Part shown: one piece after another, positions 1 through 64,000 of the stretch
How positions within the stretch are numbered: the stretch's first letter is position 1
How the letters are laid out: every line of letters starts with the position of its first letter
Assembly: GCA_001599915.1 (NCBI GenBank)
Contig: BCIG01000028.1
Coordinates: 124,001-188,000, forward strand
Direction of reading: 5' to 3'
Source: Symbiotaphrina buchneri
Lineage: Eukaryota > Ascomycota > Symbiotaphrinales > Symbiotaphrinaceae
DNA: 64,000 nt
Program-made: the position numbers and the translations under genes
Notes under the pieces: generated by a model
What the model saw: the letters and a program-made list of their open reading frames with translations, nothing else
The model's database searches: none
Told to the model about the DNA's origin: nothing

Positions 1-702
1 CTGCAAAAGAAACGCTCCCTTGGTATGACGGTCCAACCCTCGTTGAAGAGCTGGACCAGTCGGAGACCGGATCAAGAGACATAGAAAAGCCTTTGCGCAT
101 GACTATAGCAGACGTCTTCCGAGGAGGGGTCCAAAATCCACTATCAGTCTCTGGCCGGATTGAAACTGGCAATCTGCAAGTCGGGGACGAGATACTCATT
201 GCTCCCAGCGGAGAAAAGGCCTCCATCAAGGGAATCGAGGTGGATGGAGAGCCTAGAGATTGGGCGGTAGCTGGACAAAATGTGGTCCTACATTTGGCGG
301 ATATTGACCCCATTCATCTACGGTAAGTAGAAACTTGAGAGAAATCTGAGAGAGATGGCAGAAACTGATCGCTGCAGGACTGGCGATGTCCTATGCCCGC
401 CTTCCTCTCCTATCAAGCCAATCACTTCATTCACCACTAAGATTTTGGCCTTCGACATTGTAACGCCGATGCTCGTCGACGTCCACCGCGGGCGTCTGCA
501 CAGCTCTGGTCGGATATCGCAATTGATAGCTTCCTTAGACAAGGTGACGGGAGAGGTGATCAAGAAGAAGCCGAGAGTTGTACAGGCTGGCCAGGTAGCA
601 AGGGTCAAGGTGGAGATGGACAATGCCGTCCCTCTCGAGGCGCCTTCAAGGGTCATCTTGCGAGCTAATGGGGAAACGGTGGCGGCTGGTTTGTTAGAAT
701 GA
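1..702 (+). CDS. HBS1: Hbs1-like ribosome-rescue GTPase, C-terminal part (gene starts upstream of window)
   Basis: Frame is open from base 3, so the gene enters from the left. Exons 1-322 and 378-702 are joined across a 55-bp intron (323-377, GTAAGT...GCAG); the junction restores the motif RTGDVLC. What is visible is the two C-terminal beta-barrel domains of an eEF1A-like translational GTPase, ending in the family tail RVILRANGETVAAGLLE. The last barrel and the NGETVAAG ending fit Hbs1 better than eEF1A or eRF3. Known role: Hbs1 with Dom34/Pelota recognises ribosomes stalled on mRNA and promotes no-go and non-stop decay in the cytoplasm. The G domain is outside the window, so GTPase motifs cannot be checked. 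Stop TGA at 700-702. Confidence 0.88.
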
Positions 703-1546
703 TGGATACCCAATGTTACTATGTGAAGCCACAGTAACACAAGTGAATAGAATAGAACCCGTGGAGCTGCAGAGAAGTAACGTTCAACTACCGCACATAT
801 GTACTTCGGTAGAAGGTTCTTGGTAGCCTCTGGTCATCGCCTTGTACTTCGCACCACAATATGGCTTCAAATTCAGCAATAACTTATGCCTTTTGGACAG
901 TAAGCTTGTGGAAAATGCATAAGCTGAGCCCAAGATTCACAGGGTACAGGCTAATTGTAGGAGCTAAACGAAAGTTACGGAACCTGGACAAGGCTTTGCT
1001 TGAAACAATTGAAGGAAGACAATTGAGGGCGACGAATAAAGAGTGGACTGCAACTCTGGAGCACCAAGAGTAAGAACTGCCATGTTCCACCGCCTTTGAT
1101 AAGGATCTCGATAAGTCGCGGGTCAAGCACGATGACGGCGAGGCGGGAGCGTGCATTAGCGCGACGCCGTGCCACAAGCGTGTGGAAAAGCAAGATGAAA
1201 CAGTACGAACGTACGAGAGCGTACGGGTATTATTGTATTGTATGGTACGCAGGGAATGGAAATTCACCGCCAAGCCGCGGCCTCAAAGTGTCTTAACTTT
1301 ACTTCATACCTCAGGTATCAGGTAAGGTAGCCAGCACTTTCCAGGGTTTTGTTGGCCCTGTCCAGCTACATTCACTCCATCCGCCTCACTTACTTCCCTT
1401 CTTTTCAAACCCGACCTGAAGCACTTCCTAACCCACCCCAGACACTTCCCTATTATCATCATTGCGGACATTCTCCTCCTCTCCACTCAAGTGGTGGTTC
1501 TTGCAGATACCCATCGCCCCAGCCGGCGCTAGCTCCTGCAAGTGCC
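703..1546. other. Intergenic; no supported gene
   Basis: Short ORFs occur on both strands (for example 861-1073 + and 884-1273 -) but they overlap each other, have no recognisable motif and no splice partner. Pyrimidine-rich stretches from about 1380 to 1500 look like a 5' leader of the next gene. Confidence 0.5.
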
Positions 1547-2059
1547 ATGCCATCTCCAATGACGTCGTCGATCCATGAGCACTCCCCCGCCAAGCCCATC
1601 AAGCGCCTGCTGCACAAGCTGAAGCATCGCGACAAGGGTGACAAGCACGACCGCGACCACGACCCCGATCACGACTCCTCCTATGCTTCCTCTGGCGCCG
1701 ACGACGAGGCCACTCCCTCCATCTCCTCGTCATCCGCCGCCGCCTCTTCGGCGCCTACCGCTACCACTACCTCCACCTCCGAAAAGCCCATAGGATCTAC
1801 CACAGATGCATCGTCTGCGCCTACTTCTGGAGCTGAAGTAGAAGAGAAGGCGTCTCGACCGAATGCTGCCGAACCAGAAGTGAGCGCGGAATCGGCGCGT
1901 ACAGGGATGGATGACAATGGCGAGGTCAAGCAACAGCCCGCGACACCGGAGAAGCCAAGTTTGACGACCAGGACCAACAAGGACGGGTATTCGCAGTGGA
2001 CGACGCCCAGGGGTATTGATTCGGGGAACGTGGTCCAGCCGCCAGTAGATGAGCTATAA
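1547..2059 (+). CDS. Small low-complexity hydrophilic protein, function unknown
   Basis: A 170-residue reading frame from ATG 1547 to TAA 2059; the frame is open further upstream (to 1349), but that part is pyrimidine-rich leader-like sequence, so I take the first ATG followed by protein-like composition. Residues about 12-40 are basic and His/Asp-rich (LLHKLKHRDKGDKHDRDHDP), followed by long Ser/Ala/Thr/Glu-rich disorder and a more ordered tail (TNKDGYSQWTTPRGIDSG). No signal peptide or membrane segment. I do not recognise the family. Codon-level GC bias and the long open frame support coding, but an intron or another start is possible. Confidence 0.5.
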   Translation: MPSPMTSSIHEHSPAKPIKRLLHKLKHRDKGDKHDRDHDPDHDSSYASSGADDEATPSISSSSAAASSAPTATTTSTSEKPIGSTTDASSAPTSGAEVEEKASRPNAAEPEVSAESARTGMDDNGEVKQQPATPEKPSLTTRTNKDGYSQWTTPRGIDSGNVVQPPVDEL

Positions 2060-2302
2060 GTCTCAGTGTGGGAATGAGGCCGGCGCCTCAGGTGATAGCG
2101 GTAATGGCGTCGATGTTTCCGAAGGGCGATCTTGAATGATGGATATCTGGATCACTTCGATAAGGCGAAAATGGGTGGACTCTTCAGTTACCATGCAGCA
2201 ATGAACGGATACACACAGCGGGGACACATGTTTAAGACCGATATGATGTCATGCATTTTTATCTACCGTTAGAAAGGCTAAAAAGATTCAAAACATCTAA
2301 TC

Positions 2303-4593
2303 TTACAACTCGTCGTGCGAATTGGGCTCATCCTCCTCGTAAGCCGGCCCGCCAGCTCCGCTGTACAGTTTGCTGGTTATCGGATATGCGACGTTGCTGA
2401 GCTTCTCCTTTTGCTCCTCAAAGTCCTCCGTCGCCGCAGTGGCGGCATTCTCCTCGAGCCAGTCGGTCGCCTCCTTGACTGCTTCCAAGATCTGCCAAAT
2501 GTTAGCACATATGTTATTGCCGGCCAGACGTCAGGAAGCGCTTACCGTCTCCTTGTCATCCTCGTCGATCTTGCCACCCAGACCATCCTCATCATTGACC
2601 TGGTTCTTTAGACTGAAGGCGTAGTTCTCAAGGCTGTTCCTAGCCTCAATCTTCTCGCGAGTAGCCTTGTCTTCCTCGGCGAATTTCTCCGCTTCGGCCA
2701 CCATGCGGTCGATTTCCTCCTGTGTAAGGCGGCCTTTGTCGTTGGTGATGGTAATCGATTCCGATTTGCCGGTTCCCTTGTCACCTGCCGTCACTTTAAG
2801 GATACCGTTGGCATCCAGCTCGAAGGAGACCTCAATCTGCGGCACTCCACGAGGCGCCGGGGGGATTCCGGTGAGCTCGAACTTGCCGAGAAGGTTGTTA
2901 TCCTTGGTCAAAGAACGTTCACCCTCATCTGTGACGAAGAATTAGCTCAAACTTCGCGTGTACAGCACGCAAACTACTTACAAACTTGAATCAGGACCAC
3001 GGGCTGGTTATCGGCGGCGGTCGAGAAGATTTGGCTTTTCCGGGTAGGGATGACGGTATTTCTTGGGATCAACTTGGTCATGACACCACCAGTAGTCTCG
3101 ATACCGAGAGTCAATGGGTTCACATCCATAAGCACGACATCTTCCGTACCCTCTTCGCCGGACAAGACACCACCCTGGACAGCGGCGCCAAAGGCAACAG
3201 CTTCGTCGGGGTTGATACCCTTGCTGGCCTTTTTGCCGTTGAAGTAATCTTCCAAGAGAGCCTGGACCTTCGGGATACGGGTTGAACCTCCGACCAGAAC
3301 GATGGCGTCAATGTCGTTCTTCGAGACCTTAGCATCCTTGATCACCTGCTCCACTGGCTTCAAGGTCTTCTTGAAAAGATCCATGTTGAGTTCTTCGAAC
3401 TTTGCCCTTGTGAGAGTCTCAGAGAAGTCGTCGCCGTTGTAGAATGCCTCGATTTCAATACGAGTAGACATCTGCGAGGAGAGGGTACGCTTCGCCTTCT
3501 CTACTTCCCGCTTTAGCTTTCCCATGGCTTTGAGGTCCTTGGTAACATCCACGTTGTGCTTCTTGTTGTATTGCTTGGCAAAGTGGTTGATCACCCGTTG
3601 GTCGAAATCTTCACCTCCCAAGTGAGTGTCACCTGCTGTTGCTAGAACTTCGAAAGCACCCTTGTCGATGGACAGGAGCGAGACATCGAAAGTACCACCA
3701 CCAAGATCGTACACCAAGACTTGTTTCTCCTCTTCACCGGTCTTGTCCAGACCATACGCAATGGCGGCGGCCGTTGGCTCGTTGACGATACGGAGAACGT
3801 TCAGGCCAGAAATGGTACCAGCGTCCTTAGTTGCTTGCCTTTGAGCGTCGTTGAAATAGGCCGGAACAGTGACAACGGCGTGGGTGACCTTCTTGCCAAG
3901 ATAGCTCTCCGCGATCTCCTTCATTTTACCAAGAACCATGGCGGAGATCTCTTCCGGGGTGAAGGTCCGTTCACTTCCAGCAACCTCGACCCTGATATTG
4001 GGCTTCCCATCTTTCTGCACGACATCAAACGGGAAATGCTTGATGTCTCTCTGTACGTCCGGGTCGTTGAATTTCCGGCCAATCAAACGCCTAAGTTCCG
4101 GGTTGTTAGCAGATGTCCACTGGGCCACAGTTCGACTACTTGAAACCTACTTGACGTCGAAGATGGTCCGCTTAGGATTCGCGGCAGCTTGGTTCTTGGC
4201 CGCATCTCCCACTAGACGCTCCTCATCTGTGAAAGCGACGTAAGATGGCGTTATTCGGTTTCCCTGGTCGTTCACCAAGATTTCGACTTTCCCCTTTTGC
4301 ATAACGCCAACACATCTACAGCTCGTTAGTACGGTTCATCTGCCATAACAAAACCCAGCTGGGGCCATACGAGTATGTAGTGCCAAGATCGATACCAATC
4401 ACTGCGCCAGTTAGCCACTGTTGGAGAAGGTAGCAGGAAGCACGATCTGAGACGAACCAGTGCCGTAATTCTCTTGTAGGTCATCTGCCCTGGCAGTCTT
4501 CATGAAAGCCAAAGGGGCGATGAAAACCAGGAGGAGGTAGAAGATCGCCGACCAGGCCACGGGCGAAGCGCCCGTTCTTGATCGACCAGCCAT
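2303..4593 (-). CDS. KAR2: ER-lumenal Hsp70 chaperone BiP/Kar2
   Basis: Six exons on the minus strand: 4593-4458, 4401-4371, 4315-4151, 4090-2982, 2928-2546, 2491-2303, with introns of 53-60 bp; they join in phase to 670 residues, the normal BiP size. Residues about 15-36 form a signal peptide (hydrophobic core, then TARA before the mature start). The nucleotide-binding domain carries [12 protein letters not shown] near residue 49 and [12 protein letters not shown]; the substrate-binding domain includes [14 protein letters not shown]; the chain ends in HDEL, the fungal ER-retrieval signal. Known role: ATP-driven folding, Sec61 translocation, ERAD and sensing in the unfolded protein response. 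Four of the five introns interrupt the 5' third or the 3' end, leaving one 1.1-kb central exon; exon 2 is only 31 nt. The gene looks intact. Confidence 0.97.
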
Positions 4594-5409
4594 CTTGAAG
4601 ATGCTGTTATGGGTGGAGGAGTGAAGGTAAGGAACTCCCTTCAGTGATTAGGACGGTAAGTGAACGAGAGAGAAGAGCTCCGGAAAAGCAGCCTCACGGA
4701 GGAGTATGGAAGTCAGAAAACAACGAAAGGGAGAAGGGGCAATGGTTGTTTGTCGTGGCGCGTAAGGGGAGAAATATTCGGTCGACTTCCAGGAGCTGGG
4801 GCTCTTTTAAGGATGCGCCGAACGACCTCATCGACCAGCGTGTCCTCTTGCGGTACCGGCGCTAGCTACGCTTACCGACCAATCAGACGCTCCGCTTTGT
4901 TCAAGCTTAACTGGCCTTTCCTCACCTTTTGCTGGCACTTTCTCGACCTTGACCGAATTCGCCAGCCTTGTCACTTGTACGTTTTAATTATTATTACTGC
5001 TACTCCACTTTGGGCCATTTCAAGAAGCAAGGTTGCGGCTGGCGATCCGCCTCAACAGCACTTGCGATGACGCACAGATAATACAACCAATCAGAGAATA
5101 CCAGGTACGCTGTAAGACAGTTAAATTTCTAGGAGTAGCCACTATCGGGGAAAGAGATGGCAACAAGCATGCTATCCGTAAAGATATCACTGTCAACGTC
5201 GACAAGGGCTGAAGCGAGCATGTCCTTGAGAAGAACAATATGCAGCGTAGGCGGGAAAAAAAGGGACGCTGCGCTGTGACTGATAAATATAATAGTAACT
5301 TTCACGTAACGTAGGGACGCAGAAAGGCAACGGTGGACCACCCAAATATATCTCACTATACTTCCCTCCTGTTCCCCTGTCAGTCCCATAAATTTCATAG
5401 GGGAAGCAT
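4594..5409 (-). promoter_or_regulatory. KAR2 upstream region with two CCAAT boxes
   Basis: The 816 bp between the KAR2 start and the 3' end of the Lsb5-like gene hold two identical CCAATCAGA elements on the plus strand (CCAAT at 4879-4883 and 5087-5091). CCAAT boxes bound by the Hap/NF-Y complex are a usual part of fungal and animal BiP promoters. I see no exact mammalian-type ERSE (CCAAT-N9-CCACG). No gene is supported here. Confidence 0.45.
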
Positions 5410-6800
5410 CTAAACGTACCATGTCATCCCAGACCGTTCGATGTGCGGCGTTTTGACCGCATTTCGGTCTGCGAACGGATCATCTTCATCCTCGTCTTCC
5501 TCCTCTGGCTCGCTCGCGCTTTCAGGCTCCTCTAGCCTGGCCTTCCCAGCTGCTTCACGGGACGGCATTGCAATATGCATTCCAGGCCTGGGTGGCTTCG
5601 CTGGAGGGGCATCGTCTGCTAAATTCAGACCAGCCAACGCCGCAGCCGCACCACCTCCTGAAGCGTTTCTGGAATGGCCGGAAGCCAGGGAAGGTGGCTG
5701 CTCCCATTCTCCCTCACTGTCGCTGTCATCATCGACGCTTTTGTCAAGAGTCTCGTATGATGTCAATGCAGTGACCAGTTCGTCGTTCGCATGGATCAAG
5801 CTTCCGAGCCATTGTTCTGACTCGACATGCTGAATGTATCTCAAGATTTGCCTTCGCAGAAGTTTGCAAGTCTCGAACCGTTTCACCAATTCGGGATCCT
5901 CGCTCACACGCTTGTTCTCACGGTTAATGAACCGCAGACCGTTGAGAAAATTTGTACTCGCGACCGACGATGAGGCTATGGCCTGTAGAAGCTGAGGTTT
6001 CTCCTTCTCAAGGTTGAAAGGTTTAGGCTTGTTCTTCGACTTCGACTTAGACTTGGACGTAGCTGCGAGTTGCGGGCTTGCACCAAGAGAGATTGGCCTT
6101 GCCGACGATGCAGAGGTTGAGCCTGTTGCAGTCGCGCTTATTGAAGATCTGCGACCACCGACTTCAGGCGTCGATGTTGGGGGGCCATGTTGCTCATCCT
6201 CAGCTTCAGCGTCTCTCTCTGTCTCCTGTAGCACTTTTGACTGCTGTTGGGCCTGCGGCTTCTTTCTCTGCGGCAGTTGCTTATAAAGTGTCGCTATTCG
6301 CTCCATCGCAGGTGTGCCTTTGTAGGCCACAGCCCACTGTCCGAATAGCACCTTACATTTTGCTTTGACATCTGGGTCGGAGACTGGATCCGTAGCTGCG
6401 ATTCTTAGGCGCTCTAGAAGAGGCTCGTCTAAGAATGACCTTTGAAAGCGAGGGCCAGCGTTCTGCATGAGCCCATCTAGAATGGTGAGCGCTCGTAACT
6501 GGCGATGGACGCTACCATATTTCCTAGTATCTTGTGAGCGTGAATGGTTACAGTCAGCGGTCCTAGTATGTCTTACAGCTTCTTGCGCAGAGCTCTTGCA
6601 GCTTCCGCGGGGCCGCTGTCTTGCAACCTTATCACCTCGACCAGGTCAACGATCCCACCCAGATCATTCTCCTCATACTGTTCGCTTGTCAGCCGCTCGA
6701 TCTGAACAGTCACTGCGGTATAAGGCTTTTTCTATGATTGGGTCAGTCTCCGAAGGTGCTGTTGCAGGTCTCTAATGGCTTCTACCTGTCCGCCGAACAT
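5410..6800 (-). CDS. Lsb5-like VHS-GAT domain protein (endocytosis/actin)
   Basis: Three minus-strand exons: 6800-6786 (only five codons, MFGGQ), 6731-6577, 6523-5410; introns of 54 and 53 bp; 427 residues in total. The N-terminal 130 or so residues are a VHS domain: KPYTAVTVQIERLTSEQYEE, then LRKKLKYGSVHRQLRALTIL and MQNAGPRFQRSFLDE. Residues about 230-325 form a GAT-type three-helix region (QLLQAIASSSV...ETCKLLRRQILRYIQHVES). The linker and C-terminus are low-complexity and acidic, with a conserved end NAVKTPHIERSGMTWYV. Known role of yeast Lsb5: links Las17/Sla1 actin assembly to cargo sorting, binding ubiquitin and Arf3. The tiny first exon is supported by good splice sites and by the matching VHS start. 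Stop TAG at 5410-5412. Confidence 0.85.
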
Positions 6801-7565
6801 TCTCCGGCCAGGGCTCCCAGGAGAGCTCAAACGAGGTGGGGTACGAGATAAGGGTATCGACGGAACCTATCCGATTGCTTGTGCACACCTTGACGCGGCC
6901 GAATCAAGGGTGACGGCAGACAACGGGACGAGGTGGATCACTGTATTGGCGGCGATAATGCCACAGCTCCGCTCCCGTCAAGATGATGACGATGTCGCGA
7001 TGCGAATAAGAATGATGTCTTTGCAAACCAAGGCTGGAGGGGAAAGCGTAAGGTAAGGTGGTTAGCACATGCGCGCCAGCTTCCCTCGGCCGCTAAAGCT
7101 TAGCTCCAACCTTGTATACAAGCACTCGTAAGGTACAGTACCCTCTGCACTCGTCTGTGATCCCAATTCGGACACGAGTACCGGCCGGATTTCAATTCCG
7201 TCATCGCATCCAATCTCGCCCTGTGCACCTTACATACAGCTCAACAACCATCCTACAATCCAGTCTATGTTGACCTTCAAGGAATATCAGTAGCAAGCCA
7301 TCACTTTTTTCTCTTGTCCTGTTAGAACCGTCGAGGTCGTCAGGGTGACTACTGTGTACCCCTACTCCAAACAAATCATATCTGGTCAGAGCTCTATTCA
7401 CTGGATGAGCAGATCTTCAACCTATCATTCACATTTCCCTTGCTTTCTCAGCAAAATGGTTCCTCTCCATTTATGAGGAACAGTCACATCCTTACATCTC
7501 CCATTCGTCTCCTATATGCTTCGGTTCTATTTCCAATACCTTGATATCTTTCGCAATCTCTTTGA
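6801..7565. promoter_or_regulatory. Divergent intergenic region
   Basis: Lies between the starts of the Lsb5-like gene (-) and the next gene (+), so it should hold both promoters. ORF 6775-7056 overlaps the Lsb5 first exon on the other strand and is a shadow. Nothing else is recognisable beyond a pyrimidine-rich stretch just before 7566. Confidence 0.5.
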
Positions 7566-8563
7566 ATGTCCTCTTTTTCAATGGGTCTCCAGGTTTCGGA
7601 CGCTCATACATCACCTGCCCACCCGAGCATTGCATCGAGCGCCACGGCAGACCCGTCATTGAAGTATCTTAGCACTGGAAGCACGTCACCTGCCCGCACG
7701 TATAAAGGGTGGGATGAGTCTGCGGTGAGGTCCAAGAAAAGGTCAGTTTCCGGATATCAGTCTTTGCACCATCGCTTCGTGATATCACCCTCACATACCA
7801 AATATCATCCGGGTTGTTGTCTGACGATCCTCGAACCAGGAAATGTGAGGATCCAACGGAAGGTGATACAGTGGACACCGGCGGTGCTGCGATCGCAGAA
7901 TCTAGTCAAGGCACAAGTGAGAAGACCAACGAGGAAATAAGTCCTTCAGAGCGGTTACGGCCGATCCATATTAGGGCCAAACCTGTCATACGCCTTGCTC
8001 CGGCGGTAGAGCAGTATCCACGACCGCTGCTCGGATTGGATGAATCAGGTAGACCGAAACCATTTGCTCGAAGGCCCTTCCCCGCTCCGGTAAAGGAGCG
8101 ATCAAGCATACCAGGGCTGAGCCCCGGCAGGGTCCTGCGCACCTGCTTTCGAATAGGAGAGGCAATCAAGGTAGGCTGCATGGCCGTCCAAAAGGGAGAG
8201 GGTGTTATCATAGAGCTCTTTGCTCGTAACCGGAGCTCACATCGGGAAGCATCTCCGCCATCAAGGCAACGATTCGAATTTGCAGATTTGTTTCACGATC
8301 GTCCGCCCTTCTTGAAGGGTGTCTATGACCAGTGGAGCAAGTCCAAGCTGTGGAACAGTGACAGTGCGGCTTTTCTGGGAGAAGAGGGGAAGGGCAGAAT
8401 ATGCCGGTGCGTGGGCACTATACGAAAAGTCGACGGCAACTGGGAGATGGCTATCAAGGACATATGGCAGGCGGACTTCGAAGACGTCCAGTGGGAAATG
8501 AACTTCGTCTGTGACGAGCGTGCCTCGTCTCCACGGGATGCGGGTGGTTCGAGTGGCAGCTAA
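7566..8563 (+). CDS. Conserved-looking fungal protein of unknown function
   Basis: Two exons, 7566-7741 and 7840-8563, joined over a 98-bp intron (GTCAGT...CCAG) to give 299 residues. The first third is Ser/Thr/Pro-rich and probably disordered. The C-terminal half (from about residue 170) looks like a folded globular domain: PGRVLRTCFRIGEAIKVGC, IIELFARNRSS, FEFADLFHDRPPFLKG, LWNSDSAAFLGEEGKG, CRCVGTIRKVDGNWEMAIKD, and a Trp-rich strand DIWQADFEDVQWEM. The alternating strand pattern could suit an OB-like beta barrel, but that is a guess and I cannot name the family. No signal peptide or membrane segment. The start ATG is the first in frame; the intron phase supports the model. Confidence 0.65.
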
Positions 8564-9317
8564 TACTACTGCCTGAGCGAACGCTTGTGCCAGTAAGCTG
8601 CTAACCATTTGCTCCGCAATCTACTTGAATATGCTGCTGCTGGGTCTTTCTATGATTTGACGATAAGATGGTGGGATTTTCTCAATCTCGCTATGCTGAA
8701 ATGCTAGATGTTACTCCATGTTCATGGCGACGCTTCATAGATAGAGACTCAACCCTACACAAGCAGAGCAATGGCTGCATGAGAAGCGGACCTTTTTGTC
8801 TGTTGTAATAGAACAGTGCGAGAACGCCAATTAGCATCGGATACGGCGCTGCGTTTCCTGCAGAAGCAACGTCCATGCTGATCCGGTCCTTGCCACGGAT
8901 GAACATAAAGTACTTGCTCAACGAGGACTGTTCGCCTAGGCACATACCGACACTTTCGTTGCATGTTGTCAATCTTGCAAGGGGACGTATCTACAGAGAT
9001 CTAGAAGCCCACTCGGTTCTACATGAACCTGAATGTATCAAATTCCTGCGATGATCACCTGTCGATAGAAAGCTTTTTATTTCCTCGTATCGCAAAGCGA
9101 TTCGCTTTCTAGCTTGGGGTAGCGGTCTACAATTATACATTGCGTTGGCAAGACCACCTTCAGCAAAGCATGGTCTCCTCATGTGATGCGGTGATCGAGC
9201 TGCGGGGTTCTTTGCCGATCCGCAGGATGCTGGGGCGGACGAGCTCGACAGTTTCTAGACCCGAGACAATACCGCCAAGTTCCAACAACCTCTGAGTCAT
9301 TTGATCCTCGAAGACGT
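8564..9317. other. Convergent intergenic region
   Basis: Separates the 3' ends of the flanking genes. Minus-strand ORFs at 8691-8972 and 8755-8964 overlap in different frames. The first has a short hydrophobic run (PYPMLIGVLALFYYNRQKGP) that could be a small membrane protein, but I find no convincing start, splice or family. ORF 9160-9531 (-) is intron plus last exon of the CHY gene read in the wrong frame. Confidence 0.4.
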
Positions 9318-12300
9318 TTAAGCCTTCGGCTTTGTGCCGGGTCGTCGCTTGTATTTTCTCGGGTCTGCAGAATGCGGAGGTTAGTGGTGCGACCCGGAGG
9401 AGAGCCGAGCGGAAAGATTTCCGGGCGAGGCGCAAGGTGGGGTTGGAATTCCAGGGTGTAGTGGAGATGTGTCCGCCATGCGGGTAGGGGTAGTCGGCGA
9501 CGAGGCCGGGAATAAGAACGAGAACGAGCAAGACGAACCTTTTCGAGACATCCGAGTCTTATCTCTAGTGCCTGTGCAAGTGGAGATGAAACGAACGCAA
9601 GGTCAGCCTTTCAATCCTCTTCACATCATTTTCCGGAAGGGGGAAATATTGGAGCAATAGAGTTCAGTACATCCCCAAGTACCCCGTTCCCCCCAGGCGT
9701 CCCATTCGGGTGAAGTCGGGCGAGGCGGACGCGAGGCTGTTGGACCCTGAATCGACTCAATCGAGGCCTCAGGCGTGTGCCTTCGTTCCCCGCCAGCCCC
9801 ACGTAGCCGCGCGGACCAGGCCAGAACGCCTGAGGGGTTATGGGTACATGTGGGGATTGCGAGAAAGAGGACAAATGAAAGGTAAAGGGTACTCGTATTC
9901 GTACCTTTCCCACCCTCCCAAAACCCAGTCCCACGGTTCCCCACCAACGTCGAGTGGCAGATGCCACAATTCTCCGGCCGGTAGTTTTGCTCGCGTGAAC
10001 CTGCATCGGAGTGAGCACCGGCTAGTCGGCTTCCATATCCCGATTGCTTCCACATTCTGCGCCCTTCCCCTCTCCGGTTGTCTCCGTGGTCCAGGCGCAG
10101 AAAGGCGGGGAAAGCGAGATGTGGAGATGAGCTTACAGTATCCACTGTGTACCCAAAAGGACAAAAATCAGTACCTCAACTAAAGAACGAGTGACTTTTC
10201 AGGGTCCAAGCTGAACTTTGAACATACCAGATCATTCTGTTTGCATGCTCGTTGGGATGGTCGCTTGCGGCGTCATGGCACCTGACAGTGTAATCGTATA
10301 AGACACCTGTGTTAAGCTAGTTTCGTGGGGAGGAATGTCTAAGGTAGTCCACCACCCGACCGTAAAGGCAGACGGCGCGGTTTAGTGGGCTTTAACTTAC
10401 CGGTCGCATGGAAACACCTTCGAACAGCAGCTGAACCTAGAAAGCTTGTTGTCAGTCACATGCATCGATTCCCGCTGAACTCTGAAGCAGCTGTATGAGT
10501 AGGTAAACTTACCTGAACCAGCGATAACTCTTGGCATAATGAGCGCAACGGCCGCGCCGAGGCAACTCCTGTCCGGCGACGATACCAAGATTCTCTTTCA
10601 CCTGACGCCCCAGGTAGGATCAGCAGGTGATCGGACACGGCAAGAGTGAAGTGGGGAAGGGTTCGTCACTGGGACCCGCGCAAGAGGACACGCGGCTGCT
10701 CTTTGACAGGGCAACGGTGATCCGTCTTACCTTCTTTCGTGGCGGCGCTCGATCAGCTCGCACTGTAAAACCCACAAGAGCAGGTTAGCAAATATCCGTG
10801 TTTTGCAGGACAGAACCTGCCAAAACAAGCGCGTTGGGTGATAATCCATCCCGCATTGAGACAATTCTGCCTGAATGTCGAGGAAATACCCCGGATCCCT
10901 TAGGTAAGGTACCAGCTGCGGGGATCCGGCAATGCGCCAAGCCTCAGATCGCTCCCCAATCGGAATGAGAGCCTTACCCGCTGCGGTGCTGACGATCAAG
11001 AATTTGACGTCAGGGATTTTGAAAGCTTGTCACCCCTCAGCCGACGTTTCTGGAAACCCCAAAACAAGAGACAAATCTGATATCATCGCCAGCAGTGACA
11101 ACTGATCACAGGGTGGAACGGAGATCTCGGAAATACGCACTCATCTTTCGATGGCATTCGCGGCAAAATGCCATTGTCGACTCCCCGCGAACAGACACCA
11201 CCCCTGGCGCCGGATAGGGGGTGGAGCATTCACTGCACGTCGGTATAAAGTTGCTTGTACAACGTCATTTCTTGGTCACTGGGTCAACGTCTGTCTGGCA
11301 ACGGCCACACATACCTGGGCAGCAGATCGACGATAGTACAACCGTCCAGATCCAGATAACCAGCCCGGACGGAATTGGCGTGGATTAGCTGACCGCGATA
11401 CGCTACAGTACATGAGTACTTGGAGTGACTTGAGAGCCATGAATAATGGAAAGTACTTCGTACCTATGCTGAAGTTGTTGGCGCATTTGCGGCACGATTC
11501 TGAGCGTGCCCCTGAAGTCCCAGTGTTAGAGCTGCTGCGGATATTGTTAATGTCCATTGTCTCTTTGCATCTGTCACATTTGACAGTGATATTGAGATTA
11601 AGTAGTTCGAGCAGCTCGATTCCGTAGAGTTCGATGAAAGGAAAGGACATCAGAATGCCCCTATCCGGTCCTGCCTCACTTCTAGAGTTTGTTGACTGAG
11701 CCTCTATGGCGGGCAATTCCTCATCCGTAGTCTCGTCTCCCGAGTCGTACGTGTACTCGTCGCTGCTTTCCTCCTCCTCTCCACTTTCGCCCTCCATTGT
11801 CCATTCCGGTGGCCTCGGGATCACTTTGATATGGCTCTTGTCTGCTTGATCACGCGACTGGGTTCCATCTCGTGGGACTCCACGTGTCACACTTGTTGGA
11901 GGCTCTGGAGCTGCTTTAGTGCGCGCCTCTGGGTGTTGGTTAATCTTCAACGTCTCAAGCTTGGGCATGCTTTCGGCTTCTTCCTTTGGTAGGGGTGCAG
12001 TTGCCATACTGTGCATATTCTGCGAAAGATAGTTTATATGCGCCATTAGAGTCAATTCGGGATGGTCTCTGACCCTCCTTTCGAATGCTTTCTCCAGTAA
12101 TCGTGTCGCAGCTGGGTCAATACCTGGAAACTCCACCCGGCATGGTTGCAAGTTGTATAATGCAGGAACAAACAACCGCGCTGTTTTGACCCGAAGCAGT
12201 GGCACTGGCAGGTCAGCGCGACGCCTTGGTTCGATTGGTACTGTGTATGTGATGCCATCGGAAGATCTCGAGAAGAGAGGGGCCCTTGCCAATCGTGCTT

Positions 12301-13500
12301 CCAGCTGGCGGGTCTCATTTTCTCGTCTCGACTGCGCTTCTGCCTTCTGCTCCGCAGTATACTGCACTTCTGGGGTAATTGACGGTACAGCGCGTTGGGA
12401 TACTTCTGCAGGCTTGACAGGGCTAGGAACCACAGTCGCAGTATCTCTCGCCGTTGGGGTCTTCCCCCCTGAATTGGAGATTAGTTTGATTGTTTCAGCC
12501 TTCTGCTGGGATAGCAAAGCCTCCAAACTGTTGTCTAGAGCGTTCATGAACCTTAGCAAGGTCATGTGAGGAGATTTAGCCACAATAGCATCGAAGCCTT
12601 TCTCAACGTTAATCTGATAGCCTCTGCCCATCTCCTTGTTATTGACCCTCAGAGTTGGTTTTGCCCGGGCATCCACCCCGGCCGGATAGTCTGCCGAAAC
12701 ATGCAATTCGCAGTCTATTGCATCAATCTCAAAAGGAAAGTCAGGATCCGAAGGGGTCAATTTGAAGGTCAAGACATTGGCGCCATTTATCACCCGCTCT
12801 TGGGGTGAATATCTGCGCCGTAATTGCTGCAGCTGGAACTCCCTTGGATCTTGCTTCTGTGCCGTCGGGACAGGCCTTTGCACAATCCGGGAGCTATCCA
12901 CAGCCGCAGCCTGATACTGGCGGTTCGGCGCTGCCTCGGCCGGTCTCCCATCAGCAACGCCATTACTCGGCGTGGATGGAGGAACAGATGCTGGATCTGA
13001 GCGCTCTGTGCGTTGATTGGTTGATCTTGCACGATCCTTTCTCTGGCCCTGACCATGATTTGTCGTCGGCACAACTTTATTTTCTGTAAATGCAGCAGGA
13101 TCATGGACAAAGGGACATGCATCCCCAGCCCTACAACCTGTTCATCCAAGGTTACCAAGTCAGTCTCAAGTCGAGTATCACATGATCATGCGTGTCCACT
13201 GCAGACCTGCAGCTTGTAATGTACGCTGATGGCAGGGGGTGGAAGGAATCGGGGTACGCAAGGTAAGCTCAGGTGAATTACCATTCTTGGTTCCGAAAAA
13301 CCGGCAACGTTGCCTTCTTTTCGGCTGTTGCGAGTGTGTTATCTCCTGTTGGTGTTGTTGCTGAGCTGGCGGCGCGGCTGGTCAGGGAAGAGGTGAGCAG
13401 ATGACCCTCGGGCAAGAGAGCTATTTTGCCAGCGCATCAGCGCCTTACCTGAGGTTGAGCTCGTCAGCCCGTTGCGGCCCAGGTTACTTTCTGACTCCAT
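9318..13500 (-). CDS. CCCH plus CHY zinc-finger protein, 14 exons
   Basis: Minus-strand exons: 13500-13449, 13365-13282, 13137-11464, 11402-11315, 11253-11141, 11025-10978, 10762-10731, 10601-10513, 10436-10401, 10281-10228, 10144-10137, 10000-9905, 9571-9539, 9364-9318. Phases agree throughout and give 817 residues. Residues 38-57 are a CCCH finger (C-X8-C-X5-C-X3-H). The large exon 3 holds a disordered N-terminus, then an ordered RWD-like alpha/beta part. Two CXXC pairs follow (CDRC...CRKC and CSEC...CREC). From about residue 705 comes the CHY zinc finger: RGRCAHYAKSYRWFRF, CCSKVFPCDRCHD, HPNEHANRM, CGYCSREQNYRPENCGICHS, GTGFWEGGKGTRDK. The basic tail is KDPRKYKRRPGTKPKA. CHY domains bind several zinc ions and occur in Hot13 and in CHY-RING ubiquitin ligases; no RING is seen here. 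Exact role unknown; RNA or protein-quality functions are guesses. The 3' half is unusually intron-dense. Confidence 0.9.
10137..10144 (-). other. 8-nt microexon of the CHY gene
   Basis: The eight bases TGGATACT (minus strand) are flanked by CAG and GTAAGC. Inserted between exon 10 (ending ATCTG) and exon 12 (starting GTTCACGC), they complete the zinc-ligand motif ICGYCSREQ in phase. Skipping it would shift frame and lose a CHY cysteine. Flanking introns are 83 bp (10145-10227) and 136 bp (10001-10136). Confidence 0.85.
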
Positions 13501-14637
13501 CATGCAGGCCGTCCCGTCCTTGCCGCCCGATTGAGCGCCGGAGCGCGCGTGATCACGAACCTGGACCCGGAGAACCAGGGCCGATGTTTTGGCTGTTCAG
13601 CGGCGCGATATAAAATTGCACAGGCGGTCAACCGTTGGCGAATATACTTGAAAAGTCACGGCACCGGGTACCTTGGAATAGGTTGTAGAATGACGACCAG
13701 CCCGAATCACGTAGTCTTAAAATCCTTCAACCTTTGATGGGCAAGCGATGATGCATGTCGACAGAAAGATGCGAGAAATGGCCTCATGACGTTGCGCGGG
13801 CTCCATCTTCTGGGTCTACTTGTCTTAACGACTTCTATTGTTATATCAATCGTCAGACCCATGAACATCTAGCCATATCAAACATGTGAGTCTTGCTCCC
13901 AGGTTGTGATACAAAGCTCACCAAGGATAGGTACATTTGCTCATACAGACGACGTCCCTTGCGGGCACAATCCTGGATTGGCTGAATCAGAAGAGTACCA
14001 AGTCTCAGCGCCTAGTGCGCGAGGGTCGGGAAGGGAGCGCACACAAGTTGATACGCAGAAAAGGGTTCAGAGCAAGTGACTCAGGTTCAATTTCGTGTTC
14101 ACTGCCTCTAGCTCTGCCAACCTCACCACTTCCCGCTGTTCTTGTAGGACCACCCAGCTAACGGTCACTCGGTGTCTTGACTGATTCACGGTGTAGAAGA
14201 ACGATGAGAATGACCATCCCAAGGTCACAGCGAGATATGGGCTTAGGAATGCCGTGAGACATACGATTTGAATTTCAATCCGATCGAGAGACCTCCTATA
14301 TAATGGTGAGATCTAGGCCGATCTTGCGATGGATACCGATGCCTCTCAAAACCCCGTGGGCGGTATCTAGAGCTTAGAGAGTTGACTGCTCAAATTTCCG
14401 TGGGCGAAATCCCCTTCTGTCTACCGTGGATCACGGTGGATCATGGCGATTCATCCTGGATCACCGGGACAGCCCCTGATTCACCCTAATCCACAACCCC
14501 CAACCCCTTCATGGACCATGACCCCTGGACCCTCAACGGTCATGATCCGGGTTATCGTTATTGCAGACCATAACACTGAGCAGCAGACAAAAACTCTAGT
14601 GCTCTCTATCAGCTGAAGCCCCTGTCAGCAAATTGTA
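13501..14637. other. Intergenic; no supported gene
   Basis: Upstream of the CHY gene and downstream of the SDR gene. ORFs 13401-13613, 13531-13737 and 13937-14161 have no motif. Short GGATCA/TGATCC-type repeats occur around 14420-14540. I see nothing else. Confidence 0.45.
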
Positions 14638-15573
14638 TTAAATAATAAAACCAGAATCAATAACTATATTAACTCCTGTTATAGAAGAATTCGATACTAA
14701 GCATTTCACTTGTTCTGCTACATCCTACACTATTTGTTAGTAGAGTTCTTGCACATCTTGGTGAGAAAACTTAGATATAGTTAGACTGACTTCTATAGTG
14801 GCGAAGCGCTTTAAAAGCGTCTTCTCCTTCGCGGCGTCAAGCTTTTCTTGTGGGAATTGTCGCCCCCAATCCTGAGATTTGAATAAGTCAAGTTTCTTGA
14901 AAGCTACTTCGAAGAAAGGCTATTAACCGTCATCAAGATTCCTGGAGAGACAGAGTTGACCCTTATCTTTGGGCTGACAACCATCGCCAAGCTTTTTACC
15001 AGGTGTATTTGCGCCGCTTTCGTGACGGCATATGGCTTTATGATGTCAATAGATTAAGTGATCAATGATAGAACGAGAACATACTAGAGAACTGCCACTT
15101 GGCTTGACGCCAGCAACACTTGCGACAGTCAGGAAAGCACCGTTTGTTGCTTCGAGATGCGTTCGAGAGGCATGAAGAAGATATAGATGGCTCTTCACAT
15201 TAACATTGAAACAGCGGTCCCAGTCATCCTCGAAGATGTTCTCCTCCAGGTCCATGAAGTCGGTGACGCGTGTCCAGCCCGTATTAGAGACCACGACGTC
15301 GAGCCTTCCCATTCTTGACACCGTCTCTGACACTACGCGGCTGATGCCTTCTCGAGTGCTTACATCTGCTTGGATGGCAGCAAATCTTGGATTGGAATCT
15401 TCTGTGGTGCTGGTTAGGCTAAGACGCTCGAGGTCCTTCAATACCATGTTCGCTTTGTCCGGGCTAGAATTGAAGTTTATCATCACTCTCATAGTTGGTA
15501 TGAGAGCTCTTGCAATGGCAGCCCCAAGGCCTGCGGATGAAGCAGTCACAAGCGCCACTTTGGTTACTGTCAT
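14638..15573 (-). CDS. Short-chain dehydrogenase/reductase (SDR)
   Basis: Four minus-strand exons, 15573-15085, 15035-14928, 14871-14791, 14724-14638, give 254 residues, standard for a classical SDR. Visible motifs: cofactor loop TASSAGLG (residues about 10-17), acidic DVS after the fourth strand, SNTG in place of NNAG, active-site Ser in TVASVAG, and YAVTKAAQIHLVKSLA holding the Tyr-XXX-Lys pair, then RVNSVSPG and a C-terminal VAEQVKCLVSNSSITGVNIVIDSG. Substrate is unknown; the reaction is NAD(P)-dependent oxidation or reduction of an alcohol or carbonyl. All introns are phase 0. The last exon is notably AT-rich compared with exon 1. Transcribed in the same direction as the next gene (16208-17194), 635 bp apart. 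The in-frame Met at 15573 starts directly before the Rossmann fold. Confidence 0.88.
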
Positions 15574-16207
15574 GGTGACTCTCAGGGCGCAATGCACCAA
15601 GTCCTGTACATGTATCATGTACTGGATATATATATGTACTCACGCGACTGTATTGCTGATCCTTGAAGCTGTAGAGCTTTGAACGCGAGGAAGGCTGCCA
15701 AATTAGTACATTCTTCACATGCAAGGCGCGCATCTGGGGGCAGCTCGGCAACCTAAAGATTGAGACCGAGATTCGATCTCGGCATAATCGGCCCCACAAA
15801 TCGAGGGACCGATGAGCAGGGCCGGACCCCGATACCCCCGCAGTCAGTCGCGGCCATGAGCAGGATTGGGGTCACATCTCTTCCATGAGCGAGGCAGCAT
15901 CTAGCGGCCTCTTCTGGCCGGCCCTGTAGATGTCACTCACCTTCAGATGCAATACGTAGCTGCAACTATATTGTCTTTGTCCGAAGCTCAGCACGTGGAG
16001 AACTATGCCACATAAATTGTAGCCTAGCCTAGGCGCACTGCTGGCGCTACAACGGAATTTACTAGACCGGCCAGCAGATTCGGCCTGGGAAGCAGGGGTG
16101 ATCCGAAAGCTAGAAGATGGTTCAAAGATATGTTGTTGCTCTATTCTATGCAGAGTATTGAATCACAATGCTCCCCCTTTCGATCAGTATCGTGCTTCGA
16201 AATGCTT
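15574..16207 (-). promoter_or_regulatory. SDR upstream region with a CCG-N11-CGG palindrome
   Basis: The perfect inverted repeat CCGAGAT-TCG-ATCTCGG lies at 15766-15782, about 195 bp before the SDR start. Spaced CCG/CGG triplets are the usual target form of Zn2Cys6 regulators, so it may be an operator; this is inference from one site. No gene is supported in the interval. Confidence 0.35.
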
Positions 16208-17194
16208 TCACATATTGCGTTGAATGTCCAAGACCTTACGCAATGCCGCATCCCGAGACGTGTACTGCGCAGGATTGGGAGACCCATATGCTTCCTCCGT
16301 TTGCTGAATGATTTTTGTTTCCCATCCTTCATCTCGACTGTTGTCACTTGAGGTCTCTCCGAACCTCAGTGGGAAACTTGTATCCCACACATCCTGTATT
16401 GTGCCCGACAGGTTCTTGAGGAACGCCTTCAGTCCACCCGCACCACCACCCATATTGTAGGATTTGAAAGGACCTTGCACCGCCCATCTTGGGCCAATGC
16501 TTGCTTCGACAAGGCGATCTAAATCGTGCGCGCTGATCACGTCCCTATCAACCAAAAAACACGCCTCGCGGAAGAGAGCATATGCAAGCCTATTGCCCAC
16601 AAATCCAGGAATCTCGCGATGCTGGACAATGGGCCGATGCCCGGAACCCAGTGCTTCGAAATACCGCTGGGCGAAGTCCACCTCGGCCGGGTTCGTCGTT
16701 GGAGCAGGCACAACCTCGATTAGCGGCATGATGTGCGGTGGATTGAAAGGATGGACAACCAGCAGTCGAGTCTGGTCCTGCATATCACGACACTGCAGCG
16801 ACGCCGCGATTCCTGACGTCGAGCTCCACAAGTGGGTCGTGCTCGAGACCAATTTCTCCACCTTGGGCCAGAGCGAGCGTTTGAAGTCCAGATTCTCGGG
16901 GCCTTGCTCCTGCACGATCGTTGCTCCATGGCATGCCTCTTCCAGAGAGGTGCATATCTGCAGCCGGCCCGAGGCGCGAAGCTGTTGGACGCTTAGGGCT
17001 TCGTCATCCGAATCGAGGTACCCGGGGAGCACTGAGTTGATATGCGCTTCAAGATCCGGTCGCGTGTCATACACAGAGACGACAGCGTTGCTATAACGAA
17101 TGTGGAGGGCAGCGAACGAGATGCCAATCGCGCCGAGTCCAATCAGCGTGATGCGAGCAACATCCGTGGCGACTCGCAATGAGGACGATGACAT
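16208..17194 (-). CDS. 3-hydroxyacyl-CoA dehydrogenase-family protein (L-gulonate dehydrogenase/lambda-crystallin type)
   Basis: A single intronless exon of 328 residues from ATG 17194. The frame is open upstream to 17353, but the Met at 17194 lies 14 residues before the Rossmann fold and matches family length. NAD-binding loop GLGAIG is at residues 19-24; the catalytic segment VHPFNPPHIMPLIEVVP supplies the conserved His; PGFVGNRL precedes the C-terminal helical domain. Members of this branch oxidise 3-hydroxy acids such as L-gulonate or hydroxy-carnitine-like acids rather than acyl-CoA; the true substrate here is unknown. The last 60 residues are less conserved-looking. It is divergent from the alpha/beta hydrolase gene and codirectional with the SDR, suggesting a small metabolic group. 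Confidence 0.85.
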   Translation of the reverse strand: MSSSSLRVATDVARITLIGLGAIGISFAALHIRYSNAVVSVYDTRPDLEAHINSVLPGYLDSDDEALSVQQLRASGRLQICTSLEEACHGATIVQEQGPENLDFKRSLWPKVEKLVSSTTHLWSSTSGIAASLQCRDMQDQTRLLVVHPFNPPHIMPLIEVVPAPTTNPAEVDFAQRYFEALGSGHRPIVQHREIPGFVGNRLAYALFREACFLVDRDVISAHDLDRLVEASIGPRWAVQGPFKSYNMGGGAGGLKAFLKNLSGTIQDVWDTSFPLRFGETSSDNSRDEGWETKIIQQTEEAYGSPNPAQYTSRDAALRKVLDIQRNM

Positions 17195-18049
17195 GACTGG
17201 GGCCGATTGCGAGCGTTCTTTAATGGAGGCACAATCCAAGAAGACAATAGGCAGACCCCAAAATGTAGCAGCAGCAACATCTGGCACAGCAGGCGACCTG
17301 CTTGATGTTTCTGCATTCCTATGTGGTACAGCCGCGTTGGCGCCCCTCGACACGGTGCTCGTGCTTGCCTACCGTCGTACCTTTGAGTGCCTTGTACCGG
17401 GCCGTACCGGTACCTTCGGCGACCGGCCTACAAATTTATGCTCAATGTAATAACAATAATGTTAATAATATTTAACAAATCGTTATTATGTGCCCTAGTA
17501 TACTTTTACAGAAAACGTACGGAAGTACCTTAGGGAGCACGGCACCATCGGCCCGCAGGCCGGGACGCCGAACTTCGGACAACAGCGGCGCCAAGATGCG
17601 AAGAGCAGTACTCGTACCATATGGTTCTCCTCACCAGATTCACGTAAGCCACCAGCCCTGTCCAGCCCTGGGATGACGGGACACCGGACACCAAGCACCG
17701 AGAAAGCCCCTGGCTGCATGTCTGAGTGCGAGATAGACCTAACCAGTACTCTAGCTAGCTGGTAGCCAAGTCCCAACTCGGCGTCTCCTGCACAAGCAAT
17801 CGACGAGGCAGCACTCGTCCACAACATTCCAACGTCCAAGGGTTGGAAAAAAAACCACGGACTTCTCAGGCCGTCGGGGGAGCGGCAAGGGCTGGAGCAT
17901 GTTGGAACCGCTCTGTATCCGCTGGCCCTTAAAAGACAGCAAGCCGCACGAGCGATCCATTCCATGTCCAATTTGTTCTGCCATCACCATACCATGCCAT
18001 GCTATGCCATTCATCGCACCTGCAGTAAACCCCCTCTTCTTTCCTCATC
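17195..18049. promoter_or_regulatory. Divergent promoter region
   Basis: Separates the 3-hydroxyacyl-CoA-dehydrogenase-like gene (-) from the alpha/beta hydrolase gene (+). It contains one AT-rich patch at about 17435-17495. ORFs 17495-17971 and 17751-18014 (-) have no recognisable motif. Confidence 0.45.
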
Positions 18050-19414
18050 ATGAGTAGAAGCTCCCCCAACAAACGTTCGCGGTGGCTCTCGCGTCGTGAT
18101 GAGTACGGGGCGGAAAACGAAGAATGGGAAGATGTAGGATGTCCTGTCGTGTTGTGAGATACGCGCCTCTGCTGAATGGTGTAGTAGTTCTATAGGCATA
18201 ACAAAGCTGTTGTGCCCGAATTGCTTGGGACCGTTGAGCACATGCGTCTCGTGATGACACGCGCCAAAATGAATGGCCAGGCTAAAGCTGGGCCGATTGA
18301 TGGCGGCATCAGCGTTGACAACCATGTCATCAGCGCCGCGGAAGGTGTAGATATCGGGCTGCGTTCATATGTACCTGAGCCACGGTCGAGGAGCCTGCCG
18401 GTGCTGTTATAGTACGCTTTCAGCGGCGTGTCTGCGTGGTGTGAACAGATAACTAAGTTATTGTCCGTAGTCATCATGGTGGTGGCTGGGCGTTGGGAGA
18501 TCTGGAGGGCGAAGATCGGACCTGCAGGCTTATTTGCGTTCGGACTGGGCTTGCTGTGATAGCCGTGAATTATCGACTGTAGGAGAAGCGTGTCTCAGCT
18601 CCGTCAATACCCCCCTTCTTGGCTGACATTTGATAGTGCACCAGCTCATCCCTTTCCAGCTGCTCTGAATGACTCCTGGGCATCATTAGAATGGGTATGT
18701 CGTGTGCAAGTGTTTTATCGGTGGCCAGGAGCTTATGCCTCCTATCCATCTACTGACAACACGTACAGGTGTTGTCCAATGTGTCCCAGCTGGGCCTCAA
18801 CCCAAACAGAGTTTTGGTTGGCGGTACGAGTGCTGGTGCAAACCTGGTGAGCTTCTCGAACGAATTTGTGTCTTTGTTGGGCTGACCCTCCATAGGCAGC
18901 TGTCTTATGTCAAAAGGCCCAGAAGCTAGGCATTCCCATCTCGGGCCAGCTCCTGCGAATACCTGTTGTGTGTCCGAGCGAGTCTCACCATCACGTTCTC
19001 GGCCTGAAGAGCATGAATGAGTATACTACTACTCCGATTCTCTCTCGCCGCTCAATGGAGCTCTTCCTAGACTGGTATAAGCCATCAGATGCAGCTAGTG
19101 CCAGCGTTTCCCCTCTGCTGGAAAAGGACTTCAGCAAATTGCCTCCTACCTATCTTCAGATCTGTGGTCGGGATCCACTCCGGGACGAGGGACTTGCATA
19201 TGCAGATAAGTTGGAAGAGTACAAGTGGGTTATAGCTGGTGGCATTTCGCGACTCGATTTGCCTTGGTTCTAACCCGATAACAGTGTCCCTGTGCGTGTG
19301 GATGTATATCCTGGGTTGCCTCATGCCTTCTGGATTTTCCCGGAACTCTCGGTCTCGGAGACTGCTGTAAATGATATGGTTGAGGGCATCAACTGGTTGC
19401 TCAGCTTAAAGTGA
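18050..19414 (+). CDS. Alpha/beta-hydrolase fold-3 (hormone-sensitive-lipase-like) esterase
   Basis: Exons 18050-18133, 18188-18411, 18471-18578, 18637-18694, 18769-18846, 18896-19224 and 19285-19414 join in phase to 336 residues. The oxyanion-hole motif HHGGGW is at residues 104-109. The nucleophile elbow GTSAG places Ser at 179. The acid is probably Asp277 (CGRDPLRDEG) and the base His307 (GLPHAF). This order is that of the HSL/plant carboxylesterase family, which hydrolyses short esters or lactones. No signal peptide, so probably cytosolic. Exon 1 is the least certain part: its ATG and 54-bp intron fit phase, but there is no conserved motif in it. Downstream and codirectional is a second SDR. 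Confidence 0.85.
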
Positions 19415-20139
19415 ATCTACGCTATAGCCGAGCACAGACTTCTCTCTTCATTAGTAAAGGGTTTTGGTAGAACGATATGGACCTGATTTGATAGATGCAT
19501 TGCTCAAGCCATGACATAGAGACTCTGATGCCTTGATACGGGAAACTGTCACATCTTCAACTTTTGATCAATATCTTCAAACGGGACAATGGATGACCTC
19601 ATAAGTAATACGAGAAGTCTATATGTTTTAGGTTCAAGCTCCGCATCGACATCCTATCGTAGACTCGCGCAACAAGCGGAACACAGCGAAGAGCTTGCTA
19701 CCAGCATAACCATTGTCGCATACTTTCCAGACTCTATGATACGGTTCATGGTCGGACCAATGCCTTCCATTATTACCTTAGGCATCAAAGGGCAATCCCG
19801 AGTCGGCGAGTTCTACTTTACCTCCACTTCGGAGATGATCGCTCTGCCACAAGCGCGCTCGCTATGGCTCCGTGCCTCCGGTCTTCCCGATCGCACATGC
19901 CTGCCTCCGTACAAGCCTGTAGATGCCCCGCACGCGTCCATCACGGTACTGTGCATCGGCCATTTCCGTGCCCCGACACCATAAATCCCCCACCTTCTAG
20001 CTCTCCGCCTGGGCGGCGTCGACTGCTCGTGGATGTATATTTAGCTGCCTGGGCCGTCCACCAAGAAACCATCCTCTCACTTCTGTTGATTGCGAGACCT
20101 CCCTACAAGAATTTGCAGCGCAGCGACAGGCCCAGAACC
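19415..20139. other. Intergenic; promoter of the following SDR
   Basis: ORF 19589-19984 (+) encodes 131 residues with no recognisable domain and no splice partner; I do not call it a gene. The rest is unremarkable. Confidence 0.4.
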
Positions 20140-20992
20140 ATGAGCTCATTACAAGGTAAGGTGATTGCCATCACCGGCGGAGCGTCAGGCATCGGCCTGG
20201 CTACCGCCAAAGAATGTGCATCCCGCGGGGCCTCCTTGGCACTCGCCGACCTCAACAAAGCTGCCTTGGATCTGGTGGCCGAAGCCTTCCGAGCGCAGAA
20301 TGTCAAGGTAATGTGTAGCAAGGTTGATGTCGCCCAATCCGCTAGCGTTGATGCCTGGTTGGACCATGTTCTCCAACAATTCGGCCAAATTGACGGCGCG
20401 GCTAATATGGCAGGAGTGGAAAGCCACGGCAAAGAGGTGTTCACGGAACTTACGGACGTAAGCGACGAGGGATTCAATTTCATCATGTCCATCAACCTCA
20501 CTGGACTCTTCTACTGTTTGAGGAAGGAGATGAGGATCATGAAAAGCGGTGGCGCCATTGTGAATTGTGCGAGTCTTGCTGGACTGATGGGCCGGCCAGG
20601 GCTGGGTGCATATAGCGCCAGCAAGCACGGCGTGATCGGTTTGACGAGAACGGCAGCGAAGGAAGTGGGTAAAAGAGGCATACGAGTGAATGCGATCGCT
20701 CCGTAAGTACGGTGGAGGTCCTGACGCCTGCACTCGCCGCTCCGCTTGCTCGAGGTAGATGTGCTGACAGCTTTTGCAATACAGCGGGCCCGTCGAGACG
20801 CCCATGTTGAAGAGGATCTTGGCCGACGCTGGTGATGAAGAGCGCCCTGTCACACAAACCTATGCCAACCTGCCTTTGCAGAGACTGGGAACAGCTGAAG
20901 AAATCGCCAAAACCATCACCTTCCTCCTCGGCGAGGACTCGAGCTGGACTACTGGGGTTGTCTACTCTGTCGACGGCGGCGCGTTCTGTTGA
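20140..20992 (+). CDS. Short-chain dehydrogenase/reductase (SDR)
   Basis: Two exons, 20140-20702 and 20785-20992, joined over an 82-bp intron, give 256 residues. The cofactor loop is TGGASGIG (about residues 12-19), followed by ADLNKAA, DVAQS, NMAG (variant of NNAG), VNCASLAG with the catalytic Ser, YSASKHGVIGLT with Tyr and Lys, RVNAIAPGPVETPM, and the C-terminal TTGVVYSVDGG. An Asp at the end of the second strand (LALADL) suggests NAD rather than NADP. The frame is open upstream to 19864, but the ATG at 20140 lies directly before the Rossmann fold. Substrate unknown. It is the last gene before the AT-rich island. Confidence 0.92.
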
Positions 20993-21650
20993 AGAAGGGG
21001 GTCACGGGCGGCTGGGGCGTTTTGAGCCCTTTCTATCTACGCATCAGGTTCATAGTTTCAAAGCTACAAAAAACCTGTTGGTTAATTCCATTCCCGCCTG
21101 GCAAGTAAATAATGGCACAAGATCTAGGGTAAACGGCTCCTGGGGAGCGAGGTGGATTGAGTCCAAAACAACCAGAGCAGGAAAAGCAGGGCCCATGTCA
21201 CCATGCTCACTGTGCTCAAATTGGCACCCCTTGCCATTTCTTATCTAGTCGAGCTGTTGCACCCTCCAACCTCTCGAAATGAGGCCTTGACGTGATTAGA
21301 GAGGGCGATATTGCTCACGCGACGATCCATCGCAGTGCAGAGAACAAAGCACGTGGCATAGCGGGGGTGCAGCTGTGTTCTAGACCGACGTGCCTCCATC
21401 TCGCGTAGTCGTATATGGCGGCGGTCATTGTTACTTCAGAATCGGGATCACAAGCCAGACGCGACGATGAAATCAGAACTTACGGTCGCGTGGTCTGAGC
21501 TGAGCCTGAGCCGGAGCCTGAGCTTCAGAAGAGGAAGCAAAGGAGAATTCGAGGCTGTCCAGATGCACGGTCGCCTTTGTATAAAGCTGGCAGCAGCGAT
21601 TGCGCAGAAGTTGTAAAAACTTGAAAGACTAAACAAAGGTGTATGCAAAT
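20993..21650. other. Intergenic transition to AT-rich island
   Basis: Ordinary base composition up to about 21640, then a sharp drop in GC. ORFs 21428-21616 (+) and 21448-21669 (-) overlap and show no motif. Confidence 0.5.
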
Positions 21651-22638
21651 ATCTAACAAAGTGTAACACCTTTGTTCAATATGTATGTACATCTTAAGGT
21701 ACCTAAGCTATTAACCTAATACATACTCTTGATTTCTTTGATTTGAAATAATACATTATTTCAAAGTATAAAAACAATTTTAAAATAATTAATATTATAA
21801 CTATTTTTTCAAGATATAAAATAGTTTTAACTTACTAAATAATATTATATGATATTAAGATATAATCTACAAATAGATAGATTATTTATTTTGTTTAATT
21901 TAATTTTTTAAAATCTATATAAAGTAACTAATTAGTTCTAGTTAAACTAAAATAAGTAAGAAAGAAAACTGTAAAATAGAATCTTGAAGTAAAAACTTTT
22001 CATTCTTTTAAGATATAGTCTTATAACTTTATATATTTGATTTCTATATATTAATAGTTATAACTTTAATATTATTACTTTAATAAGCTAATATTAGATT
22101 ATTATTTATTTAATTACTTTTTTCTTTTAATTAAGTTATCTATAGTTAACCTATAGTTAACCTGTTTTTATTCTGTTATTTATTTCTATTTTTCTTGTTA
22201 AAAAGAATTATTTAAATATATTAATCTATAAAAACTACTTTGTTACAGTTTTAAAACTTTTACAGGTTAATAATATCTTTTGATAATCTGATGTTTTGGT
22301 TGTTTAAGTTATTTCTGTTTTGTTATACTTATAGAATAAATAAAACAGAAAAATATACTTTAAAGTTTATCTTTACTAGCTGTATAAATAACAAAAAGTA
22401 TTATATTTTAAAATCTAATATGTTCTATATAGAATAAAATACTGATAGTAGTTTTTAATTAGAAAAAGTCTTTTCTAAGTCTAAAAAAGCTAAATTCTAT
22501 AGAGTTTTTTATATAAATAATTTCTAACAATAGATTTTATATATATAAGTATTTTATTAATTATATTAGTATTTTCTGATTTTTTATTAGAATTTAGATT
22601 TATTTATTTTATTAAAGTTTTTTGTAAAATTCTATAAA

Positions 22639-22945
22639 TTATATAATTCAGTCAGCTAATCAGGAAAATATAACTTTATATAGAAAAGCTTAATAATAAA
22701 CAGTTATTTATTATCTACTTATTATTAAATTTATTTACAGTTTACAAGGTTTTAACTATTTCTTTTTTCTTTTATAACTTTAGGTTATACAAGTATATAG
22801 AACTGGTCAGATTTATAGTTAGATAGCTAGTAATTAGTTTTATAATATATTATATTACTAGCTACTATATTACTATTACTTTGTTATATATTTGTATAAA
22901 GATATTATAACTGTTTAAAAAGTTAATTATATTTAACTTTTATAA
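22639..22945 (+). repeat. 5' LTR of outer Gypsy element
   Basis: Aligns by eye over its whole length with 36580-36916, including the shared blocks around the AATAAACA stretch near the start, TATATTATATTA in the middle and GTATAAAGATATTATAA near the end. Left edge approximate within a few bases. Confidence 0.7.
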
Positions 22946-25900
22946 TTTTAATTGTTCTACTGTTTACAGGTAATTGTTTGTTTAGATTGTTATAGTTATT
23001 TACTACAGATTAGATCTATAAGATATTATTAATCTAATAATATAATTATTATTATATAAAGCTAATCTTATTTAGATAACATCAAGCAACTACTGATTTC
23101 CTGTCAGGATAAAGTAATAGATTTTAGATCTGACTATATAACCTATCTTGTTAGGCTTTTAATAACTTTAAGCTAGTTATCTTTTTAGGATACTTTTACA
23201 GGTATTAATCCAGATAATCCTATCTATATACAAATTCTAAAAGCTTAGAAAAAACATGTTTAATTAGTTATTAATATTAAACTGATATAGTTCTAGTATA
23301 ATAACAAACAGTTTTAACAGGAATTAAACTAAAAAATAAATCTGTTTATTTTAAACCTAAATATTATACCTGTTCTTATATAACAACTGATTTAATTATG
23401 TTGTTTTGTATAGAAACAATTAGATACAATTGAAAGCCTAGTAAATACTAAAGTAAAAGTCTTGTAGAATATTATAACTTTATCCTAGCCTGTAAGAACT
23501 AATACTGGTTTAAACCCAGTGTTTATTTTACAGATGGTATAAAAGTTAACTATATTGTTTCTTAACTTTATAGTAATCCAGTTATTATATAAGTTTATTA
23601 TAAATAAAACTATAAAAAAGAAAATATAGTTTTTATAGAGTTTAAAGCTATTTTCAAAGTCTTAATCTAAGATCTTGTTAATTTAACTATAATATCCTAT
23701 ATATAATATATAAATACCTAGTAAAAATCTAACTAGTTTATTGTTAACTTTGTTATATACCTGAAAAATTATAAAAAAGAAATAATAGAATAATATATAG
23801 AAGTTTAATAAATATAACATCTTTTTACAAAACTTTAATTAATAATATACAGGTATATTATTAACTTAGTAAATATTCTAGAAACTTTTAATATCTTAGT
23901 TATATTAACTTAGAAAATTAAAAATAATAAACCTTTTTTTAATCAATTTTAATATTATAATCAGTATGTTTAAATAATATATAACAATAATTAAAACAAT
24001 GTACAGTCTTATAATAACTATAGATAGTCTTTTATAAAATATTATAAAAACATTAAAAACTTGTTATTATAGTTTAATATAAGTTTAATTAATTCTATTT
24101 TTGTTAACAGTATTTAACTATAATAAAGTAGCTTTTTACAAGCAAATTACTTTTTTATTATACCTGGAATACTTATAGCTATTCTTATAAATACCTGTTA
24201 TAATTATAGAAAGTTAGGTTATTAAATAAACTAATATCTTTGTAAATATAAACAAAACCTGTTAACTAGTTTTTATAGTTGTAATTATAACTTAAAACTC
24301 TATTAGCTAGTTGTTAAAAAGAATAACAGTTATTAAAGCTTTATTATTAATCTATATTTATAAATCTTAAATAGCTTTAAGATTGAACCTGTTCTGGTAA
24401 ATACTAAAATAAGAATAAGTTTTATATTTTAATTTTTTATTAAAAAATACAATTAAAACCTGTAAAGAAGTTATTATAATAATATAGTTTTAGTAAACAG
24501 TTATTATATCTTTATATATAAAATCATACCTATAGGATTTAATATAATTAATAATAATAGTTAGAAAAAAAGTTATAAACAGGACTTTATATTAACTAAC
24601 CTGGTTTACAGAAATATTATTCTTAACATGTTATAGTTACAGTTTTATAACTTTCTAATTAATTAAAAACAAGATATATAATATTACCTGTTATTTTCCA
24701 AATATAATATTAAAGAAAAAATACTATTTTGTTTTATATAACAAATTACTGACTAAATCTGTATCTTTATTCTATATCTTACCTAGCTAGTTACTAAAAA
24801 GATAATATTAGATAAAAAGCTACTTTTAAACAACTATATTAAATTTACAAATATATTTTCAAAAGAAAGTACTAACAAGTTATTAGAATATAAATAATAT
24901 AATTATGTTATTATTCTAGAAAAGAGTAAGTTTTTTTATAAACTTATTTATAACTTATTAGAAAACAAACTTAAAATCTTTTAAAAATATTTTATTAACA
25001 TCCTATAAAAAAAGTAAATTTGGTTTTTTAATAGTCTAACAGGTATTTTAATCTTATTTGTACTTAAAAAAGATAGAAAGTTACAGTTTTATATATATTA
25101 TTAAAGTTTTAATTATATTATCTAAAAGAATTATTATCTATTACTTTTTATCAACAAGATCTTAGATTATCTAATAAAAATAAAATATTATTTTAAGTTA
25201 GATCTTTAAAATACTTACTATTATATCTGTATCTGATTTAATAATAAGTAAAAGATAGTATTTTATATATAATATAGTTATTTTAAATATATTATAATGC
25301 TTTTTAGCCTAGTTAATGTTCTAGCTTTATTTTAAGTTTATATTAACAAGATATTTGTTAATATATTAGATATTTACTATATAATCTATTTAAACAATAT
25401 CTTTACTTATTTTATTAACCTGTTAATATATTACAAGTATATTGTTAAAGTTTTATAACAGTTATATAATATTAAATTATATATTAAGCTTTTAAAATGT
25501 TAATTCTATATTATAACTATAAAATTCTTAGGTTTTATTATTAATCTTGATAACATCAAAATAAAAGATAACCAGGTTAATTCTATTATTAACTAATCTA
25601 AATCTACTTTTATTCAGGATATACAGGTATTTATTAACTTTGTTAACTTTTATAGGAAGTTTATAAAAAGCTTTTTTTTTTTAAAAAAACTTCTATACTT
25701 ATAAAGTATTTTAAAGAGTTTAAGAATAAAAAAACAAGTAGAATACTTTAATTAACTAATATTATTAAACAGGTATTTTATTAGTTAAAAGCTATCTTTA
25801 TAAAGTACTATATTAGTTTATTTTAATTTTAATTAACTAATTTAGCTAGAAACAGATATATTAGGATATACTATTATAGATATCCTAAGTTAACTAATTA

Positions 25901-28243
25901 TTAACCTAGTAAACTTTAATAGTTAAACTTATTAAAAGTTTATTACCTATTAATTTAAGAAGATAATTCCTATAAAATAGAACTATAAAGTTTATAATAT
26001 AGAACTATTAGTAATTATTACTTGTTTTAAACAATAGAAATACTATTTTAAAGAAAATTATTTTTCTATTAAAGTTATTATTGATTATAATAACTTAAAA
26101 TACTTTATAAATATAAAAACATTAACTTAATATCAAACTTAATAGGCTAAATAACTAACAGTTTATAACTTTAATATTATCTATTGTAAAAGTATAAAAA
26201 ATTCTATTAATAAGCTTTTATATTATAATAATTACCTGTTTAACTTTAAAAAAACAGAAAGAAATATTATATCATCTATATAACAGTATAAGCTATAAGT
26301 TAAAGTAATAATAGTTTTATTCTTAAAAGATAGAAATTAGAAAACTAATTAGAATAATAAATTAAAAAAACTTAATTAAATAGGAAAACCTTTTAATACT
26401 TTTAAAAATACAATCTTAAGATTATTTTCAGTATATTAGTATAAAGTAAATATCAATGTTATTATAATATTATTATAAACTAGGTTTTATAATGTTATTA
26501 TATAAGAAAATAAATAAACTTTTATAAATATAGATAGATTAGATTATTTTATACTTTATTTATTTATAATTAAACTTGTTAATCTTAAAGATATATATAA
26601 ATAGCTTTAGATTTTGTTTTTACAGCTTTTGTATAATTTTTAATAAGAAAATGCTTTTATAATAGAAGTTTGTAAGATTTTAGCTAATAACCTGATAGCT
26701 TATACAAGTAGATTAATATTATCAGATTANTATCAAGATAATAACAGATTTCTTTTTATTAGAAATACTTTGTATATATCTAATAATTCTATTATAAAAA
26801 CAAAGATTCTACAAAAGTACTATAATAGTATTACAGTTAGCTATTTTATTATTAAATAAATATTAGTACTTTCTTATTAGAAATACTAATAGCTAACTAT
26901 TATAAAAGATATTAAAGAATATGTTTCCTGTTATAATATCTGTTAACAAACTAAATTATAGAAATATTGTTATTATAACAAGATATAGGTTATGTTTATA
27001 TTAAACTGTTTTTAAAAAATCCTTTTTTTAAATTTTATAGTAAAACTATTATCTAGCTATAGATAAAACCAGATAGTTGTACAAGATAATATCTTTGTTA
27101 TTATAAATAAGTATATTAAGATAATAAAATATATCTTTATTAAAAAGATAATTATTGTTAAATAACTTATAAACCTGTTTATTTATTATATTCTAAGAAC
27201 CTTTAATTTCCTGTTAGATATTATATTAAACAGGAACTTTGTATTTATAAGTAATTTCTGATCTATTATATATTATTACTTAAAAGTAAAATATAAGTTA
27301 TTAACAATTTTTTACCTGTAGATTAACAAATAAATAGAATAATAAAATTAAATTATTAAATACTATTTTTATATCTATATTAACTATTATTAAAATAACT
27401 AGATAGATTTATTGTTAATAATTAAGTTTATCTATAATAACAGTATTTATACTATCATAAAACAAACTTTCTTTTTTCAGATATATAATTATTAACTATA
27501 GCTGTACTTTAACATCAAAGATATTGTTTCTAACAAGAAAGCATTAGTTATAAGTAAATATATTATTAATCTAGAATAAGTAAGAATTAAAGTAATATAA
27601 TTATAAGAAAAAGCATAATTTTATTAGGAAAAATACTATAATTAAAATTACAAGCTGTATAACTTTATAATTAACAAAAAAGTATTGTTAAACACATAGA
27701 ATATCAAGATTATCAGATTAAATAAAAAGATAAATTATTGATTTGTTAGATTTTTCTATATTATTAAAACAGTTAGATTATAAAGATATTAACTGGACTT
27801 ACCTGTTAAATATAAATTAATCTCTCCTGTACTTTATATATTACTATTAAAGCTTTATTAAACATTTATTTAATACCTTGTTGAATTTCTTACTTTAAAC
27901 ATTATAAAAAGAAAAAGAAATAATAAGTAAAAGAAATATTAAAACAGAAAACCTAAACTGGAAAACTTTAATACCTGGTATAATAATAAAGCTTTTTTCT
28001 GTTAGAAGATTTGTAAAAATCTAGTAAATACTTTAATAATATATAAAAAGCTATATAGATATATTTTAAATTTTTTTAACAAATATTAACAAATACAAAG
28101 TAAACTTTTAAAGTATTACTGATGTTAAACAATTATACTGTAGCTAAATAGGAAATAGATAAGAACTATTATAATTTCTTTAGGATTTATTATATATAAT
28201 TAAGATATTATTAATATATAATTATAATAACAGTTATATTCTA

Positions 28244-28578
28244 TATTATATAAACTTTATATAGATCTTAGTTTAAAAGCTAGTAATTATAGAAGTTATA
28301 AGAATTTATACTTATTATTAAACAATAGGATTAATAGATAATAAGATAATAATAAATGTTAATATTAATTACTTAAATAATTAATTAAGTTAAATATAAA
28401 AAGAGTTCTATAAAGAAAATTTTTCTTTATTATATAATTGTTAGATTAAGATTAAATTAGTAATCTAATCTTAAATTACTTATTATTAGATTAATAATCT
28501 ATTATAATCTATTCTTGTTATTAAGATTAATTCTTTGATCTTAAACAAAGTTAAAATGATTCTTTTCAGATTATAATA
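28244..28578 (-). repeat. LTR (3' copy) of inner Gypsy element
   Basis: Matches 34259-34549 almost throughout; it carries an extra segment of about 45 bp near 28465-28510 relative to the other copy. Confidence 0.75.
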
Positions 28579-31500
28579 CTATTTTTCTTTCCTTTTTATA
28601 CAATTCCTTGTATTATCTTTATAAGTAAGTTCTTATAAATCATTATCTTTAGTTGTTTTATTTTTTTTCTTTTTTCTTTTTGTTATATCATCTAAATGTT
28701 TATATAAAATGAAAAAAAAGATTGTTATTATATTATCAGGTATTGGATTCTAGTTAAAAAATGTTTCTTTGTTTTCATTGTAAAAAGAAAGGTTTAAAGT
28801 ATATTATCAATCTAGATTTTTATTAGTATATTAAATATATCAAAACAGATAATGTTAATAAATACAACATCAAGAGTTTTCCAGTTAATAACTGGATTGT
28901 TCTAGAATATAAAGAGTTTTATATTTATAAAGCTTTATTCCAAGTTAAATAAGATTTTAAAAAGAATTATATTTATATATAAAAACTTTGTTATTAATAA
29001 GATCTTTTAAAATAACAGGTAAAAAAGATGTTATATTATAGTTTAAAGACTTTAGATAAGTTGGATAAGATTAAAAAAAAGAAAAAATTAAATAAAAAAA
29101 GTTAAAAAAGATTATTTTTACCAAGATTATCGTTTCCTTTTAATGATCCTTGTTACCTTTTATATTATCTTTCTTTTTCTAGAATAATCTTTTCTTGTTT
29201 AAAGATATCAATATAGGGTTTAAAAAACCCTTATCAGGTTTATCTTAAGTTTCTAAGTATTCTTTAAATATAGATAACCTTTTTACTTTACTAAAAATTC
29301 TTATTGATTTTTCTGATTATTTAATATAGTTTTAACTTTATAAACATTTAAGTTCTGTAATAGTTTAAAATAAAATGTCTTCTGGATAAATATATCTAAA
29401 TATATTGGTTTTAATAATAAGATATAAAAGATTAAATATAATTTAATATCTAAAGATAGTTACAGTTTATAATAAACTGGTTCTTTAACTTCTTTGATAA
29501 TAAATAAATCAATTTTAACTAAGTTAAATTTCTTGTTTAATTTACATGTATTTAAATTTTTTATATAAAGATATACTTTATTCTTTTTTTAACTAAGATT
29601 TATATTTTTGTTTTTTATTTTATTATAATATAACTATTTATTAATTATTAATAATGATTTTCTTTATTTTTAAATGTGTTTTTTTCAAGTTATTAACCTT
29701 GATAAATACTTAAACTGTTATTTTATATATATATAGTTCTTTAATAATATATATATTATATTTAAAGTTTATAAAATATAATAATAAGTTTGTTATTAAT
29801 AAGATATTATTATTATAAACTAGTTATATTATAGATAATAATTCTATCCAGTTGTTCTGTTTATTATTAATATATATTTATAAATAAGTTTTAAAAATCT
29901 AATTTATTCTTTCTATTTATCTATCTATTTCCAGGTAGAAAGCTGTTAATAACTTTTATTTAATTCTTAACTTTACAATTAAGGTTTTTTAATAATTGAA
30001 TATAAATAACTTATTTTAATCTATTATTAATATAATTAATAACCTGTAATTTTAAACCAATCTGTTAATAAGAATATATATAAGATCCTTTACAGTATAG
30101 GTTTTCTTAAAAGGTATTATAATTCTATATTTAATAAGTCTATTTATTATTATAAGGATAGAATTATAAACTTTTTTAATAACTGGATCTGTTAATAATA
30201 ATAGTTTTATAATAAAGTCTATTATCAAATCTATCTATATAAAACTAGATACTTCTGTAAATTAGATTTATTTATACTTTTTATATTATAAATATGTATT
30301 TCTTTAACATTATATACATTTTTTAATATATTCCTTAACATTATTAATTAATCCTGGTTAATTATAATATTATTGTAGTTTTTTAATAATTAATATAATC
30401 TTTAGATATCCTTTTAAAGATCTATTATAATGTATTTTAATAATATCTTTCTTTTGTTTTAAATTAATAAATATCTATATCTTAAGATTATTAAATTTTT
30501 AATTTGTTAATAGAATTCTATCTAGGTTTACTTTAAGAATTACAAATTCTTTAAATAATCTTTCTGTAATAAGATTACTTCTTTTGTTAAGAATATCTGT
30601 TTTTCTGTTTTCTTTTCCTGATATATATTAGATTTTAAATCTAAAACATGTTAATTTTTTAAATTATCAGACCTATCTCTAATTAAACATCTTAATGGTA
30701 ATAAAGTCAATAAGATTTTTATAATTAATAAAAATGATTAATTTATTTATTTCTTTTATATAGATTCTTTAGTATTTTAATAAATTAATAATAATTAACA
30801 ACTTTTTATTATATATATTATATCATTATTTAAATCCTGTTAGCTTTCTTAAATAATAAGTTATTAGATATTATTTCCTATCTTATCTTTATAATATATA
30901 TGTTTTAATAACCAAGTTTAATATATCAGTTTTAATTTATATCGGTTTTCCTGGTTTAAAGTTCTTTAAAACTAATGATTCTGTATAAGATTTTTTAGAA
31001 ATGTTAAAAGTTTTTTGTTATCTAGATTCTTATATAAATTGGTTGTTTTTCTTTATCAAATTGGTAAATAGAAGTACTTTCTTTAAATAATCCTTAACAA
31101 ATTATCTGTTAAAATTTATAAAGTTTAAGAATTTTTTAAATGTTTTTAATTATCATAGAAACAGATTATTTCAATATTGTTTATATCTTAATAAGGTTTA
31201 TTTATATTTTGTTTTTGTTAATAAGGTATCTTAAAAATAAAACTTCCTTTTTATATTATTAATACTTTTCTAGATTAATTAACAAGCTGTATTTTTCCAG
31301 TTATTATAACATTTTAGAAATATATTAAACATGTTTCTTTATAATCTTTAAAAATATCAAGATGTTATCAAAGTAAACCATGATAATAATATCTAACATT
31401 TTTTATAATATATTATTAACAATATATTAACAGGTAATAAAAGTATTTATAAGTGTAAACAGTATAATATAATATTTATAATAACTATATTAAGTTTAGA

Positions 31501-34258
31501 ATGCTATTTTCCATTTTTTCTTCTTTTTTTATTCTTGAAAGGTTATAAATATCTTATAAGTTTAAAGTAATAAAGAACTTTAATTCTATTATCTAATCTT
31601 ATAATTTTCTAATGTTTAATAATAGATATTGGTTTTTAATTATGATATTATTAAGTTTCTGATAATCTATATAAAGTTAAAGTTTCTTATTCTTTTTTGA
31701 TATAAAGAATATTGAATATCCTATTAATAATATAGATTTCTGAATAACTTTTCTATTAAGATTAATATTAACATATTTATAAAGTATCTTTAGTTTATCT
31801 TTTGATAATAGGTAAATTAATCTAAATATCGGTTTCTTTCCTGGAAATAAAGATATTTTATGATTTTATAATTGGTATTTAGATAACATTATAATTGTTA
31901 TCTTTTCCTAAAAAAGCTTATCTTATTTTTTATATTCTTTAGGGATTTCTAGAGATATATTCTGTTTTTCCTTAATTCTAGCTTTTTAACCTGTTAGATT
32001 CATATTAGTATCTGTTAAGTTAATTATATATTTAACCTATGTTAAATATAAGATATTATTGATTTTAACCATCTTCTTGTTTTAATTCTTATTTATTATT
32101 ATTTTTCTTTAATATATAAGCCAGAATCTAATAATGCTATCAGATTTCCTAAACTTAAGTTCTTTTTTATTTTAATTAATTGATGGATTTTAATGTTTTA
32201 ATCAAGATATTCCTAATATAATATGGTAAATAACTATCTTAATTATATTAAAGGATATTTTCTTATAATGCTATTATATTGTTATAAATAATGACATTAT
32301 TTCTATATTTACTTCTTTTTAATCTTTTAACTTGGTTCTTCAGGTAAATATCTTTGTTTATTTCTTTGTTTTTATTGGTATATTATTTTGTTTTACAAAT
32401 TTCTCTAATATAAACAAGTTTATTATTTCTAAGTTAATTATAATTATAGTTATTAATCTATTAATAGTTATTAATATAATAAATAATTCTTTTATAATAT
32501 TAAACTTTTTTAACATTATTAGAATTTAAAGTCTTTATTATCTATCTATATTCTTAAGATGAAAACCTTATTTTTTTCCATTTTTTCTAAGGTTATCAAG
32601 ATATATCTAAAGATTTCTTTCTTTAAATATAAGATAAGGATTATAATCTGTAATATATCATCTAGATTTTCTTTTACAGATTTTATTCTGATATCTTTTT
32701 TTTGTTATTAAGCCTTTAGATGATAATTGATAATATATATTATATCTATTAAATCTTTACAGGTATTACTGAATTTTCTCTGGTTCTGGTAATAGAATGT
32801 TGATAATATCCCTTAAGAGTTGTTTTCTATCTGTTCCTAGTTATTTCAGTTCTTTGATAATTCTTTAGAGTTAATCAATTAGTTCTTATTAAGAACATTG
32901 TTTTAATAATAATGTTTTTGTATTATTTTTAACAAATATCCAATTTTCTTCTAAATATCAAATAATAATATCTAGAATATCATCTTCTATCCAGTAAAAG
33001 TATTCTAACTCTTGGATTGCTTGAAAGAATCCCTTTTTTGCTTTTTATAACTGGTTTTTACAAGTTTTTATTGATATAAAAGATGGATTTTCCTAATTAG
33101 TATCTTTATTAATTTTATTCCAATTAGTATTTTTATTGGATTCTTTCCTTTTTTCTTTTACTTAGGTATTAAAGTCTTATTCTTTTTTATTATAATTAAG
33201 TTTTTAAAATCTTTTCTTGATTTTTTTAATTCCTTTATTAACCTTTTCCCAGTTATTATTTATATCTTGCTGGAATTTTCCTATTTCTTTTTTATTAAAG
33301 TCAAATAGATTATATTTATCTAAATCTTCTTTTTCCTGAAAGCTAATTAATTATTATTCTAAGATATTTAATTGAGATCAGGATATTATTTCCTAAGATT
33401 TGTAATTTCTTGTTATATAATCTGGTTTATTATAAGTATAATATGTAAATGTTTTCTTTTCTTGTTCTTTCTTTTTGTTTTCTTTCTAATAGAGTTATTA
33501 TTATAATATATTGATTTCTATAAATATATATTCCTTTAGATCAAGTCTTGATATATTCTAATATTAAAAGTATTATCTTTTTCCTTGGATTATTTTTAAG
33601 TTAATATTTTATTTCTTTTTTATATATCTTTTATATAATATGTTATCAAACTGAATAAATTCTCTTATAAGGTTATCTAGGTTATTAATTATAATACTGG
33701 TCTTTATAAGTTTATCTTTAACTTTATTCTTAAATTTCTTACAGAATATTTCCTAAAATACTTTATTATTCTATTCTATAGTTATAGAGTATTATTAGAA
33801 TTTGATTATATATTCCAAGGTTAACTTATTTTGTTTAAGTTATTAAACAGCTTTAATAATAACCTTTTTTTAATTAAAAATTTCAAAGATAGATTAAATC
33901 TTTTCCTTAAATTAGATAAAGCTTTCTATCCAGGTTTTAACTTTGTTATTATAATTATTTTTCATATATTTATTAATATAAAAACGAATCTAATTAAAGG
34001 ATTCTTTTTTTAAATAGATAATAATTATAAAAGGTTATTAAATAGTAAAGATATCTTTCTTTTAAAACTTAAAAAACAAGTTTAACTAAAGAATTCAATC
34101 CTTTAACTTGTTATAATATCTATTATAAATATCAGGCTATTTGATCTTAAGATATTCTTTTTTAATAATTATATACCGACTATTGAAAGATCCTTTAGTA
34201 ATATTAGATATCAGGGTTAATTATGATTTTTATCTATTTATCTTAAGGATATTCAAAG

Positions 34259-34549
34259 TATTATATAAATTCTATATAGATATTAGTTTAAAAATTAGTA
34301 ATTATAGAAGTTATAAGGATTTATATTTGTTATTAAATGATAGGATTAATAGGTAATAAGATAATAATAGATGTTAATATTAATTACTTAAATAACTAAT
34401 TAAATTAAATACAAGAAAATTTTTACAAAGAAAATCCTTTTCTATTATATAATTATTGGATTAGAGTTAAATTAGTAATCTATCCTTGTTATTAAGATTA
34501 ATTCTCTGATTTTAAACAAAGTTAAAATAATCCTTTTTAGATTATAACA
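34259..34549 (-). repeat. LTR (5' copy) of inner Gypsy element
   Basis: On the minus strand it begins TGTTATAAT, fitting an LTR TG start. Direct-repeat partner of 28244-28578. Confidence 0.75.
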
Positions 34550-34778
34550 CTTTATTATAGAATTATAGGAAACTTCAGGAAAAGTAATTATTAATAGGAA
34601 TTCAAGCTATAAACAGGTATTAGATGTTATTTAAAAACCAAAAGAAAAAGAAACTTTTATTAATTATTTAATAACTTTTATAAAATAATTCTAACTAGCT
34701 AGCTATCTATCTGAAACATGTTGTTAATATGTTTAAAATATTGTTAATTTTATATTATTAACTTTTAAGAGTTATTAT

Positions 34779-35181
34779 CACTATTATTACTATTATTACT
34801 ATTATTACTATTATTACTATTATTACTATTATTACTATTATTACTATTATTACTATTATTANNNNNNNNNNNNNNNNNNNNNNNNNNNNNNNNNNNNNNN
34901 NNNNNNNNNNNNNNNNNNNNNNNNNNNNNNNNNNNNNNNNNNNNNNNNNNNNNNNNNNNNNNNNNNNNNNNNNNNNNNNNNNNNNNNNNNNNNNNNNNNN
35001 NNNNNNNNNNNNNNNNNNNNNNNNNNNNNNNNNNNNNNNNNNNNNNNNNNNNNNNNNNNNNNNNNNNNNNNNNNNNNNNNNNNNNNNNNNNNNNNNNNNN
35101 NNNNNNNNNNNNNNNNNNNNNNNNNNNNNNNNNNNNNNNNNNNNNNNNNNNNNNNNNNNNNNNNNNNNNNNNNNNNNNNNN

Positions 35182-35276
<95 letters not shown>
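34779..35276. repeat. ATT/ACT-type microsatellite with assembly gap
   Basis: Left of the gap is a perfect 9-bp pattern ATTATTACT repeated to 34861; then 320 Ns at 34862-35181; then pure TAT/ATT triplets to about 35276. The assembly evidently collapsed in the microsatellite, so its true length is unknown. Confidence 0.95.
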
Positions 35277-36579
35277 GCTTTTTTATTATAATTACTTTCT
35301 TTTTTACTTTTATTATTAGCTTTTTTTTATTAACTCCTGTATTACAGATATTATTATTGTTATTATCTTTGTCTTTTTTAATAGAATTAACAAGAATATT
35401 ATTATTAAAAAGTATCTTGGTTTTATAGTTGTTCTATTGTTAGTTAATTACTAAGACTTTAAGAAAAACAAGGTATTAAAAAGTATACCTTGTCTAGTTA
35501 AACAATAACAAATACCTTTAAGGTACAGGTTAAACTGATTATAACTTGTTAGTAACAATTTTCTAGGAATATACTAGATTAACAAAAAACAGCTTCTATT
35601 TTGATAATAAAGTTCTTTATAGCTTTTTTAAAAATCTTAAAAGCTTTTTTAACTAGAATAATACTGTTAAAAAAGCTTAAACTCAGAATTAGTTATCTTA
35701 AAGAATATATTATAAATATTACAAAGTTTGTTAAAATAGTTAATAACTTTAAGTAATACTTACAAGTCTTTAGAAATTAGCTAATAATCTTTAGGATTAA
35801 CTTACTTTAACATATTTTTTATTTATCTTATAATACTTTATACAGGTTATATTATTGGATTTAAAGTTTTAACAACAGTTATTAAAAAACTTATTAACAA
35901 TCTACTTAGTATAACATATATATATCTTTTCAGATAAAGACTTTATTGTTAACAATATAAATTTAAGTTGTTTTCTGATAAGAATCCTGTATTTTTTAAA
36001 TATAACTATAGCTAATTTAGTATACAAGATATGTAATGATAGAAAAATATCAAATAAAAGTATAAAATTAAAGAAAAGTTAATTAAAAATAGTAATAAGT
36101 AGTTAAGATAAGAACAGAAAGTTAAAAAACAAGTTATATTAGTTAAAGTAACTGAAAACTATATAATAAAAAGTAAATAGAAGTTTTCTTTATTTAAAAG
36201 AAACTTAATAGATATCTTATTTTAAAAACAGATAACTATCTTGTTATCAGGAATTTATTTTTAACTAAACAAAAATAGAGAAAAAAGTTATTATTAATAA
36301 TATATTATATTATTAACTAATTTGATAACTAAAGACAAGTTCTGTAATAATAGTAAAAAACAAGTAAGACTTTAAAAAAATAATATTCAGTATAAAACTA
36401 AAGTAAAATAAATAGTTAAAATAAGATAAATAGTTAAAGTAAAACAAAGTTAATAAACATAGGTTATTACTAATTATATATTAAATTATTACCAGGTTAT
36501 TATTATTATATGTTTTTAACTATTATAACTATTACTAGCTTTAAGAATCAAGATTATAGAAAAAAAGGTAATTATAAAC
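35277..36579 (+). other. AT-rich interval between microsatellite and 3' LTR
   Basis: Presumably the 3' part of the outer element. It has the same composition as the rest of the island. No protein core could be recognised with confidence, and whether it belongs to the outer element or to a third relic is unclear. Confidence 0.4.
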
Positions 36580-36916
36580 TGTATAATTTAATTAGTTAAT
36601 TAGGAAAACATGATTCTATATAGGAAAACTTGGTAATAAACAACTGTTTATTATCTGCTTGTTATTAAAGTTGTCTATAGTTACTTGTTAAATACCTAGT
36701 TATTGTTTATAGCTTATAGGGTTTTAGTTATCTTTTTTCTCTTTTGTAATCTTAGATTATATAGGTATATAAAGTTAATCAAATCCATAATTAGATAGCT
36801 AATGATTAGTTTTGGAATATATTATATTATTAGTTATTATATTGTTGTTATTTTGTTATACATTTGTATAAAGATATTATAATTGTTTAAAAAGCTAATT
36901 ATATTCAGCTTTTACA
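36580..36916 (+). repeat. 3' LTR of outer Gypsy element
   Basis: Begins TGTATAA and ends TTTACA, consistent with the TG...CA termini of LTRs. Less AT-rich than the 5' copy. No clear target-site duplication could be read at the two outer edges. Confidence 0.7.
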
Positions 36917-37390
36917 TTTATCTTAAAGTTTTTTCCTATATTGATATAATCTATATATAATACAGATATCAAAGTAAATAGATAAGAAATAATAATAAAA
37001 CTATTTATATAATAATTTATAGATATATATCTATATATATATAAAGATAACTAGTATTTTTTAATAAATAACTTTTTTCTTAACAAATAAGAACAATCAG
37101 AATTGTTAAAATAGTACATAAGTTGTATGTTAAAATAAGCTAGATAGTTACTTGATTGTTCTACATCTGTAAGACATATATGTTGATGATAACTATCGTG
37201 TTTCTAAAGTCAAGACTGATTGCTGACTTCTTCAAAAGTCAGGATCAGATCCTACTAGATAGTAGGTAGGAGAAACCAAGCTACTAAGGCTGCTTATCTA
37301 GCTCCTGAGCAGGTATTGTCCTAATAATTATAGGGTTTTAAACATGTTAGCTGATTTCCATGCTTATAAAAAGATATATGCTTATATCCC

Positions 37391-37725
37391 TATATACTTA
37401 TAGAAAGGGTAAGACTGTAGCCGCCGGACTGTCAAATGGGGGGCGCGCAACGCTCATTCTGAGTGGTGCGGGGTTCCCCGCAACATGATATCTGGTGCCG
37501 TTCCTCCGGAACATCTGCGCACATAGACTTCCCACTATTACCATCCATCGCCCACCTCTTCGACCCTTCCATCGACCCATCATTATTCGACGCCCGCGTG
37601 ACTTGAGTGTTGAGATCGATCACAGCCGTCGCACTGTCTCAACCTAGCGGAACGATCTTTATTTGCTACATTCCCCATCCATTTCCCACAATCTTCAGTC
37701 GCACGACCAGCGGACAGGCTGCGAG
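37391..37725. promoter_or_regulatory. Leader/promoter of the Zn2Cys6 regulator
   Basis: Normal GC returns abruptly at about 37400. Short overlapping ORFs (37398-37583, 37432-37623 on minus) show no motif. Confidence 0.45.
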
Positions 37726-40046
37726 ATGGAAGGTCATCGAACGGGTTCACGAGCGTCTAAACTCCAAGACGCAACTCCAAGGGTGGTAGCTTGTATCGCT
37801 TGTCAGAAACAGAAGGTGAGATCGTCAATCGAGAGCGTCAGGGGCAAGCCCGTGCACAATACTGATCGGTGGATTGCTGTAGGTCCGTTGTATCATGGCC
37901 AATGGCAACCCACCTTGCGTGCGCTGCAACCGCCGAAATGTAGCATGCAACTTTAAGAAGCCGCTCTCTGCTCATAGCGGCGACGACAAAACAAGGTAAG
38001 CTTCCTCGAAGAGAAGCACGAGTCTGGGCTAACATACCGAAGCCTCAGCGCTGCCCTCGCGCACGACCTGAGGGCCATTCACGCCGCAGTGAACGAACTT
38101 CGACAAAAAGAATCCTATGCGGCGCTTGAACCTCTTCTTAGTCTCCAACTCCTATCACAAACCCCGATGACATCTCTTGCAGTCACGACGGCGTCTGAGC
38201 CCTGCGAATCGACCCCAAGGAATGAGCGCCAGCAGTCTTATCCAGAAAATGAAAGTATTGAGAACGAGATGCTCGTCGAGCGATCACGCCGGCCCAGCTT
38301 CAGCGATGATGTCAATCAAGCCCCAATAAGCTCTCTATATCAGATCACGCACCTCAGAGCCCTGCAGTCCCAACAGCTGCCAACAACCCCTAGACGTATA
38401 AGTGAGCCGGAATATGCCCTTGATGATATCATATCTAGAGGCCTGCTTGCGCGATCAGATGCGGAGCAATTAGTCCAAGCACACCTTAGCCGTTCGGACC
38501 ACTACTTGTACGGGATTGCAAGCAAGTACCAAGACTTGGACAGTATTCGAAAAGGCTCGTCTCTCCTACTGGTTGCGATCTGTACGGTTTCGGCTCTACA
38601 ACAACCTTCCAGGCCGGACTTGTATCGCCTGTGCTATACCGAATTACGAAGACTTGTTTCCAACTTCGTGTTCGCCTCCAAACTTGATCTAGAGGACTTA
38701 CGAGGCCTATGCATAGCATGCTTCTGGATCAGCGATCTCTCATGGTCCGTTTCTGGGCTGGCAATTCGACGTGCTATTGAGGTCGACCTTCAAAGATCCT
38801 TCTATACTGTTGTTCAGCCTACGGCTACCAATGTAGAGCGACCATTGCCAATTGACGCCGCTACTCTTGGTGTCGCCATCGAGCGTGTGAGGCTATGGTA
38901 TCTTTTCTATATCTGCGACCAGCATTTATCAATACTTTATGGCCGGATGCCAACCCTTCGAAATCAAGATACAATACGCAATGCTAGTTCTTATCTGGCC
39001 TCGATGCCCGGTTCAGTTCCCGACATAAGGATTGTCAGTCAAATATCGCTGCTGCAAATACTCGGTGCGGTGTCGGAGCTGTTCGGACTGAATATTTCAT
39101 GTCGCGTTCCAGTTGTATTCAAATTCCAATTGGATGAATTCATTCGCCAACTTGATAGTTGGGTTTCCCACTGGCTGAATCGTTCTTGTGAGCATTTCCC
39201 ACAGATATGTTTGACTTGTGTTTGTCGGCGGCTGACAGTTCCATAGCCCTTCATCCGGTCGTCGGGAACTATCCGAGCAAAGCAGTCTCATTACATTTTT
39301 ACTTTGCAAAGCTTCATGTTTGTTCACATGTATTCCGAGGTCTCTCCTCTGACGCAACGGTCGACCCTATCCCAGTTGTTTTCCACGAAATAGCTCTCAT
39401 GGCTGTTCAGAGTGCAAAATCGATCATCGATCTCACGATTGGAGATCCCGACATCAAATTAGCCTTCGTGGGCGTCCCACATTACTTTCACACCATGATT
39501 GCCTACGCCTGCTCCTTTCTGCTCAAGACGGCACTCAAATATCGCGAGCATGTTAAGATAGATGTGGACGAAGCTCTTCAGATGATCAAGAAAGTTATAA
39601 AGTTATGCAAGGAGACGCAATGTGCGCAGTACCATCTGATCCACTGGATAGGAGAAGGCCTTCAGATTCTCTTATCGAGCTGTGTCAAGACTGTGTCGGT
39701 TGATGGCTTCAGACAGGATCAATTCAATGAGCAGCAAGTCGAGATGCACGGGACGATGGCGTCGTCATCGGAGTCATCGCAACAAAACCATTCACGCCAG
39801 ACCATAAACACAACGCAAGACCCTTCCGGCACATGGGATGCAGCCCGCCAAGCTACAATGCTTAATCTTAACAGCCATATATCAGGGACATTTGGCTACC
39901 CTGTCCCTGAAGGACTGCCAGGAACCATGGGCTATTCGGAGAGTGAGCTGAGTAACTGGCCTGGAAATCTTGCAACGGACTCGTGGAACCCGTCTGTGAG
40001 CCATCTTAACATGGATCATTTTGAACTCGGGTTAGGTCTTCTTTGA
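37726..40046 (+). CDS. Zn2Cys6 transcription factor with fungal-specific regulatory domain
   Basis: Exons 37726-37815, 37883-37995, 38049-39187 and 39247-40046 give 713 residues. The binuclear zinc cluster spans residues 23-52: C23-X2-C26-X6-C33-X8-C42-X2-C45-X6-C52, with intron 1 falling between Lys30 and Val31 inside it. The middle region (about 200-600) has the helical pattern of the fungal transcription-factor middle homology region (VAICTVSALQQPSRPDLYRL, RVRLWYLFYICDQHLSILYG, LHFYFAKLHVCSHVFRGLS). The C-terminus is Ser/Gln/Asn-rich, typical of an activation region. The third intron was set by phase: the acceptor at 39246 is the only one I found that keeps frame with a normal 59-bp length. 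It sits between an AT-rich island and a set of catabolic genes and is the natural candidate for their regulator (inference). Confidence 0.92.
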
Positions 40047-41194
40047 GTGTCCTTCGACATTACTTGGTGTCGTTAAGCTATCACATCGAGCATCGTTCAC
40101 ATATCTACGGATTCTGCTGCAAGGGGGAGACCTGCTACTCTCGAGGTGCTGATATAACATACACCAAACACTACCACCAAGTCAGAATCACACACCTGGC
40201 TTACAGGCCGGTCCAGAAGTTGCGACACCTACACTCGAGCATACCAGCCGGTGCTGGGTGACGAGCAAATTGCGATCTTATCGCGAGGCTTTCCTTATGT
40301 CGGTCAAGCTCACCGTCTGGAGAGGCAGCCAAGACAATGACATCGGCAATCTATCAGCTCGGACCGTACTGAGCTATCGAGAAGGACTATAGCCGCGACA
40401 CCTACCTAGTATCAGTACATCCGTCAAGATTGCGGTCGACCGATCACGGACTTTGCGCCAGCAGGTTGTTCACGACTCATCGGAAACCCTACAAGTGGTT
40501 CTAAAATGCCAGCCTCATAGGGCTCATAGCTTGATGCTGAGGGTGCCTGGTAGACCGATGTCGCGTTTGTAGTGTGACAGAGGGCTGTATCAAGTTTCAC
40601 AACTTGGACTGAAGTCTTAAAGTGTATATGGTGTCGTTGTAGCGACGTTGTACTGGCCTGACTGACGATATCATTGCTTCGTACAGCTCTGCGCATACTA
40701 AGAGCCTATAGGAATCGATCCATGAAAAACGTACGCAATATGGACGAAACAGCATACCGGGAAGATGAAGATATTCCAAGCAGAAAGATGAAGGATTGTA
40801 CAATATTTCATGGTCACAATATCCAAGTTGGAATCTGAATAAGCTTCCTTCATACCAGGAGGCTATGAACACGACCTACCACTTTATTGCAAATTCCAAT
40901 CATACGCTGCACGACTCCTGAAGGTTGTAAATTCTTCAATGTAGTTTTAATACAACTCCGCTTGAGCGCAACTGTGATTCCATCGCAACCCCATAACTAA
41001 ATTCGATTTCGTCTGCCCTTGTTTCGGACCTATTCCTAAAGGTTCCCGGACAACACATCTACCAAGTGAGCTGCATTCGAGGTGCAGCTACAGCAGCCAA
41101 CGCCACCCGTGCGTGGAGGTAGATGCATCCTCATAGTGCTGCTTCCACTCTACGCAATGGGCCAGAGAAAAAAAAAGGAAGATTTCGACCCCCG
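40047..41194. other. Convergent intergenic region
   Basis: Between the 3' ends of the regulator and lactonase genes. ORFs 40424-40696 and 40597-40872 (-) overlap in different frames and show no domain. Nothing supported. Confidence 0.5.
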
Positions 41195-42183
41195 TCATTC
41201 GTAGAAGGGTTTAGCATCGATTAGCCTATCGGCGGTTGGTTTATCATGCCCAAAGACTATCTCGGCATTGAAAACTCTCTGTAACCTGCGAATCATCTTT
41301 AGACTTCTTATCCAGGCATTGTGATCCCGGGCTAGAAAGCCATGCGGATGGTTCAAGTCATAGTTTTCGGAGACGTGGAACTGATCGGTGGTCCAGATGA
41401 AGGTCCCGTCCCTGTCGAGATTGACTTGCATGATACACAAGCCGGGTGTGTGGCCAGGCGCGTGGTGTAGAGTAATGCCTTGGAATAGATCCAGATGGTC
41501 TTCCGTAAATGTGTTCCAATTCAGCCCGGACAAATCCATGTAGTGCGGAACGTATACCCCGAGATCAGCACCGGTTCCCACCGCCCAGCAAGCATGTTTG
41601 AACTCCTCCTCGTGTACATAGATGGGAATATCGGTGCCGATGAAGTGTTCGAGACCGCCTGCATGGTCCGAGTGCAGATGGCCGAAAAGGATGGCTTTCA
41701 CATCTTTGATGTCATTTCCCGTCGCTTTGATCGCGTCTGGAAGTCGATGGCGGTCCTTGTACACTGTGCGAGGGAAGACGTCAGTGGCTGGTATGCCCCA
41801 GTGCTAGCACTTGTCAGTAGAGCAGGAGCGTGAAGCAACCGAAAATGCTCTACTCACCAGCTCCAGATCCTCGGCGCAGCCAGTTTCGTACAGGATGAGC
41901 CCTGCTTCCGGATGCTCTATCAAAGCGGCCAGCACGATCAAATCACGGATCTTGTTTTCGGGGTTAGGATTCGATTTCGTAGCGCTGTTGGCTCCTCGAA
42001 GAAGCCTGCCACCTTCAGCAATCGATCTCTGAGTAGAAAGCGACGCCTTTCCTACCATGCTTCATCCGCTTGCAGCGTCCCTAGATCGAGAATGTGCATC
42101 TTGGTTCCTGGAGGACATTTGAACGCTGGCACGCTCGCGCTTGTCAAGAGATTAGCCAGAATGCTCTCCGGTGCCTGCGCCAT
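41195..42183 (-). CDS. Metallo-beta-lactamase-fold lactonase (AHL-lactonase-like)
   Basis: Minus-strand exons 42183-42056, 42005-41858 and 41803-41195 give 294 residues. The metal site HLHSDHAGG (H-X-H-X-D-H) is near residue 125, followed by a downstream metal His in HHAPGHTPG, an Asp in WTTDQFH and the final His in VFGHDK. Fungal and bacterial proteins with this layout (MHILDLGTL start, ILYETG, YVHEEE, GHTPGLCIMQV) hydrolyse lactone rings or other cyclic esters using two metal ions. No signal peptide. It is convergent with the regulator. If the nearby Baeyer-Villiger enzyme makes a lactone, this is the obvious ring-opening enzyme, but that link is inference. Gene looks intact. Confidence 0.88.
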
Positions 42184-43355
42184 GGTGCGGGACTGTCTTT
42201 CGAGCTGGGCCACTGCCGATTACGTTTGTTAAAGAGGGTCGTCTGACGACCTTATCTGATCTCTTACGCATCACGCACTTCGCGTGACCAGCTTGGGGCT
42301 GCTAATTATGCTGCTTCTCATTTCCAGCATAAGGAGGGGGGGCGCGGGGTCCGGGCTGTCGGGGGAATCGGACGGGGAGAGAGAGGGAGGCGGGCCGGTG
42401 AAGGCACTTCAGCACACGTGGAGAAGCTGTAAAGGGTGTAATAGTATGCAGTACTATGAAATCAATGAAGGACTTAAGGTAGCGTGTAAGGTCCCTGTAG
42501 TCAGTGGTGGTAGAAGAGGAAGCGGGATAGATCTACAGTACTGATGAGGTTGCTTGCGGAGGAGCGAGCGAGCAAGGTCTCGCCAAAAAGTGCTCATAAG
42601 CGATGGTTGGACTCAGATCCTCAAACAGAAGTAAGGGGCAGCCCGAACCAACCACGACAGAGATCGTTTTCGTCGTGCTAATTAGACTTAAGGTAGCACA
42701 TAAAACAGTCGGAACGGGGCTTCAGGCGCCTTGTGTGCGATGCTTCGCGGCCTCCGGGCCCTTGGCCGTGAGCTGGGGAGCGGTCGGCATGGGGACGGAG
42801 ATCGAGCGTGGATGGATATTGATGTAGATGTGCTGGATAAAGTCGGCCTGTGGCCGCTCCTCGCCGCGCGCCGTGGCCTCGACGCCGAGCTGCTCTCCGA
42901 CGCGCTGTCGGCCGGCCATGCCCAGCTGCTCGCGACCCCGGCGGCGCCGCGTTCGCCGCGCGGCCCATGGGGCCCCACACGGTGCCGGGCATGGGTCGAT
43001 ACTCCGCGCTGGCTGCCCGACAACGACTTCGATGAGATGCGGGCCGGGCGAGCGGAAGCGGAAGTGGCAGGAGAGGAAGCGACGGCAGGACAGCGGCAAG
43101 AGGCCACGCGCTCATTTTCACTGCGAAGGCTATGTGTAGATACGACCTCGTCTACAAGCCGCCGACACCTTCGGTCTATCCAGGAAGCGCTACGTTTTCG
43201 CCTGCGAACCCCCCAAGACCAACGGCCGGGAAGACTTCCGTGATACACTTGCGCACGACCCGATTGCGACCTGCTCATAAGAAGGGCTGACTGACGTTAA
43301 CCCCGAGCCCGCCGAGCTTTTTCGTACAGATTGATAAGCCTCGGACGACGGGAAT
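42184..43355. other. Divergent intergenic region with a GC-rich segment
   Basis: From about 42720 to 43250 GC is clearly higher than in the surroundings and long ORFs are open on both strands (42731-43243 +, 42688-43278 -). The plus frame has protein-like stretches (WMDIDVDVLDKVGLWPLLAA, ELLSDALSAGHAQLLATPAAP), but I recognise no family, start or splice sites, so I leave it uncalled. The promoters of lactonase and MFS1 should lie in this interval. Confidence 0.35.
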
Positions 43356-43444
43356 GGGGAACAGACTGGGGAACAGACTGGGGAACAGACTGGGGAACAG
43401 ACTGGGGAACAGACTGGGGAACAGACTGGGGAACAGACTGGGGA
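43356..43444 (+). repeat. 12-bp minisatellite, seven perfect copies
   Basis: The unit GGGGAACAGACT is repeated seven times without change (43356-43439), followed by a partial GGGGA. It lies about 220 bp before the MFS1 start codon. Because 12 is a multiple of 3 the array is open in several frames, which explains the repetitive WGTD and SPVC frames; I do not take it as coding. Confidence 0.95.
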
Positions 43445-43659
43445 CCCCATGAACAGGTCCAAACAAACCCATCCCCGCTTCGTGACTCTATACTATTAAT
43501 ACTGCGGCGTCGTATTGCCGGCGGGATGGGAAGGCCTTATCGTCGTCGCTCTTGCTTAGCTTTCCACGTGTGCAAGACTGCAGTGACCCCTATTTCTCCA
43601 ACACTCGTACTTTCCTTTCCACGCTTCAGCTTCAGGTGTTGCCTTTCCAGCCATCCAGC

Positions 43660-45430
43660 ATGGGTCTGTTGACCAGTGATAGGATCCGGCCCGTGAATGT
43701 CCTAGTAAGTGCTATAGCCATCGAGGTGAAATCAAAGACAGTATACTGACAAGTCTAGATTGCGGCATTTGTGTCGCTTGGATCCTTCACCTATGGCTAC
43801 TGCTCGTCCATCATCGCGACTACTCTGGGCCAGCCTCAATTCTACGAGTACCTTCACCTGGCCCAGACTGGGACAGGACTAGCTCATACTAATGATATAA
43901 CTGGAGCGATGAACGGCCTTTTTCAAGGCGGTGGTATCTTTGGCGCCCTGGCTGCTGGGCCTGTGGCAGACAGGCTGTCACGTCGTGGATCTCTTATTGT
44001 GTCTTCACTCATATGCCTGGTTGGAGGTGCGTTGCAGTGCGGAACTGTGAATGTGGCAATGCTTCTTGTTGCAAGATTCATTACCGGTACGCCCAAGCTT
44101 CCAACTATTCATAAGAATCATTCCGGCTAAGTGACCATAGGCTTCGGAACTGGCATGATATCAGAGTGAGGTCTCTCCACCGCACTCTCGAGGTGTCTTG
44201 GTGGGCATGCACGGGGTCTGGATTTGTTGTGGTTATACCGTAGCAGGCTGGGTCGGATACGGCTGTTACAAGTACACTACCGCCTTTCAATGGCGATTTC
44301 CACTTGCTGTCCAATGCTTCGCTCCCGTAATGCTCCTCATTGGGGTGTGGTTCATTCCTGAAAGTCCACGTTGGTGTAAGTGTCCTACGTGCTTCTGAGC
44401 TGATGGAGAGATTGCTCCGAACGAAAAACTGACAGAGTCATAGTATGTCTGCGAGACAGACACGACGATGCTTACCGTGCAATGGAATACCTTCACCACG
44501 ATCCAAATGACCCGCAACAAACTTTAGCTAAGCAAGAATTCTATGCACTGCAGAAGCAGATCGACTTGGACAGTATTCACGGGAACGGCTCCTACAAAGA
44601 ACTTTTCACTGTCCCAGCGAACCGAAGACGTGTCTTTCTCGGCTTCGTGATCCTTTTCGGGGCGCAGTGCACAGCTACTATTGTCATCAACAATTATGGC
44701 GTGAGCCTCTACAGTGCGCTGGGCTATGAGCCTCCAACTACTCTGGCATTCACGGCTGGCTGGGTTACTGTTGCCGTTGGAGGAAATGCAATTACGGCCC
44801 TGTTCGTGGATCGATTCGGCCGGATACGATTCCTTCGTAAGTATTTTCCCGCTTTTGACCTCGTCCCAAGGTTCCTGACGGATATTCCTCGCTGCAGTGA
44901 TCGGCTTCACTGGATGTCTGATTGCCCTAATCATGGAGATGTGGTTACTAGCCGTCTACCAACATACGGACAATAGATCGGGGCAGGCTGCCGCCGTAGC
45001 GTTTCTCTTCATCCACGTTGGATTCTTCAGCAGTTGTATCGACGCCAACACGTATATCTACTGTACTGAGATTTTCCCAAGCCATCTCCGTGCTAGAGGG
45101 TCCTCGGTATCGGTCAGTGGCTTGTTCTTCGCCACCGTCATCTTTACTTGCGCTGCGCCGACTGCCTTCGGAAAAATTGGCTGGAAGTACTACCTCGTCT
45201 TTGCAATTCTGTCGGCTATCATGATCGTCCTTCTTTGGTTCTACTTTCCCGAGACCAAGGGGCTGTCCTTGGAGGAAATCCATTCTCTATTTGGAGAGTC
45301 CGTTGCTGTAGACACCTCCCAACTAAGCGAGGCAGACAGGGAGGCTTTTGAAATGGGAATCTTGGAAGAAAAGAACAATGTTGCTGGTGCCACCGAACAT
45401 CATGAGCACACTACCCAAACTATTGGCTGA
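43660..45430 (+). CDS. MFS sugar-type transporter with interrupted frame (possible pseudogene)
   Basis: Exons 43660-43704, 43759-44086, 44141-44375, 44444-44836 and 44898-45430. The parts are those of the sugar-porter family (12 membrane helices): LGSFTYGYCSSII in helix 1, ADRLSRRGS in loop 2-3, EVSPPHSRG, PESPRW, DRFGR in loop 8-9 and PETKGLSLEEIHSLFG at the end. In exon 3 the frame runs FGTGMIS and meets TGA at about 44166, while the right continuation (YQSEVSPP) sits one base off. Compared with MFS2 in this window, about seven residues are missing at that point, consistent with loss of roughly 20 nt. No splice choice I tried repairs it. Either the gene is a recent pseudogene or the assembly is wrong here; the rest is intact. 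Would move sugars or similar solutes by proton symport. Confidence 0.8.
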
Positions 45431-48400
45431 TTGACTGCAAGATGAGAGATGAGTCTACGTGATGGGAGAGATGATATAGTATCGAAATTTCATAATATGT
45501 ATAATAAGGCGAAAATGTTGGCTCATGTCATGTAGATAATATGTTTATAAGTTTCATGAAGCAACCTAGAATAGCTGATCTTACCTGGGTAAGTAATTGA
45601 TGTAATTGCCTTACTATATGAAAGACCTTTAAAGTGACCTACCTACTTTGCTAAGTATACTGTATAATCTTGAAAAATTTGTAAATAGGCTAATGGTTAG
45701 CTATAGCTTGGTATTAAACCTATTCCCATCTATATCACATTACCTTTCTATCTAAAGCTTGCAATTATAGCTATTTTTAACTGTTGTAACTAATAGCTAT
45801 AACCTTTATAAAATAATCAGAAAATCATAATATTGTTTATAAATAATTTTAAATTTATCTATCTATCTATCTACCTATTTAATTAATTAGATATAATTTT
45901 AGATTACTTTAAATCATATTATTTTAAGATAAAAGCTATATATAAACTGTAACATTATATTCTATCTATATTAAATAAATTTACCAGGATATCCTTTTTT
46001 AACTATATTAGAAACTATTTTAAATAGGTTAAAATAGCTGATAAAAATCTTATCAATTGTCTGATTAGTTGGAATATAGGAGAAATAATATATTATAGAG
46101 TTATAACAGATAGTTAAAAGTAGAAAAAGTAGAATTCTTATCTTAATTGTTTTTAAATATAGCAACTAAAAATTATAAAGTAATAATAAGATTAGATTAT
46201 ATAGGTTTTATTAGTAAATCTTATATAAAGTTAATATAATAAAATTGAAGTTCTTTTTATTTAATCTATAATAGTTTTTATAACTATAACCTGTATTTAT
46301 ATAATAGTTATTCTTATTAGGTTTTTTATCATTGTTTTTTAAATTTTTATAACAGTTAAAACAGATATTACAATTGTTATAACTGTTATTATAACTGTTA
46401 AAGTTATAGTTTTATTATATGTTTTTAACTGTTATACAAGTTTTTTTTTTCTTTTTATTAAAAAAGCTTTTGATTTTTTAATCTTTATACAGCTATTATA
46501 ACTGTTTACTGTTAAGTTTATTATAATTATTTTAGAAAAGCAAATCCTTATATAATATAGTATATTCTTTTTAATTATCATTGTTTAAAAGCTTTATATA
46601 ATCAGGTAATAATATAATAAGCTTTTTAACTATTTTCTAATTAATAAAGTTAATTATTAATACAAATATATCCTTGACTTTAATAAGATAATTATCTTTT
46701 CTATCTAGTTAAATACTGATTTTATATTCAATAAAGATCTTTATAATTAACTTAGAATTTATAGCTAATTTAATAAAAACAGTTATAATTATATAATTTA
46801 TTATAATCTGCTGATTAAAAATAATCTACTTTTATATCTGTTTTATAATAAACTTCTTTATATATAACTTTATTTCTTTTTATAAAAATTGTTTAAATAC
46901 TTTATTAATAACAGTATTAAAAAGTTGTAAAAAGCTTATATAATTACCTAGAATCAGTATAGTTAAAACTTTTATTATTTAAAGCTTTTTTAAAACTATA
47001 AAAGTTTTATAAAAAGTTATAAAATTTATAATTAATAAGCTTTTCTGATTTTTTATTACTAATTAAAACTCTTTTTCTATTTATTGTAAAAATAATTATT
47101 TATTATTATAAGTAGTTTTATTGACTTTTATAATAATTTAAAGATTGTAAAGATATTGTTCTTTAGCTAGAATTTGACTTTTTAGATCAGTTACTCTATA
47201 GAAAATTAATTTAAATAGAATTTAAATAACTTTATTAATCTAGATATAGATTACTAAAGTTATCTGTTGTTTATTCTATTTAAAATGTTTTATTTTATCT
47301 AAAACTGTTTTAGCTTTTATAAAATTATATATAAAGCTATTTAAATATTTAAAAGATATAAGAGTTTTATTTAGATTTATAATTACTAATAAAAGATATT
47401 AGTTTTAACCTTTTATAACATGTTTAAACAAGGTAAAAAGTTTTAATAATTAGGAATTATAACAAACAAATCAGAAAAACCTATTAACTAGCTTATAGAA
47501 TTCTATAAAGAGTTTTAAAGCTTATTTAATAATTCTTTAATAACAGATTCTAAATCAGTAATAAAAATTGTAAAACTATTTTATAAAAAAGATAAAAACC
47601 TTTTTACAATTAGAATAAAGCTTTATAAATAGCTTTTTAGCTTTTTTTTTAAATTAACTATAATAAACTAATTGATTAATTACTTATTGTAAATAGAATA
47701 GTTTAAATAGCTTCTTTTTACACTTTAACTATTAATTAAACTATTATAGGTAAACTTTTTTTATTACTAATTAGTTATTATATGATTTCTTTATAATTTT
47801 TTTTATTAATTAATTATCATCTAATAAAAGATTTTCCAGAATTAAACAGTTTTTTAAAAAGTAGAAAATTGATAAAAATAAAAAACCCCTGGTAAAACCT
47901 TTATCTGATTAATTAAAAGAACCTTTTTATAGGTTTTATATAATTTATCAGCTTATATATAATAATAGATAAGAAATAAGATAACTTTAAGCTTTTTTTC
48001 TTATAAATATAATCATTTAATATATATAATAGGTTTGTTATAGATTTTAAATAGTTTGATTTTAATCTATATATTTTCTAGTAAATTACAAGGTTTTAAC
48101 TATATTCTCATTGATTTTACCTAGGAAAAACATGGTAAAACCTAATTAGAAATTGTGATTATTAATTTGTATAAAGTTTATTATAAGATTTCTAAATTCC
48201 TATTTTTTAACTAGATTAAATTATATATTAATAAAGATTTATTTTAATATTAATAAAATCTTATTATCTTTTAAACCAGTTAGATAACTATAGCTAACTA
48301 TTAGTTTATTAAATTTTTTAAAAATTATATAGTATATATAGATTCTAATCCAGTTTTATACTAATTTAAAAAGTTATTTTACATAATATTTAACATAAAG

Positions 48401-49080
48401 TAGATATATTTATATATATAATTATCATTAACCTGATTTTATCACCTTTATAACATATGCTTTTAACCTGAAAGAATTAACTACCTGTTATAATTTATAA
48501 TAACAATAATATATACTTTATAAAGTAATAATATTATAATCTATATCTTTTATACAAGGTTAATCTTAGATTTAATATAAAGTTTTATCTATTATAAAAT
48601 CATTATTAATATTTCAGACCTTTATATCTTAATAGATTTAAAGATGTTTTCAAGAGAACACTTTAATTTACCCATTTGTACTAATAACTTGATTCTAACA
48701 AGGTCAGTAAGTATAAAGTGACTTAGCACCTAAGGATCCTGTTTTATCATTTTCTGTTATTCTGACTTCCTTGCTGAGTAACAAGGTTCATTATATGCTA
48801 ACAACGTTCTGACAAGCTACTAGATCTGTAAGACACATGTAGTAAAATCTGGAAAAGAGATAATTCTTACTTTGAGATTGGCCCTGAGATTGGCCCTGAA
48901 TGATGACCAGATATTGTTAAATGTCCTTTAAAATCTCATGATTTCATGTGGCATGCTGTAGGAAGGATCAATTTGTGTTTAATGATCACTTTTAATATAT
49001 ATGAACCTTGTTACACCAGGTACTCGGATACTCTACTCTGTCGTTCCACAATATTGAAATTGTTGCAAATTGTCCCAGAC
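45431..49080. repeat. Second AT-rich island, RIP-like transposon relic
   Basis: Composition falls from about 45480 and recovers between 48640 and 49080. Most reading frames are closed; the one longer ORF (45971-46165, -) is low-complexity. Texture is the same as in the first island, so a RIP-mutated repeat is the likely origin. A Cys/Asn-rich stretch near 46.33-46.45 kb (-) hints at a gag-type zinc knuckle, but I cannot assign a family or find paired terminal repeats. Simple TCTA repeats lie near 45858-45880. It separates two MFS genes. Confidence 0.7.
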
Positions 49081-49145
49081 TGATATCAGAAGGAACATTC
49101 CATCTGCGTTTGAACTCACCGTATTGCCAGGTCTACTAGCCCAGC

Positions 49146-51091
49146 TTAAACCTCCTTGAGCTGAATAGATTCTAGGTGGACCCCATGCCCTGCTGCAGAG
49201 GTAGTAGAATCAACCTTTGAACCAAGTCCCTTTTCATCAGACTCATTAAAGTGTGTAACATCCAATGTTCTCGCGATTCTTTCATCAAATGCCTGTCTAT
49301 CTGCCTCAGGGAGATGAGACAAGTCAATGGCCACCTTGTCACCAAAAAGTGTTCCAATCTCCTCAAGACTATGTCCCTTCGTTTCTGGGAACTTGAGTAT
49401 GATCAGAGGAAGCATTGCTGAAGTTACAATGATGAACACAAGGTAGAACTTCCAGCCGATATCGTTGAAGGCCGGACCTGCAGCCGTGGTGTAGACTAGA
49501 GCCCGGATTTTAAAACGTGCTTCTTATCCAAGAGAGAGTCTTATACTTACTTGTAGTCACGAGGAAGAGACCTGCAATAGAGAAACCGACCCCTTGAGCC
49601 CGAATGTTGGTTGGAAAGATCTCAGTACACTTCAAGTTCGATATTAACTTAGTAGTTCAACAGGGTCTTTGAGTTCAACACGTACATGGACATAACTTGA
49701 TACATCCAACCCCGATCCATAGAACGTCACGAACAGGAACGTAAACAAGACACCCATGGCAGATCCAACCTTGTTCGTATTGTCAGGACCACCGTAATTG
49801 GCAACTAGAGTAGTCACGATTATGATACAGCAGATACAACCAATCTAGAAGTAGGTCAGCGGTTTGCATACGGTTCTATGGGGAAGAATGGAAGGTACTA
49901 GGCAAGTGATCATGACAGGCTTTCGTCCGAGACGGTCCAATACCAACGAATTAATGAAGTTCAAAATAGCCGCCCAGGTGTTGTACAGAGCTAAAAGCAT
50001 GAGTGGAAGCGAGCCGGAGAGTCCCAAGCCAGTGAGTTCAGTAACCTGTTTGGACTAAGTCTCTAGTCGGAAGACCACGATTTTGTTGACGGGCAGCTTA
50101 CCATGTAGTTGGTCATGACTAATACACCAGTACTCTGTGCACATGCTTGAACCCAGAAGCCGTAAAGCAAGCGCGTACGATACGATCTGATTTTCATAAT
50201 TTGCCAGAGGTTGCCGACTTTGTTTACTCGATCAAGAGCGAGTTGTGTCTGGATCTGAACAAACTCCTCCCTAGCACCTACATGAGTAGGATCTGCTCCA
50301 TTCTCGTGCAACTTTTGAAGGATCTCAAGTCCTGTAAAATCGTGTCAGGCGGAATTTATTGACGGAGTGCAAGCTTCCAAACCCACCTTCTTGGTCGTGG
50401 CCTCTGTCGATGAGCCACCTGGGCGATTCGGGAATCCAAGGGCTGCCGATACATAACAGGAGCGGTGCTACACACTGAAGAGCGACCAATAGTCGCCACT
50501 GGATTGTTGGGTTACTTTCGTAATAAGTTCCGAAGCCGCACCAGCCTGAAACAGCCTGAGTGCCAACGTCAGATTTGACATGTTGGCATGCATAACAATC
50601 AAGTGGTAACTCACGTATGCACAGCATATGACGAAGCCATGGGATCCCACGACTCTTCCTCTTTGGTTCGCCGGCGAGATTTCCGAAATGTACGTCGGTA
50701 CTGCGCAGTTGATCCATCCTACGGAGAGACCATTAAGGGCACGGAAGGCAAGGAACATTCCAATCTGTACAGATCCGGCCTGGAGTGCTGCGGATACCAG
50801 ACAGCAGAGGGCTGAGATCTGGATGGCTCGTTTTCGACCCAACTTGTCCAGCATCCAGAAGACAGTGAGAGCTCCGATTACACCAGCACCGGCATAGCCG
50901 CCATTGCTGGCACCGATGATAGACGAACCATAGGTAGTGTCTGACTCAAAGTCAAAGTATTCAAAGAACGAAGGCTGGCCAATGACCGAGCCGATGATGG
51001 CGGAGTTGAAGCCGTAGGTGAAGGATCCAAGAGTGACGAAGAAGGCAACGGCGAAGTTGTAACGATTCGCCTTGGCTCTTTGTATACCCAT
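49146..51091 (-). CDS. MFS sugar-type transporter
   Basis: Seven minus-strand exons: 51091-50615, 50555-50387, 50331-50102, 50045-49899, 49844-49686, 49629-49551, 49495-49146, giving 536 residues. Sugar-porter signatures: LGSFTYGFNSAIIG in helix 1, LDKLGRKRA in loop 2-3, PTYISEISPANQRGRVVG, WIPESPRWLIDRGHD before the central loop, LVLDRLGRKPVM in loop 8-9, and KFPETKGHSLEEIGTLFG at the C-terminus. Plasma-membrane proton symporter of hexose or related solutes by family; substrate not readable. It is divergent from the monooxygenase gene with about 1 kb of shared upstream DNA. The stop codon lies only about 65 bp from the recovery point of the AT-rich island, yet the frame is undamaged. The Met at 51091 precedes the first helix directly. 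Confidence 0.93.
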
Positions 51092-52121
51092 GCTGGCTGA
51101 TGGCGCCTCAGGTGCACGGAGTGAAATGATGAGAACAGAAGTATAGCAAGAAGATGGTGCAAGATTAAATGGGTCGCAATTGTGTGAATGTATAGATGTG
51201 ATCATATGACGTTCATACGTAGGCTTTATACGGCAGGCAGGGCAGGTAGATGAGCTGAGGGAACCTGGTAACTCTCGGAACAAGCAACTTGTGGGGTCCC
51301 CAGTCCTCCACAGACAACGAGATAGAGTGAGGCCGGACCCGCCGATGCCCAGGCCGATGCGATCACAGCCAGAAGCTGCCGCGTGTCGAGGACATACTTG
51401 CCAGTCCACGGCGGGCGAAACATGGAGAGGGTATCATCGGGTCCAGATTTTTGGCTCCTCCAACGCCCAAGCGCTCGCTGCAAAGGGGATAGAGTAGACT
51501 AGAGAAGGCTCCCTGGTGTGGACTGTGAAGACTCAGTCCTGCGGGTGGGTGTATGGAGATGGCGCGGTCGGGCGGAAGATGCCTCGTCACCCTAGAGCGA
51601 ACCATATCACTGGTCAACTATGTACGCGTCTGCTACTATGTACTGCTCACACCCCTCCCCCCATATATGCATGTGCGCAAGTATTCTCCTGCATGCGGCG
51701 CCCGCTAGCAGGGAGGTGGTCGAGGGGCACGGCACTACGGAATGGATAGACTCGGGCAAGGTCGCCGACATGAGACGTGGAGATGGTGCGGGGGAAGGCG
51801 CGTTGGGGCATGTCGGCGAACGGCCCGTAGTCCCATGCAGCCACCGCAGTAGCGCCCTAATATACCCGGCCCTGCCTCCCCGACTGCCCGCATCCTCGCC
51901 GCCGCGCCAATGCCCTTGGCAATGATTGGCGAGGTGGTGGGATGGAGAGATGAGGCCATCCGATGGATAACCCCCCACAAATGCAGCCAGCCGCCCGCCT
52001 CTGACCTTTGTTTGCTCAGAACGCATATCATTGTGACCCAGCTACTTGTCATCTCCGCCTGGCTCCATCACAGACACTTTTCAAGTCGACGTAACCTGAT
52101 ATCAACAGCAACGGTTTCAAC
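51092..52121. promoter_or_regulatory. Divergent MFS2/BVMO promoter with TCGCCGA inverted pair
   Basis: A perfect 10-bp inverted repeat, TCGCCGACAT at 51762-51771 and ATGTCGGCGA at 51810-51819, with a 38-bp spacer, lies between the two start codons. The core TCGCCGA recurs before several neighbouring genes. ORFs on both strands in this interval overlap and show no domain. Confidence 0.55.
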
Positions 52122-54168
52122 ATGACTACCAACGGGCATGCAAATGGCGTTCCACCAGCGAAGTCGAAGTCTCGCTATGCGGTTTCAGAGAAGAAGCTGG
52201 GTGAAGCCCGACTGCTGCGAGTTATCTCAGTTGGGGCGGGCGCATCGGGTTTGAACTTGGCACGACAGATTAGCCTGCACATGAAGAACATTGACCTTAT
52301 GCTGTACGAGAAGAACCCAGAGGTTGGAGGTACCTGGTTCGAAAACAAGTACCCTGGATGTGCCTGTGATATTCCATCACACAACTACCAGTTTACCTGG
52401 GAACCAAATCCACATTGGAGCACCTTGTAACTTGACCTACCTTAAATTCGCTCCAAGATATCCTGTCGGCTGAAATGTCAATAGTTATTCGGCTGCTCCT
52501 GAGATCTTAAAATACTTCCGTGACGTGGCGGAAAAGTATGATCTCTATAAATACATCAAACTCAGCCATCGGGTCGTCGAGGCAAGTTGGGATGATGAAG
52601 AGGGCGTTTGGAAGCTACGGATCGAAGATACAACAACAGGCACCATTTTTGACGACTGGTGCCATTTTATGATCACAGCGTCAGGCATCCTCAAGTATGT
52701 CTTCCATGTCAACCTTTTGCTGACGGAAGTTCCTTGGATCGTGACTGATGTCGATGAAACAGCAATTGGAAGTGGCCAGACATCCCTGGACTGCATTCGT
52801 TCAAGGGCGAATTACTACACAGCGCTGCTTGGGATGACAACGCCTCCTGGAAAGGCAAGACTGTTGCCGTGCTTGGTTATGGATCTTCAGGCGTCCAAAT
52901 CGTGCCAACCATTCAACCAGGTCAGTTCAAGTGGAAATAGTCGACCGGGGTTTCTGCTAAAATGGTTCCATAGATGTCAAAAAGTTGGTGACGTTTATCC
53001 GGAGCCCAACGTGGATCACGGCTGGCTTTGCACAGAGCAAGGCAGGACCTGGAGGAGCCAATTTTGAATGTGAGTCCACTCGTGAAACGCCCGAGAACTC
53101 AGTGCAAACATTACCTAGTTTCCACCGAAGAAAAAGACAACTTCCGAAATCATCCTAAGGAATATCTCCAATATCGAAAAGAGGTGGAGGCGGAGTTGAA
53201 TAAGCGATTCAAATTCGTAAGTCCCCGAGTCTTATGACAGTAAATCTAGTGCTGAGTACATCAAACAGATCATAAAAGACAGCCCTGAGCAAGCGGAAGC
53301 AGTGCGGTTTTCTATTAATGAGATGACGAGAAAGCTCGGAAAGGACTCTCCACTACTAGAGAAGCTTATTCCAGACTTTGGCGTGGGGTGCAGACGGCCT
53401 ACTCCGGGAAATGGTTACCTTGAATCTTTGACGAAGGATAACGTACGAGTTGTAATGGATGACATCGCTGAAATCGTACCTGAAGGAATCAAATTGTCGA
53501 CTGGAGAAGTCATCGAAGTTGATATGTTCATTTGCGCGACAGGGTTTGATATATCATTCCGCCCACGGTATCCAGTTACAGGTCGGAATGGTATCACTCT
53601 TGGTGACCAGTGGAAAGATATGCCTACAGGTTACCTGTCGCTCGCAGTTCCCAACTTCCCTAATCATTTCAGTGAGTGTTTCTTTCCTCGGGCCTAGTGT
53701 GAGTGTATGTCACTAATGCTTTATATAGTGTTCCTTGGTCCGAGTGCTCCCATCGGCCACGGCTCTGTTCTACCAATTATTGAACACGCGACAAAATACA
53801 TGTTACACATGATTTACAAATTTCAGACACAAGACATCAAAAGCGTTGACGTTACCCAGGAGGCAGTAGATGACTTCACCGAACACACTCAAACTTATAT
53901 GGAGCGTACCGCATGGACTACACACTGCCGATCATGGTTCAAAAACGGGAAGATCGACGGCCCCGTTATAGCATTACATCCAGGAAGTCGCGTTCATTGG
54001 TTCCACATGCTAGACGAACCACGTTACGAAGACTATAGGTGGGAAGGACTCCAGAGAAATCGATTTTCATACCTAGGTGATGGTTTTTCGGTAAAAGAAG
54101 CTGAAGGCAGAGACACGACTTATTACTTTGATCATCCAGACGAAGGTTATGAGTTTGCAGTTTACTGA
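52122..54168 (+). CDS. Baeyer-Villiger-type flavin monooxygenase
   Basis: Seven exons, 52122-52426, 52485-52694, 52763-52920, 52974-53069, 53119-53216, 53269-53671 and 53729-54168, give 569 residues. FAD-binding GAGASG is at residues 38-43, followed by YEKNPEVGGTWFENKYPG and CDIPSHNYQFTWEPNPHWS. The Baeyer-Villiger fingerprint FXGXXXHXXXW is present as FKGELLHSAAW at 185-195. The NADPH-binding GYGSSG is at 210-215. A late ATGFD motif and a C-terminal GPVIALHPGSRVHWFHML follow. Type I BVMOs insert oxygen next to a ketone, giving an ester or lactone, with NADPH and O2. No signal peptide. It shares its promoter region with MFS2, so uptake and oxidation may be coregulated. Relatives in fungi act on steroids, terpenoids and cyclic ketones; the substrate here is unknown. 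Intact. Confidence 0.93.
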
Positions 54169-54830
54169 AAGAAGGATATACCTTCGGCCGGAGGCAAGAA
54201 TCAGACCTCCATACCCTCTGAATAGATTTGATTGTTGTATATTTCAGGGCCGTCCTCATGAACAACCCCAGGAAAGTTCTATATAGATGAATTGAAAAAA
54301 AATGCCGTCCTCTGACACGAGTCACTGACTGGTACCTATGGAGGGTGGTTGTAATATGATGAAATGATCAGTCCTTGAATCCTAGTCGGCCTTACAATCC
54401 ATGCTTCTCTCCTGTGCAACCGAATACATCTAGGGTAGGGTGATTTTCATGGGCCTGTGAATAACAGGCATATACGGCTTGGATATACGGTTTCGTGATA
54501 TGTGTCTTGCAGACTTGTGAGGGGTAACGCGACAGATACTCCAGTTAAAACACGTCTTCTCCCGCCTAATATCGACTACACTTCAATTTGACTACTGAAA
54601 TGCCGAGGTTGCCGTAAAGCTATTCGGGCATACCCATAGATTTTTTTTATTCGTCACTTCTAATTTCCTTAATTTCAACTGCCAGATCCGTCTTGGCAGG
54701 AGCTACGAAATCACTTCAAGGAAACTCTCTTTAGATGCCGATAAATCTAGATGCTTTCATTCCAGGGATGTAATGGACTGATAGTAATTCTCAAAGTCAG
54801 GTTCATTAGTACAAGATGCACTCTTCTATA
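54169..54830. other. Convergent intergenic region
   Basis: Between the 3' ends of the monooxygenase and SDR genes; moderately AT-rich; ORF 53966-54325 (-) is a shadow of the monooxygenase. Nothing supported. Confidence 0.5.
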
Positions 54831-55746
54831 TTATTTCGCACAGAATCCCCCATCAACAGTGACAGATGTGCCCGTCGTGAACGTATTCTGAGGAGCTGCC
54901 AAGAAAAGGATCGCAGCATCAAGGTCGTTAGGATGACCCCATCTTGCTGCCGGGGTCCTGCCCATCAGATAAGAATTGACGACTGGGTCTTTCGCATACA
55001 CATCGTTCATTGTGGTCCTCACAAATCTGATGTTAATCAGTCAAGGGTGTGTAGGATACGCAGGATGGGAGGGGGCCCATGCACATAAGAGGATAAAGAT
55101 AGCTTACCCAGGACAGAGGCAGTTGACTTGGATCCCCCTGCTGGCCCATTCATTACTAAAAGCTTTGGTCATCTGTACCACTGCCGCCTTGGTCGTCGAG
55201 TAAACGCTGGTGTTCATGTTGGCTTGGAATGCTGTTACCGATCCTATGTTTATTATCTTCCCGCCATGATCTGAGGACAACAGTTTCCGTCCAAATTCCT
55301 GGCATGAGACATAGATCGCTTTTAGATTGATATTGATGACCTGTAACAATTCCCGTTTAGAGAGCCGGAGGTTTAAACAGTCAAATGCTTACAAAATCGA
55401 TGTCTTCATCAGTGACATTCTCGCAGAGGTTCCGCCGTATCACACCAGCGCAATTGACTAGTATATCTGGTACAATCCCCGCCTCCCAGATTGACGCGAA
55501 GCAAGCACGCAGTCCCTTGGTATCGCTTACGTCGCAATGAAACGCTCGGAAGGCACTGCCACTGTCTGTAACCGACTTCTGAAGAGCAGCGGAGTTTTGA
55601 TCATTGGGGAGCTCAATAGAGACAATCGAAGCTCCAGCTTTAGCAAGCGCGAGCGTCATTGACGAACCCAAGCCTCCCGTAGCACCAGTCACAATGGCCG
55701 TCTTACCCCGCAGGGAGAACATCTCTTGCAGATAATCTGCTGTCAT
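54831..55746 (-). CDS. Short-chain dehydrogenase (2-deoxy-D-gluconate 3-dehydrogenase/KduD-like)
   Basis: Minus-strand exons 55746-55393, 55340-55108 and 55026-54831 give 260 residues. Cofactor loop TGATGGLG follows FSLRGKTAIV; then CDVSD, LVNCAGVIRR, the catalytic Ser in NIGSVTAF, Tyr and Lys in YSTTKAAVVQMTKA, QVNCLCPGFVRTTM, and the end TGTSVTVDGGFCAK. The overall pattern (FSLRGKTA start, ASRGIQVNCLCPG, GHPNDLDAAILFLA) resembles sugar-acid dehydrogenases of the KduD/gluconate type, oxidising a secondary alcohol with NAD(P). Substrate not proven. It is convergent with the monooxygenase and divergent from the DUF3237 gene. The Met at 55746 is preferred over an upstream non-ATG start. Confidence 0.9.
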
Positions 55747-56322
55747 GGTGAAGAAGGGCAAAACGAATGCTTCTGCAGCATGTGATCAATCGCCAATGGA
55801 GTCACTTGCGATCTGTACCTGTGTTCACTGTCAGAGCAAAGTCACTTTCGCGTTGGACAGCTCTCTTATAGCGTCATCATTAAGGACCGCCGGAGATCAG
55901 CTAACTGATTCGCGATATCTGACCCCACCTAGCTGGACGCCGGTCGCCGACCAGCGATCTCGGTCGGTGTCGTGCGGTGGAGGCCATGGACTAACTTCTT
56001 CTCGGCTTATCATGCCCCTCCGTCTACCCCGCATCAAGTTGGCACCCATCGGACCGAGCAGGCTTCCTCAGCCGCGACGGAATGTTCGGCGAGATTTACT
56101 TCGATATCTTGTGACACGAGCATGCCTAATGCCTTTTTAAAAGAACAGGGGACTCTCGTGGAGCTAGATACAGTTGTCTTATGCCCAGAGAGAAATACAG
56201 ATAGTCGCGTCAAAGAAAGTATATCCCGCGTGACTTAACACAACCGCGGCCATTTTCTTGCCCGTCCTACGAAACTGCCATAGACATTATCAAAATACAA
56301 GGCCAGCTTCGCTACAGCTACC
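55747..56322. promoter_or_regulatory. Divergent SDR/DUF3237 promoter with TCGCCGA motif
   Basis: TCGCCGA occurs at 55944-55950 inside GGTCGCCGACC, about 200 bp from the SDR start and 375 bp from the DUF3237 start. No gene is supported here. Confidence 0.45.
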
Positions 56323-56983
56323 ATGGCTCCTACACTCGAGCTCTGCTTCACAATGCGAGGATACATGGGCAAAGAGAACGTCCTTGATCTTAAGACCATC
56401 AAGAGTGGGCCAATCAGAGGCATCACGCCAATAACACATGGCTTCGTGGAAGGATCGGGCTTGAAAGTAGAACTTATACCTGGGGGNNNNNNNNNNNNNN
56501 NNNNNNNNNNNNNNNNNNNNNNNNNNNNNNNNNNNNNNNNNNNNNNNNNNNNNNNNNNNNNNNNNNNNNNNNNNNNNNNNNNNNNNGGGGGGGGGATTGG
56601 ATTCTGGTACGTGTTCAAGTTATGATGACTTGATGCTCTAGGAGTAAGGCCTCATTTCTGATGTTGGATAGTTCGATCCTGCCACAAAGGTGTCACACCT
56701 AGACGTCCGCACCCAGGGTCGAACGGCCGACGGTCACAGTCTATACATTCATTACACTGGAATTTTGAAGGTTGATGAGGCAGGCAGAAAGGTCTTAGAA
56801 TTTCAACCTGGCGCGAAAACCACGAACTATGGGGACCATGAATGGTTTTCAGGGCCAATTATGGAGACCAGCGATCCGAAGTTCAAGTGGGTTGAAACGA
56901 CGCTGTTTGTGGGCCAGGGACACTTCGTGGTGGATGAGGGAGGCTCCGCTGTAGAGTATGAGATCTACAAAGTTACCAATTGA
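56323..56983 (+). CDS. DUF3237-family protein, with assembly gap inside exon 1
   Basis: Exon 1 is 56323-56606 and exon 2 is 56672-56983, separated by a 65-bp intron (GTACGT...ATAG). Exon 1 reads PTLELCFTMRGYMG, IRGITPITHGFVEGSGL and KVELIPGG, then a G run, 100 Ns (56487-56586), another G run and DWIL; exon 2 continues FDPATKVSHLDVRTQGRTADG to EYEIYKVTN. This is the order of DUF3237, a small beta-barrel family of unproven activity often found beside oxidoreductases in catabolic gene sets. In the family a short Gly-rich turn joins the two flanks of the gap, so probably few real bases are missing. The 100-N gap is the standard placeholder for unknown size. No signal peptide. Confidence 0.85.
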
Positions 56984-57428
56984 ATGCATTTTGATCGCAA
57001 GCTGCAAGAAGTATCTGCTTCCAATTGTGAGGTGGATGCCTGTCCTACATTACCCAACGGTGCTTCAACAATTATGGGTTCCGCGAGAAGGCGAAGCATT
57101 CCACGACAAGGAGAGTTTAGGTACGTAGGTAGGTACTGGGTCATGATTCGGACTTAGGGGCCGCGTCCAACGATACTACTAATAGCGCAAATACTAATCC
57201 GTAATTCTGTAGTGCGTGTGGGCGTGCTTGACCGCGGGGCTAACCCCGCCCCCTCCTTCCCCATGGCCGACCCGGACACGCCGACATACTCGGCCCACTT
57301 GACCGGCGGTTCATGACTTCGCCGACGCAGGTACGTTCCGGCTACTCATAAAACGACACTTGGAGCTTTCAGCAACGGGACCTTTCAGCAACGCAAGCAG
57401 TGTCGCGAATTTAGACTGGGCTGCAGCT
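56984..57428. promoter_or_regulatory. Cyclase-gene upstream region with TCGCCGA motif
   Basis: TCGCCGA at 57319-57325 (in TTCGCCGACG) lies 104 bp before the cyclase ATG, and CCG-N7-CGG lies at 57281-57293. No gene is supported here. Confidence 0.45.
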
Positions 57429-58786
57429 ATGGACGTCGTGGATAAGCTCTTTCCCAGGGGTCTGCCGACCTTGGCTGAACTCGAAGGGTTTAATGCCGGG
57501 AAAAACGTACCAGCGGAAACTGCATGGATCTGGGGGAAGGATGATGAGGTAGGTGCAGCGCAGAAGACGAAAAGTCCGAGGACAGAGCGTTTCTGCTTTC
57601 CTGTGTAACCTGTAGCAGACTGCTAATCTGTTATGCACTTGATCAAGCTGGGTCGAATCAACCTTCTCACACCTGCCGTTACTCAAGCAGCGAAAGAAAG
57701 TGATCTTCGTGATGGGACAACTGTATCCCTCAAGCAAGGCTTCATGATCTCAGACATCTCCTAGTAGACTGACCAGCTTAGTTGGTCTCTTGCCCTACCG
57801 AAACATCCCTCCTTCCATCGACATGCTGTGAAGCACACGATCTCAGTTCATCCATTTAATCCCTGTATCTTTGACGACTTCTATGATATGAACACACAGT
57901 CAGGTAGCCAGTGGGACGGGTTACGCCATTTTGGACATCTAGGGATCCAGCGGATGTATAACAATCTCAGCCCCGAGGAGATTTATTCCGGTAATTGCAG
58001 CTGAGCTCCATCATACTGATACTCCCTTGATGCTCTATGCTCACTCTGATAGGCACTCGTTGTGGGATACAGGCAGTATCTAAACATGGAATTACGGGTC
58101 GAGGAGTACTGTTAGACCATTACTCTTGGGCTCAGAAGCATGATCGCGCTTATGATCCATTCTCTGGACATCAAATCCCAGCAACCGAACTCAGAGAGGT
58201 TGCGAAAGAACAGCGCGTTGAATTCAAAGTCGGCGATATTTTACTTATTCGAAGTGGCTATATATCCAGATACAACGAACTACAGTCGTCCGACCCCGAT
58301 AAGCTGGAGGATCTGGCAAAGAACCCATGTTTTGCTGGAGTTGAGCAAAGTGAAGATATGAAAACGTTTTTGCATGATTCGTGAGTATAGATGCAATTCC
58401 TTTCAATTCAGCGGCTAATTCCTAGAAGCTACTTTGCGGCAGTTGCAGGTGATGCGCCTGCATTCGAAGCCTATCCACACAAGACAGAGTGGCAACTGCA
58501 TGAGTTCTTACTAGGACTTTGGGGCTGCTTGATAGGAGAAATGTTTGATCTCGAGGTTGGTGTCTTTTGCGCATCTCCCTACTGAGGAGGTGAAGCTGAT
58601 CAGGGTCTTTTTCCGGAGTAGGCATTATCGACAGAGTGCGAGACGAGGCAGCGCTGGTCCTTCTTCTTTACAAGTGCACCCTTCAACGCACCAGGTTAGA
58701 TGTTCATCACCAATCAGATGTTTGAACTAACACGTCCCTGCACAGGCGGTATCGCAAGTTTCGCAAACGCTCTCGCCATCTTTTGA
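57429..58786 (+). CDS. Cyclase-family metal-dependent hydrolase (kynurenine-formamidase fold)
   Basis: Seven exons, 57429-57548, 57648-57733, 57782-57990, 58053-58380, 58426-58555, 58622-58694 and 58746-58786, give 328 residues. The family hallmarks are WIWGKDDELGRINLLTP, the metal region GSQWDGLRHFGHLG (fungal form of HXGTHXDXPXH, keeping Asp and His), GVLLDHYSW, VGDILLIRSGYI, and AAVAGDAPAFEAYP, with the end WSFFFTSAPFNAPGGIASFANALAIF. Bacterial relatives hydrolyse amides, lactones or cyclic diones with a bound metal. Intron 2 (57734-57781, 48 bp) starts with GCAAGG, a GC-AG intron; only this choice keeps the conserved VSLNWSL in frame. The first ATG in the open frame with good context is 57429; a non-ATG extension exists upstream. 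Codirectional with the DUF3237 and HisD-like genes. Confidence 0.88.
57734..57781 (+). other. GC-AG intron in the cyclase gene
   Basis: Donor AA|GCAAGG, branch-like TGACC shortly before the acceptor GCTTAG. Phase agrees with both neighbours and no GT donor nearby does. Confidence 0.75.
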
Positions 58787-59593
58787 GACTTGAGACCTCC
58801 TGGAGGCCAGGAGAGGTCTGGCGGCCACCTGCAAAAAGTGCCACTATGCTAAGTGCGAGCTGTGTTATATGAGAACATATTATCGTGTCTTGCTTGAAGA
58901 GGAGGAGCTGAACGATGTCTTTTTGCGTATTCTTCCATAACAGCATGGCTCCTCTGCATTCTCTTCGTCTAATTCGTGTGCCTAAAGTGGTTAGGCAGCC
59001 CTGGCTTTGCTGACAAGGCAATCGAACATTACTTATGCATAAGACTTTCTTTCTCCGCTCTCACATAATTGCATAATACACTATCACGAAAGACATTAAG
59101 CGTAGTTTCGAAGTAGCTTTCGCCGAGCACTTCGGACCAACGCTACTGTGCTTGGAATCTAGAGCGTCCCGCAGGTGAGGCCTGACCCTACCCTGTCCGA
59201 GCACCCTCCACTCTCCGAGGTTAGCGCGAAGTCGTGACGATCTCGAGCCCCGAGGTTCGCCGATGCATTTGCGGCGAAGGTCGGCGAGGCAGCTATATCC
59301 TAGTATGGTGGACGACGACGTGCATTTCAGACCCCTCGTCGCTCCAGGCTACTCCTGTAGTCATCCGCGCGTTGGGCGGGGCGGCTCTCTGGCAGCTGCA
59401 GCAGGTGACCCTGCCTTCCGGTCGCCGGCGTTGCAAGCTCTAGATCGTGGCTCCAAAGTTCTAACCCTAGGCAATTTCCGACTAGGAGATTGTTCCTGGA
59501 AGCACTGCGTCATATTTTCCGTATATATTGAAAATTCTTCCGCTACTTTTCAAGGCTTCTGAGATTCACCTCATAACATCGTCCGTAGCCGCG
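58787..59593. promoter_or_regulatory. HisD-like gene upstream region with paired TCGCCGA motifs
   Basis: TCGCCGA at 59257-59263 (+) and its reverse complement at 59281-59287 lie about 310-335 bp before the start codon; between them is the imperfect palindrome CGCCG-N9-CGGCG (59258-59276). No gene is supported here; ORF 58707-59021 (-) has no motif. Confidence 0.45.
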
Positions 59594-61070
59594 ATGGCTA
59601 GTAAGCTACCCAGTATGCTCAACTTCTTGAAGAAGACGTCGCTTGCTCGTGGCATCAAGCAGGGGCCTGCTGTCAATGTCGCGAAGATTGTCACGGGAGT
59701 CATTGATGACATCCGGAGTAATGGTGACGCTGCAGTGCGTTCATACTCTGAGAAATTCGACAAGTGGTCACCAAAGTCCTTCAGGCTATCCTCGTCTGAC
59801 ATTGACGGCATCATCTCAAAAGTTCCCAAGAGGACATTAGATGACATCCTCACCGTCCAAGATAATGTCCGGAAATTCGCGGTAGCTCAAAGGGCGGCAA
59901 TCCAAGATTTGGAGGTAGAATTCCAGCCGGGAGTTTTTCTTGGCCACAAGAATATCCCAATCAATTCAGTAGGAGCGTGGGTCGTCCCTGTCGAACATCT
60001 ATCATGAAAGTACTTGACTTTTGGGAAGAAATTCACTGACATGTCTGTTTTTCAAACAGATATATTCCTGGAGGCCGATATCCTCTACTTGCCTCTGCAC
60101 ATATGACCATTGTCACAGCGAAGGCTGCAGGAGTACCTAGAGTCGTTGCTTGCACCCCACCCATTTTAGGGGAGATTCCCGCCTCAACCATTGCAGCCAT
60201 GCATTACGCCGGAGCAGACGAGATTTTCGTGCTAGGCGGCGTTCAGGCGGTTGCCGCCATGTCGGTCGGAACAGAGACGATTGGAAAGGTCGATTTTGTC
60301 GCAGGGCCAGGAAACTCTTTTGTGGCAGAAGCCAAGCGCCAGCTGTTCGGGGAGATCGGGATCGACCTGCCGGCAGGGCCGACTGAAGTTTTAATTGTTG
60401 CGGACGGAAAGGCAGACCCGACTGTGGTAGCAACTGATCTATTGTCCCAAGCAGAACACGGCCCTGACACACCCGCGGTATTGATCACCACCTCTGAAGA
60501 ACTCGGACGGAAGACGATCGAAGAGGTAGATAGGCTTCTGAAAATACTCCCGACCGCCGGTCTTGCTTCCGTCTCTTGGGAAACCTTTGGAGAAGTCATT
60601 GTAGTGCCATCGATGGAGGAAGCTTTCAAGCTAGCCGACACTTACGCCAGCGAGCACGTCCAGATTCTGACCGAAAACCCACGAGAAGCACTTACCAGCA
60701 TGTCGAACTACGGTGCTCTGTTCCTTGGCGAAAAGACTTGCGTCGCATACGGTGACAAGGTACGTCCATTGTAACGTGGGATCTCAGCATTCAGAGAGAA
60801 TCTTAATTAACATGTCTCTAGGTCATTGGCACTAACCATGTCCTGCCTACCAAGGGAGCTGCTCGATTCACAGGCGGTCTTTGGGTTGGCAAATACCTCA
60901 AGACTTGCACGTATCAGGAAGTGACATCCGCAGATGAAAGTGGAGAACTGGGCCGGTTATGTGGCAGGGCGTCTCGTGCGGAAAACTTCGAGGGACATGC
61001 CCGATCAGGTGACATTAGGGCAAAAAAGTTTCTTGGTGACAAAATAGAGTGGCTCGAGCCGAAAGCTTGA
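59594..61070 (+). CDS. Stand-alone histidinol-dehydrogenase-family protein
   Basis: Exons 59594-59976, 60060-60759 and 60822-61070 give 443 residues, the size of monofunctional HisD. Conserved features: YIPGGRYPL, FVAGPGNSFVAEAKRQL, DLPAGPTEVLIVAD, LLSQAEHGPD with the zinc-binding Gln and His, YASEHVQI with the general acid/base Glu-His pair, YGDKVIGTNHVLPT, and EGHARSGDIRAKKF with the last His. In fungi the histidine pathway enzyme is normally the C-terminal part of trifunctional HIS4, so a separate copy with the WVGKYLKTCTYQEV variant is probably a paralogue oxidising another alcohol to an acid in two NAD steps, as the bacterial HpsN branch does with sulfopropanediol. The catalytic residues I can check are present. 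Substrate unknown. Shares the motif and direction of its upstream neighbours. Confidence 0.9.
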
Positions 61071-61364
61071 AGCTAAAATCTCTTATAATTGCATCTGTAC
61101 ATAATTGATAATGTACAAGCAATGCCAATAATTTGCTGGCCCTTTATGTACCTGAGCCGCAGCTGAAGAGTAAAGATGAGATAAACTGTTTGCTTCGATG
61201 ACTCGCAACTTATGTATGCGGGTGATACATTTGCATCTATAGTAACTATAGATATTACTGAAAGGCCATCCACCCTTTCTCTCCTCATCTAACCGGATTG
61301 ACTGCAGAAACAAATCAACAGAGTTACGAATCTAACGGGGTGCGTCAATGTCGTAACCGTGTCC

Positions 61365-62426
61365 TCAAAATGTCAGTTTAGCCTGCTCAAATAAAGCCAG
61401 CAATATGCCTCCACCTGGAGCCAGCCTCAGCGCTTTTGGTTTTAATCCTTTATACCAAGCACCTATTCCTTCATCTTTGGCAATATTGATGAGCATTCGA
61501 AATGTATTCGGTAGTTTGCCGCCCCTCTCGAGTTGTATATTCTGTACTCGTGACTTTATAACATCGAATGGAGTGTTTAGTACAGTGCCAACTAAACCAC
61601 CTGAAAATCCCGCCACTAAATCAGTGCCGGCTTCCTGAAGTCGAGTTGAGGGCACCGGCGCAACCCTTCGCACTCGGTATATAGTGCCAAAGTATCCGGC
61701 GCTCCAAATGCCTTGGCTAGGAATGATGATCAGCAGGTGAGGAGATTTGATGAGCCACCTGTCCTGGAACCGGACTGCAAAGGTCTTCACATACCACCAG
61801 ACAGTCGCCTGTATTCCCTTGGCGAACGCCAAAGGACCTTCATTGCGCAAGGTCTTCCTAAAACAGTCCGTTGAAGAGGAGAATCTGGCCACATTCTTCG
61901 CGTCTTGCATTCTGATCTTGATCTTCTCGAACGGTGCAACGATGGCCGATTCCACAATGCCACCGCACGCCCCAGCTATGATGGAAATACTCTGAGTCAC
62001 ACTTGATGCCCCTGTTAAAGATAGGAGCACCGGAATGACCGTGTCATTCGTGGCAAACTTAGCAGCTCTTGCACGAGTCAGCAAGGCATGAGCGCTCTGC
62101 ACACAGTCCATACCTCTTGGGAGCCTCCATGCATATCGGTGGAACAATGCCTCGGTATAGTGAACGAACGCCTCCGGTCCGCACGATGTCCTTCACGCTC
62201 TCAATCACTCCCAGATTCGTCTTGTCGACCTGAAGCATCTTGCGCGTCTTGACCTGCATTCGAAAGCTACACATCAGCATGCCACCCTCCATTCTTGAGC
62301 CCGCGCCATTGGAGTTACACTTACAGTATCCAGGGGATACATGATCAGGATCTCTGTGAGGCCTGCAGCCCCACCGGCGAGCACAGCCATGTGGCCAGCG
62401 ACCTGCTTTCTAGGAGGACGAGCCAT
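61365..62426 (-). CDS. Mitochondrial carrier, 2-oxodicarboxylate (ODC) type
   Basis: Minus-strand exons 62426-62325, 62253-62114, 62067-61795 and 61716-61365 give 288 residues. Three carrier signatures are present: PLDTVKTR (residue 31 on), PFEKIKIRMQ and PFDVIKSRVQ, each at the end of an odd-numbered helix. GVRSLYRGIVPPICMEAPKR and AKFATNDT match the 2-oxodicarboxylate carriers (yeast Odc1/2), which exchange 2-oxoadipate, 2-oxoglutarate and related diacids across the inner membrane. The N-terminus is short (MARPPRKQVAGHMAVLAGG), so an extra upstream exon is possible. Intron 3 (61717-61794) was placed by phase; reading through it would add 26 residues in the middle of a helix. In this context it may carry the diacid end product of the neighbouring pathway (inference). 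Confidence 0.88.
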
Positions 62427-62555
62427 GACTTGTTTCTGGGGATATCGAGCTCCGGCGCAACAACCTGCTGCTGCTGTCCGTCATCTGGGATGGAGTATGC
62501 CAGATAGTGAAGAGTACTTACCAGCATGGCCAGAATGCCAGCTTCCGCGCCCAGC

Positions 62556-62557
<2 letters not shown>
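62427..62557 (-). promoter_or_regulatory. Carrier-gene upstream sequence
   Basis: Short interval before the carrier start codon, between it and the C run. No motif recognised. Confidence 0.3.

Positions 62558-62602
<45 letters not shown>
62558..62602. repeat. 45-C homopolymer
   Basis: An uninterrupted run of 45 C, about 130 bp upstream of the carrier start. It makes artificial poly-Pro and poly-Gly frames. True biology or sequencing artefact cannot be told from the sequence. Confidence 0.97.
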
Positions 62603-62606
<4 letters not shown>

Positions 62607-64000
62607 ATCTCGGAGACTGTCCGGCGAGGGCTATGAGGAAGCACATCAGGGCTTCTGCGGCGCGTTCCGCTTCTCCTAATCGAACAGAGCTTGGGGAGAC
62701 CAGGAAGCTTGTGCTTGTGCTTGCAGGGTTCCCTCCTCGTCCTTACGCTCCGGACAGCTCTTCCGACGGCCGACCGAAGGCGGGTCGAGAGGCAAGACGA
62801 GCGACAACTCTGTATTCTGTGCCCGTAAGGTACCTTACCTTACCTAGGGACTTCTACGGAATACCACATACTACTGCTAGGGTGCGGGCTTAGCTTGGCG
62901 GGGCTGGCGAACGGGGACTTGTCGGTCTCGGCCAAAGTGCCCCGAACCCGCCGTCCCGACACGGTTTCAATCCAGTTTCAGACGCAGATTTCGCAGCTTG
63001 CCGCAAGTCTTTCCGAACTTCACCTAACGTGAAATGGAGTTTTCAAAGACTGGGCTTCAACTTATTTTATAATAGAATGATATCATATATCTTTTTTAGA
63101 ACTTTTATGATATAACTAACCTTTAAGTTATAACCTTAATATAACTTTTTTTCAACAACCTATCCTTTAAATGACAAGTTATAAATAAAATAATCCTTAG
63201 ATGTAAGTTGTAAAATCTTTATATCTTGTTATCATTCTGATTATACCTAAGGTTCTTTAATTTATTCAATAATGGATTAGATGAATGGTGCCTCCAAGGG
63301 GATCCCATAGAGAGAAGAAGAGAATAAGGGATTTTGTACATCTTCAGCCTGGGTGGGGGATTACTCCGACGAAGGGTGCTACATGGAGCGCGTCCATATT
63401 TTGATGGAGGGGAGCAGGAAAAGCTGCTACCGGAGAGACGAAGATCCGTGCGAGCCGTACCGATTTGCCCTAGCGTGCCAGAGTTTGAAGCAATAGTGTC
63501 CTCCGCAGCGTTAAGAGCGGCAAGACGAGCAGAAGACTTGTGAGAGGGTCGAAGGGGAGAAACCTCCAAAAACGGCGACGGAAACCTCTGATTCTGGAGG
63601 CGAGTTCTCCGGGAGGCAGACTATAGAGGTAGGTATGTGACTGTGCACTATGCTGCACTTCTACCGTTCTACGCCGCCTAAATCGTCAAAGGCGAAATCT
63701 GTTGATCCTTCTCCTGAATAGCTTGAACCTCCGGTCTCTATTTCATGCGAAGCCATACTGTGTCGAATCCATCCTTCCTAGATACGGATTGAAGTTGGGC
63801 AACAGGAGTCGGGATGGAATTAAGCACAGGGAGAGAGCTCGAGAATGGACTTGTCACGACCACACGTCGGCAGGAGGAAGGACAACAAGAAGGGGTGAAA
63901 TAGACTCGTGCTGCTTCTCCTGAGTTCAAGGTGATGACATGGCTTAAGCTTAATTCGACCGACCATCGTCCTGTGTTATAAGGGCTGAGATACTCGCAAT
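62603..64000. other. Gene-poor end of window with small AT-rich relic
   Basis: About 63040-63265 is AT-rich in the same style as the two islands and may be a small RIP-mutated repeat. ORFs at 62507-62893, 63219-63569 and 63470-63658 are low-complexity or overlapping and show no domain. A gene starting beyond the window cannot be excluded. Confidence 0.4.

Follow-up and report, generated by a model that had tools for sequence, protein, structure and literature searches.

The question raised by this locus is whether the genes lying side by side at positions 37726-62426 serve one catabolic pathway and, if so, which of them form its core. The window, i.e. the whole stretch of DNA analysed, is the 64-kb interval 124,001-188,000 of the forward strand of contig BCIG01000028.1 (GCA_001599915.1) of Symbiotaphrina buchneri, and all coordinates are given within it. 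The first-pass annotation had described a catabolic cluster built around a Baeyer-Villiger monooxygenase (BVMO) and a lactonase. The reading preferred here, to which we give a probability of about 45%, is a fungal catabolic cluster whose core would be a bacterial-type oxidation module, made up of a KduD-like short-chain dehydrogenase (SDR), a 3-hydroxyacid dehydrogenase from the 3-hydroxyacyl-CoA dehydrogenase (3HCDH) family and an HpsN-like dehydrogenase.

Gene content and limits of the locus

Exon models were built by hand from splice consensus and homology and were judged by eye, the genes thus being predicted ones, and Pfam matches were scored against the curated cut-offs. All ten gene families listed in the first pass were located between the initiation codons of the regulator and carrier models (37726 and 62426), with Pfam matches over the cut-offs:

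37726-40046, + strand: Zn2Cys6 regulator, 713 aa, four exons (37726-37815, 37883-37995, 38049-39187, 39247-40046)
41195-42183, - strand: MBL-fold lactonase-like hydrolase, 294 aa, three exons, HLHSDH motif
43660-45430, + strand: sugar transporter 1, two readable parts, frame break near 44150-44160
49146-51091, - strand: sugar transporter 2 (TR2), 536 aa, seven exons, uninterrupted reading
52122-54168, + strand: type I BVMO, 569 aa, seven exons, FKGELLHSAAW
54831-55746, - strand: KduD-like SDR, 260 aa, three exons, YSTTK
56323-56983, + strand: DUF3237 protein, two exons, assembly gap of 100 N at 56487-56586
57429-58786, + strand: PF04199 cyclase-family hydrolase, 328 aa, seven exons, one GC-AG intron
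59594-61070, + strand: HisD/HpsN-superfamily dehydrogenase (HisD-like), putative third subfamily, 443 aa, three exons, GGRYPLLASAHMT and GDKVIGTNH
61365-62426, - strand: mitochondrial carrier, 288 aa, four exons
22000-36800, no strand: AT-rich island, 16.8% GC, RIP-type dinucleotide bias, parting a left block from the ten-gene set

Eight of the ten genes read intact through their spliced models, the exceptions being transporter 1, in which the frame break may be a real deletion or an assembly error, and the DUF3237 gene, whose gap sits within a run of G. Inspection of the intervening gaps by eye revealed no further gene, the ten being contiguous, and AT-rich sequence flanks the set on either side. 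Adjoining pathway-type genes, a transporter and a regulator, by which a fungal catabolic cluster is recognised, are thus all present in this span.

Concerning the regulator, the Zn_clus match reaches 25.7 bits (cut-off 21) and the Fungal_trans match 18.8 bits, below its cut-off of 23. Sugar_tr exceeds its cut-off both in transporter 1 (230.9 bits, 3' part alone searched) and in TR2 (269.8 bits), as does Mito_carr in the carrier (189.2 bits, a family-level assignment). As for the enzymes, the BVMO has the FXGXXXHXXXW fingerprint of type I enzymes exactly as first read, together with an FMO-like PF00743 match (51.2 bits, cut-off 22); the cyclase-family hydrolase (Cyclase, 42.3 bits) and the DUF3237 domain in the 3' part of its gene (87.5 bits, cut-off 24) also exceed their cut-offs. 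Judged by its sequence, the "lactonase" is an MBL-fold, AHL-lactonase-like protein, with Lactamase_B at 51.4 bits, above cut-off, and 6cgy as top solved relative (119.5 bits), but it lies under the NCBIfam equivalog cut-offs for lactonases (AhlS 124.1 of 475 bits, AiiA 83.1 of 375, AttM 77.6 of 390). The label "KduD-like" can likewise be kept for the SDR (adh_short_C2 169.2 bits, above cut-off), whose best solved relative is KduD, but not at equivalog level, the TIGR01832 score being 226.7 bits for a cut-off of 338.85.

Affinities of the HisD-like dehydrogenase

The HisD-like protein exceeds the Pfam cut-off for Histidinol_dh (456.9 bits) and that of the NCBIfam hisD model TIGR00069 (447.5 bits vs. 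243.8), and falls short of PRK13770 (239.8 of 647 bits). In sequence the protein is nearer to the sulfonate enzyme HpsN (366.9 bits), its closest solved relative, than to E. coli HisD (263.5 bits). According to the excerpted text of PMC11382572, HpsN carries the motif G-R-Y-A/S-H with the sulfonate-binding His126, and HisD the motif G-S-A-P-L; the catalytic residues of HpsN are Glu318-His319 and its zinc ligands Gln248, His251, Asp352 and His411. In the alignment, these catalytic and zinc residues are conserved in the window protein (QAEHG, SEH, GDK, EGHARSGD), as is the equivalent of Lys353. Unlike HpsN, it lacks the sulfonate-binding histidine and has GRYPL (GRYPL...AHM) in place of G-R-Y-A/S-H; G-S-A-P-L is absent too.

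Bacterial loci were taken as the best 80 of the 136 HisD-like relatives found (52-69% identity). G-R-Y-A/S-H occurs in none of the 82 aligned sequences, and a third motif, [RK]YP[LM], is common to the window protein and the best relative in each of the 80 loci. By these motifs, the protein fits neither characterised branch (HisD, HpsN) of the superfamily. In locus L018, a second HisD-superfamily gene (44% identity), left out of the 80, has neither motif.

The genome holds a single stand-alone HisD-like gene; its other match, on contig 14, is of HIS4 type by eye, and a role in histidine biosynthesis was set aside on account of that separate match. In a tree from which 17 near-duplicate loci were omitted, the fungal protein stands beside, not within, the Actinomycetota set, with a long fungal end branch, long outgroups and unsettled forks near the root; recent transfer from a sequenced bacterium is unsupported.

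Since the window protein passes the "histidinol dehydrogenase" cut-off despite a contrary motif and contrary neighbours, a catabolic enzyme branch may be hidden behind the misleading HisD label, in many bacteria as well as in some fungi. A wider proposal, which we regard as tentative and rather doubtful, is that a third HisD/HpsN branch with the signature PGG[RK]YP[LM]xASAHM and GDKxIGTNH, found in Actinomycetota, Bacillota, Pseudomonadota and Acidobacteriota, entered fungi and would turn a terminal alcohol into a carboxylate within an SDR/3HCDH/HisD-like module; here, it would feed a DUF3237 decarboxylase, a new route by which the chain of a lactone or sugar acid of plant origin would be shortened oxidatively.

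Bacterial neighbourhoods, left block and upstream motif

Among the 80 bacterial loci, an SDR gene lies near the HisD-like gene in 68, SDR genes being common. A PF04199 cyclase was found in 20 loci from three lineages, a 3HCDH-family gene in nine, an MBL gene in four (iterated search) and a DUF3237 match in one; BVMO, sugar transporter and carrier had no match in any of the 80. For the cyclase, four neighbours were observed in 38 loci vs. about 0.26 expected from genome density, two of the four being from Streptomyces. For 3HCDH, nine were observed in the 80 loci vs. about 0.2 expected, this association having been spotted first and then counted, with a density control of 29 of the 80 loci selected to include eight of the nine with a match. 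Both families are thus found near the bacterial HisD-like gene more often than genome density predicts. Four loci (L003, L004, L045 and L056) combine SDR, 3HCDH, MBL and HisD-like genes, and in L051 an SDR, a cyclase, the HisD-like gene and an MBL-superfamily gene are consecutive. Neighbours of sugar type also occur: L045 has PdxA-type and DUF1537-type (SBD_N/NBD_C) genes and, judged by eye, sugar ABC transporters nearby, and L041 a GntP-family permease.

A further block of metabolic genes, related to the set, occupies roughly 15-21 kb, beyond the ten-gene span:

15085-15573, - strand: SDR, possible member, first exon only in the model
16208-17194, - strand: carnitine-DH-like protein of the 3HCDH family, 328 aa from one exon, candidate pathway member
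18896-19270, + strand: alpha/beta hydrolase fold-3, possible member, open frame only
20140-20703, + strand: SDR, possible member, main exon only in the model

The 16208-17194 protein falls short of the NCBIfam equivalog cut-off for L-carnitine 3-dehydrogenase (169.9 of 592 bits). Its gene is the sole close 3HCDH-family match in the genome, with no close second copy, and lies 42 kb from the HisD-like gene within 23.4 Mb; it probably belongs to the pathway. The cluster described earlier stands as a row of adjoining, mostly intact genes with its own regulator and transporters, but its span omits this probable member. Since 3HCDH is a partner in the bacterial loci and has its only close genomic match in the left block, and since the BVMO is without counterpart in the 80 loci, the cluster probably extends further left, with the SDR, 3HCDH and HisD-like genes as its core. 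The absence of BVMO homologues from these loci also leaves the idea of a cluster "built around" this enzyme unproven, and the BVMO was discarded as pathway core. The recurrent SDR and 3HCDH partners indicate the pathway of the HisD-like branch. Against this reading count, besides the lack of bacterial counterparts for the BVMO, sugar transporter and carrier, the fungal SDR, which shares at most 37% identity with the bacterial partner SDRs and has KduD as its best solved relative, the RIP-type island, which splits the proposed gene set, and the aromatic-type ring-cleavage genes that neighbour the Streptomyces and Novosphingobium relatives.

A weak motif, TCGGCGA, is common to the upstream regions of the TR2, BVMO, SDR, DUF3237, cyclase and HisD-like genes:

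51762-51819, no strand: two copies (51762, 51813), upstream region of the TR2 and BVMO genes
55944-56092, no strand: copies at 55944 and 56086, between the SDR and DUF3237 genes
57319-57325, no strand: one copy, upstream of the cyclase gene
59120-59287, no strand: three copies (59120, 59257, 59281), upstream region of the HisD-like gene

As the initial set of four regions had been chosen post hoc, the test was redone with eight. The top 7-mer was reached in 4 of 500 shuffles and the top 8-mer in 6 of 500, and random genome stretches equalled the result in 19/1000 and 67/1000 cases; the corrected frequencies span 1/1000 to 67/1000, depending on the control. So corrected, the motif is a weak hint of co-regulation of the cluster genes. 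Of the joint role suggested in the first pass, the part concerning the SDR, HisD-like, lactonase-like and cyclase genes finds an echo in the bacterial loci.

Candidate pathway and competing explanations

From the genes, families, motif differences and bacterial co-occurrence demonstrated above, we infer the reactions, their order, the substrate and a joint regulation. A polar substrate would be imported by the sugar-type transporters, a lactone opened by the MBL-fold hydrolase, and secondary hydroxyls oxidised by the SDR and 3HCDH enzymes. The HisD-like enzyme, presumably an NAD-dependent zinc dehydrogenase, would then convert a terminal CH2OH beside a hydroxyl into a carboxylate in two steps, like HisD and HpsN, and the resulting acid would be decarboxylated by the DUF3237 protein. 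This last step was missing from the earlier pathway reading, which is partly supported. The cyclase-family hydrolase and the BVMO may belong to a branch off the main route or use a ketone produced by the SDRs, and the carrier would bring the acid product into mitochondria. A sugar lactone or aldonate-like substrate is slightly favoured over an aromatic one. The scheme supplies a testable chemical logic both for the DUF3237 gene and for the cluster as a whole.

Aromatic or lignan catabolism, an unlikely alternative, would have the HisD-like enzyme oxidise the gamma-CH2OH of a phenylpropanoid dimer, the DUF3237 protein decarboxylate the product and the BVMO turn an aryl ketone into an ester. In the available excerpts on the pin and phc pathways, the DUF3237 family includes the lignin-dimer decarboxylases PhcF, PhcG and PinX, to which the window protein is likened at family level (domain match only), and decarboxylation comes directly after CH2OH-to-COOH oxidation, so that the PhcC/PhcF/PhcG and PinY/PinX steps likewise unite a DUF3237 decarboxylase and a CH2OH-oxidising enzyme. 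Moreover, LigK-, LigA- and LigB-type genes lie near the Novosphingobium relative (L070), and FAH- and catechol-dioxygenase-type genes, both below cut-offs, and an FAD_binding_3 monooxygenase-type gene near that of Streptomyces (L012); a lichen fungus, as excerpted, has DUF3237 and FMO-like genes four genes apart. However, the oxidases described in those excerpts are of GMC type, the window's transporters are of sugar type, and no stilbene-cleaving or ring-cleavage dioxygenase or aromatic hydroxylase was found among the modelled and searched window genes. A fold comparison between DUF3237 and phenolic acid decarboxylase was set aside, the L048 protein having given a single-sequence structure model of poor quality (mean pLDDT 37.6).

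Also improbable is a loose neighbourhood of unrelated accessory genes gathered in a RIP-rich region, with the BVMO, transporters and carrier especially as bystanders. The AT-rich islands around and inside the gene set, the broken frame of transporter 1 and the lack of bacterial counterparts for precisely those bystanders are consistent with it; the proximity of the single-copy 3HCDH and HisD-like genes, the L051 gene row and the common upstream motif argue for a functional set instead.

Catabolism of DHPS or sulfoquinovose, with the HisD-like protein as a fungal HpsN and the SDR as HpsO-like, is very improbable and was set aside for want of the His126 motif: HpsN is indeed the closest solved relative, the Lys353 equivalent is present and the SDR also matches HpsO (131.4 bits), but KduD outscores HpsO and no sulfonate-specific gene was found among the modelled and searched window genes. 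HpsN itself, the DHPS 3-dehydrogenase, is marked by activity on R-DHPS rather than histidinol. HpsO and HpsP are the SDR partners of HpsN in the bacterial DHPS module, where, as in the window, an SDR adjoins a HisD-superfamily NAD-dependent zinc dehydrogenase for CH2OH beside a hydroxyl to COOH; the window has additional lactonase, DUF3237, cyclase and BVMO genes.

Returning to the oxidation-module reading, the earlier statement that no described fungal pathway has exactly this gene set is not contradicted by the open-access papers searched (further papers cited, in excerpt: PMC12607616, PMC12997858, PMC8262933, PMC5371717, PMC8012687, PMC7842363 and PMC4726666). The Fusarium FDB1/FDB2 clusters for benzoxazolinone degradation, as excerpted, share with the locus a fungal cluster organisation, a Zn2Cys6 regulator, an MFS transporter and a ring-opening hydrolase of MBL fold; the excerpted FDB1 table differs in listing amidases, a dienelactone hydrolase and a salicylate hydroxylase, and no BVMO, HisD-like or DUF3237 protein. 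Finally, Aspergillus nidulans AN2723, likened to the HisD-like gene by annotation alone ("histidinol dehydrogenase"), appears with a 2.7-fold figure in an excerpted table on NapA conidia.

Gene content and genomic setting of the cluster

The candidate cluster (window 37726-62426) is real, mostly intact and of catabolic type, with partial bacterial precedent. Gene models were assembled by hand as spliced exons and then compared with Pfam at its cut-offs; all ten gene families placed here by the first-pass annotation were recovered, Pfam matches above cut-offs agree, and eight of the ten models are uninterrupted. The two exceptions and the AT-rich islands are as follows:

22000-36800: AT-rich island 1, strong RIP-type dinucleotide bias
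44150-44160: reading frame of sugar transporter 1 broken; judged by eye, it seems to lack a short segment that transporter 2 has, through either a real deletion or an assembly error
46000-48600: AT-rich island 2, strong RIP-type dinucleotide bias
56487-56586: assembly gap in the DUF3237 gene, 100 N within a G run

The BVMO fingerprint is present as FKGELLHSAAW. Two names need qualification: the "lactonase" has the MBL fold and is closest to AHL lactonases (6cgy, 119.5 bits) but lies far under lactonase cut-offs, while KduD is the closest relative of the "KduD-like" SDR, which does not reach the KduD cut-off. The same genome holds other BVMO-like genes, a pair separated by about 10 kb on contig 2 (C2:345404-358443) and one on contig 32. 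A tandem GGGGAACAGACT-type repeat (43355-43440, by eye) lies upstream of transporter 1, and a long pure C run (~62560-62603) upstream of the carrier gene.

The genome comprises 23.4 Mb in 82 contigs, and the window corresponds to C28:124001-188000. Window genes have short introns, and a Zn2Cys6 regulator is among the encoded proteins, features on which the host is classed as a fungus. GC content is ~50% outside the islands and 15-18% within them (~22-37 kb and 46-48.6 kb), with TA/AT of 1.23-1.26, (CA+TG)/(AC+GT) of 0.55-0.59 and a CpG ratio of at most 0.05, the usual signs of RIP. A frame scan found no N-free stop-to-stop frame of at least 90 aa in either island, and a dinucleotide scan found no RIP-type bias in the gene blocks between them. 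The right flank is AT-rich up to ~C28:197000, with core-looking genes beyond (by eye).

Bacterial neighbourhoods and the left block

Among 136 bacterial stretches encoding relatives of the HisD-like protein, the best 80 (52-69% identity) were kept as loci of up to ~17 kb each, and searched with the window proteins and the DUF3237 protein of one locus, L048. An SDR accompanies the HisD-like relative in 68 of the 80, whereas the BVMO, sugar transporter and carrier seeds gave no match in any; centring the cluster on the BVMO, as initially proposed, thus probably picked the wrong gene. The PF04199 cyclase occurs in 20/80 loci, 18 from one Streptomyces-type lineage, the others being L051 and L062; by our arithmetic, 89 matches in 38 genomes (~209 Mb) give ~0.26 expected in those 38 loci, against 4 observed. 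The 3-hydroxyacyl-CoA dehydrogenase family (3HCDH) occurs in nine loci, from three phyla but few lineages, four being Bacillota; a control count of 27 matches scoring 60 bits or more across 29 genomes (~157 Mb) gives ~0.2 expected per 80 loci (our arithmetic). It adjoins the SDR in L040, L041, L043, L044, L045 and L056, and six of the fungal SDR's eight best bacterial matches lie in 3HCDH loci. MBL genes were found in 2/80 loci (4/80 by iterated search); in L051, SDR, cyclase, HisD-like and MBL-superfamily genes are consecutive. DUF3237 matched in one locus, the L048 seed itself, and in 11 of 38 genomes, counts that prove little; the family is also present in unrelated bacteria (controls).

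The window itself supplied the 3HCDH seed, a gene at 16208-17194 (minus strand) beyond the limits of the cluster; a genome search with it gave just one further, weak match (24.4 bits). The HisD-like gene is likewise the only stand-alone member of its family found there, a second match on contig 14 lying inside a 540-residue frame, HIS4-type in look (by eye). By our arithmetic, made after the link had been noticed, chance would put two such single genes within 42 kb of each other in a 23.4 Mb genome with a probability of ~0.4%. Because such nearness is improbable by chance, we think that the pathway includes the left block of metabolic genes (~15-21 kb), which a RIP-type island now separates from the rest, and that the first-pass span ends too far right. 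The block's two SDRs and alpha/beta hydrolase may also be members.

Enzymes and substrate class

Against solved structures, the HisD-like protein scores 366.9 bits with HpsN (sulfopropanediol 3-dehydrogenase) and 263.5 with E. coli HisD. PMC11382572 gives the motifs G-R-Y-A/S-H for HpsN, whose His126 binds the sulfonate, and G-S-A-P-L for HisD; going by its residue roles, the HpsN catalytic and zinc residues are conserved in the window protein. The corresponding window motif is GRYPL, and in all 80 loci the best-matching relative carries PGG[RK]YP[LM], then ASAHM (AGAHM in two), plus GDKxIGTNH; a second HisD-superfamily gene in L018 has none of these. Since GRYPL differs from both reference motifs and the relatives are alike, the protein is by motif neither HpsN nor HisD but a third branch, though it passes the broad NCBIfam hisD model. 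In the tree it stands beside Actinomycetota on a long branch, forks near the root being open.

The first-pass pathway is reasonable in outline but lacks a decarboxylation step. According to PMC12607616, Novosphingobium PinX, which contains a DUF3237 domain, is a lariciresinoate decarboxylase by mutant feeding, with 42% identity to the decarboxylase PhcG and 38% to PhcF; PMC12997858 is consistent with this. PinX and the Phc decarboxylases alike act once CH2OH has been oxidised to COOH. That oxidation is the reaction expected of a HisD-superfamily enzyme. The fungal protein shares the domain family, and its placement in the PinX/PhcF/PhcG subfamily is putative.

Two bacterial loci carry contrasting gene sets:

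L045, Aurantimonas, 447-13460: PdxA-type and DUF1537-type genes near the HisD-like relative, with MBL, 3HCDH and SDR; further genes read by eye as sugar ABC transporter and LacI-like
L070, Novosphingobium, 1463-13512: HisD-like relative with ring-cleavage genes on both sides, LigK-type on one and LigA/LigB-type on the other; the LigK- and LigA-type matches exceed NCBIfam cut-offs

The L045 set suggests a four-carbon sugar acid route and, with a GntP-family permease in L041, points to sugar acids; L070, with FAH-type, catechol-dioxygenase-type and FAD-monooxygenase-type genes in L012, points to aromatics. Together these contexts make both sugar acids and aromatics candidate substrate classes for the fungal cluster.

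A shared upstream motif

The four regions upstream of transporter 2/BVMO, SDR/DUF3237, cyclase and HisD-like genes total 2858 bases and hold eight copies of TCGGCGA, compared with a density of 0.17 per kb across 200 kb of the fungal genome; this is a hint of joint regulation, no more. With all k-mers scanned, shuffles of the four regions gave any 7-mer at 8 copies in 1/1000 and any 8-mer at 5 copies in 3/1000; the rates were 4/500 and 6/500 for eight regions, and 19/1000 and 67/1000 for random genome stretches. The tested upstream regions of regulator, lactonase and carrier hold no copy. Single copies lie at 17416, upstream of the left-block 3HCDH gene, and at 19803, upstream of one left-block SDR.
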